Below, in pieces: positions 1 to 64,000 of a stretch of 64,000 bases of DNA (positions are counted from its first letter, which is position 1; each line of letters starts with the position of its first letter). The stretch covers positions 141,001-205,000 of the forward strand of contig JAODUO010001065.1 of assembly GCA_025642075.2 (NCBI GenBank), written 5' to 3'. A program made the translations under genes and the position numbers. The notes under the pieces are model-generated. The model saw nothing but the letters and a program-made list of their open reading frames with translations. It was not told the DNA's origin and made no database searches. The stretch is from Ridgeia piscesae (Eukaryota > Annelida > Polychaeta > Sabellida > Siboglinidae).

Positions 1-1885
1 AGAATATATAATTTTGTGATTCATTTCTTAGTTATAATTAACACACCATTAAACTAAAGAAAGTAATTTGTGAAGCAACTACTGATACTGAAAGTTACAT
101 TCAGTTTGTTGCCACTGAAACCTGAAAGTGACAGGTTGGCATCATCACGTGCCAGGGGTTGCTACGGCTGATTACATCAGTACCAGGCGGTATCTAACCC
201 TGGCACATCCCTTTCAAAAACTTGTCTTTTAACATCAACCAATGAAATCGCTCGCTGGCTACAGGTGATCATAATATAAAAGAATTCAGCCACCTGTGAT
301 GCCATCATATTGGGATTAACACCAGTTGTGTATCCTTCTTCAAATTGGGTGGGTATTTGACTATTTGTGCTGCTCCCAGTTCTCACGGCTGACAAAGTAG
401 CGACTGGCAAAGGCAATTGCTATAATTTTATAGGTCACTCGGAGGGTTGACTGATTGATTTATTGATTGAGTTTATTTGGTAAAAATTATATGCATGACA
501 ATTAAACATAGTGTAGAAGAAACAGCAAATAAAAGAATAAGCATATATAATATTACCGAGGATAAAGACATTAAAGCACACCAACGTATACTTATTTCAA
601 AAATGTCATAAAAATATTAATAATTTAAGAAAAAAAACTTACATAAATAGATAAATAATTACAGAAAAATAAATACAAACAAATAAAATACAGATGTATA
701 AATAATTTTAAATACAGATCAATAAATATAAAAGTACTCTACTAAAATATGATAATATGACAATACATAGTAAGATATGAGTTAATAAAAATATATTAGA
801 TTGCCACTTTGAGATTGTAATTCATGACCCAAGAAGGTTTTAGGAGACAATTGGCCAGGGGTACAGTAGCAGTTCATTGACCCTGGGTTTTGAGGATGCT
901 GTTGAGCAAGGATATGTCTTGTCACCTGTCACAGTGGATACAAAGGTTGTAGAACATATAAACTGGGCTAGATCCTCACTCCTGTTGGCTAACTAGTCAC
1001 CAGTAGGGTAGTTTAAAAAACACTCCTATTTCATATTTCCCAGCTCAAAAATATGGCTTCATATGGTATCCATGTAGACATATAATCATGTCTTGTTCTA
1101 GACCACGACGATTCGCAGGACACAATGTGCTCATGTGTAATTTATTATGTTTTTACTAAGTATCGTAACAAAATTGAAACATGGTCACCAGATGTGACTA
1201 AGCACGTAAGGCAAAGCAAAAACATTGTTTTTTCTAAATTTGTCTGGTGTATCAGGTAAGTGGTTAAATCTGTCTGGCACATCAGGTGAGTGATTTACTT
1301 CTGACCAAGTTTTTTCAGGTGTGGACCAATGATTGCAGGTGTGACAATTTGCACACCTGAGCCATAGAGACTGGTGCATTGTGACATGATACACCATTAT
1401 GTGTGTGTGCAGGTCACTTCATGTTACAGATGACAGCTTGGATAAAATAACAGTCAGTAAATATGAAAACTCTTCACTGTGCAAGTGTTGTGCCAGAAGA
1501 TGTGTTGAAATCTGGCCCAATATAGCTTTATGGTGGCTTCTCTGTTGCATGGATTTTATCATTGCATCAATCATTGAAAACATTGTAAAATGTGTAGAAT
1601 CTATAAAAGCACTGTAAAAACTATGTAAAATCTATGAAAACACTGTAAAACCTACGTAAAATTTATGAAAATTGTGTAAAACCTATGTACAGAACTAAGG
1701 TTTTTGGGGATGGAAGGGGAATGTTAATGTAAAAGGGTAGTTTGCATTCATGAGACATTGTGTCCAGAACATGGAAACCAAGGACATAACCAAGGTCACA
1801 TGATTCGTGTGACCTTGGCTGTTATGTCTTTGGTTTCTACATCTGTCGTGTCCTTTTATCCTGTGTCCTCTATTCCCGGGTCCTT
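1..1885. other. Upstream intron or intergenic sequence, no exon recognised
   Basis: I see no exon that extends the B3GLCT reading frame here. Positions 445-830 are AT-rich. The stretch near 450-490, read on the minus strand, ends in AATAAA-like and TCAATCAATAAA-like runs typical of a LINE 3' tail, but no reverse transcriptase codons were seen. Positions 1560-1690 hold short, diverged CTATGTAAAA-type repeats. Missing upstream B3GLCT exons (about 100 N-terminal residues compared with the human protein) probably lie further left. Confidence 0.5.
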
Positions 1886-1886
1886 G

Positions 1887-2385
1887 TTTCCTGTGTCCAG
1901 GTTGAGTTGACCTGTGTCCTTGTGTTGCAGTGTCCTTGGTTGGGTTAACCTGTGTCCTTGTGTTGCAGGGTCCTTGGTTGAGTTGACCTGTGTCCTTGTG
2001 TTGCAGTGTCCTTGGTTGAGTTGACCTGTGTCCTTGTGTTGCAGTGTCCTTGGTTGAGTTAACCTGTGTCCTTGTGTTGCAGTGTCCTTGGTTGAGTTGA
2101 CCTGTGTCCTTGTGTTGCAGTGTCCTTGGTTGAGTTGACCTGTGTCCTTGTGTTGCAGTGTCCTTGGTTGAGTTGACCTGTGTCCTTGTGTTGCAGTGTC
2201 CTTGGTTGAGTTGACCTGTGTCCTTGTGTTGCAGTGTCCAGGTTGAGTTGACCTGTGTCCTTGTGTTGCAGTGTCCTTGGTTGAGTTGACCTGTGTCCTT
2301 GTGTTGCAGTGTCCTTGGTTGAGTTGACCTGTGTCCTTGTGTTGCAGTGTCCTTGGTTGAGTTGACCTGTGTCCTTGTGTTGCAG
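1887..2385. repeat. 38-bp minisatellite ending at the exon w1 acceptor
   Basis: About 13 copies of a 38-bp unit. Each unit contains TTGTGTTGCAG, a good 3' splice site, and the last copy supplies the real acceptor of the first visible B3GLCT exon. After the AG the repeats read TGTCCTTGG, while the exon reads TATCCTGG, so the unit may include the first bases of the exon. Confidence 0.9.
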
Positions 2386-2494
2386 TATCCTGGCATCACG
2401 GGGCAGTCAGAAGTGGTTATTCATCAGTGACGTGGAGACAAGACTGAATGTGACAAAACTACTGCAGAATCTGTCCGGCTTCAACCACAGTGAG
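2386..2494 (+). CDS. B3GLCT: B3GLCT exon w1 (first visible)
   Basis: Preceded by TTGCAG and followed by GTGCCT. It reads [12 protein letters not shown], then a [14 protein letters not shown] stretch, in the N-terminal stem or fringe-like region. The first base completes a codon from an unseen upstream exon, and the exon ends in phase 0. Confidence 0.88.
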
Positions 2495-5400
2495 GTGCCT
2501 AATGTTTCACCATCTATTGTTTTTAGATTCCTTATGCATTTACTGCAGTCTATTTTATCTCTGATACTGATGGCCATATCTCCATTATCTTTCTTGTTCC
2601 ACACATCTATTTTATCTTCATTATCTTTCTTTTTCCACATGTCAATTTTATCTCCATTATCTTTCTTGTTCCATACATCAATTTTTATCCCCATTGTTTT
2701 TCTTGTTCCACACATTAATTTTTATCTCCAGTATCTTTCTTGTTCCACACATCAATTTTTATCTCCATTATCTTTCTTGTTCAACATGTCAATTTTTATC
2801 TCCATTATGTTTCTTGTTCCACACGTCAATTTTTTGTTTCACACATCAATTTTTATCTCCATTATCTTTCTTGTTCCAGACATAAATTTTTATCTCCATT
2901 ATCTTTCTTGTTCCAAACATCAGTTTTTATCTCCACTGTCTTTCTTATTCCACAGGTCAGTTTTTATCTCCATTATCTTTCTTGGTCCACATGTCAGTTT
3001 TTATCTCCACTATCTTTCTTGTTCCACACATCAATTTTTATCTCCATTATCTTTCTTGTTCCAGACATTAGTTTTTATCTCCATTATCTTTCTTGTTCCA
3101 CACATCAATTTTTATCTCCATTATCTTTCTTGGTCCACACATCAGTGTTTATCTCCATTATCTTTTTTGTTCCTCACATCAGTTTTTATCTCCATTATCT
3201 TTTTTGTTCCACAGGTCAATGTTGTAGGATAGCACATACTTTGACGTGATTTGTCATTGTGTGTTCACATCTTATATGAATCTTGTTGGATGTTCACAGA
3301 GGCTGTTTATTGGACGAGGTTTATATGACAAGGAACATACGATCATACACCACTTCAACTTCCCTACGCCCCCACTGGCCTACCCTGACTTCGCTGCAGG
3401 ATTTCTCATGAGTTTGGAACTCGTCAAACAGTAAGTTGAATGTGTAGTACCAGTTTTATGAAGGGTTGTTTGTCTGGGAATTTATATTTTTTGTGAGATG
3501 AAAATTTGTTGTCAAATTAATATTATCATGAATCAATAATCTTTTATTGGGTAGACCATTATGTCAATTGTTTGAAAAAATGGTGTTGGAAAACTCTTGA
3601 AATCCTTGCTGATTGTTAAGTGTTTTGAAAACATGATTTCCTAAGATTGCCATCCAGGGTTAAAAATCAGATTGTAACTGGATGAAGAATTAACTTAAAC
3701 ATTTTGGTTTATTTCCCCCCATAACAGGGTTCACCCTGAAAAGAGAAATGCATATGTCTTTCAGGCACACCAGGGGATAAAACGATGTGCCTTGTTGAAA
3801 TGTTATGTGCCGCAAATCTGTTGGTTACAGTTTAATATTTTCATATGATGCTATGATCATATAAATAACCTGGTAAATGTCAGCATTTAATGCTGACACT
3901 GCACAAAGTTGTATTTCAAGTGATGACATGTCATAAATGAATCGACATGACATTGTTTACACTTCAACTCATCATAACTTTTGTTTCTCTGGTGGCATTG
4001 ATTTTGTAGTTTGTATAACAGTGAAAAGTGTATCTAAATATGTTTACAAATGCGGGTGTTTTATTTGCCGTGATCTATGTTGTATCATCATGAAAGCCAT
4101 GAAGACCACTGTAGCACCCTTGACATGAAATTTTCGGTGCACATTTTCACTAAATCATGGTCGATGAGTCCACCAAATAAATTAATACATTTGAAAACGT
4201 TACACCATCCAGATTAATTCAAATATACCATGGCTTCATGATCATCAAATCATGGTCCCATATCCTGTAAATAGTATGTTGTTTTGTTCAGGCAATTGTT
4301 ATTGAAGCGTTTCATCCCCCTTTAAATCACGAGTACTGATGTATTGTTTTAATGTTTCCACCAGTGTAGCAGAAAGATTGAGCTCTGTCAAGCAGAAATC
4401 CGACTTCTCTATTGATGTCAAATATGAGGTGGGTAGATTTATGTATTGAATAAGTAATAATAACTTGAAATAATCATTTCAGTGTGATAATCAACAGCAA
4501 TGTGTATTGCAAACGTGATATGGTTTCGGCCTGTTGTGTTTGTATAATTTTAATAAGACTGATTTTGATAATTATTTGTGTAAATGACTTGCTGCTCTTT
4601 GACACATGAGAGGCATGGAGCAGGCAGTGTGTACGACGGCTGTGTTGTCATGGCAACAGTGTTTCCATGAGGTAGAATGTGTGTGAGTTGGTGGCAGGGA
4701 TAATGTTGTTATGGAGACAGTGTTTACACAAGGTAGAATGTGTGGGAGTTGGTGGCAGGGATAATGTTGTTATGGAGACAGTGTTTACACGAGGTAGAAT
4801 GTGTGGGAGTTGGTGGCAGGGATAATGTTGTCATGGCAACAGTGTTTCCATGAGGTAGAATGTGTGTGAGTTGGTGGCAGGGATAATGTTGTCATGGCAA
4901 CAGTGTTTCCATAAGGTAGAATGTGTGGGAGTTGGTGGCAGGGATAATGTTGTTATGGAGACAGTGTTTACACGAGGTAGAATGTGTGGGAGTTGGTGGC
5001 AGGGATAATGTTGTCATGGCAACAGTGTTTCCATGAGGTAGAATGTGTGTGAGTTGGTGGCAGGGATAATGTTGTCATGGCAACAGTGTTTCCATAAGGT
5101 AGAATGTGTGGGAGTTGGTGGCAGGGATAATGTTGTTAGGGAGACAGTGTTTACACGAGGTAGAATGTGTGGGAGTTGGTGGCAGGGATAATGTTGTTAT
5201 GGAGACAGTGTTTACACGAGGTAGAATGTGTGGGAGTTGGTGGCAGGGATAATGTTGTCATGGCAACAGTGTTTCCATGAGGTAGAATGTGTGTGAGTTG
5301 GTGGCAGGGATAATGTTGTCAGGGAGACAGTGTTTACACGAGGTAGAATGTGTGGGAGTTGGTGGCAGGGATAATGTTGTTAGGGAGACAGTGTTTACAC

Positions 5401-8400
5401 GAGGTAGAATGTGTGGGAGTTGGTGGCAGGGATAATGTTGTTAGGGAGACAGTGTTTACACGAGGTAGAATGTGTGGGAGTTGGTGGCAGGGATAATGTT
5501 GTTAGGGAGACAGTGTTTACACGAGGTAGAATGTGTGGGAGTTGGTGGCAGGGATAATGTTGTTAGGGAGACAGTGTTTACACGAGGTAGAATGTGTGGG
5601 AGTTGGTGGCAGGGATAATGTTGTTAGGGAGACAGTGTTTACACGAGGTAGAATGTGTGGGAGTTGGTGGCAGGGATAATGTTGTTAGGGAGACAGTGTT
5701 TACCGAGGTAGAATGTGTGGGAGTTGGTGGCAGGGATAATGTTGTTAGGGAGACAGTGTTTACACGAGGTAGAATGTGTGGGAGTTGGTGGCAGGGATAA
5801 TGTTGTTAGGGAGACAGTGTTTACACGAGGTAGAATGTGTGGGAGTTGGTGGCAGGGATAATGTTGTTAGGGAGACAGTGTTTACACGAGGTAGAATTGT
5901 GTGAGTTGGTGGAGGGATAATGTTGTTAGGGAGACAGTGTTTACACGAGGTAGAATGTGTGGGAGTTGGTGGCAGGGATAATGTTGTTAGGGAGACAGTG
6001 TTTACACGAGGTAGAATGTGTGGGAGTTGGTGGCAGGGATAATGTTGTAGGGAGACAGTGTTTCCGGGGGGGAGGATAATGTTGTTAGGGAGACAGTGTT
6101 TACTCGAGGTAGAATGTGTGGGAGTTGGTGGCAGGGATAATGTTGTTAGGGAGACAGTGTTTACACGAGGTAGAATGTGTGGGAGTTGGTGGCAGGGATA
6201 ATGTTGTTAGGGAGACAGTGTTTACACGAGGTAGAATGTGTGGGAGTTGGTGGCAGGGATAATGTTGTTAGGGAGACAGTGTTTACACGAGGTAGAATGT
6301 GTGGGAGTTGGTGGCAGGGATAATGTTGTTAGGGAGACAGTGTTTACACGAGGTAGAATATGTGTGAGTTGGTGGAAGGGACAATGTTGTCATGGAGACA
6401 GTGTTTCCTCAAGGTAGAATGTGTGTGAGTTGGTGGAATGGACAATGTTGTCATGGAGATGGTGTTTCCACGAGGTAGAATGTGTGTGAGTTGGTGGCAG
6501 GGACAATGTTGTCATGGAGACAGTGTTTCCCCGAGGTAGAATGCTGTGTAAGTTGGTGTTTATAGTAGGACAGTGTCAGTGATGTCTGCATGTTTCAGCT
6601 GGCTCTGTACATACACGACAAAGGAGAGGGAGTTCCTCTCACAGACGTTGCCTTCCTGTGTACGACTGAATCCAAGCCAGAGTGTGCTACAACATACACC
6701 CACACGTTCCCTGACTGCGTGAGTACCCTCTCCCTTCTCTCTCCCCCACAGTCCCGTTTATATTTTACAGCCTCTTGTCTGACACAGACACCTCTCCATT
6801 ACAGACACCTCTCTATCACATACACCTCCCCAAAACAGACACCTCTCCATCGCAGACACCTCTCAATCACAGACACCTCTCCATCGCAGACACCTGTCCA
6901 TTACAGGCACCTCTCTATCACATGCACCTCCCCAAAACAGACACCTCTCCATCGCAGACACCTCTCCATCACAGACACCTCTCCATCGCAGACATCTCTC
7001 CATCGCAGACACCTCTCCATTACAGACACCTCGCCATCTCAGACACCTCTCCATTACAGACACCTCTCTATCACATACACCTCCCCAAAACAGACACCTC
7101 TTCATCGCAGACACCTCTCCATCGCAGACACCTCTCCATTACAGACACCTCTCCATCGCAGACACTTCGCCATCGCAGACACTTCTCCATTACAGACAAC
7201 TCTCCACCACAGACACCTCTCACACCACATATCAAACTGGTGGTCAAACATTGGATGTAGTAAAACACTGACCGTGTGAAAATGAGGAACTTGTCAATGA
7301 CTGCCACTGTAAACATGTTGCGACATGAGAGATGAAAGAGATGGGACACTTACTTACTTGTCTGGTCCGAGCCAGTGAAACATTGCCTGCTTGGACAGCC
7401 AGGTTAGGATTAGAACAGTTAATTGTGTTTGTTTAAAAAGGTGTATATTGTGACTCGTTGTTTGCACCAGGCAGTTGTGAATGGTAGTCACAGATTATTT
7501 TGTCACAAAGTGTCGTGAGCATATATTTCAGACAGTGGAGTGGATCTGATTTCAGGGTGAACCAATCAGTGACGACGATCTGTTTATTGCGGTGAAAACG
7601 TGCGAAAAATTCCACAAGACCCGAGGCAAGAAACAGTTGTATTGTCAAAATTGTAGTTACGACATTACTGATATTCGTATTGTTGTTGTGTTCAGCATCT
7701 CAAGTATCTGTCTAGACTCAGAAAACTCTCCTCTCTGCTACAAAAAAAGCTATATGAATAATTTACAGCCTTGATTACCATGGTCATACATCTGTATTTT
7801 TTCACTGCTCAAAAATTCTTAAACTTGAAGATTTAATTACACATAGGACTATGGTTATGCTTTTTAAAGCAAACAACGACTGTTTAGAAGGTCATGTACA
7901 AGCGTTCTTTGAACCAACTGCAGCCATACACAAGCATGATACCAGACAGTCTAAACTATTTTATGTTACAAAAACGAACACCACCCATAGACTACTGTCA
8001 ATTACTGTCAGAGGTATACACATGGAACGGTTTAGCAAGTTCGCAACAATTTAAGAAAAGATTAAAGTCGACATTACTTTCTTCGTATTTATGAACAGTT
8101 AACAACAATAAAAACATTATTGTTGCTTTGTATCAATCTTGTAACTTTTACTATAACTACTACGCATTTTAGTTGAAAAGGGAATAGCGCTTACAAGTCA
8201 TATGACTTCTGCTATATCTCTTTAACAACAGCAGCGATTCACCAATCATGAAATTGTATTATATTGTATTGTCTTTACCATTATGTATTGTATTATTTCC
8301 CATACTATGTTGTATATGCCTGTGTTGTTGTTGTTGTTGTTGTTAAATAAACTTTCATTTATTCATTCAAGTAAGCACCGGTACATGTAATGGGAATGAA

Positions 8401-11400
8401 CAAAATAGTGGCAATTTTCAATGAGTAATTTCAGTTGTCTTTTATAGTGTGATATAAAGTGCATGTTTTAAGATATTTGTAACAATAGACATAGGTGTGT
8501 TCTAGTCTTTCTGAAAGTGTGTTATTATAGGTGTGTTCTAGTCATTCTTGTGTGTGTTATCGTGTGTTGTGACGATTCTTGTGGTGTGTGCTTGTGGTGA
8601 GATGTTGTAGGTATGTTCTGGTGATTGTTGTGGTGTGTTTTCGTAGGTGTGTTGTAGTGATTGTTGTGGTGTGTTGTAAGGTGTGTTTTCGTAGGTGTGT
8701 CATGGTGATTCTTGCAGTGTGTTGTCAGGTGTGTGGTTGTAAGTGTGTTGTTATTCCTGCAGTGTGTTGTCAAGTGTGTTTTCATATGTGTGTTGTGGTG
8801 ACTCCTGCAATGTGTTGTCAGGTGTGTTGTCATAGGTGTGTTGTGATTCCTGTGGTGTGTTGAATAGTGCCGTTTGTGCTGAAGACATGGGGCCGACAGA
8901 CACGAAACATCGAGTACTACAGCCACCAGGTGGACGACACCATCCCTACCATAGACCTGGGTATACCCAACACAGAGGGGGGTGAGTGACACACTGCTTA
9001 CCTACTTATCTTACCTTACCTTACCTTATGACACCCTACCTTACCACCCATCACCATACCAAGTCTACCTTGATATTACATGTCCCATCAACTTGCGTTC
9101 TTACTTTACGCAATCTCCTCTCCTCATCTCAGCTTACCTATACCTGTCTTATCTTGTCACACCTTACCTTTCCTTAACTCGTAAATACATAGGCAGCCTT
9201 CTGATGTCAACAAACCATATGTAGTAATGTGCACGAATGCTCAGTGTTTTGACAGCCATTGTTTTATGGTTTGACAGCTGTTGCTAGGCAATAGGTCACA
9301 TGACGAATAGGTGGGATGCTGGTTGCATAACATGTTCCATGTGTAGGTCACTGTGCCAAGACGCATGCCATCCTGACCCGTGTCCACCACAGGCCTGGCA
9401 TGAAATGGCTGATCATTGTTGATGATGACACTCTCCTCAGGTAGGCCACCGTACTGTGCTGTGCTGTGCTGTGCTGTGCTGTGCTGTGCTGTGCTGTGCT
9501 GTGCTGTGCTGTGCTGTGCTGTGCTGTGCTGTGCTGTGCTGTGCTGTGCTGTGCTGTGCTGTGCTGTGCTGTACTGCTACTGTAATGCACTGTAATGCAC
9601 TGTAATGCACTGTAATGCACTGTAATGCACTGTAATGCACTGTAATGCACTGTAATGCACTGTAATGCACTGTAATGCACTGTAATGCACTGCACTCATG
9701 GTATTAGAGAATTAGCATAATTTTGTAATACCAATACCATATTTGTTCTATTTGTTCAGTGTACCATCAATGTTCATGCGACATGTTCAATGTGAGATCA
9801 ATGTTAATGTGATATGTTCAGTGTGATATCAAAGTTAATGTGATATGTTCAGTGTGATATCAAAGTTAATGTGATATGTTCAGTGTGAGATCAATGTTAA
9901 TGTGATATGTTCAGTGTGATATCAAAGTTAATGTGATATGTTCAGTGTGAGATCAAAGTTAATGTGACATGTTCAGTGTAAGATCAATGTTCGTATGACA
10001 TGTTCAGTGTAAGATCAATGTTCATATGACATGTTCAGTGTAAGATCAATGTTCATGTGACATGTTCAGTGTAAGATCAATGTTCATGTGACATGTTCAG
10101 TGTAAGATCAATGTTCATGTGACATGTTCAGTGTAAGATCAATGTTCATGTGACATGTTCAGTGTAAGATCAATGTTCATGTGACATGTTCAGTGTAAGA
10201 TCAATGTTCATGTGACATGTTCAGTGTAAGATCAATGTTCATATGACATGTTCAGTGTAAGATCAATGTTCCTGTGACATGTTCAGTGTAAGATCAATGT
10301 TCCTGTGACATGTTCAGTGTAAGATCAATGTTCATGTGACATGTTCAGTGTAAGATCAATGTTCATGTGACATGTTCAGTGTAAGATCAATGTTCCTGTG
10401 ACATGTTCAGTGTAAGATCAATGTTCTGTGACATGTTCAGATCAATGTTCATGTGACATGTTCAGTGTAAGATCAATGTTCATGTGACATGTTCAGTGTA
10501 AGATCAATGTTCATGTGACATGTTCAGTGTAAGATCAATGTTCATATGACATGTTCAGTGTAAGATCAATGTTCATGTGACATGTTCAGTGTAAGATCAA
10601 TGTTCATATGACATGTTCAGTGTAAGATCAATGTTCCTGTGACATGTTTAGTGTAAGATCAATGTTCATATGACATGTTCAGTGTAAGATCAATGTTCAT
10701 GTGACATGTTCAGTGTAAGATCAATGTTCATATGACATGTTCAGTGTAAGATCAATGTTCATGTGACATGTTCAGTGTAAGATCAATGTTCATATGACAT
10801 GTTCAGTGTAAGATCAATTTTCATATGACATGTTCAGTGTAAGATCAATGTTCATGTGACATGTTCAGTGTAAGATCAATGTTCATGTGACATGTTCAGT
10901 GTAAGATCAATGTTCATGTGACGTGTTCAGTGTAAGATCAATGTTCATGTGACATGTTCAGTGTAAGATCAATGTTCATGTGACGTGTTCAGTGTAAGAT
11001 CAATGTTCATGTGACCTGTTCAGTGTAAAATCAATGTTCATGTGACATGTTCAGTGTAAGATCAATGTTCATGTGACATGTTCAGTGTAAGATCAATGTT
11101 CATGTGACATGTTCAGTGTAAGATCAATGTTCATGTGACATGTTCAGTGTGCCGCGACTGAGGAGACTACTCGCCTGCTATGACCCGACAGAGCCAGTGG
11201 CTCTGGGGGAACGCTACGGCTACGCCGTCAACACTGGCCAAGGATACGACTACATCACAGGGGGCGGGGGGTAAGTCACAACTTCATCACATGAGTTGGG
11301 GGTAAGTCACAACTTCATCACAGGAGTTGGGGGTAAGTCGCAACTTCATCACAGGAGTTGGGGGTAAGTCACAACTTCATCACAGGGGGTGGAGGTAAGT

Positions 11401-14400
11401 CATAACTACATCACAGAGGGTGGGGGTAAGTCATGACTGTATCACAAGGGGCAGGGGGTAAGTCACAACTACAGCAAAGGGGTGTGGGTAAGTCACAACT
11501 ACATCACAGGGGTTGGGGGTAACTACGTCACAGAGGTGGGAAGACACAGCAACATCACACGGGCAGGGGTCAACTACATTACAGGAGATGGGGGTAAGTC
11601 ACAATTATATGTTGGTGTGGAGGGGTAAGTCACTACTTCACAGGGGGTGGGGTAAGTGTGATGTCATATTGCTGCTCAGCTGCAACACACGGCTCATTCA
11701 TCTCCGGCTGTTTTCTAATGTTTATTGACATTTCTACTAACATGTTTCACGTATAAAATTAAAAAAGTAGAGGGATGTTCTTATATAGCGCAGTATCCAG
11801 TCCTCAGGACCGTTCAAAGCGCTTTACATTTTACTTCCCTGACAGACCTGTTCACTCAGACACCATCTCAACTTCTCTTGGAAGCATCCAGCCTTATGCT
11901 ACAATTAATGCACGAAGGCTGCTCGTACACATATCCACCACTGTCTATTGCCAGGTACTCAGTTATACAGCTGAGTGAACTGGAGCAATGTAGAGTAAAA
12001 TAAAAATTGCCTAATGTTTTAACACCGCAGCACAGGATTCGAACCTAGGTTCTCATAGGCGAAAGTCCGAAGCTCTACCCCTGAGCCACTGCGCTCTACT
12101 TTACATCCCAGAATACCAATTACACCTGAAAAATAGCATATCTTCATGCGACTGTTTGTTGTGGTTACATTTCGCATTTCAATCTTTTTTACATATTTTA
12201 GATATGATCATGAATTGTTTGATGACAATCCTTTGTATAGGACTTTAAAGTGAATTGAATTACATAGGGGTGAACACAGGGTGCCTGTCGATAAAACAAG
12301 TTGAGAACTACTGCTCTAGAACCCTCCACTGTTGGGTCAGCGGTGATGTGAGCTGTTAACCACAGTCATGTTAATGCTAAACTATCATATTTTGACGTTG
12401 ACTGGTGTGGTATGGTTGCCCTGTTCATATGATGGGGTTTTGATTCACAGTTAATATTTCGGAATTGCTATTTTACATGACTTGTGTAATTGGTATTCGG
12501 GGATAATATTAATATAACCTACTTATCCTGCCCACCATTTCGCTCTTTGTTGGCACAATCTAAATTACGCTGTTGACCATCATCAAACTGAACAGTTTCA
12601 AGAGTGTTTTCATAAATACGACACGACGCCTGTTAAAGCGACATGATCAGTTCGTGGCTTTTTATTTTTATTGCAAAATCATGTTAATCAGTATAAGTTA
12701 TAACTATTGTGGCGTCCTGACTGCCAATAAATGTTTTATTGAAACAGAACTGACTTTGTAATGTTAAACGTCGAAGGTTTATAAGAATCCCTACGCTGTC
12801 ACTCAAATCGCCATGAGTGACACCCACCCTTTGACCTTTACCAACTGGGAGCCATGCACCTGGCTGGGTGTGGCGTTAGTGGCGTCAACTTGTTTTCACG
12901 TGATACTGCATCGCGTGATCATGCATTTCCTTCTGTTAAGCGCCCTTACTGCGTCTATTTTCAATCCCTAAATGGTACATGAAAACATATTTTGACTGTC
13001 TTTATGCTATAATAGGTATAATTTGTACCGTATAACATGATTTTGCAATAAAAATAAAAAAGCCACGATCGGACCATGTCGCTTTAAGTCAACCTTTCCA
13101 ACATGCAGACAGATCTCACTGAATCAAGTTTATCTCATGTTTAGGTAATAAAGAACAACATTTGGAACGATTATTCCAACAAGATACACAACGAAACATC
13201 TGAACACTGCACATGCTCGGCATCCATTTGGTTGTCTTGACTGAGTTTGTTGCTAGGCAACAGGTGACATGAGGTGACTCAGTGTGCTGCGTTGTGTGTT
13301 GTAGGATGGTGTTCAGTCAGGCAGCTGTACACACGCTAGTGGAGGGGAACGATTGTCGCTGTGGTGTTCCCAACTCTCCCGACGACATGCACCTTGGCAT
13401 GTGTCTCAAGCGATTTCACATCCCTCTCACTCACAGCCCCCTCTTCCACCAGGTAGGCACCCTCCCAGGAAACTTGTTAAACAGGGTACTGGGTGAGTAT
13501 GTGGGAAATGAACCCCAAAACACTGTATTCAAGCACTGTTTAAATTGAAAGCATATGCTATATAAAACATAGGTCCTACATTTGTTCACACATAACACAC
13601 TTTTCAGACGCCACCTCTTTGTACTCACCAAATATTGCCAGAAATGGCCTTAGTAATGTCTTTTATGACATGACTTCTTCCAATACCTCAACATGTTATA
13701 TTTCTTTATATTCAGCCAAACAAGTAGTGCCCAGACACATTGTTCAGGACACCATAATGTTATGTACGGACACATTTACATACAGACACATTTTGTATTT
13801 GTTTGATTTTTGTGTGATACATAATAGGATTTAACGCTGTTGAACCTGAGTATGCTTTTCTTGCATTGTGGCTACTTTTAAACACAGTATTTGTGTAATT
13901 TTAATAGTAGTGGCGACTTTCAATGTGGACGTGACTGCATGTCACAAATGGCTGACGATAACAACAATCATTTTTTAACAAAAACATCCAGAGCACAAAA
14001 CAAAAACTACCTTCGATCTTCTAAACTAAACTCTCATTTTAAAGAGGTGAAAGTTACACTAATATATCTCCCCAATCTCTGCTTATTTCCATTTCACTGC
14101 ACCCACTGTTGTTTGCAGTTTGTACGTGAGAGTGTGCCTGGTATGTGACTTGTGATGACACTAGTGTCATGAAGTGTCATGTGATATGCTATGTGACTTG
14201 TGATGACACTAGTGTCATGAAGTGTCATGTGATATGCTATGTGACTTGTGATGACACTAGTGTCATGAAGTGTCATGTGATGTGCTGTGTGACTTGTGAT
14301 GACACTAGTGTCATGAAGTGTCATGTGATGTGCTGTGTGACTGTGATGGCACTAATGTCATGGACGTGTCATGTGGTGTGCTGTGTGACAGATGACACTG

Positions 14401-14967
14401 GTGTCATAAACTGTCATGTGATGTGCTGTGTGACTTGTGATGACACTAGTGTCATGAAGTGTCGTGTTATGTGCTGTGTAACTGTGATGACACTTGTGTC
14501 ATGGACGTGTCATGTGGTATGCTGTGTGACAGATGACACTGGTGTCATAAAGTGTCATTTATTGTGCTGTGTAACTGGTGACACTAATGTCATGAAGTGT
14601 CATGTGATGTGCTGTGCAATTGTGATGACACAAGTGTCATGCGATGTTCTGTATGACTGTGATGATGCTAGTGTCATAAGGTGTCGTGTGATATGCTGTG
14701 TAACTTGTGATGACACTAGTGTCATGAAGTGTCATGTGACATTGTGTGTGACAGGCACGACCGGCTGACTACTCCCCTGGCTACCTCAGCTCACAACTGC
14801 CTGTGTCCTTTCACAAGCACTGGAACTGTGACCCCTACAAGGAGTATGCCCAGTGGCTCGCTGCAGATGACGAGCCAGTAGACACTGATGATGGACCACA
14901 GGTAGTGGACACTGATGGTGGACCACAGCCAGTGGACGTTGATGGTGGACCACACCAGGAACTATGA
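2386..14967 (+). CDS. B3GLCT: Beta-1,3-glucosyltransferase (B3GLCT), 3' ten exons
   Basis: This gene encodes the ER enzyme that adds glucose to O-linked fucose on properly folded thrombospondin type 1 repeats. Ten exons (2386-2494, 3300-3430, 4365-4428, 6599-6718, 7556-7625, 8868-8981, 9347-9440, 11148-11270, 13305-13452, 14755-14967) join in one open frame of about 394 residues. The human protein is about 498 residues, so about 100 N-terminal residues, including any signal sequence, are missing. Recognised family landmarks are [41 protein letters not shown], the metal-binding DDD in [44 protein letters not shown] and SFHKHWN. The protein ends HQEL, where human ends REEL, consistent with retention in the ER lumen. 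Introns are filled by minisatellites. The product name rests on remembered family alignment, with no database search. Confidence 0.95.
2580..3225. repeat. T-rich minisatellite of about 37 bp in intron w1
   Basis: About 17 diverged copies built on TCTCCATTATCTTTCTTGTT. On the plus strand it is a long pyrimidine-rich tract just before the next acceptor at 3299. Several frames stay open through it, but the translations are simple repeats with no family signature. Confidence 0.85.
3300..3430 (+). CDS. B3GLCT: B3GLCT exon w2
   Basis: Acceptor TTCACAG, donor GTAAGT. Encodes [14 protein letters not shown], then IIHHFNF and YPDFAAGF, matching the conserved YPDFAAG block of the fringe/B3GLCT fold. 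Ends in phase 2. Confidence 0.95.
3431..4364. other. Intron w2, unique sequence
   Basis: Mostly non-repetitive AT-rich intron with a pyrimidine-containing acceptor region at its end (TTTCCACCAG at 4355-4364). No other gene or mobile element was recognised. Confidence 0.6.
4365..4428 (+). CDS. B3GLCT: B3GLCT exon w3
   Basis: A small 64-bp exon reading [20 protein letters not shown], then YE. It matches the family stretch ending SDFTIDLKHE. Donor GTGGGT; enters at phase 2 and ends in phase 0. Confidence 0.92.
4600..6560. repeat. 61-bp minisatellite in intron w3
   Basis: About 32 copies of a 61-bp unit containing GGTAGAATGTGTGGGAGTTG. Left copies differ (TCATGGCAACAGTGTTTCC) from the homogenised central copies (TTAGGGAGACAGTGTTTAC), and right copies diverge again near 6350-6545. 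It ends about 40 bp before the exon w4 acceptor and is not clearly exon-derived. Confidence 0.95.
6599..6718 (+). CDS. B3GLCT: B3GLCT exon w4
   Basis: Exon of 120 bp, acceptor TTTCAG, donor GTGAGT, phase 0 to phase 0. Starts [20 protein letters not shown] and includes the cysteine-bearing [12 protein letters not shown] segment, matching the family block LYIWDKGGGPPLT followed by CATTF. Confidence 0.95.
6770..7235. repeat. 17-bp minisatellite, CTCTCCATCGCAGACAC type
   Basis: About 25 copies of a 17-bp unit with variants (ATTACAGACAC, ATCACAGACAC), beginning about 50 bp after the exon w4 donor. Every unit carries CAG in a pyrimidine context, so it forms a series of weak acceptor look-alikes. 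Open frames across it are repeat artefacts. Confidence 0.9.
7556..7625 (+). CDS. B3GLCT: B3GLCT exon w5 with a GC donor
   Basis: Reads [20 protein letters not shown], then KTR. The frame continues correctly into exon w6 (R-VPFVLKTW) only if splicing occurs at CCCGAG|GCAAGA, a non-canonical but well-known GC-AG intron with a strong AG|GCAAG context. Ends in phase 1. Confidence 0.9.
7780..8365 (+). mobile_element. LINE 3' fragment (CR1/L2-like), decayed
   Basis: Plus-strand frames with at least one frameshift give a weak LINE reverse transcriptase C-terminal signature: QSKLFYV, then [20 protein letters not shown] and a stop at about 8092. This is followed by an AT-rich 3' UTR and a (TGT)n tract at 8320-8344 leading to AAATAAAC and ATTTATTCATTCA, a LINE-style tail. 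It sits in B3GLCT intron w5 in the sense orientation. The family assignment is tentative. Confidence 0.65.
8530..8865. repeat. GT-rich minisatellite abutting the exon w6 acceptor
   Basis: Diverged units of roughly 20-40 bp around GTGTGTTGTCATAGGTGTG. Units contain CATAG or TGTAG, and the array runs directly into the genuine acceptor TTGAATAG at 8867. Confidence 0.8.
8868..8981 (+). CDS. B3GLCT: B3GLCT exon w6
   Basis: Encodes [20 protein letters not shown], then [18 protein letters not shown]. It corresponds to the start of the catalytic glycosyltransferase domain (KTW, IEYYS, IPT.DLGIPNT). Phase 1 in and phase 1 out, donor GTGAGT. Confidence 0.97.
8985..9180. repeat. ACCTT-rich simple repeat after exon w6
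   Basis: Degenerate TACCTTACCTTACC and ACCTTACC tracts immediately downstream of the exon w6 donor, grading into unique sequence. Low complexity only. Confidence 0.6.
9347..9440 (+). CDS. B3GLCT: B3GLCT exon w7 (DDD metal-binding motif)
   Basis: Encodes [20 protein letters not shown], then [11 protein letters not shown]. The three Asp codons lie at 9421-9429 and correspond to the DxD-type motif that binds Mn2+ and UDP-glucose in this family. Acceptor GTGTAG, donor GTAGGC, ends in phase 2. Confidence 0.97.
9450..9693. repeat. (CTGTG)n followed by a 10-bp ACTGTAATGC array
   Basis: Two simple arrays back to back just after the exon w7 donor: a pentamer tract at about 9451-9570 and eleven to twelve copies of a 10-mer at about 9575-9693. 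They share the ACTG core, so the second may have arisen from the first. Confidence 0.95.
9755..11147. repeat. 31-bp acceptor-type minisatellite feeding exon w8
   Basis: About 45 copies of a 31-bp unit. Each carries GACATGTTCAG|TGT, the same sequence as the true acceptor and first bases of exon w8 (GACATGTTCAG|TGTGCCG). The rest of the unit is AAGATCAATGTTCATGT. The left copies are more diverged (GTGATATGTTCAGTGTGATA), and copies close to the exon are nearly identical. Confidence 0.95.
11148..11270 (+). CDS. B3GLCT: B3GLCT exon w8
   Basis: Encodes [20 protein letters not shown], then ERYGYAV and a [12 protein letters not shown] tail. LGERYGY and ITGGGG are family hallmarks near the nucleotide-sugar site. 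Phase 2 in and phase 2 out, donor GTAAGT. It is flanked on both sides by arrays copied from its own borders. Confidence 0.97.
11271..11665. repeat. Donor-type minisatellite derived from the exon w8 3' end
   Basis: About 12 units of roughly 31 bp. Each repeats the exon's last codons plus donor, for example ACTACATCACAGGGG...GGGGGTAAGTCACA. Compare the genuine border GACTACATCACAGGGGGCGG followed by GGG|GTAAGTCACA. Most copies keep a strong GTAAGT donor. Confidence 0.93.
11770..12115 (-). mobile_element. tRNA-derived SINE
   Basis: Read on the minus strand it begins with a tRNA-like head: box A-like GTGGCTCAGGGGTAGAGC, and box B GGTTCGAATCC at about 12030-12040. A body follows, with a tail containing AAGCGCTTTGAACGG and GCGCTATATAAGAAC. 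Related bodies occur at 22335-22430, 32255-32440 and 49545-49755, all in the same orientation. It lies in B3GLCT intron w8. Confidence 0.8.
12116..12632. other. Intron w8, unique sequence
   Basis: AT-rich intron sequence with no recognised gene, array or mobile element. It lies between the SINE and the MITE. Confidence 0.5.
12633..13087. mobile_element. MITE with inverted repeats of about 54 bp and TTAA flanks
   Basis: The left end, TTAAAGCGACATGATC...ATCATGTTA (12633-12686), and right end (13033-13087) are near-perfect inverted complements: both contain GTGGCTTTTT..., ATTTTTATTGCAAAATCATG or its complement. Each end starts with TTAA, so the insertion can be read as a TTAA target duplication around AGCGACATG...CATGTCGCT. 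No transposase is encoded in the 0.45 kb. TTAA targets are typical of piggyBac-type elements, but the ends do not show the usual piggyBac CCC start. Confidence 0.85.
13305..13452 (+). CDS. B3GLCT: B3GLCT exon w9 (DDM acidic motif)
   Basis: Encodes [20 protein letters not shown], then [13 protein letters not shown] and [16 protein letters not shown] is the conserved acidic motif expected to hold the catalytic residue, and the C.C pair is also conserved. Phase 2 in, phase 0 out, donor GTAGGC. Confidence 0.97.
13453..14140. other. Intron w9, unique part
   Basis: Non-repetitive intron before the 48-bp array. No exon that would fit the frame between w9 and w10, and no mobile element, was recognised. 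Confidence 0.5.
14141..14753. repeat. 48-bp minisatellite with palindromic core
   Basis: About 13 copies of a 48-bp unit containing ATGACACTAGTGTCAT, a perfect 16-bp palindrome, plus GAAGTGTCATGTGAT. Some copies read GTGTGACAGATGACACTGG, resembling the final acceptor GTGTGACAG|GCACG at 14754. It ends at exon w10. The repeated palindromes could form cruciforms. Confidence 0.95.
14755..14967 (+). CDS. B3GLCT: B3GLCT terminal exon w10, ER tail HQEL
   Basis: Encodes [20 protein letters not shown], then [20 protein letters not shown], three 9-residue acidic repeats ([27 protein letters not shown]) and QEL-stop at 14965-14967. DYS.GYLS.Q.P.SFHKHWN matches the family C-terminus. The last four residues, HQEL, resemble a KDEL-type retrieval signal. 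The 27-bp coding repeat is an unusual insertion before that signal. Confidence 0.97.
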
Positions 14968-15250
14968 GTGTCCTTGAGTAGACGCCACGGGAGCCATCTT
15001 GTCATATTCACATATTCGCAAATTGTACACATTTTCCTGTTTTGTAAATACTACGTTGAACAGTAAAATTGCTGTCGTTCTGTGAATTTTTCTGTCACAC
15101 GTCACAAGTTGGTCCCGCATCTGTGACTGGTTAAGCAGACTGTTACAATCACTTGCCATTTTACACTCATTGTCAGATGTGTTACAATCACACCAACTTG
15201 TTACTTGTGCATTGTACGGGACCAACTGCTGTTTACACCAGATGGTGTGT
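14968..15250 (+). other. Probable B3GLCT 3' UTR
   Basis: Sequence directly after the stop, without other coding features. A clear AATAAA was not found close by, and ACAGTAAAATTG near 15060 is only a weak candidate. The 3' end of the transcript is therefore unknown. Confidence 0.5.
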
Positions 15251-15254
15251 TCAT

Positions 15255-15990
15255 TACACAATGTTTACACTGTACAATATGTTCAGTGTGTGTTGTTTAC
15301 ACTGTACAGTATGTTCAGTGTGTTCTGTTTACACCAGACAGTGTGATCAGTGTGTTCTGTTTACACCAGACAGTATGATCAGTGTGTTCTGTTTACACCA
15401 GACAGTGTGATCAGTGTGTTCTGTTTACACCAGACAGTGTGATCAGTGTGTTCTGTTTACACCAGACAGTGTGATCAGTGTGTCCTGTTTACACCAGACA
15501 GTGTGATCAGTGTGTCCTGTTTACACCAGACAGTGTGTTCAGTGTGTTCTGTTTACACCAGACAGTGTGTTCAGTGTGTTCTGTTTACACCAGACAGTGT
15601 GTTCAGTGTATTCTGTTTACACCAGACAGTGTGTTCAGTGTGTTCTGTTTACACCAGTGTGTTCAGTGTGTTCTGTTTACACCAGACAGTGTGATCAGTG
15701 TGTTCTGTTTACACCAGACAGTGTGATCAGTGTGTTCTGTTTACACCAGACAGTGTGATCAATGTGTTCTGTTTACACCAGACAGTGTGATCAGTGTGTT
15801 CTGTTTACACCAGACTGTGATCAGTGTGTTCTGTTTACACCAGACAGTGTGATCAGCGTGTTCTGTTTACACCAGACAGTGTGATCAGCGTGTTCTGTTT
15901 ACACCAGACAGTGTGATCAGCGTGTTCTGTTTACACCAGACAGTGTGATCAGCGTGTTCTGTTTACACCAGATAGTGTGATCGGTGTGTT
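15255..15990. repeat. 32-bp minisatellite downstream of B3GLCT
   Basis: About 22 copies of a 32-bp unit, TGTTTACACCAGACAGTGTG with TTCAGTGTGTTC or ATCAGTGTGTTC. Blocks of copies share variants (ATCAGCG at the right end, TTCAGTG in the middle), a pattern of local homogenisation. Frames through it are open but meaningless. Confidence 0.95.
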
Positions 15991-16790
15991 GCTTTATTGG
16001 GATTTTTACATCTGAATGATACACATGTAATGTTAACAAGACAAGAACTTGATGATGTTTGTATATTTTTATCTTTCTTACAACTGAAACAAATTAAGTA
16101 ATCAGTCATACTTGATGTAACTGAAACCTTAAATTGTTAATTTGTCTGTCGTAATATTCTGAAATTTAATTGGACGTACCTGTGAATGTGAGTAGTCATG
16201 AATGTCTACCGGTAATCAACCAACTGAGTGTAATTGTACAATGAACAGAAGAAATGTCACATGACCATACTACATGTCACATGACCATATCACATGCTGC
16301 CACCAAAGATGGGTGATATTTTATTATCGTTACACAAAGGCAAGCTGAATGTCACACTAGAGCCAAAATGTTGTCAATAAGAAGGAAGTTCTGTCAATAA
16401 TTATGTAGAAGTTTGCTTGAATGTGGGTGGTAGGAAATGATGACATTAGATGTCACTTATTGCTGTCTGCTTTTGGGTGTCTGTGTTTGCTGGTTTTGTG
16501 AACACAAATGGTAATATTTATATTATATCGGAGTTTGGGGGAGTGTCAACACAATATTTATGTCTTGATGGTGTTCAATGATTTATGTTGTAATTACCTA
16601 CTGGTACTGTGGTGTGAATGTTATCAACTCGCAATTGCACGGATTATGAACTCAATATAGAGTGGCAGAATGTATAGTTTAAACTCCTTCCATTGATCTA
16701 CAACCTGCTGCCTGATTTATGCAAATTATTTACATAGTTTGTCTTAATTATTCAGAGAAAATGTAAAAAAAAATTATTGACTCTGACATC
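15991..16790. other. Intergenic unique sequence
   Basis: AT-rich sequence between the B3GLCT tail array and a SINE remnant. No gene recognised. ACATGACCATACTACATGTC and ACATGACCATATCACATG near 16260-16300 are a short local duplication. Confidence 0.5.
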
Positions 16791-16794
16791 TAGT

Positions 16795-16910
16795 CATAAT
16801 TTTAGCATAACTTAGCCACATTTTCGCAAGAACAACACCTGCATTAGCCCAAGTTTGGGCTGTTTGGAGGAAACCATCAGAGACCTGAGTTACTTGATCT
16901 ACTGAGTGAA
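16795..16910. mobile_element. SINE tail remnant
   Basis: The segment AGTTTGGGCTGTTTGGAGG with flanking ACCATCAGAGACCTGAG closely matches the tail of the tRNA-headed element at 54935-55235 (AATTTGGGCTGTTTGGAGG, CCACCTGAGACCTAAG). No tRNA head was found here, so this is a 5'-truncated copy. Confidence 0.6.
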
Positions 16911-16984
16911 GTAAACCTTTTCAACAGTTGTAATTAAAGTGCACTCTTATTAAACAAACTGTAGATTTATATATCAACAAATTA

Positions 16985-18340
16985 TATTCCTGGTGGGCTC
17001 AGTTAATTATGTTGGGACGTACTTCTGATGGGCTCAGTTAATTATGGTGGGACCTACTTCTGGTGGGCTCAGTTAATTATGGTGGGACCTACTTCTGATG
17101 GGCTCAGTTAATTATGGTGGGACCTACTTCTGGTGGGCTCAGTTAATTATGGTGGGACCTACTTCTGGTGGGCTCAGTTAATTATGGTGGGACCTACTTC
17201 TGGTGGGCTCAGTTAATTATGGTGGGACCTACTTCTGGTGGGCTCAGTTAATTATGGTGGGACCTACTTCTGGTGGGCTCAGTTAATTATGGTGGGACCT
17301 ACTTCTGGTGGGCTCAGTTAACTATGGTGGGACCTACTTCTGGTGGGCTCAGTTAATTATGGTGGGACCTATATCTGGTGGGCTCAGTTAATTATGGTGG
17401 GACCTACTTCTGGTGGGCTCAGTTAATTATGGTGGGACCTACTTCTGGTGGGCTCAGTTAACTATGGTGGGACCTATTTCTGGTAGGCTCAGTTAATTAT
17501 GGTGGGACCTATTTATGGTGGGCTCAGTTAATTATGGTGGGACCTATTTCTGGTGGGCTCAGTTAATTATGGTGGGACCTATTTCTGGTAGGCTCAGTTA
17601 ATTATGGTGGGACCCATTTCTGGTGGGCTCTGTTAATTATGGTGGGACCTATTTCTGGTAGGCTCAGTTAATTATGGTGGGACCTATTTCTGGTGGGCTC
17701 AGTTATTTATGGTGGGACCTATTTCTGGTGGGCTCAGTTAATTATGGTGGGACCTATTTCTGGTGGGCTCAGTTAATTATGGTGGGACCTATTTCTGGTA
17801 GGCTCAGTTACTTATGGTGGGACCTATTTCTGGTGGGCTCAGTTAATTATGGTGGGACCTATTTCTGGTGGGCTCAGTTAATTATGGTGGGACCTATTTC
17901 TGGTAGGGGTCAGTTACTTATGGTGGGACCTATTTCTGGTGGGCTCAGTTAATTATGGTGGGACCTATTTCTGGTGGGCTCAGTTAATTATGGTGGGACC
18001 TATTTCTGGTAGGCTCAGTTACTTATGGTGGGACCTATTTCTGGTGGGCTCAGTTAATTATGGTGGGACCTATTTCTGGTGGGCTCAGTTAATTATGGTG
18101 GGACCTATTTCTGGTAGGCTCAGTTACTTATGGTGGGACCTATTTCTGGTAGGCTCAGTTAATTATGGTGGGACCTATTTCTGGTAGGCTCAGTTACTTA
18201 TGGTGGGACCTATTTCTGGTGGGCTCAGTTAATTATGGTGGGACCTATTTCTGGTGGGCTCAGTTAATTATGGTGGGACCTATTTCTGGTGGGCTCAGTT
18301 ACTTATGGTGGGATCTATTTCTGGTGGGCTCAGTTGATTG
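16985..18340. repeat. 35-bp intergenic minisatellite
   Basis: About 38 copies of a 35-bp unit containing GGTGGGCTCAGTTAATTATG. Left copies carry CTACTTCTGG and right copies CTATTTCTGG. On the right a higher-order alternation of GGTGGGCTCAGTTAATTA and GGTAGGCTCAGTTACTTA types suggests a 70-105-bp unit was itself duplicated. Confidence 0.95.
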
Positions 18341-18349
18341 AGGGGGGGT

Positions 18350-18515
18350 ATTAAACCATATACCATAATGATGACCATATCCATAATGATGACCATCTAC
18401 CATAATGATGACCATATCCATACTTATGACCATCTACCATAATGATGACCATATACCATAACGATGACCACATCCATAATTATGACCATATACCATAATG
18501 ATGACCATATACCAC
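18350..18515. repeat. Short ACCATAATGATG repeat
   Basis: About seven diverged units of roughly 22 bp built on CCATAATGATGACCATATA, directly after the 35-bp array. Confidence 0.85.
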
Positions 18516-21180
18516 AATTTGGAGCAGTCAATGGTAATTTCATGTTATCTGACTATCAGGTGTTAATGAATAATACAGATTAGTGTGTAGACTGATATGC
18601 CGGTGAATATTAATATTCTTAATGAAACAGCAAGACTCCCTAAAAACTAGCAAGAACCTTTTGCAGTTTAACTCTACATTCCTGATCAGTAATAACAAGT
18701 GATGGTGTAAAACTGTACATGTGCTACTTTGTGCTGTGGTTTTAAACTTGAGATTTGGATCACCTGTGGCCAAATCGTAAGCACGGTTGTGGTGGAGGAA
18801 TGGTGTGTTTGTCTAATAGAGGGTCATAATTACTGGGATTTATGCCAGCAGGTGTTGTATATTGGGTATACTTATGTGTTCATTGGCACATTTCTGCTGA
18901 AGAAAATTGTTCACCAAAGTAATACATTAATCACAAAATAAGGTTACTTTTTGCAGAACTGCCAGATCACGTTCACATCTATAGTTACTTCTATGTTATT
19001 TTACATTGGGTACGTGAAAACGTATGTATATGCAATATACAAATATAAAATATACAAATGTATGTCATAGTTTATGCCTTTTTGAAGTGACTTTATTGGT
19101 GCAAATGTGCTTGTGTTTTAGATGTGCAGTAATAAACGTTGTTAGCACATGCCTACTGTCCTGTGTGAGCATCCATTGCCCTGAACATTGTATAATGCCA
19201 GCAGTTGGTATTTTAGTTGGCAGCTCAGCAAGTTCGATGTTTCTGGACGTATCCAAGACACAGCTGCTCGCAAATAATGAAACGAGACCACATGCTCAGA
19301 ACAGCACATGAATAACCTCAAAATCAAACCAGTACAATGTGTGCACTTCGACCCTAAATAACCAATGGTCTCTCGGACACACAACACTCCCTCCTAATTG
19401 TCACCGACACTGTTATTCTGTGTGGTTGCACATCTCTTCCAAGTTTCTAGGTGCTGGTGAAACTTGAATATTCAAAATGATTTATTGTGATGTTTTAAGC
19501 ATGTAGGATTTTTTGACATCATGTCTGCATATTTTTATGTTATCACATTGTGACAATTGTAGTAACTGTTTCCAGTTCACCTCGACCTACTTCTGCGTGT
19601 CATGTGGATGAGCATTCATACTGACATCGACTTCAAAAACATATATACAGTCTTAGTCTTGCAATGTTATGACTGTTCAACAGCAAGAAATAGAACCGTA
19701 AATAGAACCAACGAATTCAACGGGTTCGACTGTATTATATAAAAAATTCAGGACATCTTTTCTAACTATTTTTAAGAATGTCATTTCCATATGTTATAAT
19801 GCCATTCATTGTGGGATTTAAACAATGGAATTGGGCCTGTTTTGAATACAATCACATAACTTGCTGTATGAAAACTACAATTCATCCAGGCAAGCAGCAA
19901 TACTGTACCCTGCCTGATTGTGTCTGAACACTTTGGAAGTGACCCATAAAATTATAGCAGTTAACTTTGCCAGTAACTACTGTATCAGTCGTGGGAACAG
20001 CGCAAATACCCGCCCTAATTTGAAGATGGTTATGCAACTGGTGGGAATCCCAATATATATATATATGTATATATAATATATATATATATATATAAACATT
20101 GCATGTAACACAAGCAGCAGTGGCTGAAATCAACCAAAATTATATCACAAAGCTGGGTTCTGACTTCACTTCTTGTGGGCGTGGTTGACGTCAGAAGAGG
20201 AGTTTTTATAGGGATGGCCCAGAGGTAGAGATGAGCTGGTATTGATGTAGTCAGCTGCAGAGACCCTGGCGTGTGATGATGTGCAAAGCGAGAAGTGTGG
20301 ATTGGGCCCTTAATGAAGTCAGGTATTACTTGTAACGATGGTCTTACGTCTCAGATGAGAGAATGATATACGATCTCGGTCAATGCAGTATACATATTTT
20401 ATTTGTTTTCCATCTTGTATCACTTTGTCGTAGCCATCATCAGTTGTACACAAATAAATTGAAAACATCGATATAAAAATAATATTCATACTTGTATATG
20501 TAAGTGGCGTCTATTCCTTGCCTCAAGTTCTAACACAACCCAAATTGTACATGTATATAAATCAACACTAAAGTCGTCCAATGACATTTCTCCTGATGTC
20601 ATTAAAATGCAGGTGATACACGTGGCATTATAAGGCCTGGTACATCTTGTTAATACATTATCACGTTTGCTACAAACACTTGGGTAAGTAATAACAGAAT
20701 ACAGAAACCTTCCACCGGCACATACATCATACATGACAGTTGCTACACAGTTGGCAGTGATGTGGGCAGTCTGACTGGTCACATGACAGTCACATGACCA
20801 TTTACATCCTGACTCCAAAGAAGTCGTGCATAAGAAGTCAGGAATTACAAGTTATTGAACACCAGCACCTCGTTGCTATACCATGTAGATGTAGCTGCAT
20901 CTTCAAGTGTTTAACACCTCCAAAAGTCTATTAAGAATGTTCTCTAATATTTTTGTTTTCACCAAACTAGCCTGTAATTCAACACAGACAGAATGGACTG
21001 TGTTTATCGTACAGTCATACAATTTCACTGCCAAATAATTAGCTCCTAACGACGTCTGAAAAAGTTTTGTTATTTCATATTGAATTTGTCACATTTGTCA
21101 ATTTCAAAGTACTCGCACACACATACAAACACTCTAACACACATGCACATATCCCAAAAAAGAAGTCTTGCACAAGATAT
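18516..21180. other. Intergenic region between convergent genes
   Basis: Non-coding as far as I can read, AT-rich, with a (TA)n tract at about 20052-20093 (ATATATATATGTATATATAA). No gene, RNA gene or well-preserved mobile element was recognised. The 3' UTR of the minus-strand ABR/BCR gene probably ends in here, but I could not place its polyadenylation site. Confidence 0.45.
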
Positions 21181-21181
21181 T

Positions 21182-22130
21182 GGGAAACGTGATGACATCT
21201 TGATTCCAAAGTCGCACCCCTTGGCCCTCATGTTGTTATTATGACCCCCTACATCTTGATTCCAAAGTCGCACCCTTTGGCCCTCAGGTTGTTACTATGA
21301 CCCCTACATCTTGATTCCAAAGTCACACCGTTTGACCCTCTGGTTGTTACTATGACCCCCTACATCTTGATTTCAAAGTCACACCCTTTGGCCCTCTGGT
21401 TGTTACTATGATCCCCTACATCTTGATTCCAAAGTCACACCCTTTGGCCCTCTGGTTGTTACTATGACCCCCTACATCTTGATTTCAAAGTCACACCCTT
21501 TGGCCCTCTGGTTGTTACTATGACCCCCTACATCTTGATTCCAAAGTCACACCCTTTGGCCCTCTGGTTGTTACTATGATCCCCTACATCTTGATTCCAA
21601 AGTCACACCCTTTGGCCCTCTGGCTGTTACCATAACCCCCTACATCTTGATTCCAAAGTCACACCCTTTGGCCCTCTGGTTGTTACTATGACCCCCTACA
21701 TCTTGATTCCAAAGTCACACCCTTTGGCCCTCTGGTTGTTACTATGACCCCCTACATCTTGATTCCAAAGTCACACCCTTTGGCCCTCTGGTTGTTACTA
21801 TGATCCCCTACATCTTGATTCCAAAGTCATACCCCTTGGCCTTCAGAATGTTATTATTACCCCCTACATCTTGATTCCAAAGTCCCACCACTTGGCCCTC
21901 AGGTTGTTATTATTACCCTACATCTCGATTCCAAAGTCGCACCACTTGGCCTTCAGAATGTTATTATTACCCTACATCTTGATTCCAAAGTTCCACCACT
22001 TGGCCCTCAGGTTGTTATTATTACCCTACATCTCGATTCCAAAGTCGCACCACTTGGCCTTCAGAATGTTATTATTACCCCCTACATCTTGATTCCAAAG
22101 TCGCGCCCCTTGGCCCTCAGGGTGAGGAAG
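21182..22130. repeat. 56-bp array copied from the ABR/BCR C-terminus and stop
   Basis: About 16 units of about 56 bp, containing TACATCTTGATTCCAAAGTC and CACCCTTTGGCCCTC. On the minus strand these are copies of the last codons of the gene: R-A-K-G-x-D-F-G-I-K-M followed by TAG. The first copy (22082-22130) is the actual end of the coding sequence. Copies at 21840-22080 differ (CAGAATGTTATTATTACC, 50-55 bp). Confidence 0.93.
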
Positions 22131-22295
22131 TAGTGCAGAATGCTGGTCTGCATCATGACGTCCCTAGTGCCCTCGTAGAACAGGTCAACACTGACCACTG
22201 ATGTCTGTGTCTTGGCCGCTGGCTTGAGCAGCGTTGGCCCAAACACAGTGGACAGGTTGTTGATGGACATCTTGTTCTCTGCAGTCTGGCTCACC
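22082..22295 (-). CDS. ABR/BCR: ABR/BCR exon a22, RhoGAP end and stop
   Basis: Acceptor ATTGCAG on the minus strand. Reads VSQTAENKMSINNLSTVFGP, then TLLKP and DVMMQTSILHYFLTL, ending RAKGRDFGIKM-stop. The Asn of INNLSTVFGPTLL is the conserved RhoGAP residue that contacts the GTPase. Vertebrate ABR/BCR continue to a tail ending in STDV/STEV, which is absent; the last 12 codons and stop lie inside the first unit of the 56-bp array. It requires a phase-2 upstream exon. Confidence 0.95.
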
Positions 22296-25200
22296 CTGCA
22301 ATGGACAGACGAGGTCAGAGCAAAGTTAAAACAACAGTGTCCAGTCCTCAGGACTTGCAAAGACACTTCACATGCGACTCCATGGTAGACGTGGTCAGCC
22401 ATGTCAGCTTTCACTCTCAAACAACACTCATTCAGTAATGACTAACACAAAATCACAACAGCCGCACGAGAGAATCCAGTGACACAAGAGACAGGACTGA
22501 GACAATGACACCACCGCCACGTCACAACAAAGTTAGAAACATTTTGTGGCCATTTGCGGCAGGTTCCATTTGTGGCTGGCTAAGGAAACGAAACACGTGT
22601 CTGGCTGCTTTTGACTGTTAAAGGTCTAACGGATTAAATTATACGTCTGTAGAAGGAACACAATAGTGCGTGGCTGAGGCTTCTTTGGAACACCTTTGAG
22701 ATATGTCTATACACAAACTGGCTGAACAACTGATGCTGTCTGTCCCATGTCTACAGCTTACCACAACAACGCATCAGTGTTACACAGACCCCTAAATGTT
22801 ACACATGGCACATCTGAGTAGATGAGTGATATATATAGAGACGTCATACCTGACTAGATGAGTGAGATATAGAGACGTCATACTTGGCTAGATAAGTGAG
22901 ATATAGAGATGTCACACCTGACTAGATGAGTGAGATACAAAGACGTCATACCTGATTAGATGAGTGACATGTAGAGACGTCATACCTGACTAGGTGAGTG
23001 AAATACAGAGACGTCATACCTGACTAGATGAGTGACATAATTATAGAGATGTCATTCCTAACTAGATGAGTGACATATAGAGACGTCATACCTGACTAGA
23101 TGAGTGAGATATAGAGACGTCACACCTGACTAGATGAGTGAAATATAGAGACGTCATACCTGACTAGATGAGTGAGATATAGAGACGTCATACCTGACTA
23201 GATGAGTGAGATATAGAGACGTCATACCTGACTAGATGAGTGAGATATAGAGACGTCACACCTGACTAGATGAGTGAAATATAGAGACGTCATACCTGAC
23301 TAGATGAGTGAGATATAGAGACGTCATACCTGACTAGATGAGTGAGATATAGAGACTCATACCTGACTAGATGAGTGAAGATATAGAGACGTCACACCTG
23401 ACTAGATGAGTGAAATATAGAGACGTCATACCTGACTAGATGAGTGAGATATAGAGACGTCATACCTGACTAGATGAGTGAGATATAGAGACGTCATACC
23501 TGACTAGATGAGTGAGATATAGAGACGTCATACCTGACTAGATGAGTGAATATAGAGACGTCATACCTGACTAGATGAGTGAGTATAGAGACGCATACCT
23601 GACTAGATGAGTGAGATATAGAGACGTCACCTGACTAGATGAGTGAGATATAGAGACGTCATACCTGACTAGATGAGTGAGATATAGAGACGTCATACCT
23701 GACTAGATGAGTGAGATATAGAGACGTCATACCTGACTAGATGAGTGAAATATAGAGACGTCATACCTGACTAGATGAGTGAGCATCATGACGAGACTCA
23801 ACCTGATCTAGATGAGTGAGATGACAGAGCAGAACATACCTGACTATCAGGGTCTGACAGACCTGCAAACAATGATCTAGTTCAGGGTCTGACAGACCTG
23901 CAAACAATGATCTAGTTCAGGGTCTGACAGACCTGCAAACAATGATCTAGTTCAGGGTCTGACAACCTGCAAACAATGCTCTAGTTCAGGGTCTGACAGA
24001 CCTGCAAACAATGATCTAGTTCAGGGTCTGACAGACCTGCAAACAATGATCTAGTTCAGGGTCTGACAGACCTGCAAACAATACTCTAGTTCAGGGTCTG
24101 ACAGACCTGCAAACAATGATCTAGTTCAGGGTCTGACAGACCTGCAAACAATGATCTAGTTCAGGGTCTGACAGACCTGCAAACAATGATCTAGTTCAGG
24201 GTCTGACAGACCTGCAAACAATGATCTAGTTCAGGGTCTGACAGACCTGCAAACAATGATCTAGTTCAGGGTCTGACAGACCTGCAAACAATGATCTAGT
24301 TCAGGGTCTGACAGACCTGCAAACAATACTCTAGTTCAGGGTCTGACAGACCTGCAAACAATGATCTAGTTCAGGGTCTGACAGACCTGCAAACAATGAT
24401 CTAGTTCAGGGTCTGACAGACCTGCAAACAATACTCTAGTTCAGGGTCTGACAGACCTGCAAACAATGATCTAGTTCAGGGTCTGACAGACCTGCAAACA
24501 ATGATCTAGTTCAGGGTCTGACAGACCTGCAAACAATACTCTAGTTCAGGGTCTGACAGACCTGCAAACAATGATCTAATTCAGGGTCTGACAGGCTGCA
24601 AACAATGATCTAGTTCAGGGTCTGACAGACCTGCAAACAATGATCTAGTTCAGGGTCTGACAGACCTGCAAACAATGATCTAGTTCAGGGTCTGACAGAC
24701 CTGCAAACAATGATCTAGTTCAGGGTCTGACAGACCTGCAAACAATTATCTAGTTCAGGGTCTGACAGACCTGCAAACAATGATCTAGTTCAGGGTCTGA
24801 CAGACCTGCAAACAATGATCTAGTTCAGGGTCTGACAGACTTGAATGTAGTGGTCTAGTTCAGGTTCTAACGGACCACATGATCTGACTGATGTGTCCAG
24901 TGTCTCGTGGTCTGTCCACATCATATTTTTGCATGTAACTTCCATCAAGCTTTGCCTTTGCTAATTGATTATATTTTTCCTATTTTTATTTAAAAAAATT
25001 ATGTTATGATATGTAAATTATGTATTAACACTGTGTAAGTTCAACTAAGTCAGTTACTATTTTTTACAGATCCATATTACAATAATTTTTTGAATATCCT
25101 GCACAAACGTGCGCACAGGCGTGCTGTGTAATTAATGTTTACTGGTGTCCCCCACTAGGTGAGGGTACTAACTTATTGATGCCCTCAACCAGATGAAGGT

Positions 25201-28200
25201 ACTCAGTGATGCCCTCAACTAGGTGGGGGTACTTACTGACTCCCTCCACTAGGTGGGGTACTTACTGATGCCCTCCACTAGGTGAGGGTACTTACTGATG
25301 CCCTCCACTAGGTGGGGTATTTACTTATGCCCTCCACTAGGTGAAGGTACTTGCTGATTCCCTCCACTAGGTGGGGATACTTACTGATGCCCTCCACTAG
25401 GTGGGGTAGTTACTGATGCCCTCCACTAGGTGGGGTACTTACTGATGCCCTCCACTAGGTGGGGTACTTACTGATGCCCTCCACTAGGTGAGGGTACTTA
25501 CTGATGCCCTCCACTAGGTGGGGTACTTACTGATGCCCTCCACTAGGTGGGGTACTTACTGATGCCCTCCACTAGGTGGGGTACTTACTGATGCCCTCCA
25601 CTAGGTGGGGTACTTACTGATGCCCTCCACTAGGTGGGGTACTTACTGATGCCCTCCACTAGGTGGGGTACTTACTGATGCCCTCCACTAGGTGGGGTAC
25701 TTACTGATGCCCTCCACTAGGTGGGGTACTTACTGATGCCCTCCACTAGGTGGGGTACTTACTGATGCCCTCCACTAGGTGGGGATACTTACTGATGCCC
25801 TCCACTAGGTGGGGTACTTACTGATGCCCTCCACTAGGTGGGGATACTTACTGATGCCCTCCACTAGGTGGGGATACTTACTGATGCCCTCCACTAGGTG
25901 GGGATAGTTACTGATGCCCTCCACTAGGTGGGGATAGTTACTGATGCCCTCCACTAGGTGGGGATAGTTACTGATGCCCTCCACTAGGTGGGGATACTTA
26001 CTGATGCCCTCCACTAGGTGGGGATACTTACTGATGCCCTCCACTAGGTGGGGATACTTACTGATGCCCTCCACTAGGTGGGGTACTTACTGATGCCCTC
26101 CACTAGGTGGGGATACTTACTGATGCCCTCCACTAGGTGGGGATACTTACTGATGCCCTCCACTAGGTGGGGATAGTTACTGATGCCCTCCACTAGGTGG
26201 GGATACTTACTGATGCCCTCCACTAGGTGGGGATAGCTTACTGATGCCCTCCACTAGGTGGGGATAGTTACTGATGCCCTCCACTAGGTGGGGATAGCTT
26301 ACTGATGCCCTCCACTAGGTGGGGATACTTACTGATGCCCTCCACTAGGTGGGGATAGTTACTGATGCCCTCCACTATGTGGGGATACTTACTGATGCCC
26401 TCCACTAGGTGGGGATAGTTACTGATGCCCTCCACTAGGTGGGGTACTTACTGATGCCCTCCACTATGTGGGGATACTTACTGATGCCCTCCACTAGGTG
26501 GGGATAGTTACTGATGCCCTCCACTAGGTGGGGATACTTACTGATGCCCTCCACTAGGTGGGGATAGTTACTGATGCCCTCCACTATGTGGGGATACTTA
26601 CTGATGCCCTCCACTAGGTGGGGATAGTTACTGATGCCCTCCACTAGGTGGGGATACTTACTGATGCCCTCCACTAGGTGGGGATAGTTACTGATACCCT
26701 CCACTAGGTGGGGTACTTACTGATGCCCTACACTATGTGGGGATACTTACTGATGCCCTCCACTAGGTGGGGATAGTTACTGATGCCCTCCACTAGGTGG
26801 GGATACTTACTGATGCCCTCCACTAGGTGGGGATAGTTACTGATGCCCTCCACTATGTGGGGATACTTACTGATGCCCTCCACTAGGTGGGGATAGTTAC
26901 TGATGCCCTCCACTAGGTGGGGTACTTACTGATGCCCTCCACTATGTGGGGATACTTACTGATGCCCTCCACTAGGTGGGGATACTTACTGATGCCCTCC
27001 ACTAGGTGGGGATACTTACTGATGCCCTCCACTAGGTGGGGATAGTTACTGATGCCCTCCACTAGGTGGGGATACTTACTGATGCCCTCCACTAGGTGGG
27101 GGTAGAGGTGGTCGGTAAAGAGAGCCTCTGGTAGTTCCCTGTAGTATAGTTTCAGGAGGCAGGTGACGACATGGATGTCTGTGTCTGCCAGCAGCTGAAC
27201 CGCCCCACGACTGTCTGAAACACAACCTCCCCATCAGACTGACTGACTCCCCACACAGCAACAACTCAATCAGCTAGTGAGCTTAAAATAATCCTATGTG
27301 AAGTAATAGTGCGAGAGGCGACCTCTGCCAGATTAGGACTATGTTGGTAATATAGCTGGTTTACTCAGGCAGAATGTTTTAATTGGAATGATCAGCCTTC
27401 AGGAACTACTTCTATGCTTAATTGGCTGAGACAGCTGATCAAGGAATATCGTGTCTTTAAAAACGTGTCTTGGTTTCACCAAACAGATAACTTTATTTGA
27501 CTTTATTTTGCAGTGCGATTTCATAAGTTTGTTATTAGGAAAGAAATTGTATCCGCCCACCTCCCTGTGCTACAATAGTTGTATTGTGCATTGTAGTTAC
27601 AGTGTACTCAGGGTTTTTAGTGCAGTAAATAAAGCAGTGACCCCCACCGAAATGGTGTCAATTATAAATATAGTGTAGGGATATAGTTATAGTGTTGGTG
27701 GTTGTTAATATATCTAGGTTATGTAGGACCTTGTAGGTATTAATACCAATAGTTTTTGGGCCGGCATGCTTGCTGTGACAATGTACTGGTGTTGTTTACA
27801 TCAGATGTGAATAAATAAAATTAAATGTCATTAAGTTGGACTACTTCAATCTACATTAGTCTCGCATTTCTGCTTTGCATAGGATGTGACACTTGGTTCA
27901 TACAAACATTTGTTTGTCATGAGTGCAACGATTATTCACATTATTCATCTCCATCTAACCTCCCCTTATCTACGTGTAACATCCCCTTGTCTACGTGTAA
28001 CCTCCCCTTGTCTACGCGTAACCTCTCCTTGTCTACGCGCAACCTCCCCTTATCTACGCGCAACCTCCCCTTATCTACGCGCAACCTCCCCTTATCTACG
28101 CGCAACCTCCCCTTATCTACGCGCAACCTCCCCTTATCTACGCGCAACCTCCCCTTATCTACGCGCAACCTCCCCTTATCTACGCGCAACCTCCCCTTAT

Positions 28201-31200
28201 CTACGCGCAACCTCCCCTTATCTACGCGCAACCTCCCCTTATCTACGCGCAACCTCCCCTTATCTACGCGCAACCTCCCCTTATCTACGCGCAACCTCCC
28301 CTTATCTACGCGCAACCTCCCCTTATCTACGCGCAACCTCCCCTTATCTACGCGCAACCTCCCCTTATCTACGCGCAACCTCCCCTTATCTACGCGCAAC
28401 CTCCCCTTATCTACGCGCAACCTCCCCTTATCTACGCGCAACCTCCCCTTATCTACGCGCAACCTCCCCTTATCTACGCGCAACCTCCCCTTATCTACGC
28501 GCAACCTCCCCTTATCTACGCGCAACCTCCCCTTATCTACGCGCAACCTCCCCTTATCTACGCGCAACCTCCCCTTATCTACGCGCAACCTCCCCTTATC
28601 TACGCGTAACCTCCCCTTATCTACGCGTAACCTCAACAACAAATCATTCCAACAGATCCAGTGACACTTAGAACTGTCACAAACAGATGGCACGTGTTAG
28701 AGACAACAGTAACAGAGAAAGAACTAATTAATCAGGGCAGTACTTCTCTCATACGCCTTCTTCAGCGACTGTATTTGTCCTGACAGTCCAGAGACGCGGT
28801 AAAGTCCAGTCTCCCCAAGACCTGCTCCAACACAACAGAAGAACCAGTACAAGTGGTCATTAGTTCAACCACACCAATGGAAGATTTAGTTTCTGTATAT
28901 TTTCACTTGTGTTAATTGTTAATTGATGTCCGAAAAAGGACGCGGCCAATTAGCAGAAGTAGAAGACACTCAACGGCTTCTTGCTTGAACAATTCTGCTT
29001 TCTGTTACTGTTATACAAAAATCTACTGGGCCAAAATGTCAACCAAATTACAACAACAGGTCTGACCCCTGCAGTTGGATGACTTTAGCAATGGGTCAAC
29101 TGACAGATGGGTCAATGGCAGCTAGATGTGACTTGTAATTGTAACGAGAGAAATCTCACCTCTATTTTCCACTTCCTCAATACAACTCGTCACAATGATT
29201 GGAACCTGCACGCCTTCTCGCCTGCAAACACAAAACACTGCACTACCACACACAAACACTAAACACTGCACTACCACATACAAACATAAAACACTGCACT
29301 ATCACACACAAACACAAAACACTGCATTACCACACACAAACACTAAACTCTGTGATACCACACACAAACACTAAACACTGTGATACCACACACAAACATT
29401 AAACACTGTGATACCACACAAACACTAAACACTGTGATACCACACACAAACATTAAACTCTGTGATATCACACACAAACACTAAACACTGTGATACCACA
29501 CACAAAAACTAAACACTGTGATACCACACACAAACACTAAACACTGTGATACTACACACAAACATTAAACTCTGTGATATCACACACAAACACTAAACAC
29601 TGTGATACCACACACAAACACTAAACACTGTGATACCACACAAACATTAAACACTGTGATACCACACAAACATTAAACTCTGTGATATCACACACAAACA
29701 CTAAACACTGTGATACCACACACAAAAACTAAACACTGTGATACCACACAAACACTAAACACTGTGATACCACACACAAACACTAAACACTGTGATACCA
29801 CACACAAACACTAAACATTGCGATACCACACACAAACACTAAACATTGTGATACCACACACAAACACTAAACATTGTGATACCACACACAAACACTAAAC
29901 ACTGTGATACCACACAAACACTAAACACTGTGATACCACACAAACACTAAACACTGTGATACCACACACAAACACTAAACATTGTGATACCACACACAAA
30001 CACTAAACACTGTGATACCACACAAACACTAAACACTGTGATACCACACACAAACACTAAACACTGTGATACCACACACAAACACTAAACATTGTGATAC
30101 CACACACAAACACTAAACACTGTGATACCACACACAAACACTAAACACTGTGATACCACACACAAACACTAAACATTGTGATACCACACACAAACAATAA
30201 ACATTGTGATACCACACAGAAACACTAAACATTGTGATACCACACACAAACACTAAACATTGTGATACCACACACAAACACTAAACATTGTGATACCACA
30301 CACAAACACTAAACACTGTGATACCACACACAAACACTAAACACTGTCATACCACACACAAATACTAAACATTGTGATACCACACACAAACACTAAACAA
30401 CCCGGTATCATATAAAAACATCAGTGCCACATATTGCTCTAACTACAACTATTATTATTAAAATAATTTCTAAATAACTGAATTAGCAAACTGGTCAACA
30501 ATTGTCTTAATAGGTGAGGTTGGTTCAATTCATTCATTTAATACTGTTAATAGATTGTTGTTTCATTCATGACATATATAGTGTAAGTAATAAAGACAGA
30601 TGTCTTCATCAGTGCCACATCTGCCCTGTCTATGCACCTGTTTCACACGTCTTGTCCAAGATAAATTTTGAACATTAAAAACTATTTCTGATGGTCTGAA
30701 TGAAATGAAGATGGTTATAAAACGTCTATAAAAAGTTGTTATGAATTTTGTTCACAAATGATAAATGACTGACAAGATGACCACGACATCATATCAGTAG
30801 AGACCAATCTTGTGACAGTGACATTTCAAGGATGTAGGAAATACATATTTCAGTACAAATACTTACGTGGCAACGACTCCCAGTTTGACCCCAAATATGC
30901 CACCTTTCACGGCAGACGGTGTCCGGCTGAGTGTCTGCTGACTGTTGACATACTTGAGAGACAGAGTGAGCTGCACCTGAATCAACACCATTGTGCACAA
31001 TTTACAACAACTACACCTGCATCAACAGCAATGTGCATTTTATAGAACTACACCTACATCTACAGTAGTGTACACACGTTATAACCACACAAGAATCAAC
31101 AGCAATGGACACATATAACTACATTTCAACAGCAATGTACATGCTATATGACTACACCTGAATCAACAGCAACATACAAACTTTATAGTACACCTGAATC

Positions 31201-34200
31201 AACAGCAATGTACACAGTAGAAGAACTATGCCTGAATCAACAGCAATTATAAACTACACAACAATTAACAGCATTGCACTCACCGACATCAATAACTCAA
31301 TGACACTAATAATAGATCCTTACACAGCTTCATGGTTTCTTTGAGTTAGACTTAATTATCCATGCTGATATAAACCATGGACATATTTACCTTTTCATTG
31401 AGCGAGATCATCTTTTCTTGGAAGTCCCCCCTCAGCCATGCCCTGCTCAACTGTCAAACAAGGTCAAACTTTGCATGTCAAGGTAAGGTAGGTTATTTAG
31501 TAAAGGCTGGTCGCTTATCGTTACACCAAATTTAAGATTTATATATCCTAGATTTAGCACTCCTACGTCAAGCAGTGTGTCTGATGTAAGTGTCAACTAT
31601 TTCAGAGGGAGTTACATCAAGGGCAAATTTGCCAAGCCAGACTGTCTGTCTGATGTAAGTGTCAACTATTTCAGAGGGAGTTACCTCAAGAGCACATTTG
31701 CCAAGCAGACTGTCTGTCTGATGTAAGTGTCAACTATTTCAGAGGGAGTTACCTCAAGGGCAAATTTGCCAAGCAGACTGTCTGTCTGATGTAAGTGTCA
31801 ACTATTTCAGAGGGAGTTACATCAAGGGCAAATTTGCCAAGCAGACTGTCTGTCTGATGTAAGTGTCAACTATTTCAGACGGAGTTACATCAAGGGCAAA
31901 TTTGCCAAGCAGACTGTCTGTCTGATGTAAGTGTCAACTATTTCAGAGGGAGTTACCTCAAGGGCAAATTTGCCAAGCAGACTGTCTGTCTGATGTAAGT
32001 GTCAACTATTTCAGACGGAGTTACATCAAGGGCAAATTTGCCAAGCAGACTGTCTGTCTGATGTGTCAACTAGACCAAAGGGAGTTACCTCAAGAGCACA
32101 TTTGCCAAGCAGACTGTCTGTCTCATTGCCGAGCTTGTAGCACAGGATCCTCAGTGTCTGGGCTCCATCCAGATCTATCTCAAAACCCTGTAACACAACA
32201 TCAACATACTGTATGACAATGGGAAGACACAGGTAAATAAAGGTAAGTTCTTGTGTAGTGTGTGTCAGGGAGCTTTGCACTTCATTCCCAGCTTATCTGT
32301 TTGTTTGAATATCACAGCGCCTTATGGAAGCATTCAGCCATGCAGCAATTATTGAACAAATATTATTCACATACATATTTCCAGCACACACTGTGACAGC
32401 CAATAGCCAGGTAGTCACCCACACAGCTGAGTGATGTACACTGGTCATAATATAAATATACAAAAGGAAATGAAAAACAATTGTAAAAGATATATATCAA
32501 TAGAAACATAAAATACAACTAAGATGTAAACAATTTAAGAAACAATTAAATAGATATGGAAGTGTATAAAAGCACCATTAAACAATATGGTGTTTTGCCC
32601 ATTTATGCCGCGTTGGCACAAATGCTGTGTTTACAGAATTATGTCCACTGTACTTAACACAGATTTATAGCTACACAATGTACACTGTACTTAGCACCAA
32701 GCTATAGCCTGTACACTGTACTTAGCACCAAGCTATATGTTGTACACTATACTTAGCACCAAGCTATAGCCTGTACACTGTACTTAGCACCAAGCTATAT
32801 GTTGTACACTGTACTTAGCACCAAGCTATAGCCTGTACACTGTACTTAACACAAAGCTACACGGTGTACACTGTACTTAGCACCAAGCTATAGCCTGTAC
32901 ACTGTACTTAACACAAAGCTACACGATGTACACTGTACTTAGCACCAAGCTATAGCCTGTACACTGTACTTAACACAAAGCTACACGATGTACACTGTAC
33001 TTAGCACCAAGCTATAGCCTGTACACTGTACTTAACCCAAAGCTACATGATGTACACTGTACTTAGCATCAGGCTATAGCGTGTACAGTGTACTTAACCC
33101 AAAGCTACATGTACACTGTACTTAGCACCAGGCTATAGCATGTACAGTGTACTTAACACAAAGCTGAGTTTACCTCATTCCACACAGGCTCGGCTGACCC
33201 ACATACGATGCTGGTCTTGGCTTTGTTGCAGAAGTGTCCAAAGGCGTCTGTCTCCATTGTACAGAAGCAGTCTGTGACAAGCAAGCATGGGACACAACTT
33301 CATAAAATGTCACAGGCACGAATGAGTAGTTCTGAACGATTTAAAGGCAAAACATGTCGCATGCAAATTTTTTATTTTGTAATTTGCCCAAATCAAGATA
33401 CTTTCCAATAAACACAAGTTGAGCTAGGATACTGCCTAATGTATATAAACACACGTTAAATCCTCATTGAATGACATGCACAAGAGTGTTTTCAAAATGC
33501 GATAAGCACCATCTCGCTTTTTAAACAAAAGCAATCAATCCACTTTGAGCCGTGTCCCACCAGTACCTATGTGGAGTGACATATGTTGTATGGATTTGCT
33601 CATTATTACATTACGTAACAAATCTGCAAAAAGATGTCAGATTCTGCTTCCACTGGCTGTGATTTTGGATTCTTAATGTGTCCCAAGTTCATTTACAAGC
33701 ATCTATTTAAACTTGTTCTCAAAACGAAGACAATTTATATATTATATTTTAACCTTTTGATCTCAGACCTAGTCTTTATGGTTCAACTTTGACCCTAGGA
33801 ATGATCTGTAATTTTTTTTTCAAAGTTCAAACCAGCATTAGCTTTTCTAAAAACAATACACTAAACAAATTAACTTACTTTGGAGCTTAACTTTGAGAAA
33901 CGTACGATGTTTCCACCCATCAGCTGTAGGTGTTGATTACGTATATTCAACGAACGATATATTCCATAATAAACTGAAGACCAACTTATGTAAACCATCT
34001 CCACAGAACCAGTGAACAGACTGTTTCAAAATTACATCATATTAGTTAAACGTCCCGTATGAATACTTTGCTACACCAAATCAAAACTACCATTGAACAA
34101 GTTGATTAAAACCTGTCATTCCAGCCTGAAATGTCAGAGTAAAAACCATGTTTAAAATATGCAAATAAAATAACAAGATGTGTGAATTAAAGATGACAGA

Positions 34201-37200
34201 CCACAAGTACAGGTAGTGTGAGGAGACAGCCAGGTACCCCGAGAGCTTACCACAGTCTGTGTCGAGTCCTTGCAACTTGTGGATGGTGACGTACAGAGAG
34301 CCATAGAGGTATTCCTCTTCCAGTCCAAGGTCTGACAAACACAATCATACACTTCTATATTGTTTATATTGAGCATGGTGACAGAGAGCCATAGAAGTAT
34401 TCCTCTTCCAGTCCAAGGTCTGACAAACACAATCATACACTTCTATATTGTTTATATTGAGCATGGTGACAGAGAGCCATAGAAGTATTCCTCTTCCAGT
34501 CCAATGTCTGACAAACACAATCATACACTTCTATATTGTTTATATTGAGCATGGTGACAGAGAGCCATAGAAGTATTCTCTTTCAGTCCAAGGTCTGACA
34601 AACACAATCATACACTTCTATATTGTTTATATTGAGCATGGTGACATAGAGCCATAGAAGTAGTTCTCTTTCAGTCCAAGGTCTGACAAACACAATCATA
34701 CACTTCTATATTGTTTATATTGAGCATGGTGACAGAGAGCCATAGAAGTATTCCTCTTCCAGTCCAAGGTCTGACAAACACAATCATACACTTCTATATT
34801 GTTTATATTGAGCATGGTGACAGAGAGCCATAGAAGTAGTTCTCTTTCAGTCCAAGTCTGACAAACACAATCATACACTTCTATATTGTTTATATTGAGC
34901 ATGGTGACAGAGAGCCATAGAAGTATTCCTCTTCCAGTCCAAGGTCTGACAAACACAATCATACACTTCTATATTGTTTATATTGAGCATGGTGACAGAG
35001 AGCCATAGAAGTATTCCTCTTCCAGTCCAATGTCTGACAAACACAATCATACACTTCTATATTGTTTATATTGAGCATGGTGACAGAGAGCCATAGAAGT
35101 AGTTCTCTTTCAGTCCAAGGTCTGACAAACACAATCATACACTTCTATATTGTTTATATTGAGCATGGTGACAGAGAGCCATAGAAGTATTCCTCTTCCA
35201 GTCCAAGGTCTGACAAACACAATCATACACTTCTATATTGTTTATATTGAGCATGGTGACAGAGAGCCATAGAAGTATTCCTCTTCCAGTCCAATGTCTG
35301 ACAAACACAATCATACACTTCTATATTGTTTATATTGAGCATGGTGACAGAGAGCCATAGAAGTAGTTCTCTTTCAGTCCAAGGTCTGACAAACACAATC
35401 ATACACTTCTATATTGTTTATATTGAGCATGGTGACATAGAGCCATAGAAGTAGTTCTCTTTCAGTCCAAGGTCTGACAAACACAATCATACACTTCTAT
35501 ATTGTTTATATTGAGCATGGTGACAGAGAGCCATAGAAGTATTCCTCTTCCAGTCCAAGGTCTGACAAACACAATCATACACTTCTATATTGTTTATATT
35601 GAGCATGGTGACAGAGAGCCATAGAAGTAGTTCTCTTTCAGTCCAATGTCTGACAAACACAATCATACACTTCTATATTGTTTATATTGAGCATGGTGAC
35701 AGAGAGCCATAGAAGTAGTTCTCTTTCAGTCCAATGTCTGACAAACACAATCATACACTTCTATATTGTTTATATTGAGCATGGTGACAGAGAGCCATAG
35801 AAGTATTCCTCTTCCAGTCCAAGGTCTGACAAACACAATCATACACTTCTATATTGTTTATATTGAGCATGGTGACAGAGAGCCATAGAAGTATTCCTCT
35901 TCCAGTCCAAGGTCTGACAAACACAATCATACACTTCTATATTGTTTATATTGAGCATGGTGACAGAGAGCCATAGAAGTATTCCTCTTCCAGTCCAAGG
36001 TCTGACAAACACAATCATACACTTCTATATTGTTTATATTGAGCATGGTGACAGAGAGCCATAGAAGTATTCCTCTTCCAGTCCAAGGTCTGACAAACAC
36101 AATCATACACTTCTATATTGTTTATATTGAGCATGGTGACATAGAGCCATAGAAGTATGTCTCTTTCAATCCAAGGTTTGACAAATTTACTTAATATTTA
36201 TACAGTGAATGACGGCATAGAGAACCATATAAGTATTCCTCCTCCAGCCAAACGTGTACGGCTCACTGCCTTAACTCATAATTATTTCTATTGGCCTTGC
36301 TAGTTACAGAGACTGTTAGTAGTGGTGCCTGTGAGAGACTGTCGGGAGACTCACCGTCTCTCTCTAGAGTCAGTCGGAAGTCCTGGAGTTTCTACAACAG
36401 ACAAAACAACCTGCCAACAACCAGAGACAGACAGCTGGGTGAACACCAAGTGACAGAACCACACCACTGGTGTCTGTGAAGACATAACACGTACACAAGG
36501 GATTATGGCATACAACTGGTTCCTTCGTGTTGGCATAATATCTTGCCTGTTTACCCAATTTATTTAGATTCTAGTAAAATCTAGTAAAATCTTACATTTC
36601 TAGAAAATTACATAAATTGAGATGTATAAATTTAGACATGACTCTGCTGCTGGACCAATAAGTGCCTATTGTTTCTGTAAACGTGATGTTGCGCACAGCT
36701 GTAATGATGCACCAAATGTCCAATTTTCCCGATACGTACATGAATATACCTGTTAATAGGTTGTTTTCCCTTGTCCCTCTGATTTATAAATACATTATCA
36801 CAAAGTTGACATTTACAGAGAGATTAGTGCAAGTGTACTTTACCTTCTGTGAGTTGATGAGGGTTTGAAGGTCAGGAATGGAGATGTTCACGCTCACTTT
36901 GACTGCAAAAATAAGATGTCTAATGTGTAAATAAACGAACTACCAGTAATCTGTCAACAGATAAAAACTGCATATACTTTTCAAAATAATTGAATTTCGT
37001 TGCTACGTCTGGAAACCTATCAAAGCCCACAGCCATGTGCCACCAGACCTTCAACTCATCTTCAGAAACATGTCCACAATCAGACTGGGTCACATGACAA
37101 CACAGTCAGACTGGGTCACATGACAACACGGTCAGACTGGGTCACATGACAACACGGTCAGACTGGGTCACATGACAATATGGTCAGACTGGGTCACATG

Positions 37201-38070
37201 ACAACACGGTCAGACTGGGTCACATGACAACACGGTCAGACTGGGTCACATGACAACAGTCAGTCACACAGTCAGACTGGGTCACATGACAACATGGTCA
37301 GACTGGGTCACATGACAACACTGTCAGACTGGGTCACATGACAACAGTCAGACTGGGTCACATGACAACACAGTCAGACTGGGTCACATGACAACAGTCA
37401 GACTGGGTCACATGACAACACGTCAGACTGGGTCACATGACAACACGGTCAGACTGGGTCACATGACAACACGGTCAGACTGGGTCACATGACAACATAG
37501 TCAGACACAGTCAGACTGGGTCACATGACAACATGGTCAGACTGGGTCACATGACAACACAGTCAGACTGGGTCACATGACAACACAGTCAGACTGGGTC
37601 ACATGACAACACGGTCAGACTGGGTCACATGACAACACTGTCAGACTGGGTCACATGACAACACAGTCAGACTGGGTCACATGACAACATGGTCAGACTG
37701 GGTCACATGACAACACTGTCAGACTGGGTCACATGACAACACAGTCAGACTGGGTCACATGACAACACTGTCAGACTGGGTTACATGACAACATGTTCAG
37801 ACTGGGTCACATGACAACACAGTCAGACTGGGTCACATGACAACATGGTCAGACTGGGTCACATGACAACACAGTCAGACTGGGTCACATGACAACACGG
37901 TCAGACTGGGTCACATGACAACACTGTCAGACTGGGTCACATGACAACACAGTCAGACTGGGTCACATGACAACACGGTCAGACTGGGTCACATGACAAC
38001 ACAGCAGCAGCATTTTGAATATGAAATTTGGTGTTATTCAGTGAGTCATAATCACCCTTCATGACTTGCT

Positions 38071-38128
<58 letters not shown>

Positions 38129-41100
38129 TTAATATACACTTGTCTACAAAACAAATTGACTCTGACCCCTGACCTCAGTTTGACCACTCACCTTGGGCCA
38201 TCAGTCCCAGGATCGTGTCCCTCCATACTGATCGCTCGTAGTCCGACGACATCAACAGGAAGTACGTCTTGTCCACTTTCTTGTCTTTCAATGTGAAGAG
38301 CAGATGTGGCGAGATTTTCAGCAGTGCTGCCTCCTAGTGAATAGAACAGACACCCACAGTGACACCTGTGTCAATAATGTATAATGCATATGAACAGCTT
38401 TGAAAATCAGCTTCCATAACACAGATTGAAATTCAAACACATTTAGTTACATCCATGAAAATGTTCATCAAGTTGAAAGTATACTACTTAAGCAAATTTC
38501 ATGATTACACAACTAATAATTTTTACTCACTTCAACGTTTCAATGTTGAAGTGACTGAAAATTATTAGTTGTGTAATCATGAAATTTGCTTAAGTAACAA
38601 CACAATAAAACAAAATAATAAGATTAAACACTTTCTGCAACATATGCAGCCACAGTTGCGGGATGACACAGGGACAACTGTGAGGAGATGTGACAGACAC
38701 TTGGGGTAAATGGAATGTGTCCATGAGTTGACATGGACTGCATCGGTGGACAACTGGACCTACTGACAAATGACACAGGATGGATCTACAGAAAGATAGC
38801 CAGAGTGGTGACAAATGGATGAAGAGATAAACAAACAGCAATAAGGCAGACTGACAGCAGCAGATTAACAGAGAGGAGGGAGGGAGTGAGTGAGGGGGAG
38901 GGAGGGAGGGAGGGAGGGAGGGAGGGGGAGGCAGGCAGGGAGGCTGGGAGGGAGACGGAGGGAGAGGGAGAGACAGAGAGAGACGGGGCGAGAGAGACGG
39001 ATGAGTTTACCTGTTCGGCAAGTTTTCTCTTCAACTTGTCAATAGTCTTGGTGTGACTTCTCATTGACCAGTGGCGCTGGACACAACAAACATTTCATTG
39101 ACCAGTGGTGCTGGACACAACAAACATCTGATTGACCAGTGGTGCTGGACACAACAAACATCTGATTGACCAGTGGTGCTGGACACAACAAACATCTGAT
39201 TGACCAGTGGCGCTGGACACAACAAACATCTCATTGACCAGTGGTGCTGGACACAACAAACATCTGATTGACCAGTGGTGCTGGACACAACAAACATCTG
39301 ATTGACCAGTGGTGCTGGACACAACAAACATCTCATTGACCAGTGGTGCTGGACACAACAAACATCTGATTGACCAGTGGCGCTGGACACAACAAACATC
39401 TCATTGACCAGTGGTGCTGGACACAACAAACATTCATTGACCAGTGGTGCTGGACACAACAAACATCTCATTGACCAGTGGTGCTGGACACAACAAACAT
39501 CTCATTGACCAGTGGCGCTGGACACAACAAACATCTGATTGACCAGTGGTGCTGGACACAACAAACATTTCATTGACCAGTGGCGCTGCACACAACAAAC
39601 ATCTCATTGACCAGTGGTGCTGGACACAACAAACATCTGATTGACCAGTGGCGCTGGACACAACAAGCATTTCATTGACCAGTGGTGCTGGACACAACAA
39701 ACATTTCATTGACCAGTAACGCTGGACACAACAAACATCTTATTGTCCAGTGTCATGTGTGTCATGTTTCGTGGACTTTTTATTGTCATGTTGTTGTGTT
39801 ACAAGTCATGTATCATGTGTTCGTGTGCATGTGTCATATTTCGTCACTGTCTGATTGCATGTTGGTGTTGTGTTACAAGTCATGTGTCATGTGTCGTGTC
39901 ATGTGTCATATAATGTCACTGTCCTGACCTGGCCCTGTTCAGCCTGTTTCATCTTCTTCATCTCCGTCTTCAGTTCGCTCTGCAGGACACTCACGCGGTG
40001 CTCAATCACACTGATCTCACGCCGCTTCCCGTCTGGCATACACGGATCATCTACACAAACACAGATCATCCAGTTAAACAAACCTGGATCATATAAACAC
40101 ACATAGATCATCTAGATATTTATGTCTGGAAAGAACAACAGAGACACATTTCTACTACTTTATAAAGCAATGGTTAGACCACAGCTGGAGTATGCGTCAT
40201 GTGTCTGGTGCCCTCATCTGATAAAAGACAGAGACTTCATTGGGCAAGTTCAGCGGCGGGCAACACGAGTTGTGCCGGAAACAAAGGGATTACCTTACAA
40301 CAGCAGCTAAAAGAATTACAGCTTCCTACCTTGAACTACAGAAGACAGAGAACAGACATAATCCAGACTTTCAAAATTATCAAAAGAATAGGCTCAGTCA
40401 ACCAGGACTGCAGATGTTCACAGTGCCCGTCAAAGCTGATGTTCAAAAAAGCCAGTGGTACCACAAGAGGGCACAGTGAAAAACTCCAAACCCAGAGAGC
40501 AAGTGGCTACAGACATCACTTCTTCTCGACCAGAGTGGTTAAAATGTGGAACTCCCTGTCAGACGACACAATTCAGGCCCGGACAGTAAACGAACTGAAG
40601 TCACGCCTCCGAAGAGATTGGAGAGGACACACAGACATGTACAATTATAATTTTTCAAATTAACCAGCCTTGACAAACCGGATAAAAAATATATGAAAAA
40701 AATACATTAATAGAGAACTGCAACAACAGAAAATTAATCTTGAGGCGGTCTCAATGCTCAGTTTTGGGCAACTACTGACCGGTCTTGAGGTAAGATCTTG
40801 AGGTAAGATACACACTCAGATCATATAAACAAATATGGATCATCTAGACATATACAGCTCATCTAAAAACATGAACTATAGATATACACAGATCATCTAA
40901 ACAAACACAGATCATCTATACACACATGGATCTTAAAAACCCACATATTACCGAGGCATACAGGGATTGTAGAAACAAACAATATCTTGGAGACACTGAT
41001 CATATAAACAAACACAGATCATCTAGACATACACAGCTCATCTAAACAAAAACAGATCATCTAGACTTACAAGGATCATTTAAACAAACACAAAATGTAA

Positions 41101-44100
41101 ACACCTTGGACATACATTTTCATGTACCTTTACATCTGAAATAAATGTTAACTTCTGTTAAAAAGTGCTATAAACTAGACATGTACATACCCTGAGCACC
41201 CGTTCTTGTGTCCAGCTCCAAGTCAGCCAGAGCAACGAACCACTTGCAGTCATAGTGCACCTTCTGTCTACAGACAAACAACAAGTCAGCCAGGGTGACG
41301 TACTACTTATAGTCATAGTGCACCTTCTGTCTACAGACAAACAACAAGTCAGCACCTTCTGTCTACAGACAAACAACAAGTCAGTGCCTTCTGTCTACAG
41401 ACAAAGAACAAGTCAGCGCCTTCTGTCTACAGACAAATAACAAGTCAACACCTTTTGTCTACAAACAAACAAGTTAGTGCCTTCTGTCTACAGACAAACA
41501 AGTTAGTGCCTTCTGCCTACAGACAAACAAGTTAGTGCCTTCTGTCTACAGACAAACAACAAGTCAGCCTAGGTGAAGTAGCACTTATAGTCATAGTGCA
41601 CCTTCTGTCTACAGACAAACACCAAGTCAACGCCTTCTGTCTACAGACAAATAACAAGTCAGCGCCTTCTGCCTACAGACAAACAAGTTAGTGCCTTCTG
41701 TCTACAGACAAACAACAAGTCAGCCTAGGTGAAGTAGCTACTTATAGTCATAGTGCACCTTCTGTCTACAGACAAACAACAAGTCAGCGCCTTCTGTCTA
41801 TAGACAAATAACAAGTCAGCGCCTTCTGTCTACAGACAAATACCAAGTCTGCGCCTTTTGTCTACAGACAAACAAGTCAGCGCCTTCTGTCTACAGACAA
41901 ACAACAAGTCAATGCCTTCTGTCTATAGACAAATAACAAGTCAGCGCCTTCTGTCTACAGACAAATAACAAGTCTGCGCCTTTTGTCTACAGACAAACAA
42001 GTCAGTGCCTTATGTCTATAGACAAACAACAAGTCAGCCAGGGTGATGTACCACTTGCAGTCATAGTGTACCTTCTGTCTACAGACAAACAAGTCAGTGC
42101 CTTATGTCTATAGACAAACAACAAGTCAGCCAGGGTGATGTACCACTTGCAGTCATAGTGTACCTTTTGTCTACAGACAAACAAGTCAGTGCCTTATGTC
42201 TATAGACAAACAACAAGTCAGCCAGGGTGATGTACCACTTGCAGTCATAGTGTACCTTCTGTCTACAGCCAATTGAAGTCTATATGTATTTGAACATACA
42301 TCTGTCAGTGTTACGCATGAGATTGACATATTCTAGGTGACTTAGCCAGTGGATGATTTAGAGTTTTTAAATTCCTCCCCTTATTCCCGGGGGGACGTTG
42401 GGCAAAACTGGACTTGTCAGTCACTGCTGACAGTGTGGTGTATTTCTAGTAAGATGACATCGAGAAAGAAATATGGGCAATTTCCCAGTAGTCTACACTC
42501 TACACTGTCAGTTATCAGTGCTTCAACATGAATCTACTCTTTTTGAATGCTGGTCAGTTGTTGGACAGTTAGTGGTTAGTTATTTGTCAGTTGCAGGTTT
42601 TAGAATTTTAAAGTGTGGATGTGTTCCGAGGCTCATAGTCATTGTGGAATATCTAGTCAGAACAAATACAACAGACAGAGATTACCTGAAAATTAACACA
42701 TTGTTTCAAACTGTTGATTCATGGTAACTGTGACAGGGTCCTGGGAGTCAAAATGTTTACAAATACACAACTAATGGGCTGTTGACAGATGACATGGTGA
42801 GTTTGCTTATCAGATGAATGGTGCTCTGAGTGGATAACTCAGAGCACCGTTCAAGTCAACTGTGTACTCAGTAATGTACACAAATGTAGACAGTTGCACA
42901 TATACTGTACACTGATGTATACATACTTGATGGTGATTAAGAATATGATACGCGGAGTGTTTACTAGTGAACAATATTCTAACAAATATGTTCTTACAGG
43001 AAGCTTTGATTTGTAGATTTTTGTTTAGTTAGATGTGTTGCGTGTACCATTAAAAAATGTTCTTTACCTACTTTGGTTAAACCCAAAGGGTGTTTGGTGT
43101 TGAAAACCTACTTTGTAAGGGGGGTGTCTTTTAAACCTCCCTGACAGTGGTTGGGTGTTGAAAATCCTTGGGATTTGGGTGTTTAAAGTAAACATTTGTG
43201 TGCGGGACCCCAATTTTTCTGGAAGAACAGTTCTTGCATGAAACCAATGTGCGTTTCAATACATGGCCAAGACCAACCTGAACCATTGTGGCCGGATGGG
43301 GGAAAACCCTGGTTTTTGTGACAGTAACATGCCCTTGACCACTGACCCCCATGCCCGTGTGAACCCAAAAATTAAACCATTTGTGTTTTCCAAAACTGAA
43401 CAATGCCTGGCCCCCCACTGCCCCCCCATTGTTGCTGTCCTCTTTTTGGCCCCCAAATGGTCCTTGGACAAAAGGTGTGTTTGGGTGTTGCCAACTTTAA
43501 CCAGTTTGTTTGTGCTGTTTCCCCCTGAAGAATGTTCTGTTGACCCACATGTTTTGGCTTGGACCCTAAAACATGTTTTCACCTGAAGCAATGTTTTCTA
43601 CCCCGAGGCCCTGTTTTGGCCCCTTGTTCCCCCTGAAGCATTCGTTGTACACGTAACGAGGTGTTCTTGGACCCTAAAACATGTTTCCTTTGAAAAACCT
43701 TTTTATAAAGCCATGTTTTTGCTTTTACCTCTTTGAATTTTTTGAGGGTTTGTGGCTTGTGTCTTCTGAGCATGTGTGTCTGGTGACTCGTGGGTTTGAT
43801 GGGTCCTCCCAAGCGAATGTGTCACTATAACAGGCCTGTTGACCACGTCACCAGTTGTTGTGAAACTGACAAACAGGTGTTTTGTCAGACGTTGGCTTTA
43901 AAACCCTTAGCAATGTGTCTTTGTCTAGGAAGAATTGCCCCTGTTTACCACAACAGTTTTGTTTGTTACCCCCCTGAAAAAAGCAAATGTCTTTCAGTAA
44001 ACAGGTTCTTGTTACACTGAACATTGTTTGTCCCCTTTACACACAGGTTGTGTTGTGTGTAAAGCGAGTGTTTGTGGTTGTGTTTTCCTACTTGAAGATG

Positions 44101-47100
44101 TGTGTGTACAACAAAATGTGTTTGTGGTTATGTGTTCCGATTTGCAAGATGTGTAGTGTACAACACAAAGGTGTTTGTGGCTGTATGTGCCAAGTGTAAG
44201 GCGAGTGTGTTTGTGGCTGTGTGTACCTAAGTGTAAGGCGAGAGTGTTTGTGGCTGTGTGTACCTACGTGTAAGGTGAGTGTTTGTGGTTTGTACTAAGT
44301 GTAAGGCGAGTGTGTTTGTGGCTGTGTGTACCTACGTGTAAGGCGAGTGTGTTTGTGGCTGGTCCCACGTGGGCGAGTGTTTTGTGGTTGTGTATACGGT
44401 GGCTGTGTTTGTGGCTGGTTTTCCCTTTGGTAAGGCGAGTGTGTTTGTGGCTGTGTGTACCTACGTGTAAGGCGAGTGTGTTTGTGGCTGTGTGTACCTA
44501 CGTGTAAGGCGAGTGTGTTTGTGGCTGTGTGTACCTACGTGTAAGGCGAGTGTGTTTGTGGCTGTGTGTACCTACGTGTGGGGATGTTTGTGGCTGTGTT
44601 CCACGGGGAAAGGCGAGTGTGTTTGTGGCTGTTTTACCTACGTGTAAGGGAGTGTTTTGGGGGTGTGTGTACATGTAAGGCGAGGTGTTTGTGGCTGTGT
44701 GTACCTACGTGAAGGGAAAGGTGTTTGGGGCTGTGTGTACACGTGTAAGGCAGTGTGTTTGTGGCTGTGTGTACCTTTACGTGTTAAGGGAGTGTGTTTG
44801 TGGCGTTTTACCTCTTGAAGGCGAGTGTGTTTTGGCTGTGTGTACCTCCAAAAGGGAGTGTTTGTGGCTGTGTGTACCTACGTGTAAGGGAGTGTGTTTG
44901 TGGCTGTGTGTACCTACTTTAAGGCAGTTTTTTGGTGGCTGTTGTACCTACGTGAAGGGAGTGTGTTTGGGGGTGTTGTACGTGTAAGGCGAGTGTGTTT
45001 GTGGCTGTGTGTACCTACGTGTAAGGCGAGTGTGTTTGTCTTTTAATAAGGGATGTGTTTGTGGGTGTGTGTACCTACGGAAGGCGAGTGTGTTTGGCTT
45101 TTACCTGTAAGGCAGTGTGTTTGTGGCTTTGATAGGAAAGGCAGTGTTTTTGTGGCTGTGGTACCTAGTGTAAGGCGAAGTGTTTGTGGCTGTGGACCAC
45201 GTGGGCGAGTGTGTTTGTGGTGTGTGTCCCCATGAAAGGGAGTGTTTTGTGGCTGTTTACCTACGTGTAAGGCGAGTGTTTGTGGCTGTGTGTACCTACG
45301 TGAAGGGAGTGTGTTTTGGGTGTGTACCTACGTGTAAAGCATTTTTTTTGGGCTTTGCCATTAAAGGCAGGGGTGGTGGCTGTGTGTCCCTACGTGTAAG
45401 GCGAGGTGTTTGTGGCTGTGTGTACCACTTAAGGCGAGGTGTTTGTGGCTGTGTGTACCTACGTGAAAAGCAAATGTGTTTGTGGCTGTTGTACCTACGT
45501 GTAAGGGAGGTGTTTGTGGCTGTGTGTACCTACGTGTAAGGAAAGTGGGGTTTGGCTGTATGTACCTACGTGTGGCGAGGTGTTTGTGGCTGTGTGTACC
45601 TATGTAAGGCGGTGTGTTTGTGGCGGGTTTACCTACGTGTAAGGCGAGTGTGTTTGTGGCTGTATGTACCTCGTGAAGGGAGTGTGTTTGTGGGTGGGGG
45701 CCGGGGTGTAAAGGGCGAGGTGTTTGTGGCTGTTGTACCAATGAAGGGGGTGTTTTGTGGCTGTTTCCACGGAAGGCAGTGTGTTTGTGGGTGTGTACAT
45801 TTTGGGCAGTGTTTTTGGGGGGGGTTTTCCCAGTGCAATGTTTTGTGGCTGTGTGTACCACGTGTAAGGCGAGTGTGTTTGTGGGTGTGTTATGAAAGGG
45901 GTGTGTTTGTGGGTGTGTCATGTAAGGGGGAGTGTGTTTGTGGGTGTGTGTATAAGTGAAGGCGAGTGGGTTTGTGGCCCTGTTTTGGCGGTGTGTTTTG
46001 GCTGTGTGTCCCTAGTTTTGGGGGGAGTGTTTTGTGGGTGTGTGAAATGTAGGGAGTGTGTTTGTGGCTGTTGTACCTACGTGGGGGAGTGTTTTGTGGC
46101 TGTGTGTACCACGTGAAAGGGCGAGTGTGTTTGTGGGTGTGTACAGTAAGCAGTGTGTTTGGGGGTTTTTCCCATGAAGGCGAGTGTGTTTGGGGGTGTG
46201 TGTACCTACGTGTAAGGCGAGTGTGTTTGTGGCTGTGTGTACCTACGTGTAAGGCGAGTGTGTTTGTGGCTGTGTGTACCTACGTGTAAGGCGAGTGTGT
46301 TTGGGGTGTGTGTACCTACGTGTAAGGGATGTGTTTGGGGGTGTGTGTCCCCGGGGCGGTGTGTTTGTGGGTGTGTTTTTGTGAAAGGGCGAGTGTGTTT
46401 GTGGCTGTGTGTACCTCGTGAAGGGGTGTGTTTGTGGGTGTGTACCATGTAAGGCGAGTGTGTTTGTGGCTGTGTGTACCTACGTGTAAGGCGAGTGTGT
46501 TTGTGGGTGTGTGTACCTACGTGTAAGGCGAGTGTGTTTGTGGCTGGGGACCTGTGTGGGAGTGTGTTTGGGGGTGTGTGTACCTACGTGTAAGGCGAGG
46601 TGTTTGTGGCTTTTTACCAGTGTAAGGCAGTGTGTTTGTGGTGTGCCACGTGAAGGCGAGTGTGTTTGTGGCTGTGTGTACCTACGTGTAAGGCGAGTGT
46701 GTTTGTGGGTGTGTGTACTGTAAGGCGAGTGTGTTTGTGGCTGTGTGTACCTACGTGTAAGGCGAGTGTGTTTGTGGCTGTGTGTACCTACGGGGGGTTT
46801 TGTGGCTGTGTGTACCTACGTGTAAGGCGAGTGTGTTTGTGGCTGTGTGTACCTACGTGTAAGGCGAGTGTGTTTGTGGCTGTGTGTACCTAAGTGTAAG
46901 GCGAGGGTGTTTGTGGCTGTGTGTACCTACGTGTAAGGCGAGTGTGTTTGTGGGTGTGTGTACATGTAACATGTTTTTGGGTGTGTACCTACGTGTAAGG
47001 GAGTGTGTTTGTGGCTTTTTACCTAGTGTAAGGGAGTGTTTTGTGGGTGTTACCTACGTGAAGGCATGTGTTTGTGGTTTTTACTGTAAGGCAGGTTTTT

Positions 47101-50100
47101 GGGTTGTGACCACGTGAAAGGCAGTGTGTTTGTGGCTGTGTGTCCTCGTGAAAGGCGAGTTTTTTTGTGGCTGTGTGTACCTACGTGTAAGGCGAGTGTG
47201 TTTGTGGCTGTGTGTACCTTAAGGCGAGTGTGTTTGTGGCTGTGTGTACCTACGTGTAAGGCGAGTTTTTTGGGCTGTGTGTACCTAGTGTAAGGGGTTT
47301 TTGTGGCTGTGTGTACCTACGTGAAGGGAGGTGTTTGTGGCTGTGTGTTGTGTAAGGCAGTGTGTTTGTGGCTGTGTTACCTCCCGTGAAGGCGAGTGTG
47401 TTTGGGTGTGTGACCAGGGAAGGCGAGGTTTGTGGGGGTGTGAAAACATGAAGGCATGTGTTTGGGGTTTTGACCACGGTAAGGGAGGTGTTTGTGGCTG
47501 TGTGTACCTACGTGTAAGGCGAGTGTGTTTGTGGCTGTGTACCTACTTGTAAGGCGAGTGTGTTTGTGGGTGTGTGTACATGTAAGGCGAGTGTGTTTGT
47601 GGCTGTGTGTACCTACGTGTAAGGTGAGTGTGTTTGTGGGTGTGTGTACATGTAAGGCGAGTGTGTTTGTGGCTGTGTGTACCTACGTGTAAGGCGAGTG
47701 TGTTTGTGGCTGTGTGTACCTACGTGTAAGGCGAGTGTGTTTGTGGGTGTGTGTACATGTAAGGCGAGTGTGTTTGTGGCTGTGTGTACCTACGTGTAAG
47801 GTGAGTGTGTTTGTGGGTGTGTGTACATGTAAGGCGAGTGTGTTTGTGGCTGTGTGTACCTACGTGTAAGGCGAGTGTGTTTGTGGCTGTGTGTACCTAC
47901 GTGTAAGGCGAGTGTGTTTGTGGCTGTGTGTACCTACGTGTAAGGCGAGTGTGTTTGTGGCTGTGTGTACCTACGTGTAAGGCGAGTGTGTTTGTGGCTG
48001 TGTGTACCTACGTGTAAGGCGAGTGTGTTTGTGGGTGTGTGTACCTAATGTAAGGCGAGTGTGTTTGTGGGTGTGTACCTACGTGTAAGGCGAGTGTGTT
48101 TGTGGGTGTGTGTACTGTAAGGCGAGTGTGTTTGTGGCTGTGTGTACCTACGTGTAAGGCGAGTGTGTTTGTGGCTGTGTGTACCTACGTGTAAGGCGAG
48201 TGTGTTTGTGGCTGTGTGTACCTACGTGTAAGGCGAGTGTGTTTGTGGCTGTGTGTACCTACGTGTAAGGCGAGTGTGTTTGTGGCTGTGTGTACCTACG
48301 TGTAAGGCGAGTGTGTTTGTGGCTGTTTTACCTACTGTGGGAGTGTGTTTGTGGCTGTGTGCCCCACGGGGGGTGTTTTGTGGCTGTGTGTACCTACTTT
48401 AAGGGAGGTGTTTGTGGCTGTGTGTACCTAAGTGGGGGATGTGTTTGTGGCTGTTGTACCTACGTGTAAGGGAGGTGTTTGTGGCTGTGTGTACCTATTA
48501 AGGCGAGTGTGTTTGTGGCTGTGTGTACCTACGTGTAAGGCGAGTGTGTTTGTGGCTGTGTGTACCTACGTGTAAGGTGAGTGTGTTTGTGGCTGTGTGA
48601 CCTAAGGGCGGTGTGTTTGTGGCTGTGTGTCCTAGGGAAGGTGAGTGTTTTGGGGGGGTTTTTCCATTAAAGGTGTTTGGGGTTTTACGTGTAAGGCGAG
48701 TGTGTTTGTGGCTGTGTGTACATGTAAGGCGAATGTGTTTGTGGCTGTGTGTCCCTACTGTAAGGCGAGGGTTTTGGCTGTGTGTACCACTGAAGGCGGT
48801 GTGTTTGGGGGTGTGTGACTGTAGGCGATGTGTTTGTTGTGTGACCACTGAAGGGCAGTGTGTTTGGGGTTGTGTACCTACGTGAAGGCGAGTGTTTTTG
48901 TGGGTGTGTGTACGTGAAGGCGATGTGTTTGTGGCTGTTGTACCTACGTGAAGGCGAGTGTGTTTGTGGCTGTGTGTACCTACGTAAGGGAGTGTGTTTG
49001 GGGGTGTGTGTACTGTAAGGGAGTGTGTTTGTGGGTGTGTGTACTTAAAGGCGATGTGTTTGTGGCTGTGTGTACCTACGTGTAAGGCGAGTGTGTTTGT
49101 GGCTGTGTGTACGTGTAAGGCGAGTGTGTTTGTGGCTGTGTGTACCTACGTGTAAGGCGAGTGTGTTTGTGGCTGTGTGTACCTACGGGGCGAGTGTGTT
49201 TGTGGCTGTGTGTACCTACGTGTAAGGCGAGTGTGTTTGTGGCTGTGTGGTGAAGGCGGTGTGTTTGTGGCTGTGTGTACCTACGTGAAAGGCGATTTTT
49301 TTTGTGGCTGTGTGACCTCTGTAAGCAGGGGTTTTTTGTTGTGTGTACCCTGTAAGGGGGTGTTTGTGGCTGTGTGTACCTACGTGTAAGGCGAGTGTGT
49401 TTGTGGCTGTGTGTACCTACGTGTAAGGCGAGTGTGTTTGTGGCTGTGTGTACCTACGTGTAAGGCGAGTGTGTTCCTCTGCACTCTCACCACAGGTTTA
49501 TGCAACAACTCTGCAAGAGAACAGATCGCTGTAGGCAATGTCAGTCTTTATAAAGGTAAGTTCTGTATAGCGCAGGACCCAGTCATTAGGACTGCACAGA
49601 GCACTGTATACATAACTCCCTGGTAGACCTGTTTAGTTGAACACCTCAACTTCTCTGAGAATTATTCAGCGTCACAGTCAATTAATGCATGAAGACTATT
49701 CAAACACTATCTATAGTCAGGTAGTCATTCAAAAACTGGGTGAACTGGCGTATCATAATAATAATATTTTATTTAATATAGGACAACCCAGACTTGTCTT
49801 CCTAGAAGACACAGGGCCATGTAACAACCCAGACTTGTCTTCCTAGAAGACACAGGGCCATGTGACAACCCAGACTTGTCTTCATAGAAGAACAGAGCCA
49901 CGTGACAACCCAGACATGTCTTCCTAGAAGACACAGGGCCATGTGACAACCCAGACTTGTCTTCCTAGAAGACAGGGACACGTGACAACCCCAGACTTGT
50001 CTTCCTAGAAGACAGGGACACATGACAACCCAGACTTGTCTTCCTAGAAGAAAACATGTACACCCAGACTTGTCTTCCTAGAAGAAAAGGGACTGACACC

Positions 50101-53100
50101 CAACTTTCTTCCTAAAAACACAGGGCCCTGTGACAACCAGACTTGTCTTCCTAGAAGACAGGGACACGTGACAACCCCAAACTTGTCTTCCTAGAAGACA
50201 GGGACACATTACAACCCAGACTTGTCTTCCTAGAAGAAAGGGCCCCGTACACCCAGACTTGTCTTCCTAGAAGACAGGGACATGTGGCAGCCCAGACTTG
50301 TCTTACTAGAAGACACAGGGTTATGTGACAGCCCAGACTTGTCTTCCTATAAGACAGGGACATGTGACAGCCCAGACTTGTCTTACTAGAAGACACAGGG
50401 CTATGTGACAACCCAGACTTGTCTTCCTAAAGACAGGGACAGTGACAGCCCAGACTTGTCTTCCTATAAGACAGGGACATGTGACAGCCCAGACTTGTCT
50501 TACTAGAAGACACAGGGCTATGTGACAACCCAGACTTGTCTTCCTATAAGACAGGGACACGTGACAGCCCAGACTTGTCTTCCTATAAGACAGGGACATG
50601 TGACAGCCCAGACTTTCTTCCCAGAAGAAAAGGGAGTGACAGCCCAGACTTGTCTTCCTAAAGAAGGGACATGTGACAGCCCAGACTTGTCTTCCTAGAA
50701 GACAAGGGCCATGACAGCCCAGACTTGTCTTCCTATAAGACAGGGACATGTGACAGCCCAGACTTGTCTTCCTAGAAGACACAGGGCCACATGACACCCA
50801 GACTTGTCTTCCTAGAAGACAGGGACATGTGACAGCCCAGACTTGTCTTCCTAGAAGACAGGGACATGTGACAGCCCAGACTTGTCTTCCTATAAGACAG
50901 GGACACGTGACAGCCCAGACTTGTCTTCCTAGAAGACAGGGACACGTGACAGCCCAGACTTGTCTTCCTAGAAGACAGGGACACGTGACAACCCAGACTT
51001 GTCTTCCTAGAAGACAGGGACATGTGACAGCCCAGACTTGTCTTCCTAGAAGAAAGGGACATGTGACAGCCCAGACTTGTCTTCCTAGAAGACATAGGGC
51101 CACATGACAGCCCAGACTTGTCTTCCTATAAGACACAGGGACACGTGACAGTCAGACTTGTCTTCCTATAAGAAAGGGACATGTGACAGCTCAGACTTGT
51201 CTTCCTGTAAGACAGGGACATGTGACAACCTAGACTTGTCTTCCTAGAAGACAGGGACACATGACAGCCCAGACTTGTCTTCCTAGAAGACAGGGACACG
51301 TGACAGCCCAGACATGTCTTCCTATAAGAACAGGGACATGTGACAACCCAGACTTGTCTTCCTATAAGACAGGGACATGTGGCAGCCCAGACTTGTCTTC
51401 CTAGAAGACACAGGGCTATGTGACAACCCAGACATGTCTTCCTATAAGACAGGGACACGTGACAGCCCAGACTTGTCTTCCTAGAAGACAGGGACATGTG
51501 ACAGCCCAGACTTGTCTTCCTAGAAGACAGGGACATGTGACAGCCCAGACTTGTCTTCCTAGAAGACAGGGACATGTGACAGCCCAGACAGATGTGTCTT
51601 CCTAGAAGACAGGGACATGTGACAGCCCAGACAGATGTGTCTTCCTAGAAGACAGGGACATGTGACAGCCCAGACAGATGTGTCTTCCTAGAAGACACAG
51701 GGCCACGTGACAGTGCAGATATAATCTGAAGGTAACATATCATGGAATTTTAAACCGCAAGTTCACAAAGAGCAACAGGCAGGGATGTGTTCTCTCATCA
51801 TCTCCTTAGTCTTGTATCTAGCATGGTATCTTTGTGAGGTAGTTTAGAATCCGCATTAACACAACATTACAAATACCTGGTCTGCAGAGTTCTATAAGAA
51901 ATGAAGACTTACCTTCGAGACTGGGCTTCTCTGTCAAACCTCTGCAACTGATTTCCTGTGAGAGCATGACACCTCGAGTTAGTGAACTCACTAGGCAGGC
52001 ATTAATGGTGGTGATGCTCTCAAATGCATATTACTGATATTTTATGATACATGCATGCTATTATTGTATATACTGTTATGTGTGTAATAGTACAGTTATT
52101 CCATGCAGCAGTTAAAGTAATATGTTCCTAGGCTTTTGTAAGAATTTAACTTACTCTGGAGCATATAGTATTCAAAACGTACAATGTTTCGACCCATCAG
52201 CTATGAGTCTTGGTGTCATGTGAGATGGCCCAGGTTTCAGTGAGATAGTTTGGCTGTAGATCCTGGTCTCTGTTCATGGTGGGGGCTAGGGCTATCTATT
52301 TTGTGTAAATGGCCTCTGTCACTTTTCTCTTATGCCAGTTTAGTTCTCGGGTCCTGATTGTGGTTTTATCCACAGACAGTGGGTGTCCTCTGGCCCGGCA
52401 ATGGTCTCCTACACCTATTGGCTTGTCTAGATGTGTATGTTCTTTAAACCTCTGGCTGAGTGGTCCCTCTGTTCCACCAATGTAGGTGTGGCTGCTGTCA
52501 CTGTCACATGTAATGTCGTAGATGGTTCCACATTGGTGTTCTTTCGGTGTTCTATCTTTTGGGTTTTCTACCATTGAACGAAGGGTGTTAGCCGGCTTAT
52601 GTCACATGTGAAGTGGTGCATTCTGGGTGACTTGTAAATCTGACCAAGTTGTTCCAAAAACCTGCTATGTCTGCTAGTCCCAACACGGGTCAGCATGAGT
52701 TCAATGTTGGTGCACTGTTGTTCTTCGTAGGTGGTCCAAATGTCCAAAACACATTGGTTGAAACGTTATACGTTTCAAATACTATGCTCCAAAGTAAATT
52801 TCTTTCAAAACAATTTTTTAGAGCCACTAATAATACATTCCTCATGTCTCTACACTGTTCACTGTCCCATAATACACCTGTATCACTATCCCATAATACA
52901 CCTGTATCACTATCCCATAATACACCTGTATCACTATCCCATAATACACCTGTATCACTATCCCATAATACACCTGTATCACTATCCCATAATACACCTG
53001 TATCACTATCCCATAATACACCTGTATCACTATCCCATAATACACCTGTAAGACAAGTCTATCAGACATCAACATTACCTAACTAATCATTATTTTAAGT

Positions 53101-56100
53101 CATTTTAAATACCACTATTGCTAAAGCTACAGCTATGCAGGGGTTAATTATAATTAATTATGAATCTTCCGCAATAATGCTGGTTAATTAATAACAAATA
53201 AAATCTAAAAAAATTACCTTGGTGGCATCAACGTTCAAAATGAGCACATTAATTAATTAATTGATGTTTTTAATACCAACAACCATAAGTGACTCTTCCC
53301 ACATTGCATTATGTCATTTTTTACCTAAAGACGTCTTACATGCGTTTTTGGCAGAATGTGAACAATTGATGTCTTGCTGATGTAAAGGAGTTGTTTCCAT
53401 CATTTCTACACCGCTTATGCAAATTTAAACATCTTAAATATTGACCTTTCTATCTGTGAATCTAAGCTGTGCAGCCGCGTTCCTCGTGGCAACCACTAAA
53501 TAACTTACTTATCTGACATGCTTCAAGCAGGTTACTAAATGTATTGAGTCATTTAGTCAAGTACTAGCATCTTAACAAAGTAATTTTGGGTAAATATCTC
53601 TCACTAATGGGAATCACTACATTTACAATAACTCTTTGAGTGAACACTTACCCGGGAAGCAGGACGAGAAAGAATTTTTTTGCGATCCTACCACGTAACG
53701 CGTATATTAATAGGTTACAAATATTAAATTGGTAACAATGTAATTACAATCTACATAGGTGTTCAAGTGCATTGCTACATTTCAAGTGCATTGCTACTTT
53801 TCATGATGCTGAAATATATAATTAATTTTTGGTATTTGTATTACCTTGACTGTCAATACAACACATGGACTGTCATTGATTTGTTTGTGGTCAATGAAAT
53901 GCTATTAAATTGGAGGAAAAACTCAAGTAACCATTACAGAATCAGAGTGAACGAAAATAAAAACATCATGTAAGCATATCTTCTACATTAATTTTCCTTT
54001 CAAATATAACAAAAACCTACAAAGTGATATCAGCCCACTGACCATAAATCAAGTACACAACCCTAAAAATAGCCCTCAACTTAACAGCAGCCCTATGAAA
54101 GGACAGCAAACACAATGTGACTGAAAAAATGTAACACTTCACTAACTTAAAGGGCTGTAGTTACAGGTTCTATTTATGAAAGCAGTTTTTGAAAGTATAC
54201 TTCCTTCATTTTATAGGGAGGGGTGTTCTCATAATTTCTAAGTCAAAAATAATTTTTTTTATCATGTGCACCATCTCCCCTATGACACAGAATGAGGAAT
54301 TTATAAATAATGCACATTTCACCAATCAAATGACCATCATTTATGCCAAAGCATAATGAAGATGCTTCAAGTTTGAATTAAATAGAATGAATGGAGGCAC
54401 AAATAAATCATCAGATGCGCAAAACCACAATACAGGTTTGTAAGACAACAGATAGGTTAATATATCATGTACATAACTGACACGACAGAAAACACTGTCT
54501 TGTTCCAACACCCACAGCAGTGTGCAGTAGTACCACTTTCCGCTGTCAGGTGGCACCACAAAACAGTTGCGTTCCTGTGAAATGTTCCTGTGTGTTTTTT
54601 ATTTGATTTTTAAAGCGGGTATGACAGCACATAGGTTTTATTTTTTCATTTAATATTACGTCCTTATGACTACAACACGCATGTTGAAGGTTTACTGCCT
54701 GCCAACTTGTGCTTAGTTACTTTACTAAGCTCGGAACAATGTTCACAAAACATCAAATTTCAATACAAAATTGACTGGCAATAATGCTGATGTGAGCTGA
54801 GTTAACCACAATAGCCTTTTGATGTTTAATCCACATTCTAGACAGCCGACTTCCCATTACAAATGACTGCTCTACCAATTCTGGGCAGATGAGACACCCA
54901 CCCTTTAACACTGTCAATTGCTGAGTGTTGTCGTGTGGGGAGCAGTGGTCGCGCGGTAGAGCGCCGGACTGTCAATCGAGGGGACAGTGGTCCAATCCCA
55001 CCTACCGCCGTTTTGAAACTTAGGCAATTTCGTTCACCCCCCACATTTGCCTGTGTCTTTTGGAAGAGACACTAAACGCCTGTGGTCCCTTATATCTGGT
55101 GACTATCTGGTGTCTATGTCAGAGGAAGTAAAATATCCCACACAGGGGGGGTAAATGTGTAACCTGAAGGACAACTCCTGTCTTAGCCTAAATTTGGGCT
55201 GTTTGGAGGTAACCACCTGAGACCTAAGAGGTGTCACTGACACATGTACAGTGTCACATGTAGACTGTCACACCAGCCTTCCATGTGACACTCCCACCTG
55301 TCACTCACCTGTGTGACTTCTCTGAAGCGAGTGTTCTGCTGGGAACACCTGCGTATGGCTGCGACGGCGTCGTGGTAGTTCTTCAGGTACGTTGTGGCCA
55401 GTGGGTACTCCGCCAGTGCCTGACACAGACGGATGGGTACTTAAATACATTTTTATTTTTAAATAGCTCAACTAGCATATCATTTTAATTATTTATTCCT
55501 TCGTATCTGTCAATTTACATATATTTAATTAGTTATTATTATAAGTGACACTAATAAGGTATTGTTGTAGACATTTATTATTAATTAACTACTATTTATA
55601 TATTTATTTATTGAGAGATAACTCCCAATAATTCCACCAATTCAATGCCGCTTCTGTCATATGACATTGAACAAATAAATTTGGCAATACCTACTAGTAC
55701 GACTTGTTGACATTATCCCTCAAGAAATAAACATTTGTGTTATTGAAATATTCTATAGAGTTCTATTGTGTTCTCAGTTTTGCAAATGAGTACACCCATA
55801 ATTTTATCACAGTTTCATAGCAACAAAGATTGCACAATGCAGTCGAACTATGTTTCATCAGAGGTAATATTGACAAATACTGAGAAGAATAAAATTGTGA
55901 AATAATTTAGGCAAGCTATTTATTAGTTTCTTTGACATCTGTGTGGTGTCATTGATGTGTCTCACCAACACTTTGAAGAGTTCTGCGATCTGAGTGGCCG
56001 ATGTCCAGCACTTGACCCGTGGCTCGAGCTGAGAGATGAAGTCACAGTGGATGCTGTAGAGCTGAGGGATGTTGCAGAAGATGGTTTCAATGTCTTCACT

Positions 56101-57220
56101 CGTGATCAGGATGTGTGGCGTCTCAGCCAGAGATTTGAACGTCTTCATGTACTACAACACACACCACGGGTTTGTCTACAGACTGTAGCAGTCTCAGCCA
56201 GAGACCTGAATGTCTTCATGTACTACAACACACACCACGGGTTTGTCTACAGACTGTAGCAGTCTCAGCCAGAGACCTGAATGTCTTCATGTACTACAAC
56301 ACACACCACGGGTTTGTCTACAGACTGTAGCAGTCTCAGCCAGAGACCTGAATGTCTTCATGTACTACAACACACACCATGGGTTTGTGTAGAGACTGTG
56401 GCAGTCTCAGTCAGGGACCTGAACATATTCATATACTACATCACACATCATGGATTTGTCTAGAGACTGTGGCAGTTTCAGTCAAGACCTGGATGTTTTC
56501 ATGTACTACAACACACATCATGGATTTGTCTAGAGACTGTGGCAGTCTCACTCAGAGACGTGAACGTCTTCATGTACTACAACACACAACGTGGATTTGT
56601 CTAGAGACTGTGGCAGTCTCAGTCAGAGACCTGAACGGCTTCATGTACTACAACACACATCATGGATTTGTCTAGAGACTGTGTCAGTTTCAGTCAAGAC
56701 CTGGATGTTTTCATGTACTACAACACACACCATGGGTTTGTGTAGAGACTGTAGCAGTCTCACTCAGAGACGTGAACGTCTTCATGTACTACAACACACA
56801 TCATGGATTTGTCTAGAGACTGTGGCAGTCTCACTCAGAGACGTGAACGTCTTCATGTACTACAACACACAACGTGGATTTGTCTAGAGACTGTGACAGT
56901 TTCAGTCAAAGACCTGAATGTCTTCATGTACTACAACACACATCATGGATTTGTGTAGAGACTGTAGCAGTCTCAGTCAGAGACCTGAACGTCTTCATAC
57001 ACCATGAGTTTAACTAGAGACTGTGGCAGTCTCAGACAGAGACCTGAATGTCTTCATGTACTACAAAACACATCATGGGTTTACCTAGAGACTGTGGCAG
57101 TCTCAGCCAGAGACCTGAATGTCTTTGTGTACAATACACACACAAACACACTGTGCATAGCTTTATCTAGAGACTGTGGCAGTCTCAACCACAGACTTGA
57201 ACGTCCTTATGTACAACACA

Positions 57221-57307
<87 letters not shown>

Positions 57308-57567
57308 CACAAACACACACACAAACACAAACACACTGTCATCTATGGCAGTCTAGAGACTGTCACAGTTTCTAGATAAAGCTATGCTACACACATTGCT
57401 TTTTGTTATGTGCAAAGTCACTGAGACACCTGTGTATTGAGACGCACCTGTTGCAGTGTGTTGAGGATGTCCACGTAGGCACGCTCACTGTCCAGGATGC
57501 TGCTGATGACCCACTGTCTCATCTGTAGAGTCTCTGCCTCAGGACATGGAGACACCACCATGTCCAG
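22082..57567 (-). CDS. ABR/BCR: ABR/BCR-type RhoGEF-RhoGAP (DH-PH-C2-RhoGAP)
   Basis: This gene encodes a dual regulator of Rho-family GTPases: the DH-PH part would promote GDP release, the RhoGAP part would speed GTP hydrolysis, and the C2 domain would bind membranes. I read 20 complete exons and one truncated exon, about 650 residues. DH is on exons a1-a5 (ETIFCNIPQLY, SLEELLHKPVVRVQRNTLAL). PH and its linker are on a7-a11 (YDCKWFVALADL, SSDYERSVWRD). C2 spans a12-a17 (LYGSLYVTIHKLQGLD, DAFGHFCNKAKT, LRILCYK). RhoGAP is on a18-a22 (VPIIVTSCIEEVENRG, arginine finger in GLYRVSG, LLKLYYRELPEALFTD, MSINNLSTVFGPTLLKP). The order matches vertebrate ABR/BCR. No BCR-type N-terminal kinase region was seen; exons upstream of a1 may lie outside. 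One PH-side exon (a6) is missing and a21 is truncated, so as assembled the frame is broken. Confidence 0.93.
22335..22430 (-). mobile_element. Short SINE fragment
   Basis: CAGTGTCCAGTCCTCAGGAC and the following CATGGTAGAC resemble the tail part of the SINE at 11770-12115 (CAGTATCCAGTCCTCAGGAC). Only about 95 bp remain. It lies just 5' of exon a22 in the intron. Confidence 0.6.
22431..22799. other. Intron a21, unique sequence
   Basis: Unique intron sequence between the SINE fragment and the 34-bp array. No missing RhoGAP codons were found here. Confidence 0.5.
22800..23835. repeat. 34-bp donor-type array from the exon a21 3' end
   Basis: About 30 copies of a 34-bp unit, GAGACGTCATACCTGACTAG plus ATGAGTGAGATATA. 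On the minus strand each unit reads CTCATCTAGTCAG|GTATGACGTC. Read in the phase demanded by exon a22 this encodes (T)-H-L-V-R, matching the EHLKR that precedes VAE in ABR/BCR. Each unit therefore holds the last codons of exon a21 with its donor. Copies near 23580-23830 carry many small indels. Confidence 0.9.
23840..23862 (-). pseudogene. ABR/BCR: Truncated remnant of ABR/BCR exon a21
   Basis: Minus strand TTTGCAG|GTCTGTCAGACCCTGATAGT, then CAG|GTATGT. With the phase from exon a20 it reads S-L-S-D-P-D-S-Q, matching family EGI-ALSDP. Only 23 bp remain, where about 35 residues are expected before HLVR-VSQ. The 23 bp also leave the wrong phase for exon a22. The exon core is therefore deleted or lost in assembly at the junction of the two arrays that copy its ends. 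Confidence 0.8.
23863..24850. repeat. 35-bp acceptor-type array from the exon a21 5' end
   Basis: About 29 copies of a 35-bp unit, CTAGTTCAGGGTCTGACAGA plus CCTGCAAACAATGAT. On the minus strand each unit is ATTGTTTGCAG|GTCTGTCA plus GACCCTG: the acceptor and first 15 bases (L-S-D-P) of exon a21. A minor variant (AATACTC for AATGATC) recurs every few units, indicating higher-order duplication. Confidence 0.93.
24851..25140. other. Intron a20, unique part
   Basis: AT-rich unique sequence between the 35-bp and 30-bp arrays. Nothing else recognised. Confidence 0.5.
25145..27079. repeat. 30-bp donor-type array from the exon a20 3' end
   Basis: About 65 copies of a 29-30-bp unit, GGTGGGGATACTTACTGATG plus CCCTCCACTA. 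On the minus strand each unit is CACCTAGTGGAGGGCATCA|G plus TAAGTATCCC: the last six codons of exon a20 (H-L-V-E-G-I) with the GTAAGT donor. The 30-bp units preserve frame, so retained sequence would read HLVEGISKYP or HLVEGISNYP repeats. Alternating CTTAC and GTTAC variants mark donors that differ (GTAAGT versus GTAACT). Confidence 0.95.
27080..27214 (-). CDS. ABR/BCR: ABR/BCR exon a20, RhoGAP core
   Basis: Minus strand acceptor TTTCAG, donor GTAAGT. Reads NSRGAVQLLADTDIHVVTCL, then LKLYYRELPEALFTDHLYPH and LVEGI. LLKLYYRELPEALFTD is a RhoGAP signature with the conserved Lys and Arg. Phase 1 in and phase 1 out. Confidence 0.97.
27215..27940. other. Intron a19, unique part
   Basis: Unique AT-rich sequence between exon a20 and the 21-bp array. 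No exon or mobile element recognised. Confidence 0.5.
27945..28637. repeat. 21-bp array, CCTCCCCTTATCTACGCGCA
   Basis: About 33 nearly identical 21-bp units. The edges carry variants (TTGTCTACGTG on the left, TACGCGTAAC on the right), and the central 26 or so copies are identical. Because 21 is divisible by 3, long frames stay open on both strands (NLPLSTR, SPYLRAT, RLRVDKG), but these are repeat artefacts. It lies in intron a19 about 100 bp downstream of the exon a19 donor and does not copy that exon. It is unusually CpG-rich (TACGCGC). Confidence 0.95.
28744..28821 (-). CDS. ABR/BCR: ABR/BCR exon a19, arginine finger
   Basis: Reads GLGETGLYRVSGLSGQIQSL, then KKAYER. The Arg codon at 28796-28798 is the catalytic arginine finger of RhoGAP domains (family motif G.YRVSG). 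Acceptor GAGCAG, donor GTACTG (weak consensus). Phase 1 in and phase 1 out. Confidence 0.96.
28822..29159. other. Intron a18, no repeats
   Basis: Unique intron sequence about 340 bp long. Nothing recognised. Confidence 0.5.
29160..29221 (-). CDS. ABR/BCR: ABR/BCR exon a18, RhoGAP start
   Basis: Reads TREGVQVPIIVTSCIEEVEN, then RG. It matches the family stretch KRERSKVPYIVRQCVEEIE. Acceptor TTTGCAG, donor GTGAGA; phase 2 in and phase 1 out. Confidence 0.95.
29225..30395. repeat. 28-bp array, CACACAAACACTAAACACTG
   Basis: About 42 copies of a 26-28-bp unit with TGTGATACCA. It starts three bases upstream of the exon a18 acceptor (minus strand) and covers the adjoining intron side of that acceptor. 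Variants (CTCTGTGATATC, ATTGTGATACC) occur in blocks. It has no exon codons. Confidence 0.93.
30396..30866. other. Intron a17, unique part
   Basis: AT-rich unique intron between the 28-bp array and exon a17. No gene recognised. Confidence 0.5.
30867..30970 (-). CDS. ABR/BCR: ABR/BCR exon a17, C2 end and linker
   Basis: Reads LTLSLKYVNSQQTLSRTPSA, then VKGGIFGVKLGVVAT. It matches family VKLSVKF followed by TGVFGVKIAVVTK. Acceptor GTGCAG, donor GTAAGT; phase 0 in and phase 2 out. Confidence 0.95.
30971..31270. repeat. Diverged repeat beside the exon a17 acceptor
   Basis: About eight diverged copies of CACCTGAATCAACAGCAATG with GTACACA spacers, about 35 bp each. It starts at the exon a17 acceptor and contains its CTGCACC or CTACACC intron side but no exon codons. 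Confidence 0.8.
31391..31450 (-). CDS. ABR/BCR: ABR/BCR exon a16, C2 domain
   Basis: A 60-bp exon reading LSRAWLRGDFQEKMISLNEK, aligning with family LDPQALQDRDWQRTVIAMNG. Acceptor TTGACAG, donor GTAAAT, phase 0 to phase 0. Confidence 0.9.
31575..32088. repeat. 68-bp donor-type array from the exon a15 3' end
   Basis: About seven copies of a 68-bp unit. On the minus strand each contains AGACAGACAGTCTGCTTGGC, AAATTTGCCCTTGAG or the T/A variant, then GTAACTCC: the last 11 or so codons of exon a15 (T-D-S-L-L-G-K-C-A-L-E) with its donor. They are followed by intron sequence TCTGAAATAGTTGACAC. Confidence 0.93.
32089..32187 (-). CDS. ABR/BCR: ABR/BCR exon a15, C2 domain
   Basis: Reads GFEIDLDGAQTLRILCYKLG, then NETDSLLGKCALE. 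It matches family EFEIELEGSQTLRILCYEK and GKGQ. The loop between CYK and LLGK is much shorter than in vertebrate ABR/BCR. Phase 0 to phase 0; donor GTAACT. Confidence 0.96.
32255..32440 (-). mobile_element. SINE body copy
   Basis: GAAGCATTCAGCCATGCAGC, then CAGGTAGTCACCCACACAGC resembles the SINE body at 11870-11970 (GAAGCATCCAGCC, GCCAGGTACTCAGTTATACAGC). The tRNA head is absent. It lies in intron a14. Confidence 0.6.
32645..33165. repeat. 30-bp minisatellite downstream of exon a14
   Basis: About 17 units of roughly 30 bp, TGTACACTGTACTTAGCACC plus AAGCTATAGCC, alternating with an ACACAAAGCTACACGA type. The 60-bp dimer is the higher-order unit. It ends at the exon a14 donor (minus strand) but contains no exon codons. 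TGTACACTGTACA is partly palindromic. Confidence 0.92.
33174..33271 (-). CDS. ABR/BCR: ABR/BCR exon a14, C2 domain
   Basis: Reads DCFCTMETDAFGHFCNKAKT, then SIVCGSAEPVWNE. It matches family LYCTLEVDSFGYFVNKAKT and DTAEPNWNE. Phase 1 in and phase 0 out, donor GTAAAC. Confidence 0.96.
33272..33869. other. Intron a13, unique part
   Basis: Unique AT-rich intron. Nothing recognised until the retroelement end fragment at 33870. Confidence 0.5.
33870..33932 (+). mobile_element. Solo end of the Penelope-like element
   Basis: TTAACTTACTTTGGAGCTTA, then AACGTACGATGTTTCCACCC and ATCAGCTGTAGG match the left end of the element at 52141-52205 (TTAACTTACTCTGGAGC, AACGTACAATGTTTCGACCC, ATCAGCTATGAG). No coding sequence accompanies it. 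Confidence 0.65.
34251..34331 (-). CDS. ABR/BCR: ABR/BCR exon a13, C2 start
   Basis: Reads DLGLEEEYLYGSLYVTIHKL, then QGLDTDC. It matches family GLYGFLNVIVHSATGFK, the first strands of the C2 domain. Phase 1 in and phase 1 out, donor GTAAGC. Its first half is the template of the 88-bp array to its right. Confidence 0.95.
34332..36185. repeat. 88-bp acceptor-type array from exon a13
   Basis: About 21 copies of an 88-bp unit. On the minus strand each holds intron GATTGTGTTTGTCAG, then the first 40 or so exon bases reading D-L-G-L-E-E-E-Y-F-Y-G-S-L, then a switch to intron sequence (CACCATGCTCAATATAAACA). Two variants alternate: TATTCCTCTTCCAGTCC (close to the exon) and TAGTTCTCTTTCAGTCC. About 20 of these are truncated pseudo-exons with intact acceptors but no donor. 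Confidence 0.96.
36355..36391 (-). CDS. ABR/BCR: ABR/BCR exon a12 (37 bp)
   Basis: A very small exon reading KLQDFRLTLERD. It matches family KLQTVHSIPLTINKEDD between PH and C2. Acceptor TTGTAG, donor GTGAGT. Phase 0 in and phase 1 out, which fits both neighbours. Confidence 0.85.
36392..36843. other. Intron a11
   Basis: Unique sequence with no array. No other feature recognised. Confidence 0.5.
36844..36902 (-). CDS. ABR/BCR: ABR/BCR exon a11, PH end
   Basis: Reads VKVSVNISIPDLQTLINSQK, aligning with family SFSLTSVELQMLTNSCVK. Acceptor TTTGCAG, donor GTAAAG; phase 1 in and phase 0 out. Confidence 0.88.
37080..38005. repeat. 26-bp array, GTCAGACTGGGTCACATGAC
   Basis: About 34 copies of a 26-bp unit with AACACG, AACACA, AACATG or AACACT, in intron a10. 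No similarity to the neighbouring exons. Confidence 0.95.
38072..38122. repeat. (TA)n microsatellite
   Basis: An uninterrupted TA tract of about 25 dinucleotides. Confidence 0.95.
38192..38333 (-). CDS. ABR/BCR: ABR/BCR exon a10, PH domain
   Basis: Reads EAALLKISPHLLFTLKDKKV, then DKTYFLLMSSDYERSVWRDT and ILGLMAQ. SSDYERS.WR with its Trp is the C-terminal PH helix motif shared with ABR/BCR. Acceptor CACTAG, donor GTGAGT; phase 0 in and phase 1 out. Confidence 0.96.
38486..38595. repeat. 51-bp inverted repeat (hairpin) in intron a9
   Basis: The left arm 38486-38536 and right arm 38545-38595 are complementary at 49 of 51 positions, with an 8-bp loop. It starts ACTTAAGCAAATTTCATGAT and ends with the complement. 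No terminal duplication is obvious. It may be a fold-back MITE or a palindromic duplication. Confidence 0.93.
38870..39000. repeat. (GGGA)n purine tract
   Basis: GAGGGAGGGAGGGAGGGAGG-type G-rich sequence just downstream (minus strand) of the exon a9 donor, degenerating to GAGAGACGG. It has several GGG runs. Confidence 0.85.
39011..39076 (-). CDS. ABR/BCR: ABR/BCR exon a9
   Basis: Reads RHWSMRSHTKTIDKLKRKLA, then EQ. It matches family KGSKATERLKKKLSEQ, the basic coiled segment inside the PH region. The acceptor GTGTCCAG was chosen because only it keeps the phase from a8. The exon's first 17 bases are the template of the adjoining array. Donor GTAAAC. Confidence 0.88.
39077..39725. repeat. 34-bp acceptor-type array from the exon a9 5' end
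   Basis: About 19 copies of a 34-bp unit, TTGACCAGTGGTGCTGGACA plus CAACAAACATCTGA. On the minus strand each is TTGTTGTGTCCAG|CACCACT plus GGTCAAT, i.e. the acceptor and first codons of exon a9 (R-H-W-S). The exon copy has GGCGCTGG where most units have GGTGCTGG. Confidence 0.93.
39929..40050 (-). CDS. ABR/BCR: ABR/BCR exon a8
   Basis: Reads DDPCMPDGKRREISVIEHRV, then SVLQSELKTEMKKMKQAEQG. A charged helical insert in the PH region aligning with family DELDALKIKISQIKNDIQREK. Acceptor GTGTAG, donor GTCAGG; phase 1 in and phase 0 out. Confidence 0.92.
40051..41105. repeat. Acceptor-side repeat of exon a8, split by a LINE
   Basis: Units such as CAGATCATCTAAACAAACAC occur at 40051-40112 and again at about 40805-41095. 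On the minus strand they read GTTTGTTTAG|ATGATC, the acceptor and first bases of exon a8. The two halves are separated by the LINE fragment, which therefore inserted into a pre-existing array. Confidence 0.8.
40113..40800 (+). mobile_element. LINE 3' fragment (CR1-like reverse transcriptase end)
   Basis: Two overlapping plus-strand frames give the C-terminal end of a LINE reverse transcriptase: KAMVRPQLEYASCVWCPHL, VQRRATRVVPETKGLPY, then after one frameshift near 40300 KELQLPTLNYRRQRTDIIQT, and further on VKMWNSLSDDTIQ and a stop at 40663. A 3' UTR follows, with GGTCTTGAGGTAAGATCTTG repeats at its end. The reading frame is dead: 5'-truncated and frameshifted. Confidence 0.9.
41191..41267 (-). 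CDS. ABR/BCR: ABR/BCR exon a7, PH domain
   Basis: Reads QKVHYDCKWFVALADLELDT, then RTGAQ. It matches family QQYDCKWYIPLTDL. Acceptor CTGTAG, donor GTATGT. It needs a phase-2 upstream exon, which is not found. Its first half seeds the array to its right. Confidence 0.94.
41268..42270. repeat. Composite array with pseudo-copies of exon a7
   Basis: Short units CTTCTGTCTACAGACAAACA plus ACAAGTCAGCG are interspersed with longer copies (about 41281-41340, 41568-41615, 41720-41765, 42028-42085, 42125-42180, 42215-42270). On the minus strand these read CTGTAG|ACAGAAGGTGCACT and continue through Y-D-C-K-W-Y-I-T-L-A-D-L before jumping back to intron. It is an acceptor-type array with at least two unit sizes. 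Confidence 0.9.
42271..43060. other. Intron a6, unique sequence
   Basis: No exon for the missing DH-end/PH-start segment was found on the minus strand, and no mobile element was recognised. CACTGACAGTGTGGTG- and CACTGTCAGTTATCAG-type words near 42420-42560 are weak local repeats. Confidence 0.5.
43061..44060. other. Anomalous homopolymer-rich block
   Basis: The base texture differs sharply from its surroundings: runs such as CCCCCCACTG, GGGGGAAAACCC, CCCCCAAATGG and doubled bases throughout. Short words recur (GGACCCTAAAACATGTTT twice, CCCCTGAAG several times). Frames are open on both strands, but nothing resembles DH or PH. It may be a badly assembled or polished tandem repeat. The missing exon a6 should lie between here and 49458. 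Confidence 0.55.
44065..49457. repeat. 5.4-kb, 37-bp donor-type array from exon a5
   Basis: About 140 units of a 37-bp repeat, ACCTACGTGTAAGGCGAGTG plus TGTTTGTGGCTGTGTGT. On the minus strand each reads AACACACTCGCCTTACAC|GT plus AGGTACACACAGCC: codons N-T-L-A-L-H of exon a5 and its GTAGGT donor. Copies at about 47500-48300 are nearly perfect. Those at 44600-47500 and 48300-49350 carry many deletions and homopolymer changes. A CTACGTG/CATG variant alternates in blocks around 47550-47850. Confidence 0.96.
49458..49510 (-). CDS. ABR/BCR: ABR/BCR exon a5, DH signature
   Basis: Reads ELLHKPVVRVQRNTLALH, aligning with family TLLYKPVDRVTRSTLVLH, the conserved helix of the DH (RhoGEF) domain. Acceptor CTTGCAG; donor GTAGGT, the first of about 140 tandem copies. 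Phase 1 in and phase 0 out. Confidence 0.95.
49545..49755 (-). mobile_element. SINE body copy
   Basis: CTGTATAGCGCAGGACCCAG, then ATTAATGCATGAAGACTATT and CAGGTAGTCATTC correspond point by point to the SINE at 11775-11980 (TATAGCGCAGTATCCAG, ATTAATGCACGAAGGCTGCT, CAGGTACTCAG). It has no tRNA head and sits in intron a4. Confidence 0.75.
49790..51720. repeat. 39-bp minisatellite in intron a4
   Basis: About 50 copies of a 39-bp unit, CAGACTTGTCTTCCTAGAAG plus ACAGGGACATGTGACAGCC. Sub-types (TATAAGACAGGG, AGAAGACACAGGGCC) form alternating blocks, so higher-order units exist. It is not copied from exon a4 or a5. Long minus-strand frames are repeat artefacts. Confidence 0.95.
51913..51955 (-). CDS. 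ABR/BCR: ABR/BCR exon a4 (43 bp)
   Basis: Reads EISCRGLTEKPSLE. With its neighbours it gives FREVTQ-EISCRGLTEKPSLE-ELLHKP, aligning with family FAEIS, then SLETLLYKP. Acceptor CACAG, donor GTAAGT. Phase 0 in and phase 1 out, which fits both sides. Confidence 0.88.
52141..52806 (-). mobile_element. Penelope-like retroelement fragment with GIY-YIG domain
   Basis: On the minus strand the region HKPANTLRSMVENPKDRTP, then IYDITC, HTYIGGTEGPLSQRFKEHT and RELNWHKRKVTEAIY is the C-terminal GIY-YIG endonuclease end of Penelope-like elements. A TAG at 52296-52298 interrupts the frame, which otherwise continues IALAPTMNRDQDLQPN to a TGA at 52197-52199. Upstream of HKP a TGA and frameshifts end similarity, so it is 5'-truncated and dead. 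Inverted repeats of about 50 bp (52141-52191 and 52760-52806) flank the piece. Confidence 0.88.
52865..53048. repeat. 24-bp array, CCCATAATACACCTGTATCA
   Basis: Eight virtually identical 24-bp units directly after the retroelement. 24 is divisible by 3, so frames stay open in all directions. Confidence 0.95.
53049..54934. other. Intron a3, unique AT-rich part
   Basis: AT-rich intron sequence with several TTAATTAA-type words (53140-53270). Some segments (for example 54130-54180, TTAAAGGGCTGTAGTTACAG) resemble ends of small DNA elements, but no second end was identified. No exon recognised. Confidence 0.45.
54935..55235 (+). mobile_element. tRNA-headed SINE
   Basis: Starts with a tRNA-like head: GGGAGCAGTGGTCGCGCGGT (box A region), an anticodon-like stem-loop GGACTGTCAATC, and box B-like GGTCCAATCCC, ending near CCTACCGCCG. 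A body (AGAGACACTAAACGCCTGTG) and a tail (AATTTGGGCTGTTTGGAGG) shared with 16795-16910 follow. The body and tail argue against a functional tRNA gene. It lies in intron a3. Confidence 0.8.
55309..55419 (-). CDS. ABR/BCR: ABR/BCR exon a3, DH domain
   Basis: Reads ALAEYPLATTYLKNYHDAVA, then AIRRCSQQNTRFREVTQ. It matches family ASQLGVYRAFVDNYGVAMEM and C.QANAQFAEIS. Acceptor GTGTCAG, donor GTGAGT; phase 0 to phase 0. It has no adjacent array. Confidence 0.95.
55420..55965. other. Intron a2
   Basis: AT-rich unique sequence, no repeats or mobile element recognised. Confidence 0.5.
55966..56151 (-). CDS. ABR/BCR: ABR/BCR exon a2, DH domain
   Basis: Reads YMKTFKSLAETPHILITSED, then IETIFCNIPQLYSIHCDFIS and QLEPRVKCWTSATQIAELFK. 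It matches family VLTSQQIETIFFKVPELYEIHKEF and L.PRVQQW. Acceptor TTGTAG, donor GTGAGA; phase 0 to phase 0. Confidence 0.97.
56152..57200. repeat. 71-bp acceptor-type array from the exon a2 5' end
   Basis: About 14 units of 70-71 bp. On the minus strand each contains GTGTGTTGTAG|TACATGAAG, then bases encoding roughly Y-M-K-T-F-R-S-L-A-E-T before switching to GCTACAGTCTGTAGAC. The four units nearest the exon are almost identical. Farther units are more diverged (AGTCAAGACCTGGATGTTTT, CACTCAGAGACGTGAACG), so the array looks youngest next to the exon. Confidence 0.95.
57215..57335. repeat. (CA)n microsatellite
   Basis: A long ACACAC tract with a few AACACAAAC interruptions at its right end, inside intron a1. 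Confidence 0.95.
57448..57567 (-). CDS. ABR/BCR: ABR/BCR exon a1 (first visible), DH start
   Basis: Reads LDMVVSPCPEAETLQMRQWV, then ISSILDSERAYVDILNTLQQ. It matches family MRQLVLGGILASEETYLSHLEAL, the first DH helix. Acceptor TTGCAG, donor GTGCGT; phase 0 to phase 0. Upstream exons with the N-terminus were not found to the right. Confidence 0.94.
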
Positions 57568-58065
57568 CTGCAACAATAACATGCTCAAATAACTGAAATA
57601 ACAGTCTCAAATAACAGTCTCTACCTCAGGACATGGAGACACCACCATGTCCAGCTGCAACAATAACATGCTCAAATAACTGAAATAGCAGTCCAAATAA
57701 CAGTCTCTACCTCAGGACATGGAGACACCACCATGTCCAACTGCAACAATAACATTCTCAAATAACTGAAATAACAGTCCAAATAACAGTCTCTACCTCA
57801 GGACATGGAGACACCACCATGTCCAGCTGCAACAATAACATTCTCAAATAACTGAAATAACAGTCTCAAATAACAGTCTCTACCTCAGGACATAGAGAGA
57901 CCACCATGTCCAGCTGCAACAATAATAGAATCATATAAGTCTCCAATAACATTCTAAAATAACAGAAATAACAGTCTCAAATAACAGAAATAACTGTCTC
58001 CCTCTTGTGACTTGGAGACACAAGAATGTCCAGCTGCAACAATAATGCTCTCAAATAACAGTAAG
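57568..58065. repeat. Acceptor-type array from the exon a1 5' end, units of about 85 bp
   Basis: Five units. On the minus strand each has GTTATTGTTGCAG|CTGGACA, then TGGTGGTGTCTCC and ATGTCCTGAGG, that is acceptor plus L-D-M-V-V-S-P-C-P-E, followed by TAGAGACTGTTATTTGAGA intron sequence. Related, more diverged pieces recur at 59225-59410. Confidence 0.92.
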
Positions 58066-59117
58066 AACATTCTAATAACAGAAATAACTAAAATAACAGA
58101 AATAACATTCTCTAACTGGGTACCAATGTGTGACGGGACCAAAAATTTAAACATTCCAAATAGCAGAATCCGTGTTTATATCACGGTTTACATGTTGTGC
58201 ATATGTCAGAGTTGAAAAAGCTATTTAACTTTTTGAATTTGATCTTATGTGTGGAGTCAAATTGAACAAAACATGTTGTCCTTTATGTGGGGAAGCTGAC
58301 TGTTCATGACACGAAGACGATTATTTGGTATCTATTCCAGGTGATGAAGGTCAAGTGGAAGATGATTTCGCAACTTAACATTTTTAAATCGCCAGCCACA
58401 ACTGAATTTCTCGTTCTGTAAGTTTCATGATGTGTAAATTATCACAAACAACACAACTGTATGAATAACAAATTAAATAAATGTCAAAAATCAGAAAACC
58501 ACATCAGCAACTCACAAGCCCAGATCGAATTCTGCATTACGTCGCTGACTGCGATACAAATAAAATATTGCTGCAATTTATTGAACTTCAAAAACACTAT
58601 AATTATACATTTAAATTGACTGATTTCGTTGAAATTTTTTCTTTAGTGCTGCATGGATTCATCTAGATCACTGACATAACATTTGTACTTCTTGAGAAAT
58701 GAAATTTGAAAGCGCAATCAAAATGGCATCCAAGCACATGGCCCGAGACTGTCTACACAGATATTCTTCTGCCATAAAACTACATTCAGTGAACGTAAAA
58801 TCAATACCAAATTGCTGTTGCTTCTTGTAAATATTTTAAAAACATTTCTACATAACACTGGTTTCAACAAGTGCATATGCTTTGAAATGTAGTTGTGCGT
58901 GTTTAGCCATGTATTCATTTTGGCCGTCTCAGTCTTGTCACAAATCTGCCAGCCATTTTTCTCTCCACTCGCAACATTCTCTTACATAACACAAACTCAA
59001 AAGTACATTTTTCACAATCAAAAGCTCTATTAATAGTTTTTGCTGCACATCAAAAAAATTATTTAAACAACCAGTTTAAAATGGATGGCCATTAGAGCAC
59101 CCAGTTTCAGAGAACGA
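58066..59117. other. Upstream intron, unique
   Basis: AT-rich unique sequence. No exon matching an ABR/BCR N-terminus and no mobile element recognised. Confidence 0.45.
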
Positions 59118-59219
59118 CCCACCTCAGGACTTTGAGACACCAAGTCCTGAGGTGGGTTATTTCTGTTATTTGAGACTTGGTGTCAGTAGTGACACCAAGT
59201 CTCAAATAACAGAAATAAC
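59118..59219. repeat. Two adjacent perfect hairpins built from exon a1 repeat words
   Basis: Hairpin 1 has 14-bp arms (59118-59131 and 59143-59156, CCCACCTCAGGACT). Hairpin 2 has perfect 30-bp arms (59156-59185 and 59190-59219) with a 4-bp GTAG loop. The words ACCTCAGGAC, GAGACACCA and AAATAACAG also form the exon a1 array, so these are inverted rearrangements of it. Confidence 0.95.
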
Positions 59220-59415
59220 AGCCTCAAATAACAGAAACAGCAGTTTTTGCTTCAGGACATGAAAACACTACCACATCCTGCTGCAACAATAACTTTCTCA
59301 AATAACATAAATAACACTTTCAAATAAAAAAATGTCAAATAACATAAATGACAGTCTACCTCAGGACACGGAGACACCGTCATGTCCAGCTGCAACAACA
59401 ATACTTTCAACTAAC
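59220..59415. repeat. Diverged outliers of the exon a1 array
   Basis: Two degraded units: CAGGACATGAAAACACTACC near 59253 and CAGGACACGGAGACACCGTC near 59362, each followed by CTGCAACAA. On the minus strand they keep the TTGCAG acceptor look-alike and decayed exon a1 codons. Confidence 0.8.
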
Positions 59416-59639
59416 AGGAATAACCATCTCAAATAACAGTTCTTTGATAAATACATAATGAGGCTACAGGCAAACTTGGGCTCAATTCCAATGCAGAATT
59501 GGAATTAACCATCATTTCATTTTTCAAATTTTGAAATTAGAATTTATCGCCAGTTTCATTCCAGAATTGGAACTGATCCTCAATTCTACTCCTGATTTGG
59601 AATTTACCCTCAGATCCAATTGCAGAATAACTGGCTGGT

Positions 59640-59860
59640 GTGTCATGAAATAGTGTCAGTAGTGACACAAAATAGTGTCAATAGTGACCCAAAATAGTGT
59701 CAGTAGTGACGCAAAATATTGTCAATAGTGACCCAAAATAGTGTCAGTATTGACACAAAATAGTGTCAGTAGTGACACAAAAATAGTGGCAATAGTGACA
59801 CAAAATAGTGTCAGTAGTTACACAAAATAGTGTCAATAGTGACACAAAATAGTGTCATTA
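59640..59860. repeat. 22-bp palindromic repeat, GTGTCAGTAGTGACAC
   Basis: About ten units AAATAGTGTCAGTAGTGACA plus CA. Each contains a short inverted repeat GTGTCA...TGACAC, the same core as the loop end of the 30-bp hairpin at 59180-59195. Confidence 0.9.
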
Positions 59861-60210
59861 ATTATTATGATTAACTTCTAAGCTCAGAACATTTTTAACC
59901 CGTTTCCATGACAACATAAACCAACACCCTTGCCTCTTGTCACACATTTGAACTACCAGTACTACACATGACACCAAATAACTCAACACATTAGCAAAAA
60001 CTGTTGGGCTTCAGTCAACCGAACAGGAAACAAAACAAGTAAACACCAGGTTGAGAATAGAAAGGAGTGGAGTGTCCACATCCTAGTGACCACATCCTAG
60101 TGACCACAGCGGCTCACTCAGCCTCGACAAAAACAGGTACATGAGTAACTCTCTGCTGTAGCGTTCTGAAACAGAAAGCTCACAGAGCTCACCTCCCCTA
60201 GACTGAATCA
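59861..60210. other. Unique sequence with a possible exon-like acceptor
   Basis: On the minus strand GAGCTTTCTGTTTCAG|AACG near 60160-60175 is a good acceptor, but the following codons (ERYSRELLMYLFLSRLSE in one frame) match nothing I recognise. I do not call an exon. Confidence 0.35.
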
Positions 60211-60214
60211 TCAG

Positions 60215-60595
60215 GGTAGGGTAGTTAGGGTAGTGTAGCCTTGTAGGGTAGGGTAGGGTAGGGTAGGGGTAGGGTAGGGTAAGCAGGCAGTCAGATGAGT
60301 CGATCGAGTCAGATCGAAGTCAGAGTCGAGCAGTCAGAGTCAGCCAGTCGAGTCAGAGTCAGTCAAGTCATCAGTCAAGTCGACAGTCACAGTCGACAGT
60401 CGAGCGAGTCCAGTCCATCAGCTCCACAGTCACGTCCAGCAGTCACGAGTCAGTCAGTCACAGTCGAGCCAGTCCAAGTCACAGTCACATCGATCGGCAT
60501 CGATCGTATCAAGTCATCGAGTCACAGGTCGATCAGTCAAGTCAAGTCAAGTCAAGTCAAGTCAAGTCAAGTCAAGTCAAGTCAAGTCAGACTAG
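60215..60595. repeat. (GGGTA)n, then degenerate AGTC/TCGA-rich tract and (AAGTC)n
   Basis: GGGTA pentamers at 60215-60282 give several GGG runs. Positions 60290-60535 are an irregular mix of AGTC, TCGAG and CAGTC words. 60535-60590 is a clean AAGTC pentamer tract. The middle looks like a noisy consensus of a short repeat. Confidence 0.85.
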
Positions 60596-61858
60596 TGTCC
60601 TCCTGCCTGTCTAAATCAAAGTGTGACAACACTGTCCTCAGTCTTGATTTAGCTTTTTGAAATTGAAACGTTCATCTTATATATCCCATATGCATTTGTC
60701 ATTTTTTCTGTCAACTTTGAACCCACAATGCACTGCTTCTACAAATGCCTGACACCTGGTGTATAGCAATAAAATAAAATATGATATTTACATACGGTTG
60801 TAGCACCATAACTACAGTATTGTATGGCAGTTTACAATAAAATGATAACATCAATTATGTACATTTAGATTAAACTTTTATGTCAAATAATTTTAAAAGA
60901 ATTCACCAAAGAATTATCCATTGAATTTAAACAGTTAAAAATACAATTTAAATGTAAAGATATTAGACTTAAAACAAATATAATTAAGTAGAATATACAT
61001 ACTTAAATATTAAATTATACTAAGAATCATGAAATAATAATAATAATGAGGTATGATTAAGTTGATAAATTGAACTCATGCAATTAAATTAAATATAGTA
61101 ATAACAAAATGAGTGACTGATATTAAAATGTGAGATACACCGCTGTGTCATAAGTTAGATTCCTGTCGGAAAAGGAAGGCATTTAGTTGCCTCACAAAGC
61201 CAGTGTCTGACACAGTTTCAAGCTGATGGAGATGGAGACAGAGGGGAGACTGTTACTGAGTTGACAGCCGTGTCAACTCAGCCTCTGAGTTGTGAGTCTG
61301 ACTTAGGATCCCAGACCTGGATTCACGTTTAGTAAACACGGTTTATCCGGTGACTGTCCACTGGACACACAGGGCAGTGTTTGTGGGAGATGGACGAGAT
61401 AAACTGACCCAGAAATCAAAACTAGCTGTGTATACTGTGATGTGTTACTATAGCAACAGGCACCACTGGCCACACTCCCTACTCACTCACTACACAGTTC
61501 CCAGGTAATTATCTCCCACAGACTACAGCTGCTGGCCAAACAGTTCCCAGTGCAAACCCAGGCTGGGCTAATCACATCAACTTACTCATTTTAGGAATCT
61601 TGGAGTTTTTGTAAGTCCACAGCGTAATTATGTTGTGACCTTGTGCCAGTGTATGTGAATGAATGGAGGGTCAGTCATTGCCATATTGCGGTGAAAAACA
61701 ATCACTGCAGTGGTGCCATCTATAGTGTGGGACATGTTAACAGCACATAGATATTGTGCACAGGAGGGAACTGGGCAGCACAACTGGCTATTAGTGTGGC
61801 AGCTGTTAAATTAAGCAAATGAATTATTAACCTGTCAAAAAAATGTGCATGTACGTGG
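60596..61858. other. Unique AT-rich sequence
   Basis: No gene recognised. 60740-61130 is strongly AT-rich with many AAATTAAATAT words, and 61140-61560 has more balanced composition but no recognisable exon. Confidence 0.45.
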
Positions 61859-61861
61859 GTG

Positions 61862-62020
61862 TCTGTATTTGTATTTGTATTTGTATTTGTATTTGTATTT
61901 GTATTTGTATTTGTATTTGTATTTGTATTTGTATTTGTATTTGTATTTGTATTTGTATTTGTATTTGTTTGTGCGTGCGTGCGTGCGTGTGTGCGTGTGT
62001 GTGTGCGCACATGTATGTGT
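61862..62020. repeat. (ATTTGT)n and (GT/GC)n microsatellites
   Basis: About 18 uninterrupted ATTTGT hexamers at 61863-61970, followed by a GTGCGTGC/GTGTGT tract to about 62020. Open frames over it are simple-repeat artefacts. Confidence 0.95.
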
Positions 62021-64000
62021 GTATTTTCTGATTAATGGGATGGGGATCTCCGTCGACTTATGGGATGGGGAATTCCCTCCTATGACTGATGGGATGGGAA
62101 CCCCGACTTAAGAGGTGAAAATTCCCTTCCTTGACTTAAAGTCCGACATATGAGTATGAGTATGAGTGGCTAATGTTTTCGGTGCCATAGATGACTGATG
62201 GTTAATGTATGAGTGGTGTTTTCACTGCCATAGATGGCCATTTACACAGCAATTATTATGATTACTGTTAAAATTCATGACAACGATTACAAGTGCGACT
62301 ACTTAAAAAATACACAAACAGATTTAGTCGCATTGACCTTTGCATGTAGACACTCTTGTGATTATGATTATATTAATGCTGTAATGTTGCTTACATCTGC
62401 CTGTCAACTATCATGAGTCATGATGACATTATTTCATTGTGAGTGAGGCTAGGCAGTAAAAATTCCAAACGAAACAAAAATAAAACTAGGATATATGTGT
62501 ATGTGTGTATAGTAGACATTTTGCGCATCCCTTTTAGGGATTAATCTATAACTAGTCGAAACAAAAAATACCCTGAAAATACTGTTCTGATTTCCCCATT
62601 GTTAAGGAAGGAAACCAACAATATTATGCATTTCTTTACAATGTGTGCAATGTTATATATGCATTTATAATTTGCATCACCATATAATTTTTAATAACTA
62701 TGTTAATCATTTTATTAGCTTTTATCGTTTTATTAATTACTATTAATGTTATATACTTTTTTATTCTTGGAAAAATTATACTTTTGTGTGCTTCAACTTT
62801 ATGTGAGCCAGAAAACCATGTTGACCTCTGTGTACTTATAGTGAATATCGTTTTCCAAGCAATCAAACTGTAAATCCACTCAAGGAATGCAATTGGCTTC
62901 AAATTGAGTAAGTCCTTTCACAGCATCTGTGTACTATAAGAAGCTTAAGGACAGCCATCAATAAAACCACAAATATTTATATTCCACATTGTCACTGTAG
63001 TCACTCTCGTGCAGGTCTTGTTTGCATAAGAACTCAGCTTACTTAAAAGTAGCTTTTTAATCCAGTGTTGACACAAAGTCCAAGTGTCCGGCAGCGATGG
63101 TCAAGTGGTCAATAATTACAACTGGTCAGTTGTGTTTGACTAAGAATGATTTAGTGACAGGTGATCAAGTTGACATGTGATTGGTCGTCTCCACTAATCA
63201 GACGGTCAGATGGGCCTATATTAAGTGTATATGAAACCTCACTATTGACCCTACAGGTGGTCAAGGCCAAAAATCGGCCCAAATGCACCTGCCTCTATTC
63301 TAACAATTTTCATTTCCATCACATGTAACTGACATGCGAACATTTGGTATCATTGGCTAGCTGACAGATTTGTTCTAGATCGTGTATATTTTTCCTTACG
63401 TAGATTCAGTGACAGATTTTTCACAATCAAGTTTACAAAGCACATGATGTTGTTGCCGCCCATATTTGGGTGATTTTACTATGCCCTGATGAATTAATTT
63501 ACGCATCCAGTCATAAAGTCTAAACCCCCACACATGCGGTTTGAAAAGAAAGCTCTGTGAGTGGCCAATCTGTTAAAATTGAGTCACATGGGTTCAGTCA
63601 ATTCAGCCAATCAGAACCGTGGTTTGAAATGTAGCGTCATCAACCCTGGGAAACCAAAGTCGGACACAAAATGGCAGAGCAGTAAACAACAGTTTATCCG
63701 CTTCACAGTTTTTCTTTGGATTATTTCAAGTTGCTGTGTTGATATTTTGATAAAATGCTTGACTGTAGTCATAAACAAGGTTATTATATTAGTTAATGAG
63801 TGAGTTTTTATGTAAAAATTGACAGTGCAACATTTCTCTGGCCGGGTGCGTGGGTTGCAATGGTAATGAGCATTGCCACAATCGGCAGGCTTGAATCAGG
63901 ATATTTTTATGTCAGAAAAAATCATAAAAATCTTAATTCTCAACGGAATTGTTTCATTTTTTAGTATTTAGCAACTAATACATGATGCTACATTTGTCTA
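62021..64000. other. Right edge, no gene recognised
   Basis: Mostly unique AT-rich DNA. ATGGGATGGG(G/A)A words at 62035-62110 form a small degenerate repeat. Around 63560-63680 there are CCAAT-type words (GCCAATCAGAACC) and a higher GC share, which could fit a promoter, but nothing decides this. The 5' exons of the ABR/BCR gene may lie here unrecognised or beyond the edge. Confidence 0.4.

Follow-up and report, generated by a model that had tools for sequence, protein, structure and literature searches.

The window analysed here, a single stretch of 64,000 bp, carries two neighbouring genes: a B3GLCT-like gene on the plus strand (exons prefixed w) and a BCR/ABR-like gene on the minus strand (prefixed a). 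Ten exons of the former were found, from 2386 to 14967, and 21 of the 22 exons of the latter that had been numbered in the initial annotation, from 57567 down to 22082. The gene models are hand annotations checked by sequence searches; the resulting table has 31 exons, and the numbering a1 to a22 and w8 of the initial annotation fits it, a6 excepted. In a sequence search the product of the plus-strand gene matches a beta-1,3-glucosyltransferase (PDB 12em_A; E 1.5e-129), with a Fringe match in Pfam; that of the minus-strand gene matches the RhoGEF of BCR (5n7e_B; E 5.8e-30), with RhoGEF, C2 and RhoGAP matches in Pfam. Both products are animal-like, yet diverged from their nearest solved relatives. 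The first exon located in each gene starts at an acceptor, and further exons presumably lie upstream of both. The w5 intron starts with GC, not GT, a border chosen since it keeps the frame, and w6 was lengthened by 1 base, to 8981, for the edge alignment described below. The G+C content is 0.421 for the window and 0.526 for the exons. Pfam searches of six other open frames gave a single GIY-YIG match, under its cut-off, and an Rfam scan of the window gave nothing at the gathering threshold.

Two places in the BCR/ABR-like gene are irregular. A tblastn search with fragments of human BCR as queries did not locate exon a6: among the listed minus-strand matches above 17 bits, the best of the relevant query (E 1.7) is located elsewhere, and the weak ones within the array that follows a5 (E 2.3 and 5.6) are unconvincing. 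Sequence errors may conceal this exon, or it may be absent. The start and the end of a21 are in different reading frames, and its interior, judged by eye, is like its own donor unit; the missing a6 and the broken frame of a21 may both be due to errors in the sequence. The exons discussed in the text and the tandem arrays that adjoin or lie within them are collected in Table 1.

Table 1. Exons and tandem arrays of the two genes, in window coordinates
Feature	Position	Strand	Remarks
Exon w1	2386..2494	+	exon table
w1 acceptor-side array	1880-2391	+	38-bp units; AG kept in 12/12; about 6 exon nt, not significant
Exon w8	11148..11270	+	exon table
w8 acceptor-side array	9753..11150	+	31-bp units; AG in 42/43 copies; 3 exon nt only, not significant
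w8 donor-type array	11246..11592	+	31-bp units; last 25 exon nt copied
Exon w10	14755..14967	+	last coding exon
w10 internal coding array	14873-14958	+	in-frame 27-bp units
Exon a1	57448..57567	-	start of RhoGEF domain
a1 acceptor array	57529..57925	-	86-bp units; AG and first 39 nt of a1
Exon a2	55966..56151	-	RhoGEF
a2 acceptor-type array	56114..57233	-	71-bp units; 38 exon nt; AG kept in 12/12 scored copies
Exon a5	49458..49510	-	RhoGEF
a5 donor-type array	44068..49475	-	37-bp units; final 18 nt of a5; some 140 copies judged by length
Exon a7	41191..41263	-	between RhoGEF and C-terminal part of PH region
a7 acceptor-type array	41219..42272	-	32/92-bp units; 45 exon nt; AG kept in 4/5 scored copies
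Exon a8	39929..40050	-	exon table
Repeats before a8	40045..41092	-	degenerate 19/38-bp units; 13 exon nt in common; marginal
Exon a9	39011..39076	-	exon table
a9 acceptor-type array	39059..39752	-	34-bp units; 21 exon nt; AG kept in 19/19
Exon a13	34251..34331	-	start of C2 domain
a13 acceptor-type array	34293..36185	-	88-bp units; up to 55 exon nt; AG kept in 19/19
Exon a15	32089..32187	-	C2
a15 donor-type array	31578..32123	-	68-bp units; final 38 nt of a15; GT intact in 6/6
Exon a20	27080..27214	-	RhoGAP
a20 donor-type array	25139..27101	-	30-bp units; last 26 nt of a20; GT kept in 62/65
Exon a21	23767..23862	-	RhoGAP; 96 nt as sequenced
a21 acceptor-type array	23847..24876	-	35-bp units; AG kept in 27/28
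a21 donor-type array	22814..23846	-	34-bp units; GT kept in 18/18
Exon a22	22082..22295	-	last coding exon; ends TAG
a22 stop-codon array	21195..22118	-	56-bp units with last 43 coding nt, stop codon included

Exon ends copied in tandem

Each of the 62 exon ends (31 acceptors, 29 donors and 2 coding ends) was tested by alignment to the intron or flank beside it, the query being the outermost 60 nt at that end or all of any exon shorter than this. For comparison the same query was aligned to the corresponding introns of other exons (upstream introns for acceptors, downstream ones for donors, the exon's own other-side intron being left out) and to the exon's own intron reversed. Twelve ends beat these controls, with scores of 35-76 against a highest control score of 30 for any edge: 6 of the 31 acceptors (a1, a2, a7, a9, a13 and a21), 5 of the 29 donors (w8, a5, a15, a20 and a21) and one of the two coding ends, the stop codon of a22. 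Eleven of the 60 splice ends are thus followed into the intron by tandem units that carry the splice site with adjoining exon bases, and 8 of the 29 introns have a copied exon edge (a5-a7 counted as one intron). The terminal exon base is included in the copied stretch at all 12 ends, and the stretch starts within 1 base of the border. Its exon part measures 18-55 nt, with a median of 38 over ten edges; those of a21 were left out, being inflated by the resemblance of the exon itself to its donor unit. The main TRF periods of the 12 arrays span 30-88 bp (a7 also 92), in agreement with the range of unit sizes given initially.

By comparison, none of eight interior exon windows was copied (a small control), and in an opposite-side control two of 62 windows reached a score of 24, those of a7 and a21, two short exons into which their own arrays extend. 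The a9 donor, with a score of 23 against a control maximum of 22, lies under the cut-off of 24 and off the edge, and was rejected. At six acceptors (w1, w6, w8, w10, a17 and a18) an array edge comes to within 20 nt of the border, with an exon copy that is not significant, and the a14 donor also has an array edge at such a distance.

The initial annotation had counted 14 such edge arrays, eight acceptor-type, five donor-type and one at the stop codon, and 12 of these hold. The donor-type arrays and the stop-codon array were all borne out. Among the acceptors a8 is marginal, its score of 21 being equal to the control maximum and its AG kept in 2 of 6 copies, and the w8 array has the AG without the 'first codons' attributed to it. 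Copied edges occur on both strands, at acceptors and at donors, and with many unit sizes. As for one rule governing both genes, the distribution is lopsided: 11 of 42 ends are copied in the BCR/ABR-like gene and 1 of 20 in the B3GLCT-like gene.

Arrays of up to 140 copies had been claimed initially. At a5, length divided by period gives 143 copies and TRF gives 155, figures that are approximate since the stretch is indel-rich and its copy number therefore uncertain; its indel:substitution ratio is 3.1 against 0-0.75 in seven other arrays. Such an indel excess would suit repeats made or inflated by long-read assembly, as would the failure to find a6 and the broken frame of a21, both beside arrays. 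This explanation is nevertheless very improbable in our view, given the low ratios in the seven other arrays; a wrong copy number need not mean a false array, and a comparable array in amphioxus PGBD5 was confirmed by re-examined Sanger and new Illumina data (PMC3902484). For annotators the locus is a warning that assembly and gene prediction easily break such genes.

Array placement and random expectation

TRF returned 123 rows for the window. Those with a period of at least 15 and a score of at least 100 were kept and merged, weaker arrays being dropped before the placement tests, and the merged map comprises 35 blocks covering 31,043 of 64,000 bp (48.5%). With arrays filling about half of the window some should overlap exon ends by chance, and this was examined with two kinds of random map, circular shifts and a selection-aware placement in which arrays were barred from containing an exon, lying inside one, or entering one by more than 60 nt. 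The latter yields 3.8 crossings of at least 8 nt on average, so chance does account for some; the observed number, however, is 10, which was reached in 5 of 1,500 selection-aware maps and in none of 4,000 circular shifts (mean 1.8). Fifteen borders are crossed by at least 1 nt, against means of 2.0 under circular shifts (0/4,000 as high) and 4.3 under selection-aware placement (0/1,500). Counting array edges that lie at most 20 nt outside or 60 nt inside a border gave 18 borders, against 2.7 under circular shifts (0/4,000 as high) and 5.8 under selection-aware placement (0/1,500); the a21 donor array, which covers 80 nt of its exon, falls outside the TRF-edge count.

In a further null model, units of the observed lengths were dropped randomly over the gene span and seeds lying wholly inside or spanning an exon were rejected. 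The mean was 1.0 seed with at least 16 exon nt, and the maximum 6 in 4,000 trials; these and the 12 observed edges are different measures, the 12 having come from alignment.

Exon-edge copying thus exceeds random seeding in this window. The weakest of the null results, selection-aware placement with crossings of at least 8 nt (5/1,500), is not overwhelming. The window was picked as striking, so that the null figures describe the window and not the genome, and 11 of the 12 edges are in one gene and hence are not independent genome samples; the genome-wide process proposed initially is not supported by this one window. For this window chance is disfavoured, and we hold it to be very unlikely.

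Nature of the copies

The splice dinucleotide is kept in 250 of 274 scored copies from ten arrays (at a5, in 78 of 97), and the whole tested splice signal (7-12 nt) in 217 of 274. For the donors of a20 and a21 the test covered 7 nt of signal, since the unit ends at that point. The 274 copies represent ten of the 12 edges. The w8 donor was excluded since its copies slipped 1 base out of register in scoring (GT in 1 of 8 there), a22 has no splice site, and the acceptors of a8, w1 and w8 were also left out. Copies were chosen ungapped at an identity of at least 0.62, so that diverged ones were missed (97 of about 143 were scored at a5).

So many intact sites might be taken to mean that the copies are splice-site spares, decoys or splicing enhancers maintained by selection. 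The conservation of the splice dinucleotide is ordinary, however: of the dinucleotides in a unit, 31-97% are conserved at least as well across the 13 arrays examined. This ranking omits copies that do not differ from the exon-joined unit, so that 9 of 28 copies were used for the a21 acceptor and 64 of 97 for a5. Nor do the units preserve the reading frame as a rule, the five donor unit lengths being 31, 37, 68, 30 and 34 bp, of which that of a20 (30 bp) alone does so; on read-through from this exon the frame is open through five more units. Selection on decoy splice sites was accordingly rejected, there being no excess conservation in the 13 arrays. The decoy sites are intact and show no sign of selection; since the splice dinucleotide is no better kept than others, they look neutral, and a function of the kind just described is most improbable.

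The copies are of local origin. For all 12 edges the match in the adjoining intron or flank is better than that in any corresponding intron of another exon, in either gene, and dispersed introner-like elements were rejected on this comparison, made within the window. A G4-driven origin was likewise rejected: the G4 motif has 14 overlapping matches in the window, one of them in the indel-rich a5 array and none in the other border arrays.

The arrays differ in how closely the copy joined to the exon resembles the rest. It equals the array consensus, or almost does, in a5, a9, a20 and the a21 acceptor, and is clearly unlike it in a13 (the consensus copy is without 4 nt that the exon has), a15 (the consensus copy has the last exon base altered, GAG to GAT) and a22. 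The arrays differ in age or in how far they have been homogenised, a pattern known from minisatellite turnover that spares the boundary of the cluster; in amphioxus the boundary copy has been described as excluded from homogenisation (PMC3087553). The a1 unit recurs beyond its array at 58003-58039, 59250-59286 and 59359-59395. Five of the seven listed non-exon a1 copies have GAG/GT where exon a1 has GAGGC, and units with this GT read as an acceptor AG, 30 in-frame nt and a potential donor.

Origin of the arrays and comparison with known systems

The arrays are, in our judgement, rather probably mirage-type (exon-stuttering) minisatellites produced by exon-biased seeding together with purifying selection. 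A short segment over the end of an exon would first undergo tandem duplication; slippage or unequal exchange would then multiply it towards the intron, or into the 3' flank, and the copy attached to the exon body would stay the working splice site or stop codon. If duplications begin preferentially in exon-overlapping DNA, those wholly within an exon would be lost unless the frame is kept, as it is in the 27-bp array of w10, and those over one edge would survive because their outer copies are intronic. Splicing would recognise the exon as a unit (exon definition). The real splice site would always be the copy adjoining the exon body, and hundreds of intact decoys would be tolerated because of this mode of recognition. 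From exon definition, and from published work on mirages suggesting normal splicing, we infer that the spliceosome probably ignores the decoys. Studies of Adh3 and RT-PCR of globins in amphioxus suggest that mirages leave splicing undisturbed (PMC3087553).

Might the splice junctions themselves trigger the duplications, through co-transcriptional splicing, nucleosome or methylation borders, or AGGT-like microhomology? Eleven of the 12 strong edges belong to splice junctions, with the copied stretch invariably beginning at the junction itself, and the six further acceptors and one donor with an array edge within 20 nt point the same way. On the other hand, the a22 array copies a stop-codon edge, which has no splice signal, and the rate at coding ends (1 of 2, a tiny number) is not below that at splice edges (11 of 60). 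Because a22 is copied and w10 has an in-frame coding array, splice borders as such do not make up the whole rule. Copying affects acceptors, donors and one end at a stop codon, which therefore have no single signal in common, and splice signals need not be the seed. We regard border-specific seeding as rather unlikely. Exon-biased seeding would be the simplest account, drawn from small numbers; with a single in-frame coding array seen in the window, it is not separated from border-specific seeding. The amplification mechanism and exon definition, too, enter the argument by inference.

Arrays at exon edges are a known amphioxus oddity, apparently seen also in some bird genes, and are unusually dense here. 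The amphioxus 'mirage' precedent named in the initial annotation is real: mirage minisatellites have been described in Adh3, the globins BflGb6 and BflGb9, TnC and PGBD5 (PMC3087553, PMC3902484). As in our window, these are tandem units over an exon-intron border, at an acceptor or a donor, in which many copies carry AG or GT; their units measure 10 to about 160 bp, a range that takes in the main periods found here (30-88 bp). Judged by this resemblance, the host of the window may be a cephalochordate. The amphioxus globin and PGBD5 mirages as described, however, occupy one or two borders per gene and have at most seven units, whereas the 64 kb of the window hold 12 such ends, where one array reaches about 140 units and another copies the edge at a stop codon. 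A genome-wide study of mirages was not among the matches listed in a literature search that covered mostly papers available without subscription.

A nearly identical anatomy, the closest recent parallel and one that the initial annotation had not named, has been reported as 'exon stuttering' on avian dot chromosomes (PMC12954441, 2026), where introns are filled with local repeats of the lateral part of an exon and its splice site. The chicken screen found 236 such introns in 115 genes, 190 of them on dot chromosomes, which amounts to 190 of 5,572 dot introns (3.4%), in GC-rich genes. The exon part was 20-187 bp long with a median of 36 bp, and over 90% of the sources lay within 1 base of the border. 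The source thus lies at the exon border in both systems, and the medians are 36 bp there and 38 here. In both, too, introns are heavily covered by tandem repeats (those of period at least 15 cover 50% of the intron bases of the B3GLCT-like gene and 62% of those of the BCR/ABR-like gene) and coding regions are intact. The affected proportion differs, 8 of 29 introns here as against 3.4% of avian dot introns, and so does the base composition, the window having 42% GC and being neither GC-rich nor G4-prone. The avian authors speculate that GC content and G4 structures cause replication stress, or that meiotic conversion is involved (PMC12954441); the window at 42% GC argues against GC-richness as a necessary cause. 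In the same paper exon stuttering is presented as novel so far as its authors know, and gerbil genes are mentioned. By text search 'mirage', 'lancelet' and 'cephalochordate' are absent from it and 'amphioxus' occurs only in a cited title; the amphioxus papers cited here predate it, and the window links these two literatures.

We would suggest, tentatively, that lancelet mirages and avian exon stuttering may be one and the same mutational process, recurring among chordate genomes. Tandem duplications would be seeded in DNA that overlaps exons, and would be seen only at exon or coding edges since selection removes the rest. Such a process would need neither GC-rich DNA nor splice signals, and intron gain could draw on the hundreds of intact decoys left behind. 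With its 11 duplicated exon ends the BCR/ABR-like gene offers a natural test of splice-site choice among many identical sites.

Two further systems bear comparison. The introns of amphioxus VCBP3 hold complete or partial exons, some with canonical splice sites, that resemble the adjacent coding exons (PMC2632668); unlike the copies here, the partial exons are not described as tandem arrays in the available text, and the tandem-repeat density at VCBP3 is like that of the rest of that genome. In the potato RdRp gene an intron was gained via tandem duplication across an intron-exon border (PMC4974935), and the BCR/ABR-like gene provides a natural test of this route. As in RdRp, most a1 units are duplicated border copies with an acceptor and an exon-derived donor (AG, 30 nt in frame, GT); by sequence they would be no more than potential exons.

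Exon edges and their arrays

Exon a6 of the initial annotation, one of 22 (a1 to a22) in the minus-strand BCR/ABR-like gene and presumed to code for the last part of the RhoGEF domain and the first part of the PH domain, was not found in positions 41264-49457, a stretch which takes in an indel-rich 5.4-kb array. The indel to substitution ratio in this array is 3.1 as against 0-0.75 in seven other arrays, and from this disparity the excess of indels looks like uncorrected long-read error.

Exon a21 starts with SLSDPDSQVCSAL and near its end reads LSLVMMLTHLVR, but the two do not share a frame, and the middle of the exon looks like a copy of the unit in its own donor array (the last exon bases plus GT). 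Either the sequence is in error here or the allele may be damaged. The a1 edge unit (acceptor AG plus the first a1 bases) has two outlying copies about 1.2-1.4 kb past the next copy, separated from it by non-array sequence; they may represent an older array or one split by later sequence.

Coordinates of the individual features
Feature	Position	Strand
Start of intron downstream of w5	7625	+
27-bp coding minisatellite	14873-14958	+
Exon a21	23767-23862	-
LINE-like frames	40116-40663	+
Indel-rich array	44171-49475	
GIY-YIG frame	52299-52601	-
Outlying a1 edge copies	59250-59395	
(TGTATT)n, 17.5 perfect units	61864-61968	

The B3GLCT-like gene

The intron downstream of exon w5 seems to begin with GC (GAG/GCAAGA), which would make it of the GC-AG type. 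Near its C terminus the protein contains an in-frame minisatellite.

Possible mobile-element remnants

By eye, the plus-strand frames resemble the terminal part of a LINE-type reverse transcriptase; two pieces of them gave no Pfam match. The minus-strand frame matched GIY-YIG at 17 bits, under the curated Pfam cut-off of 22.6, and is perhaps the remnant of a Penelope-like element.
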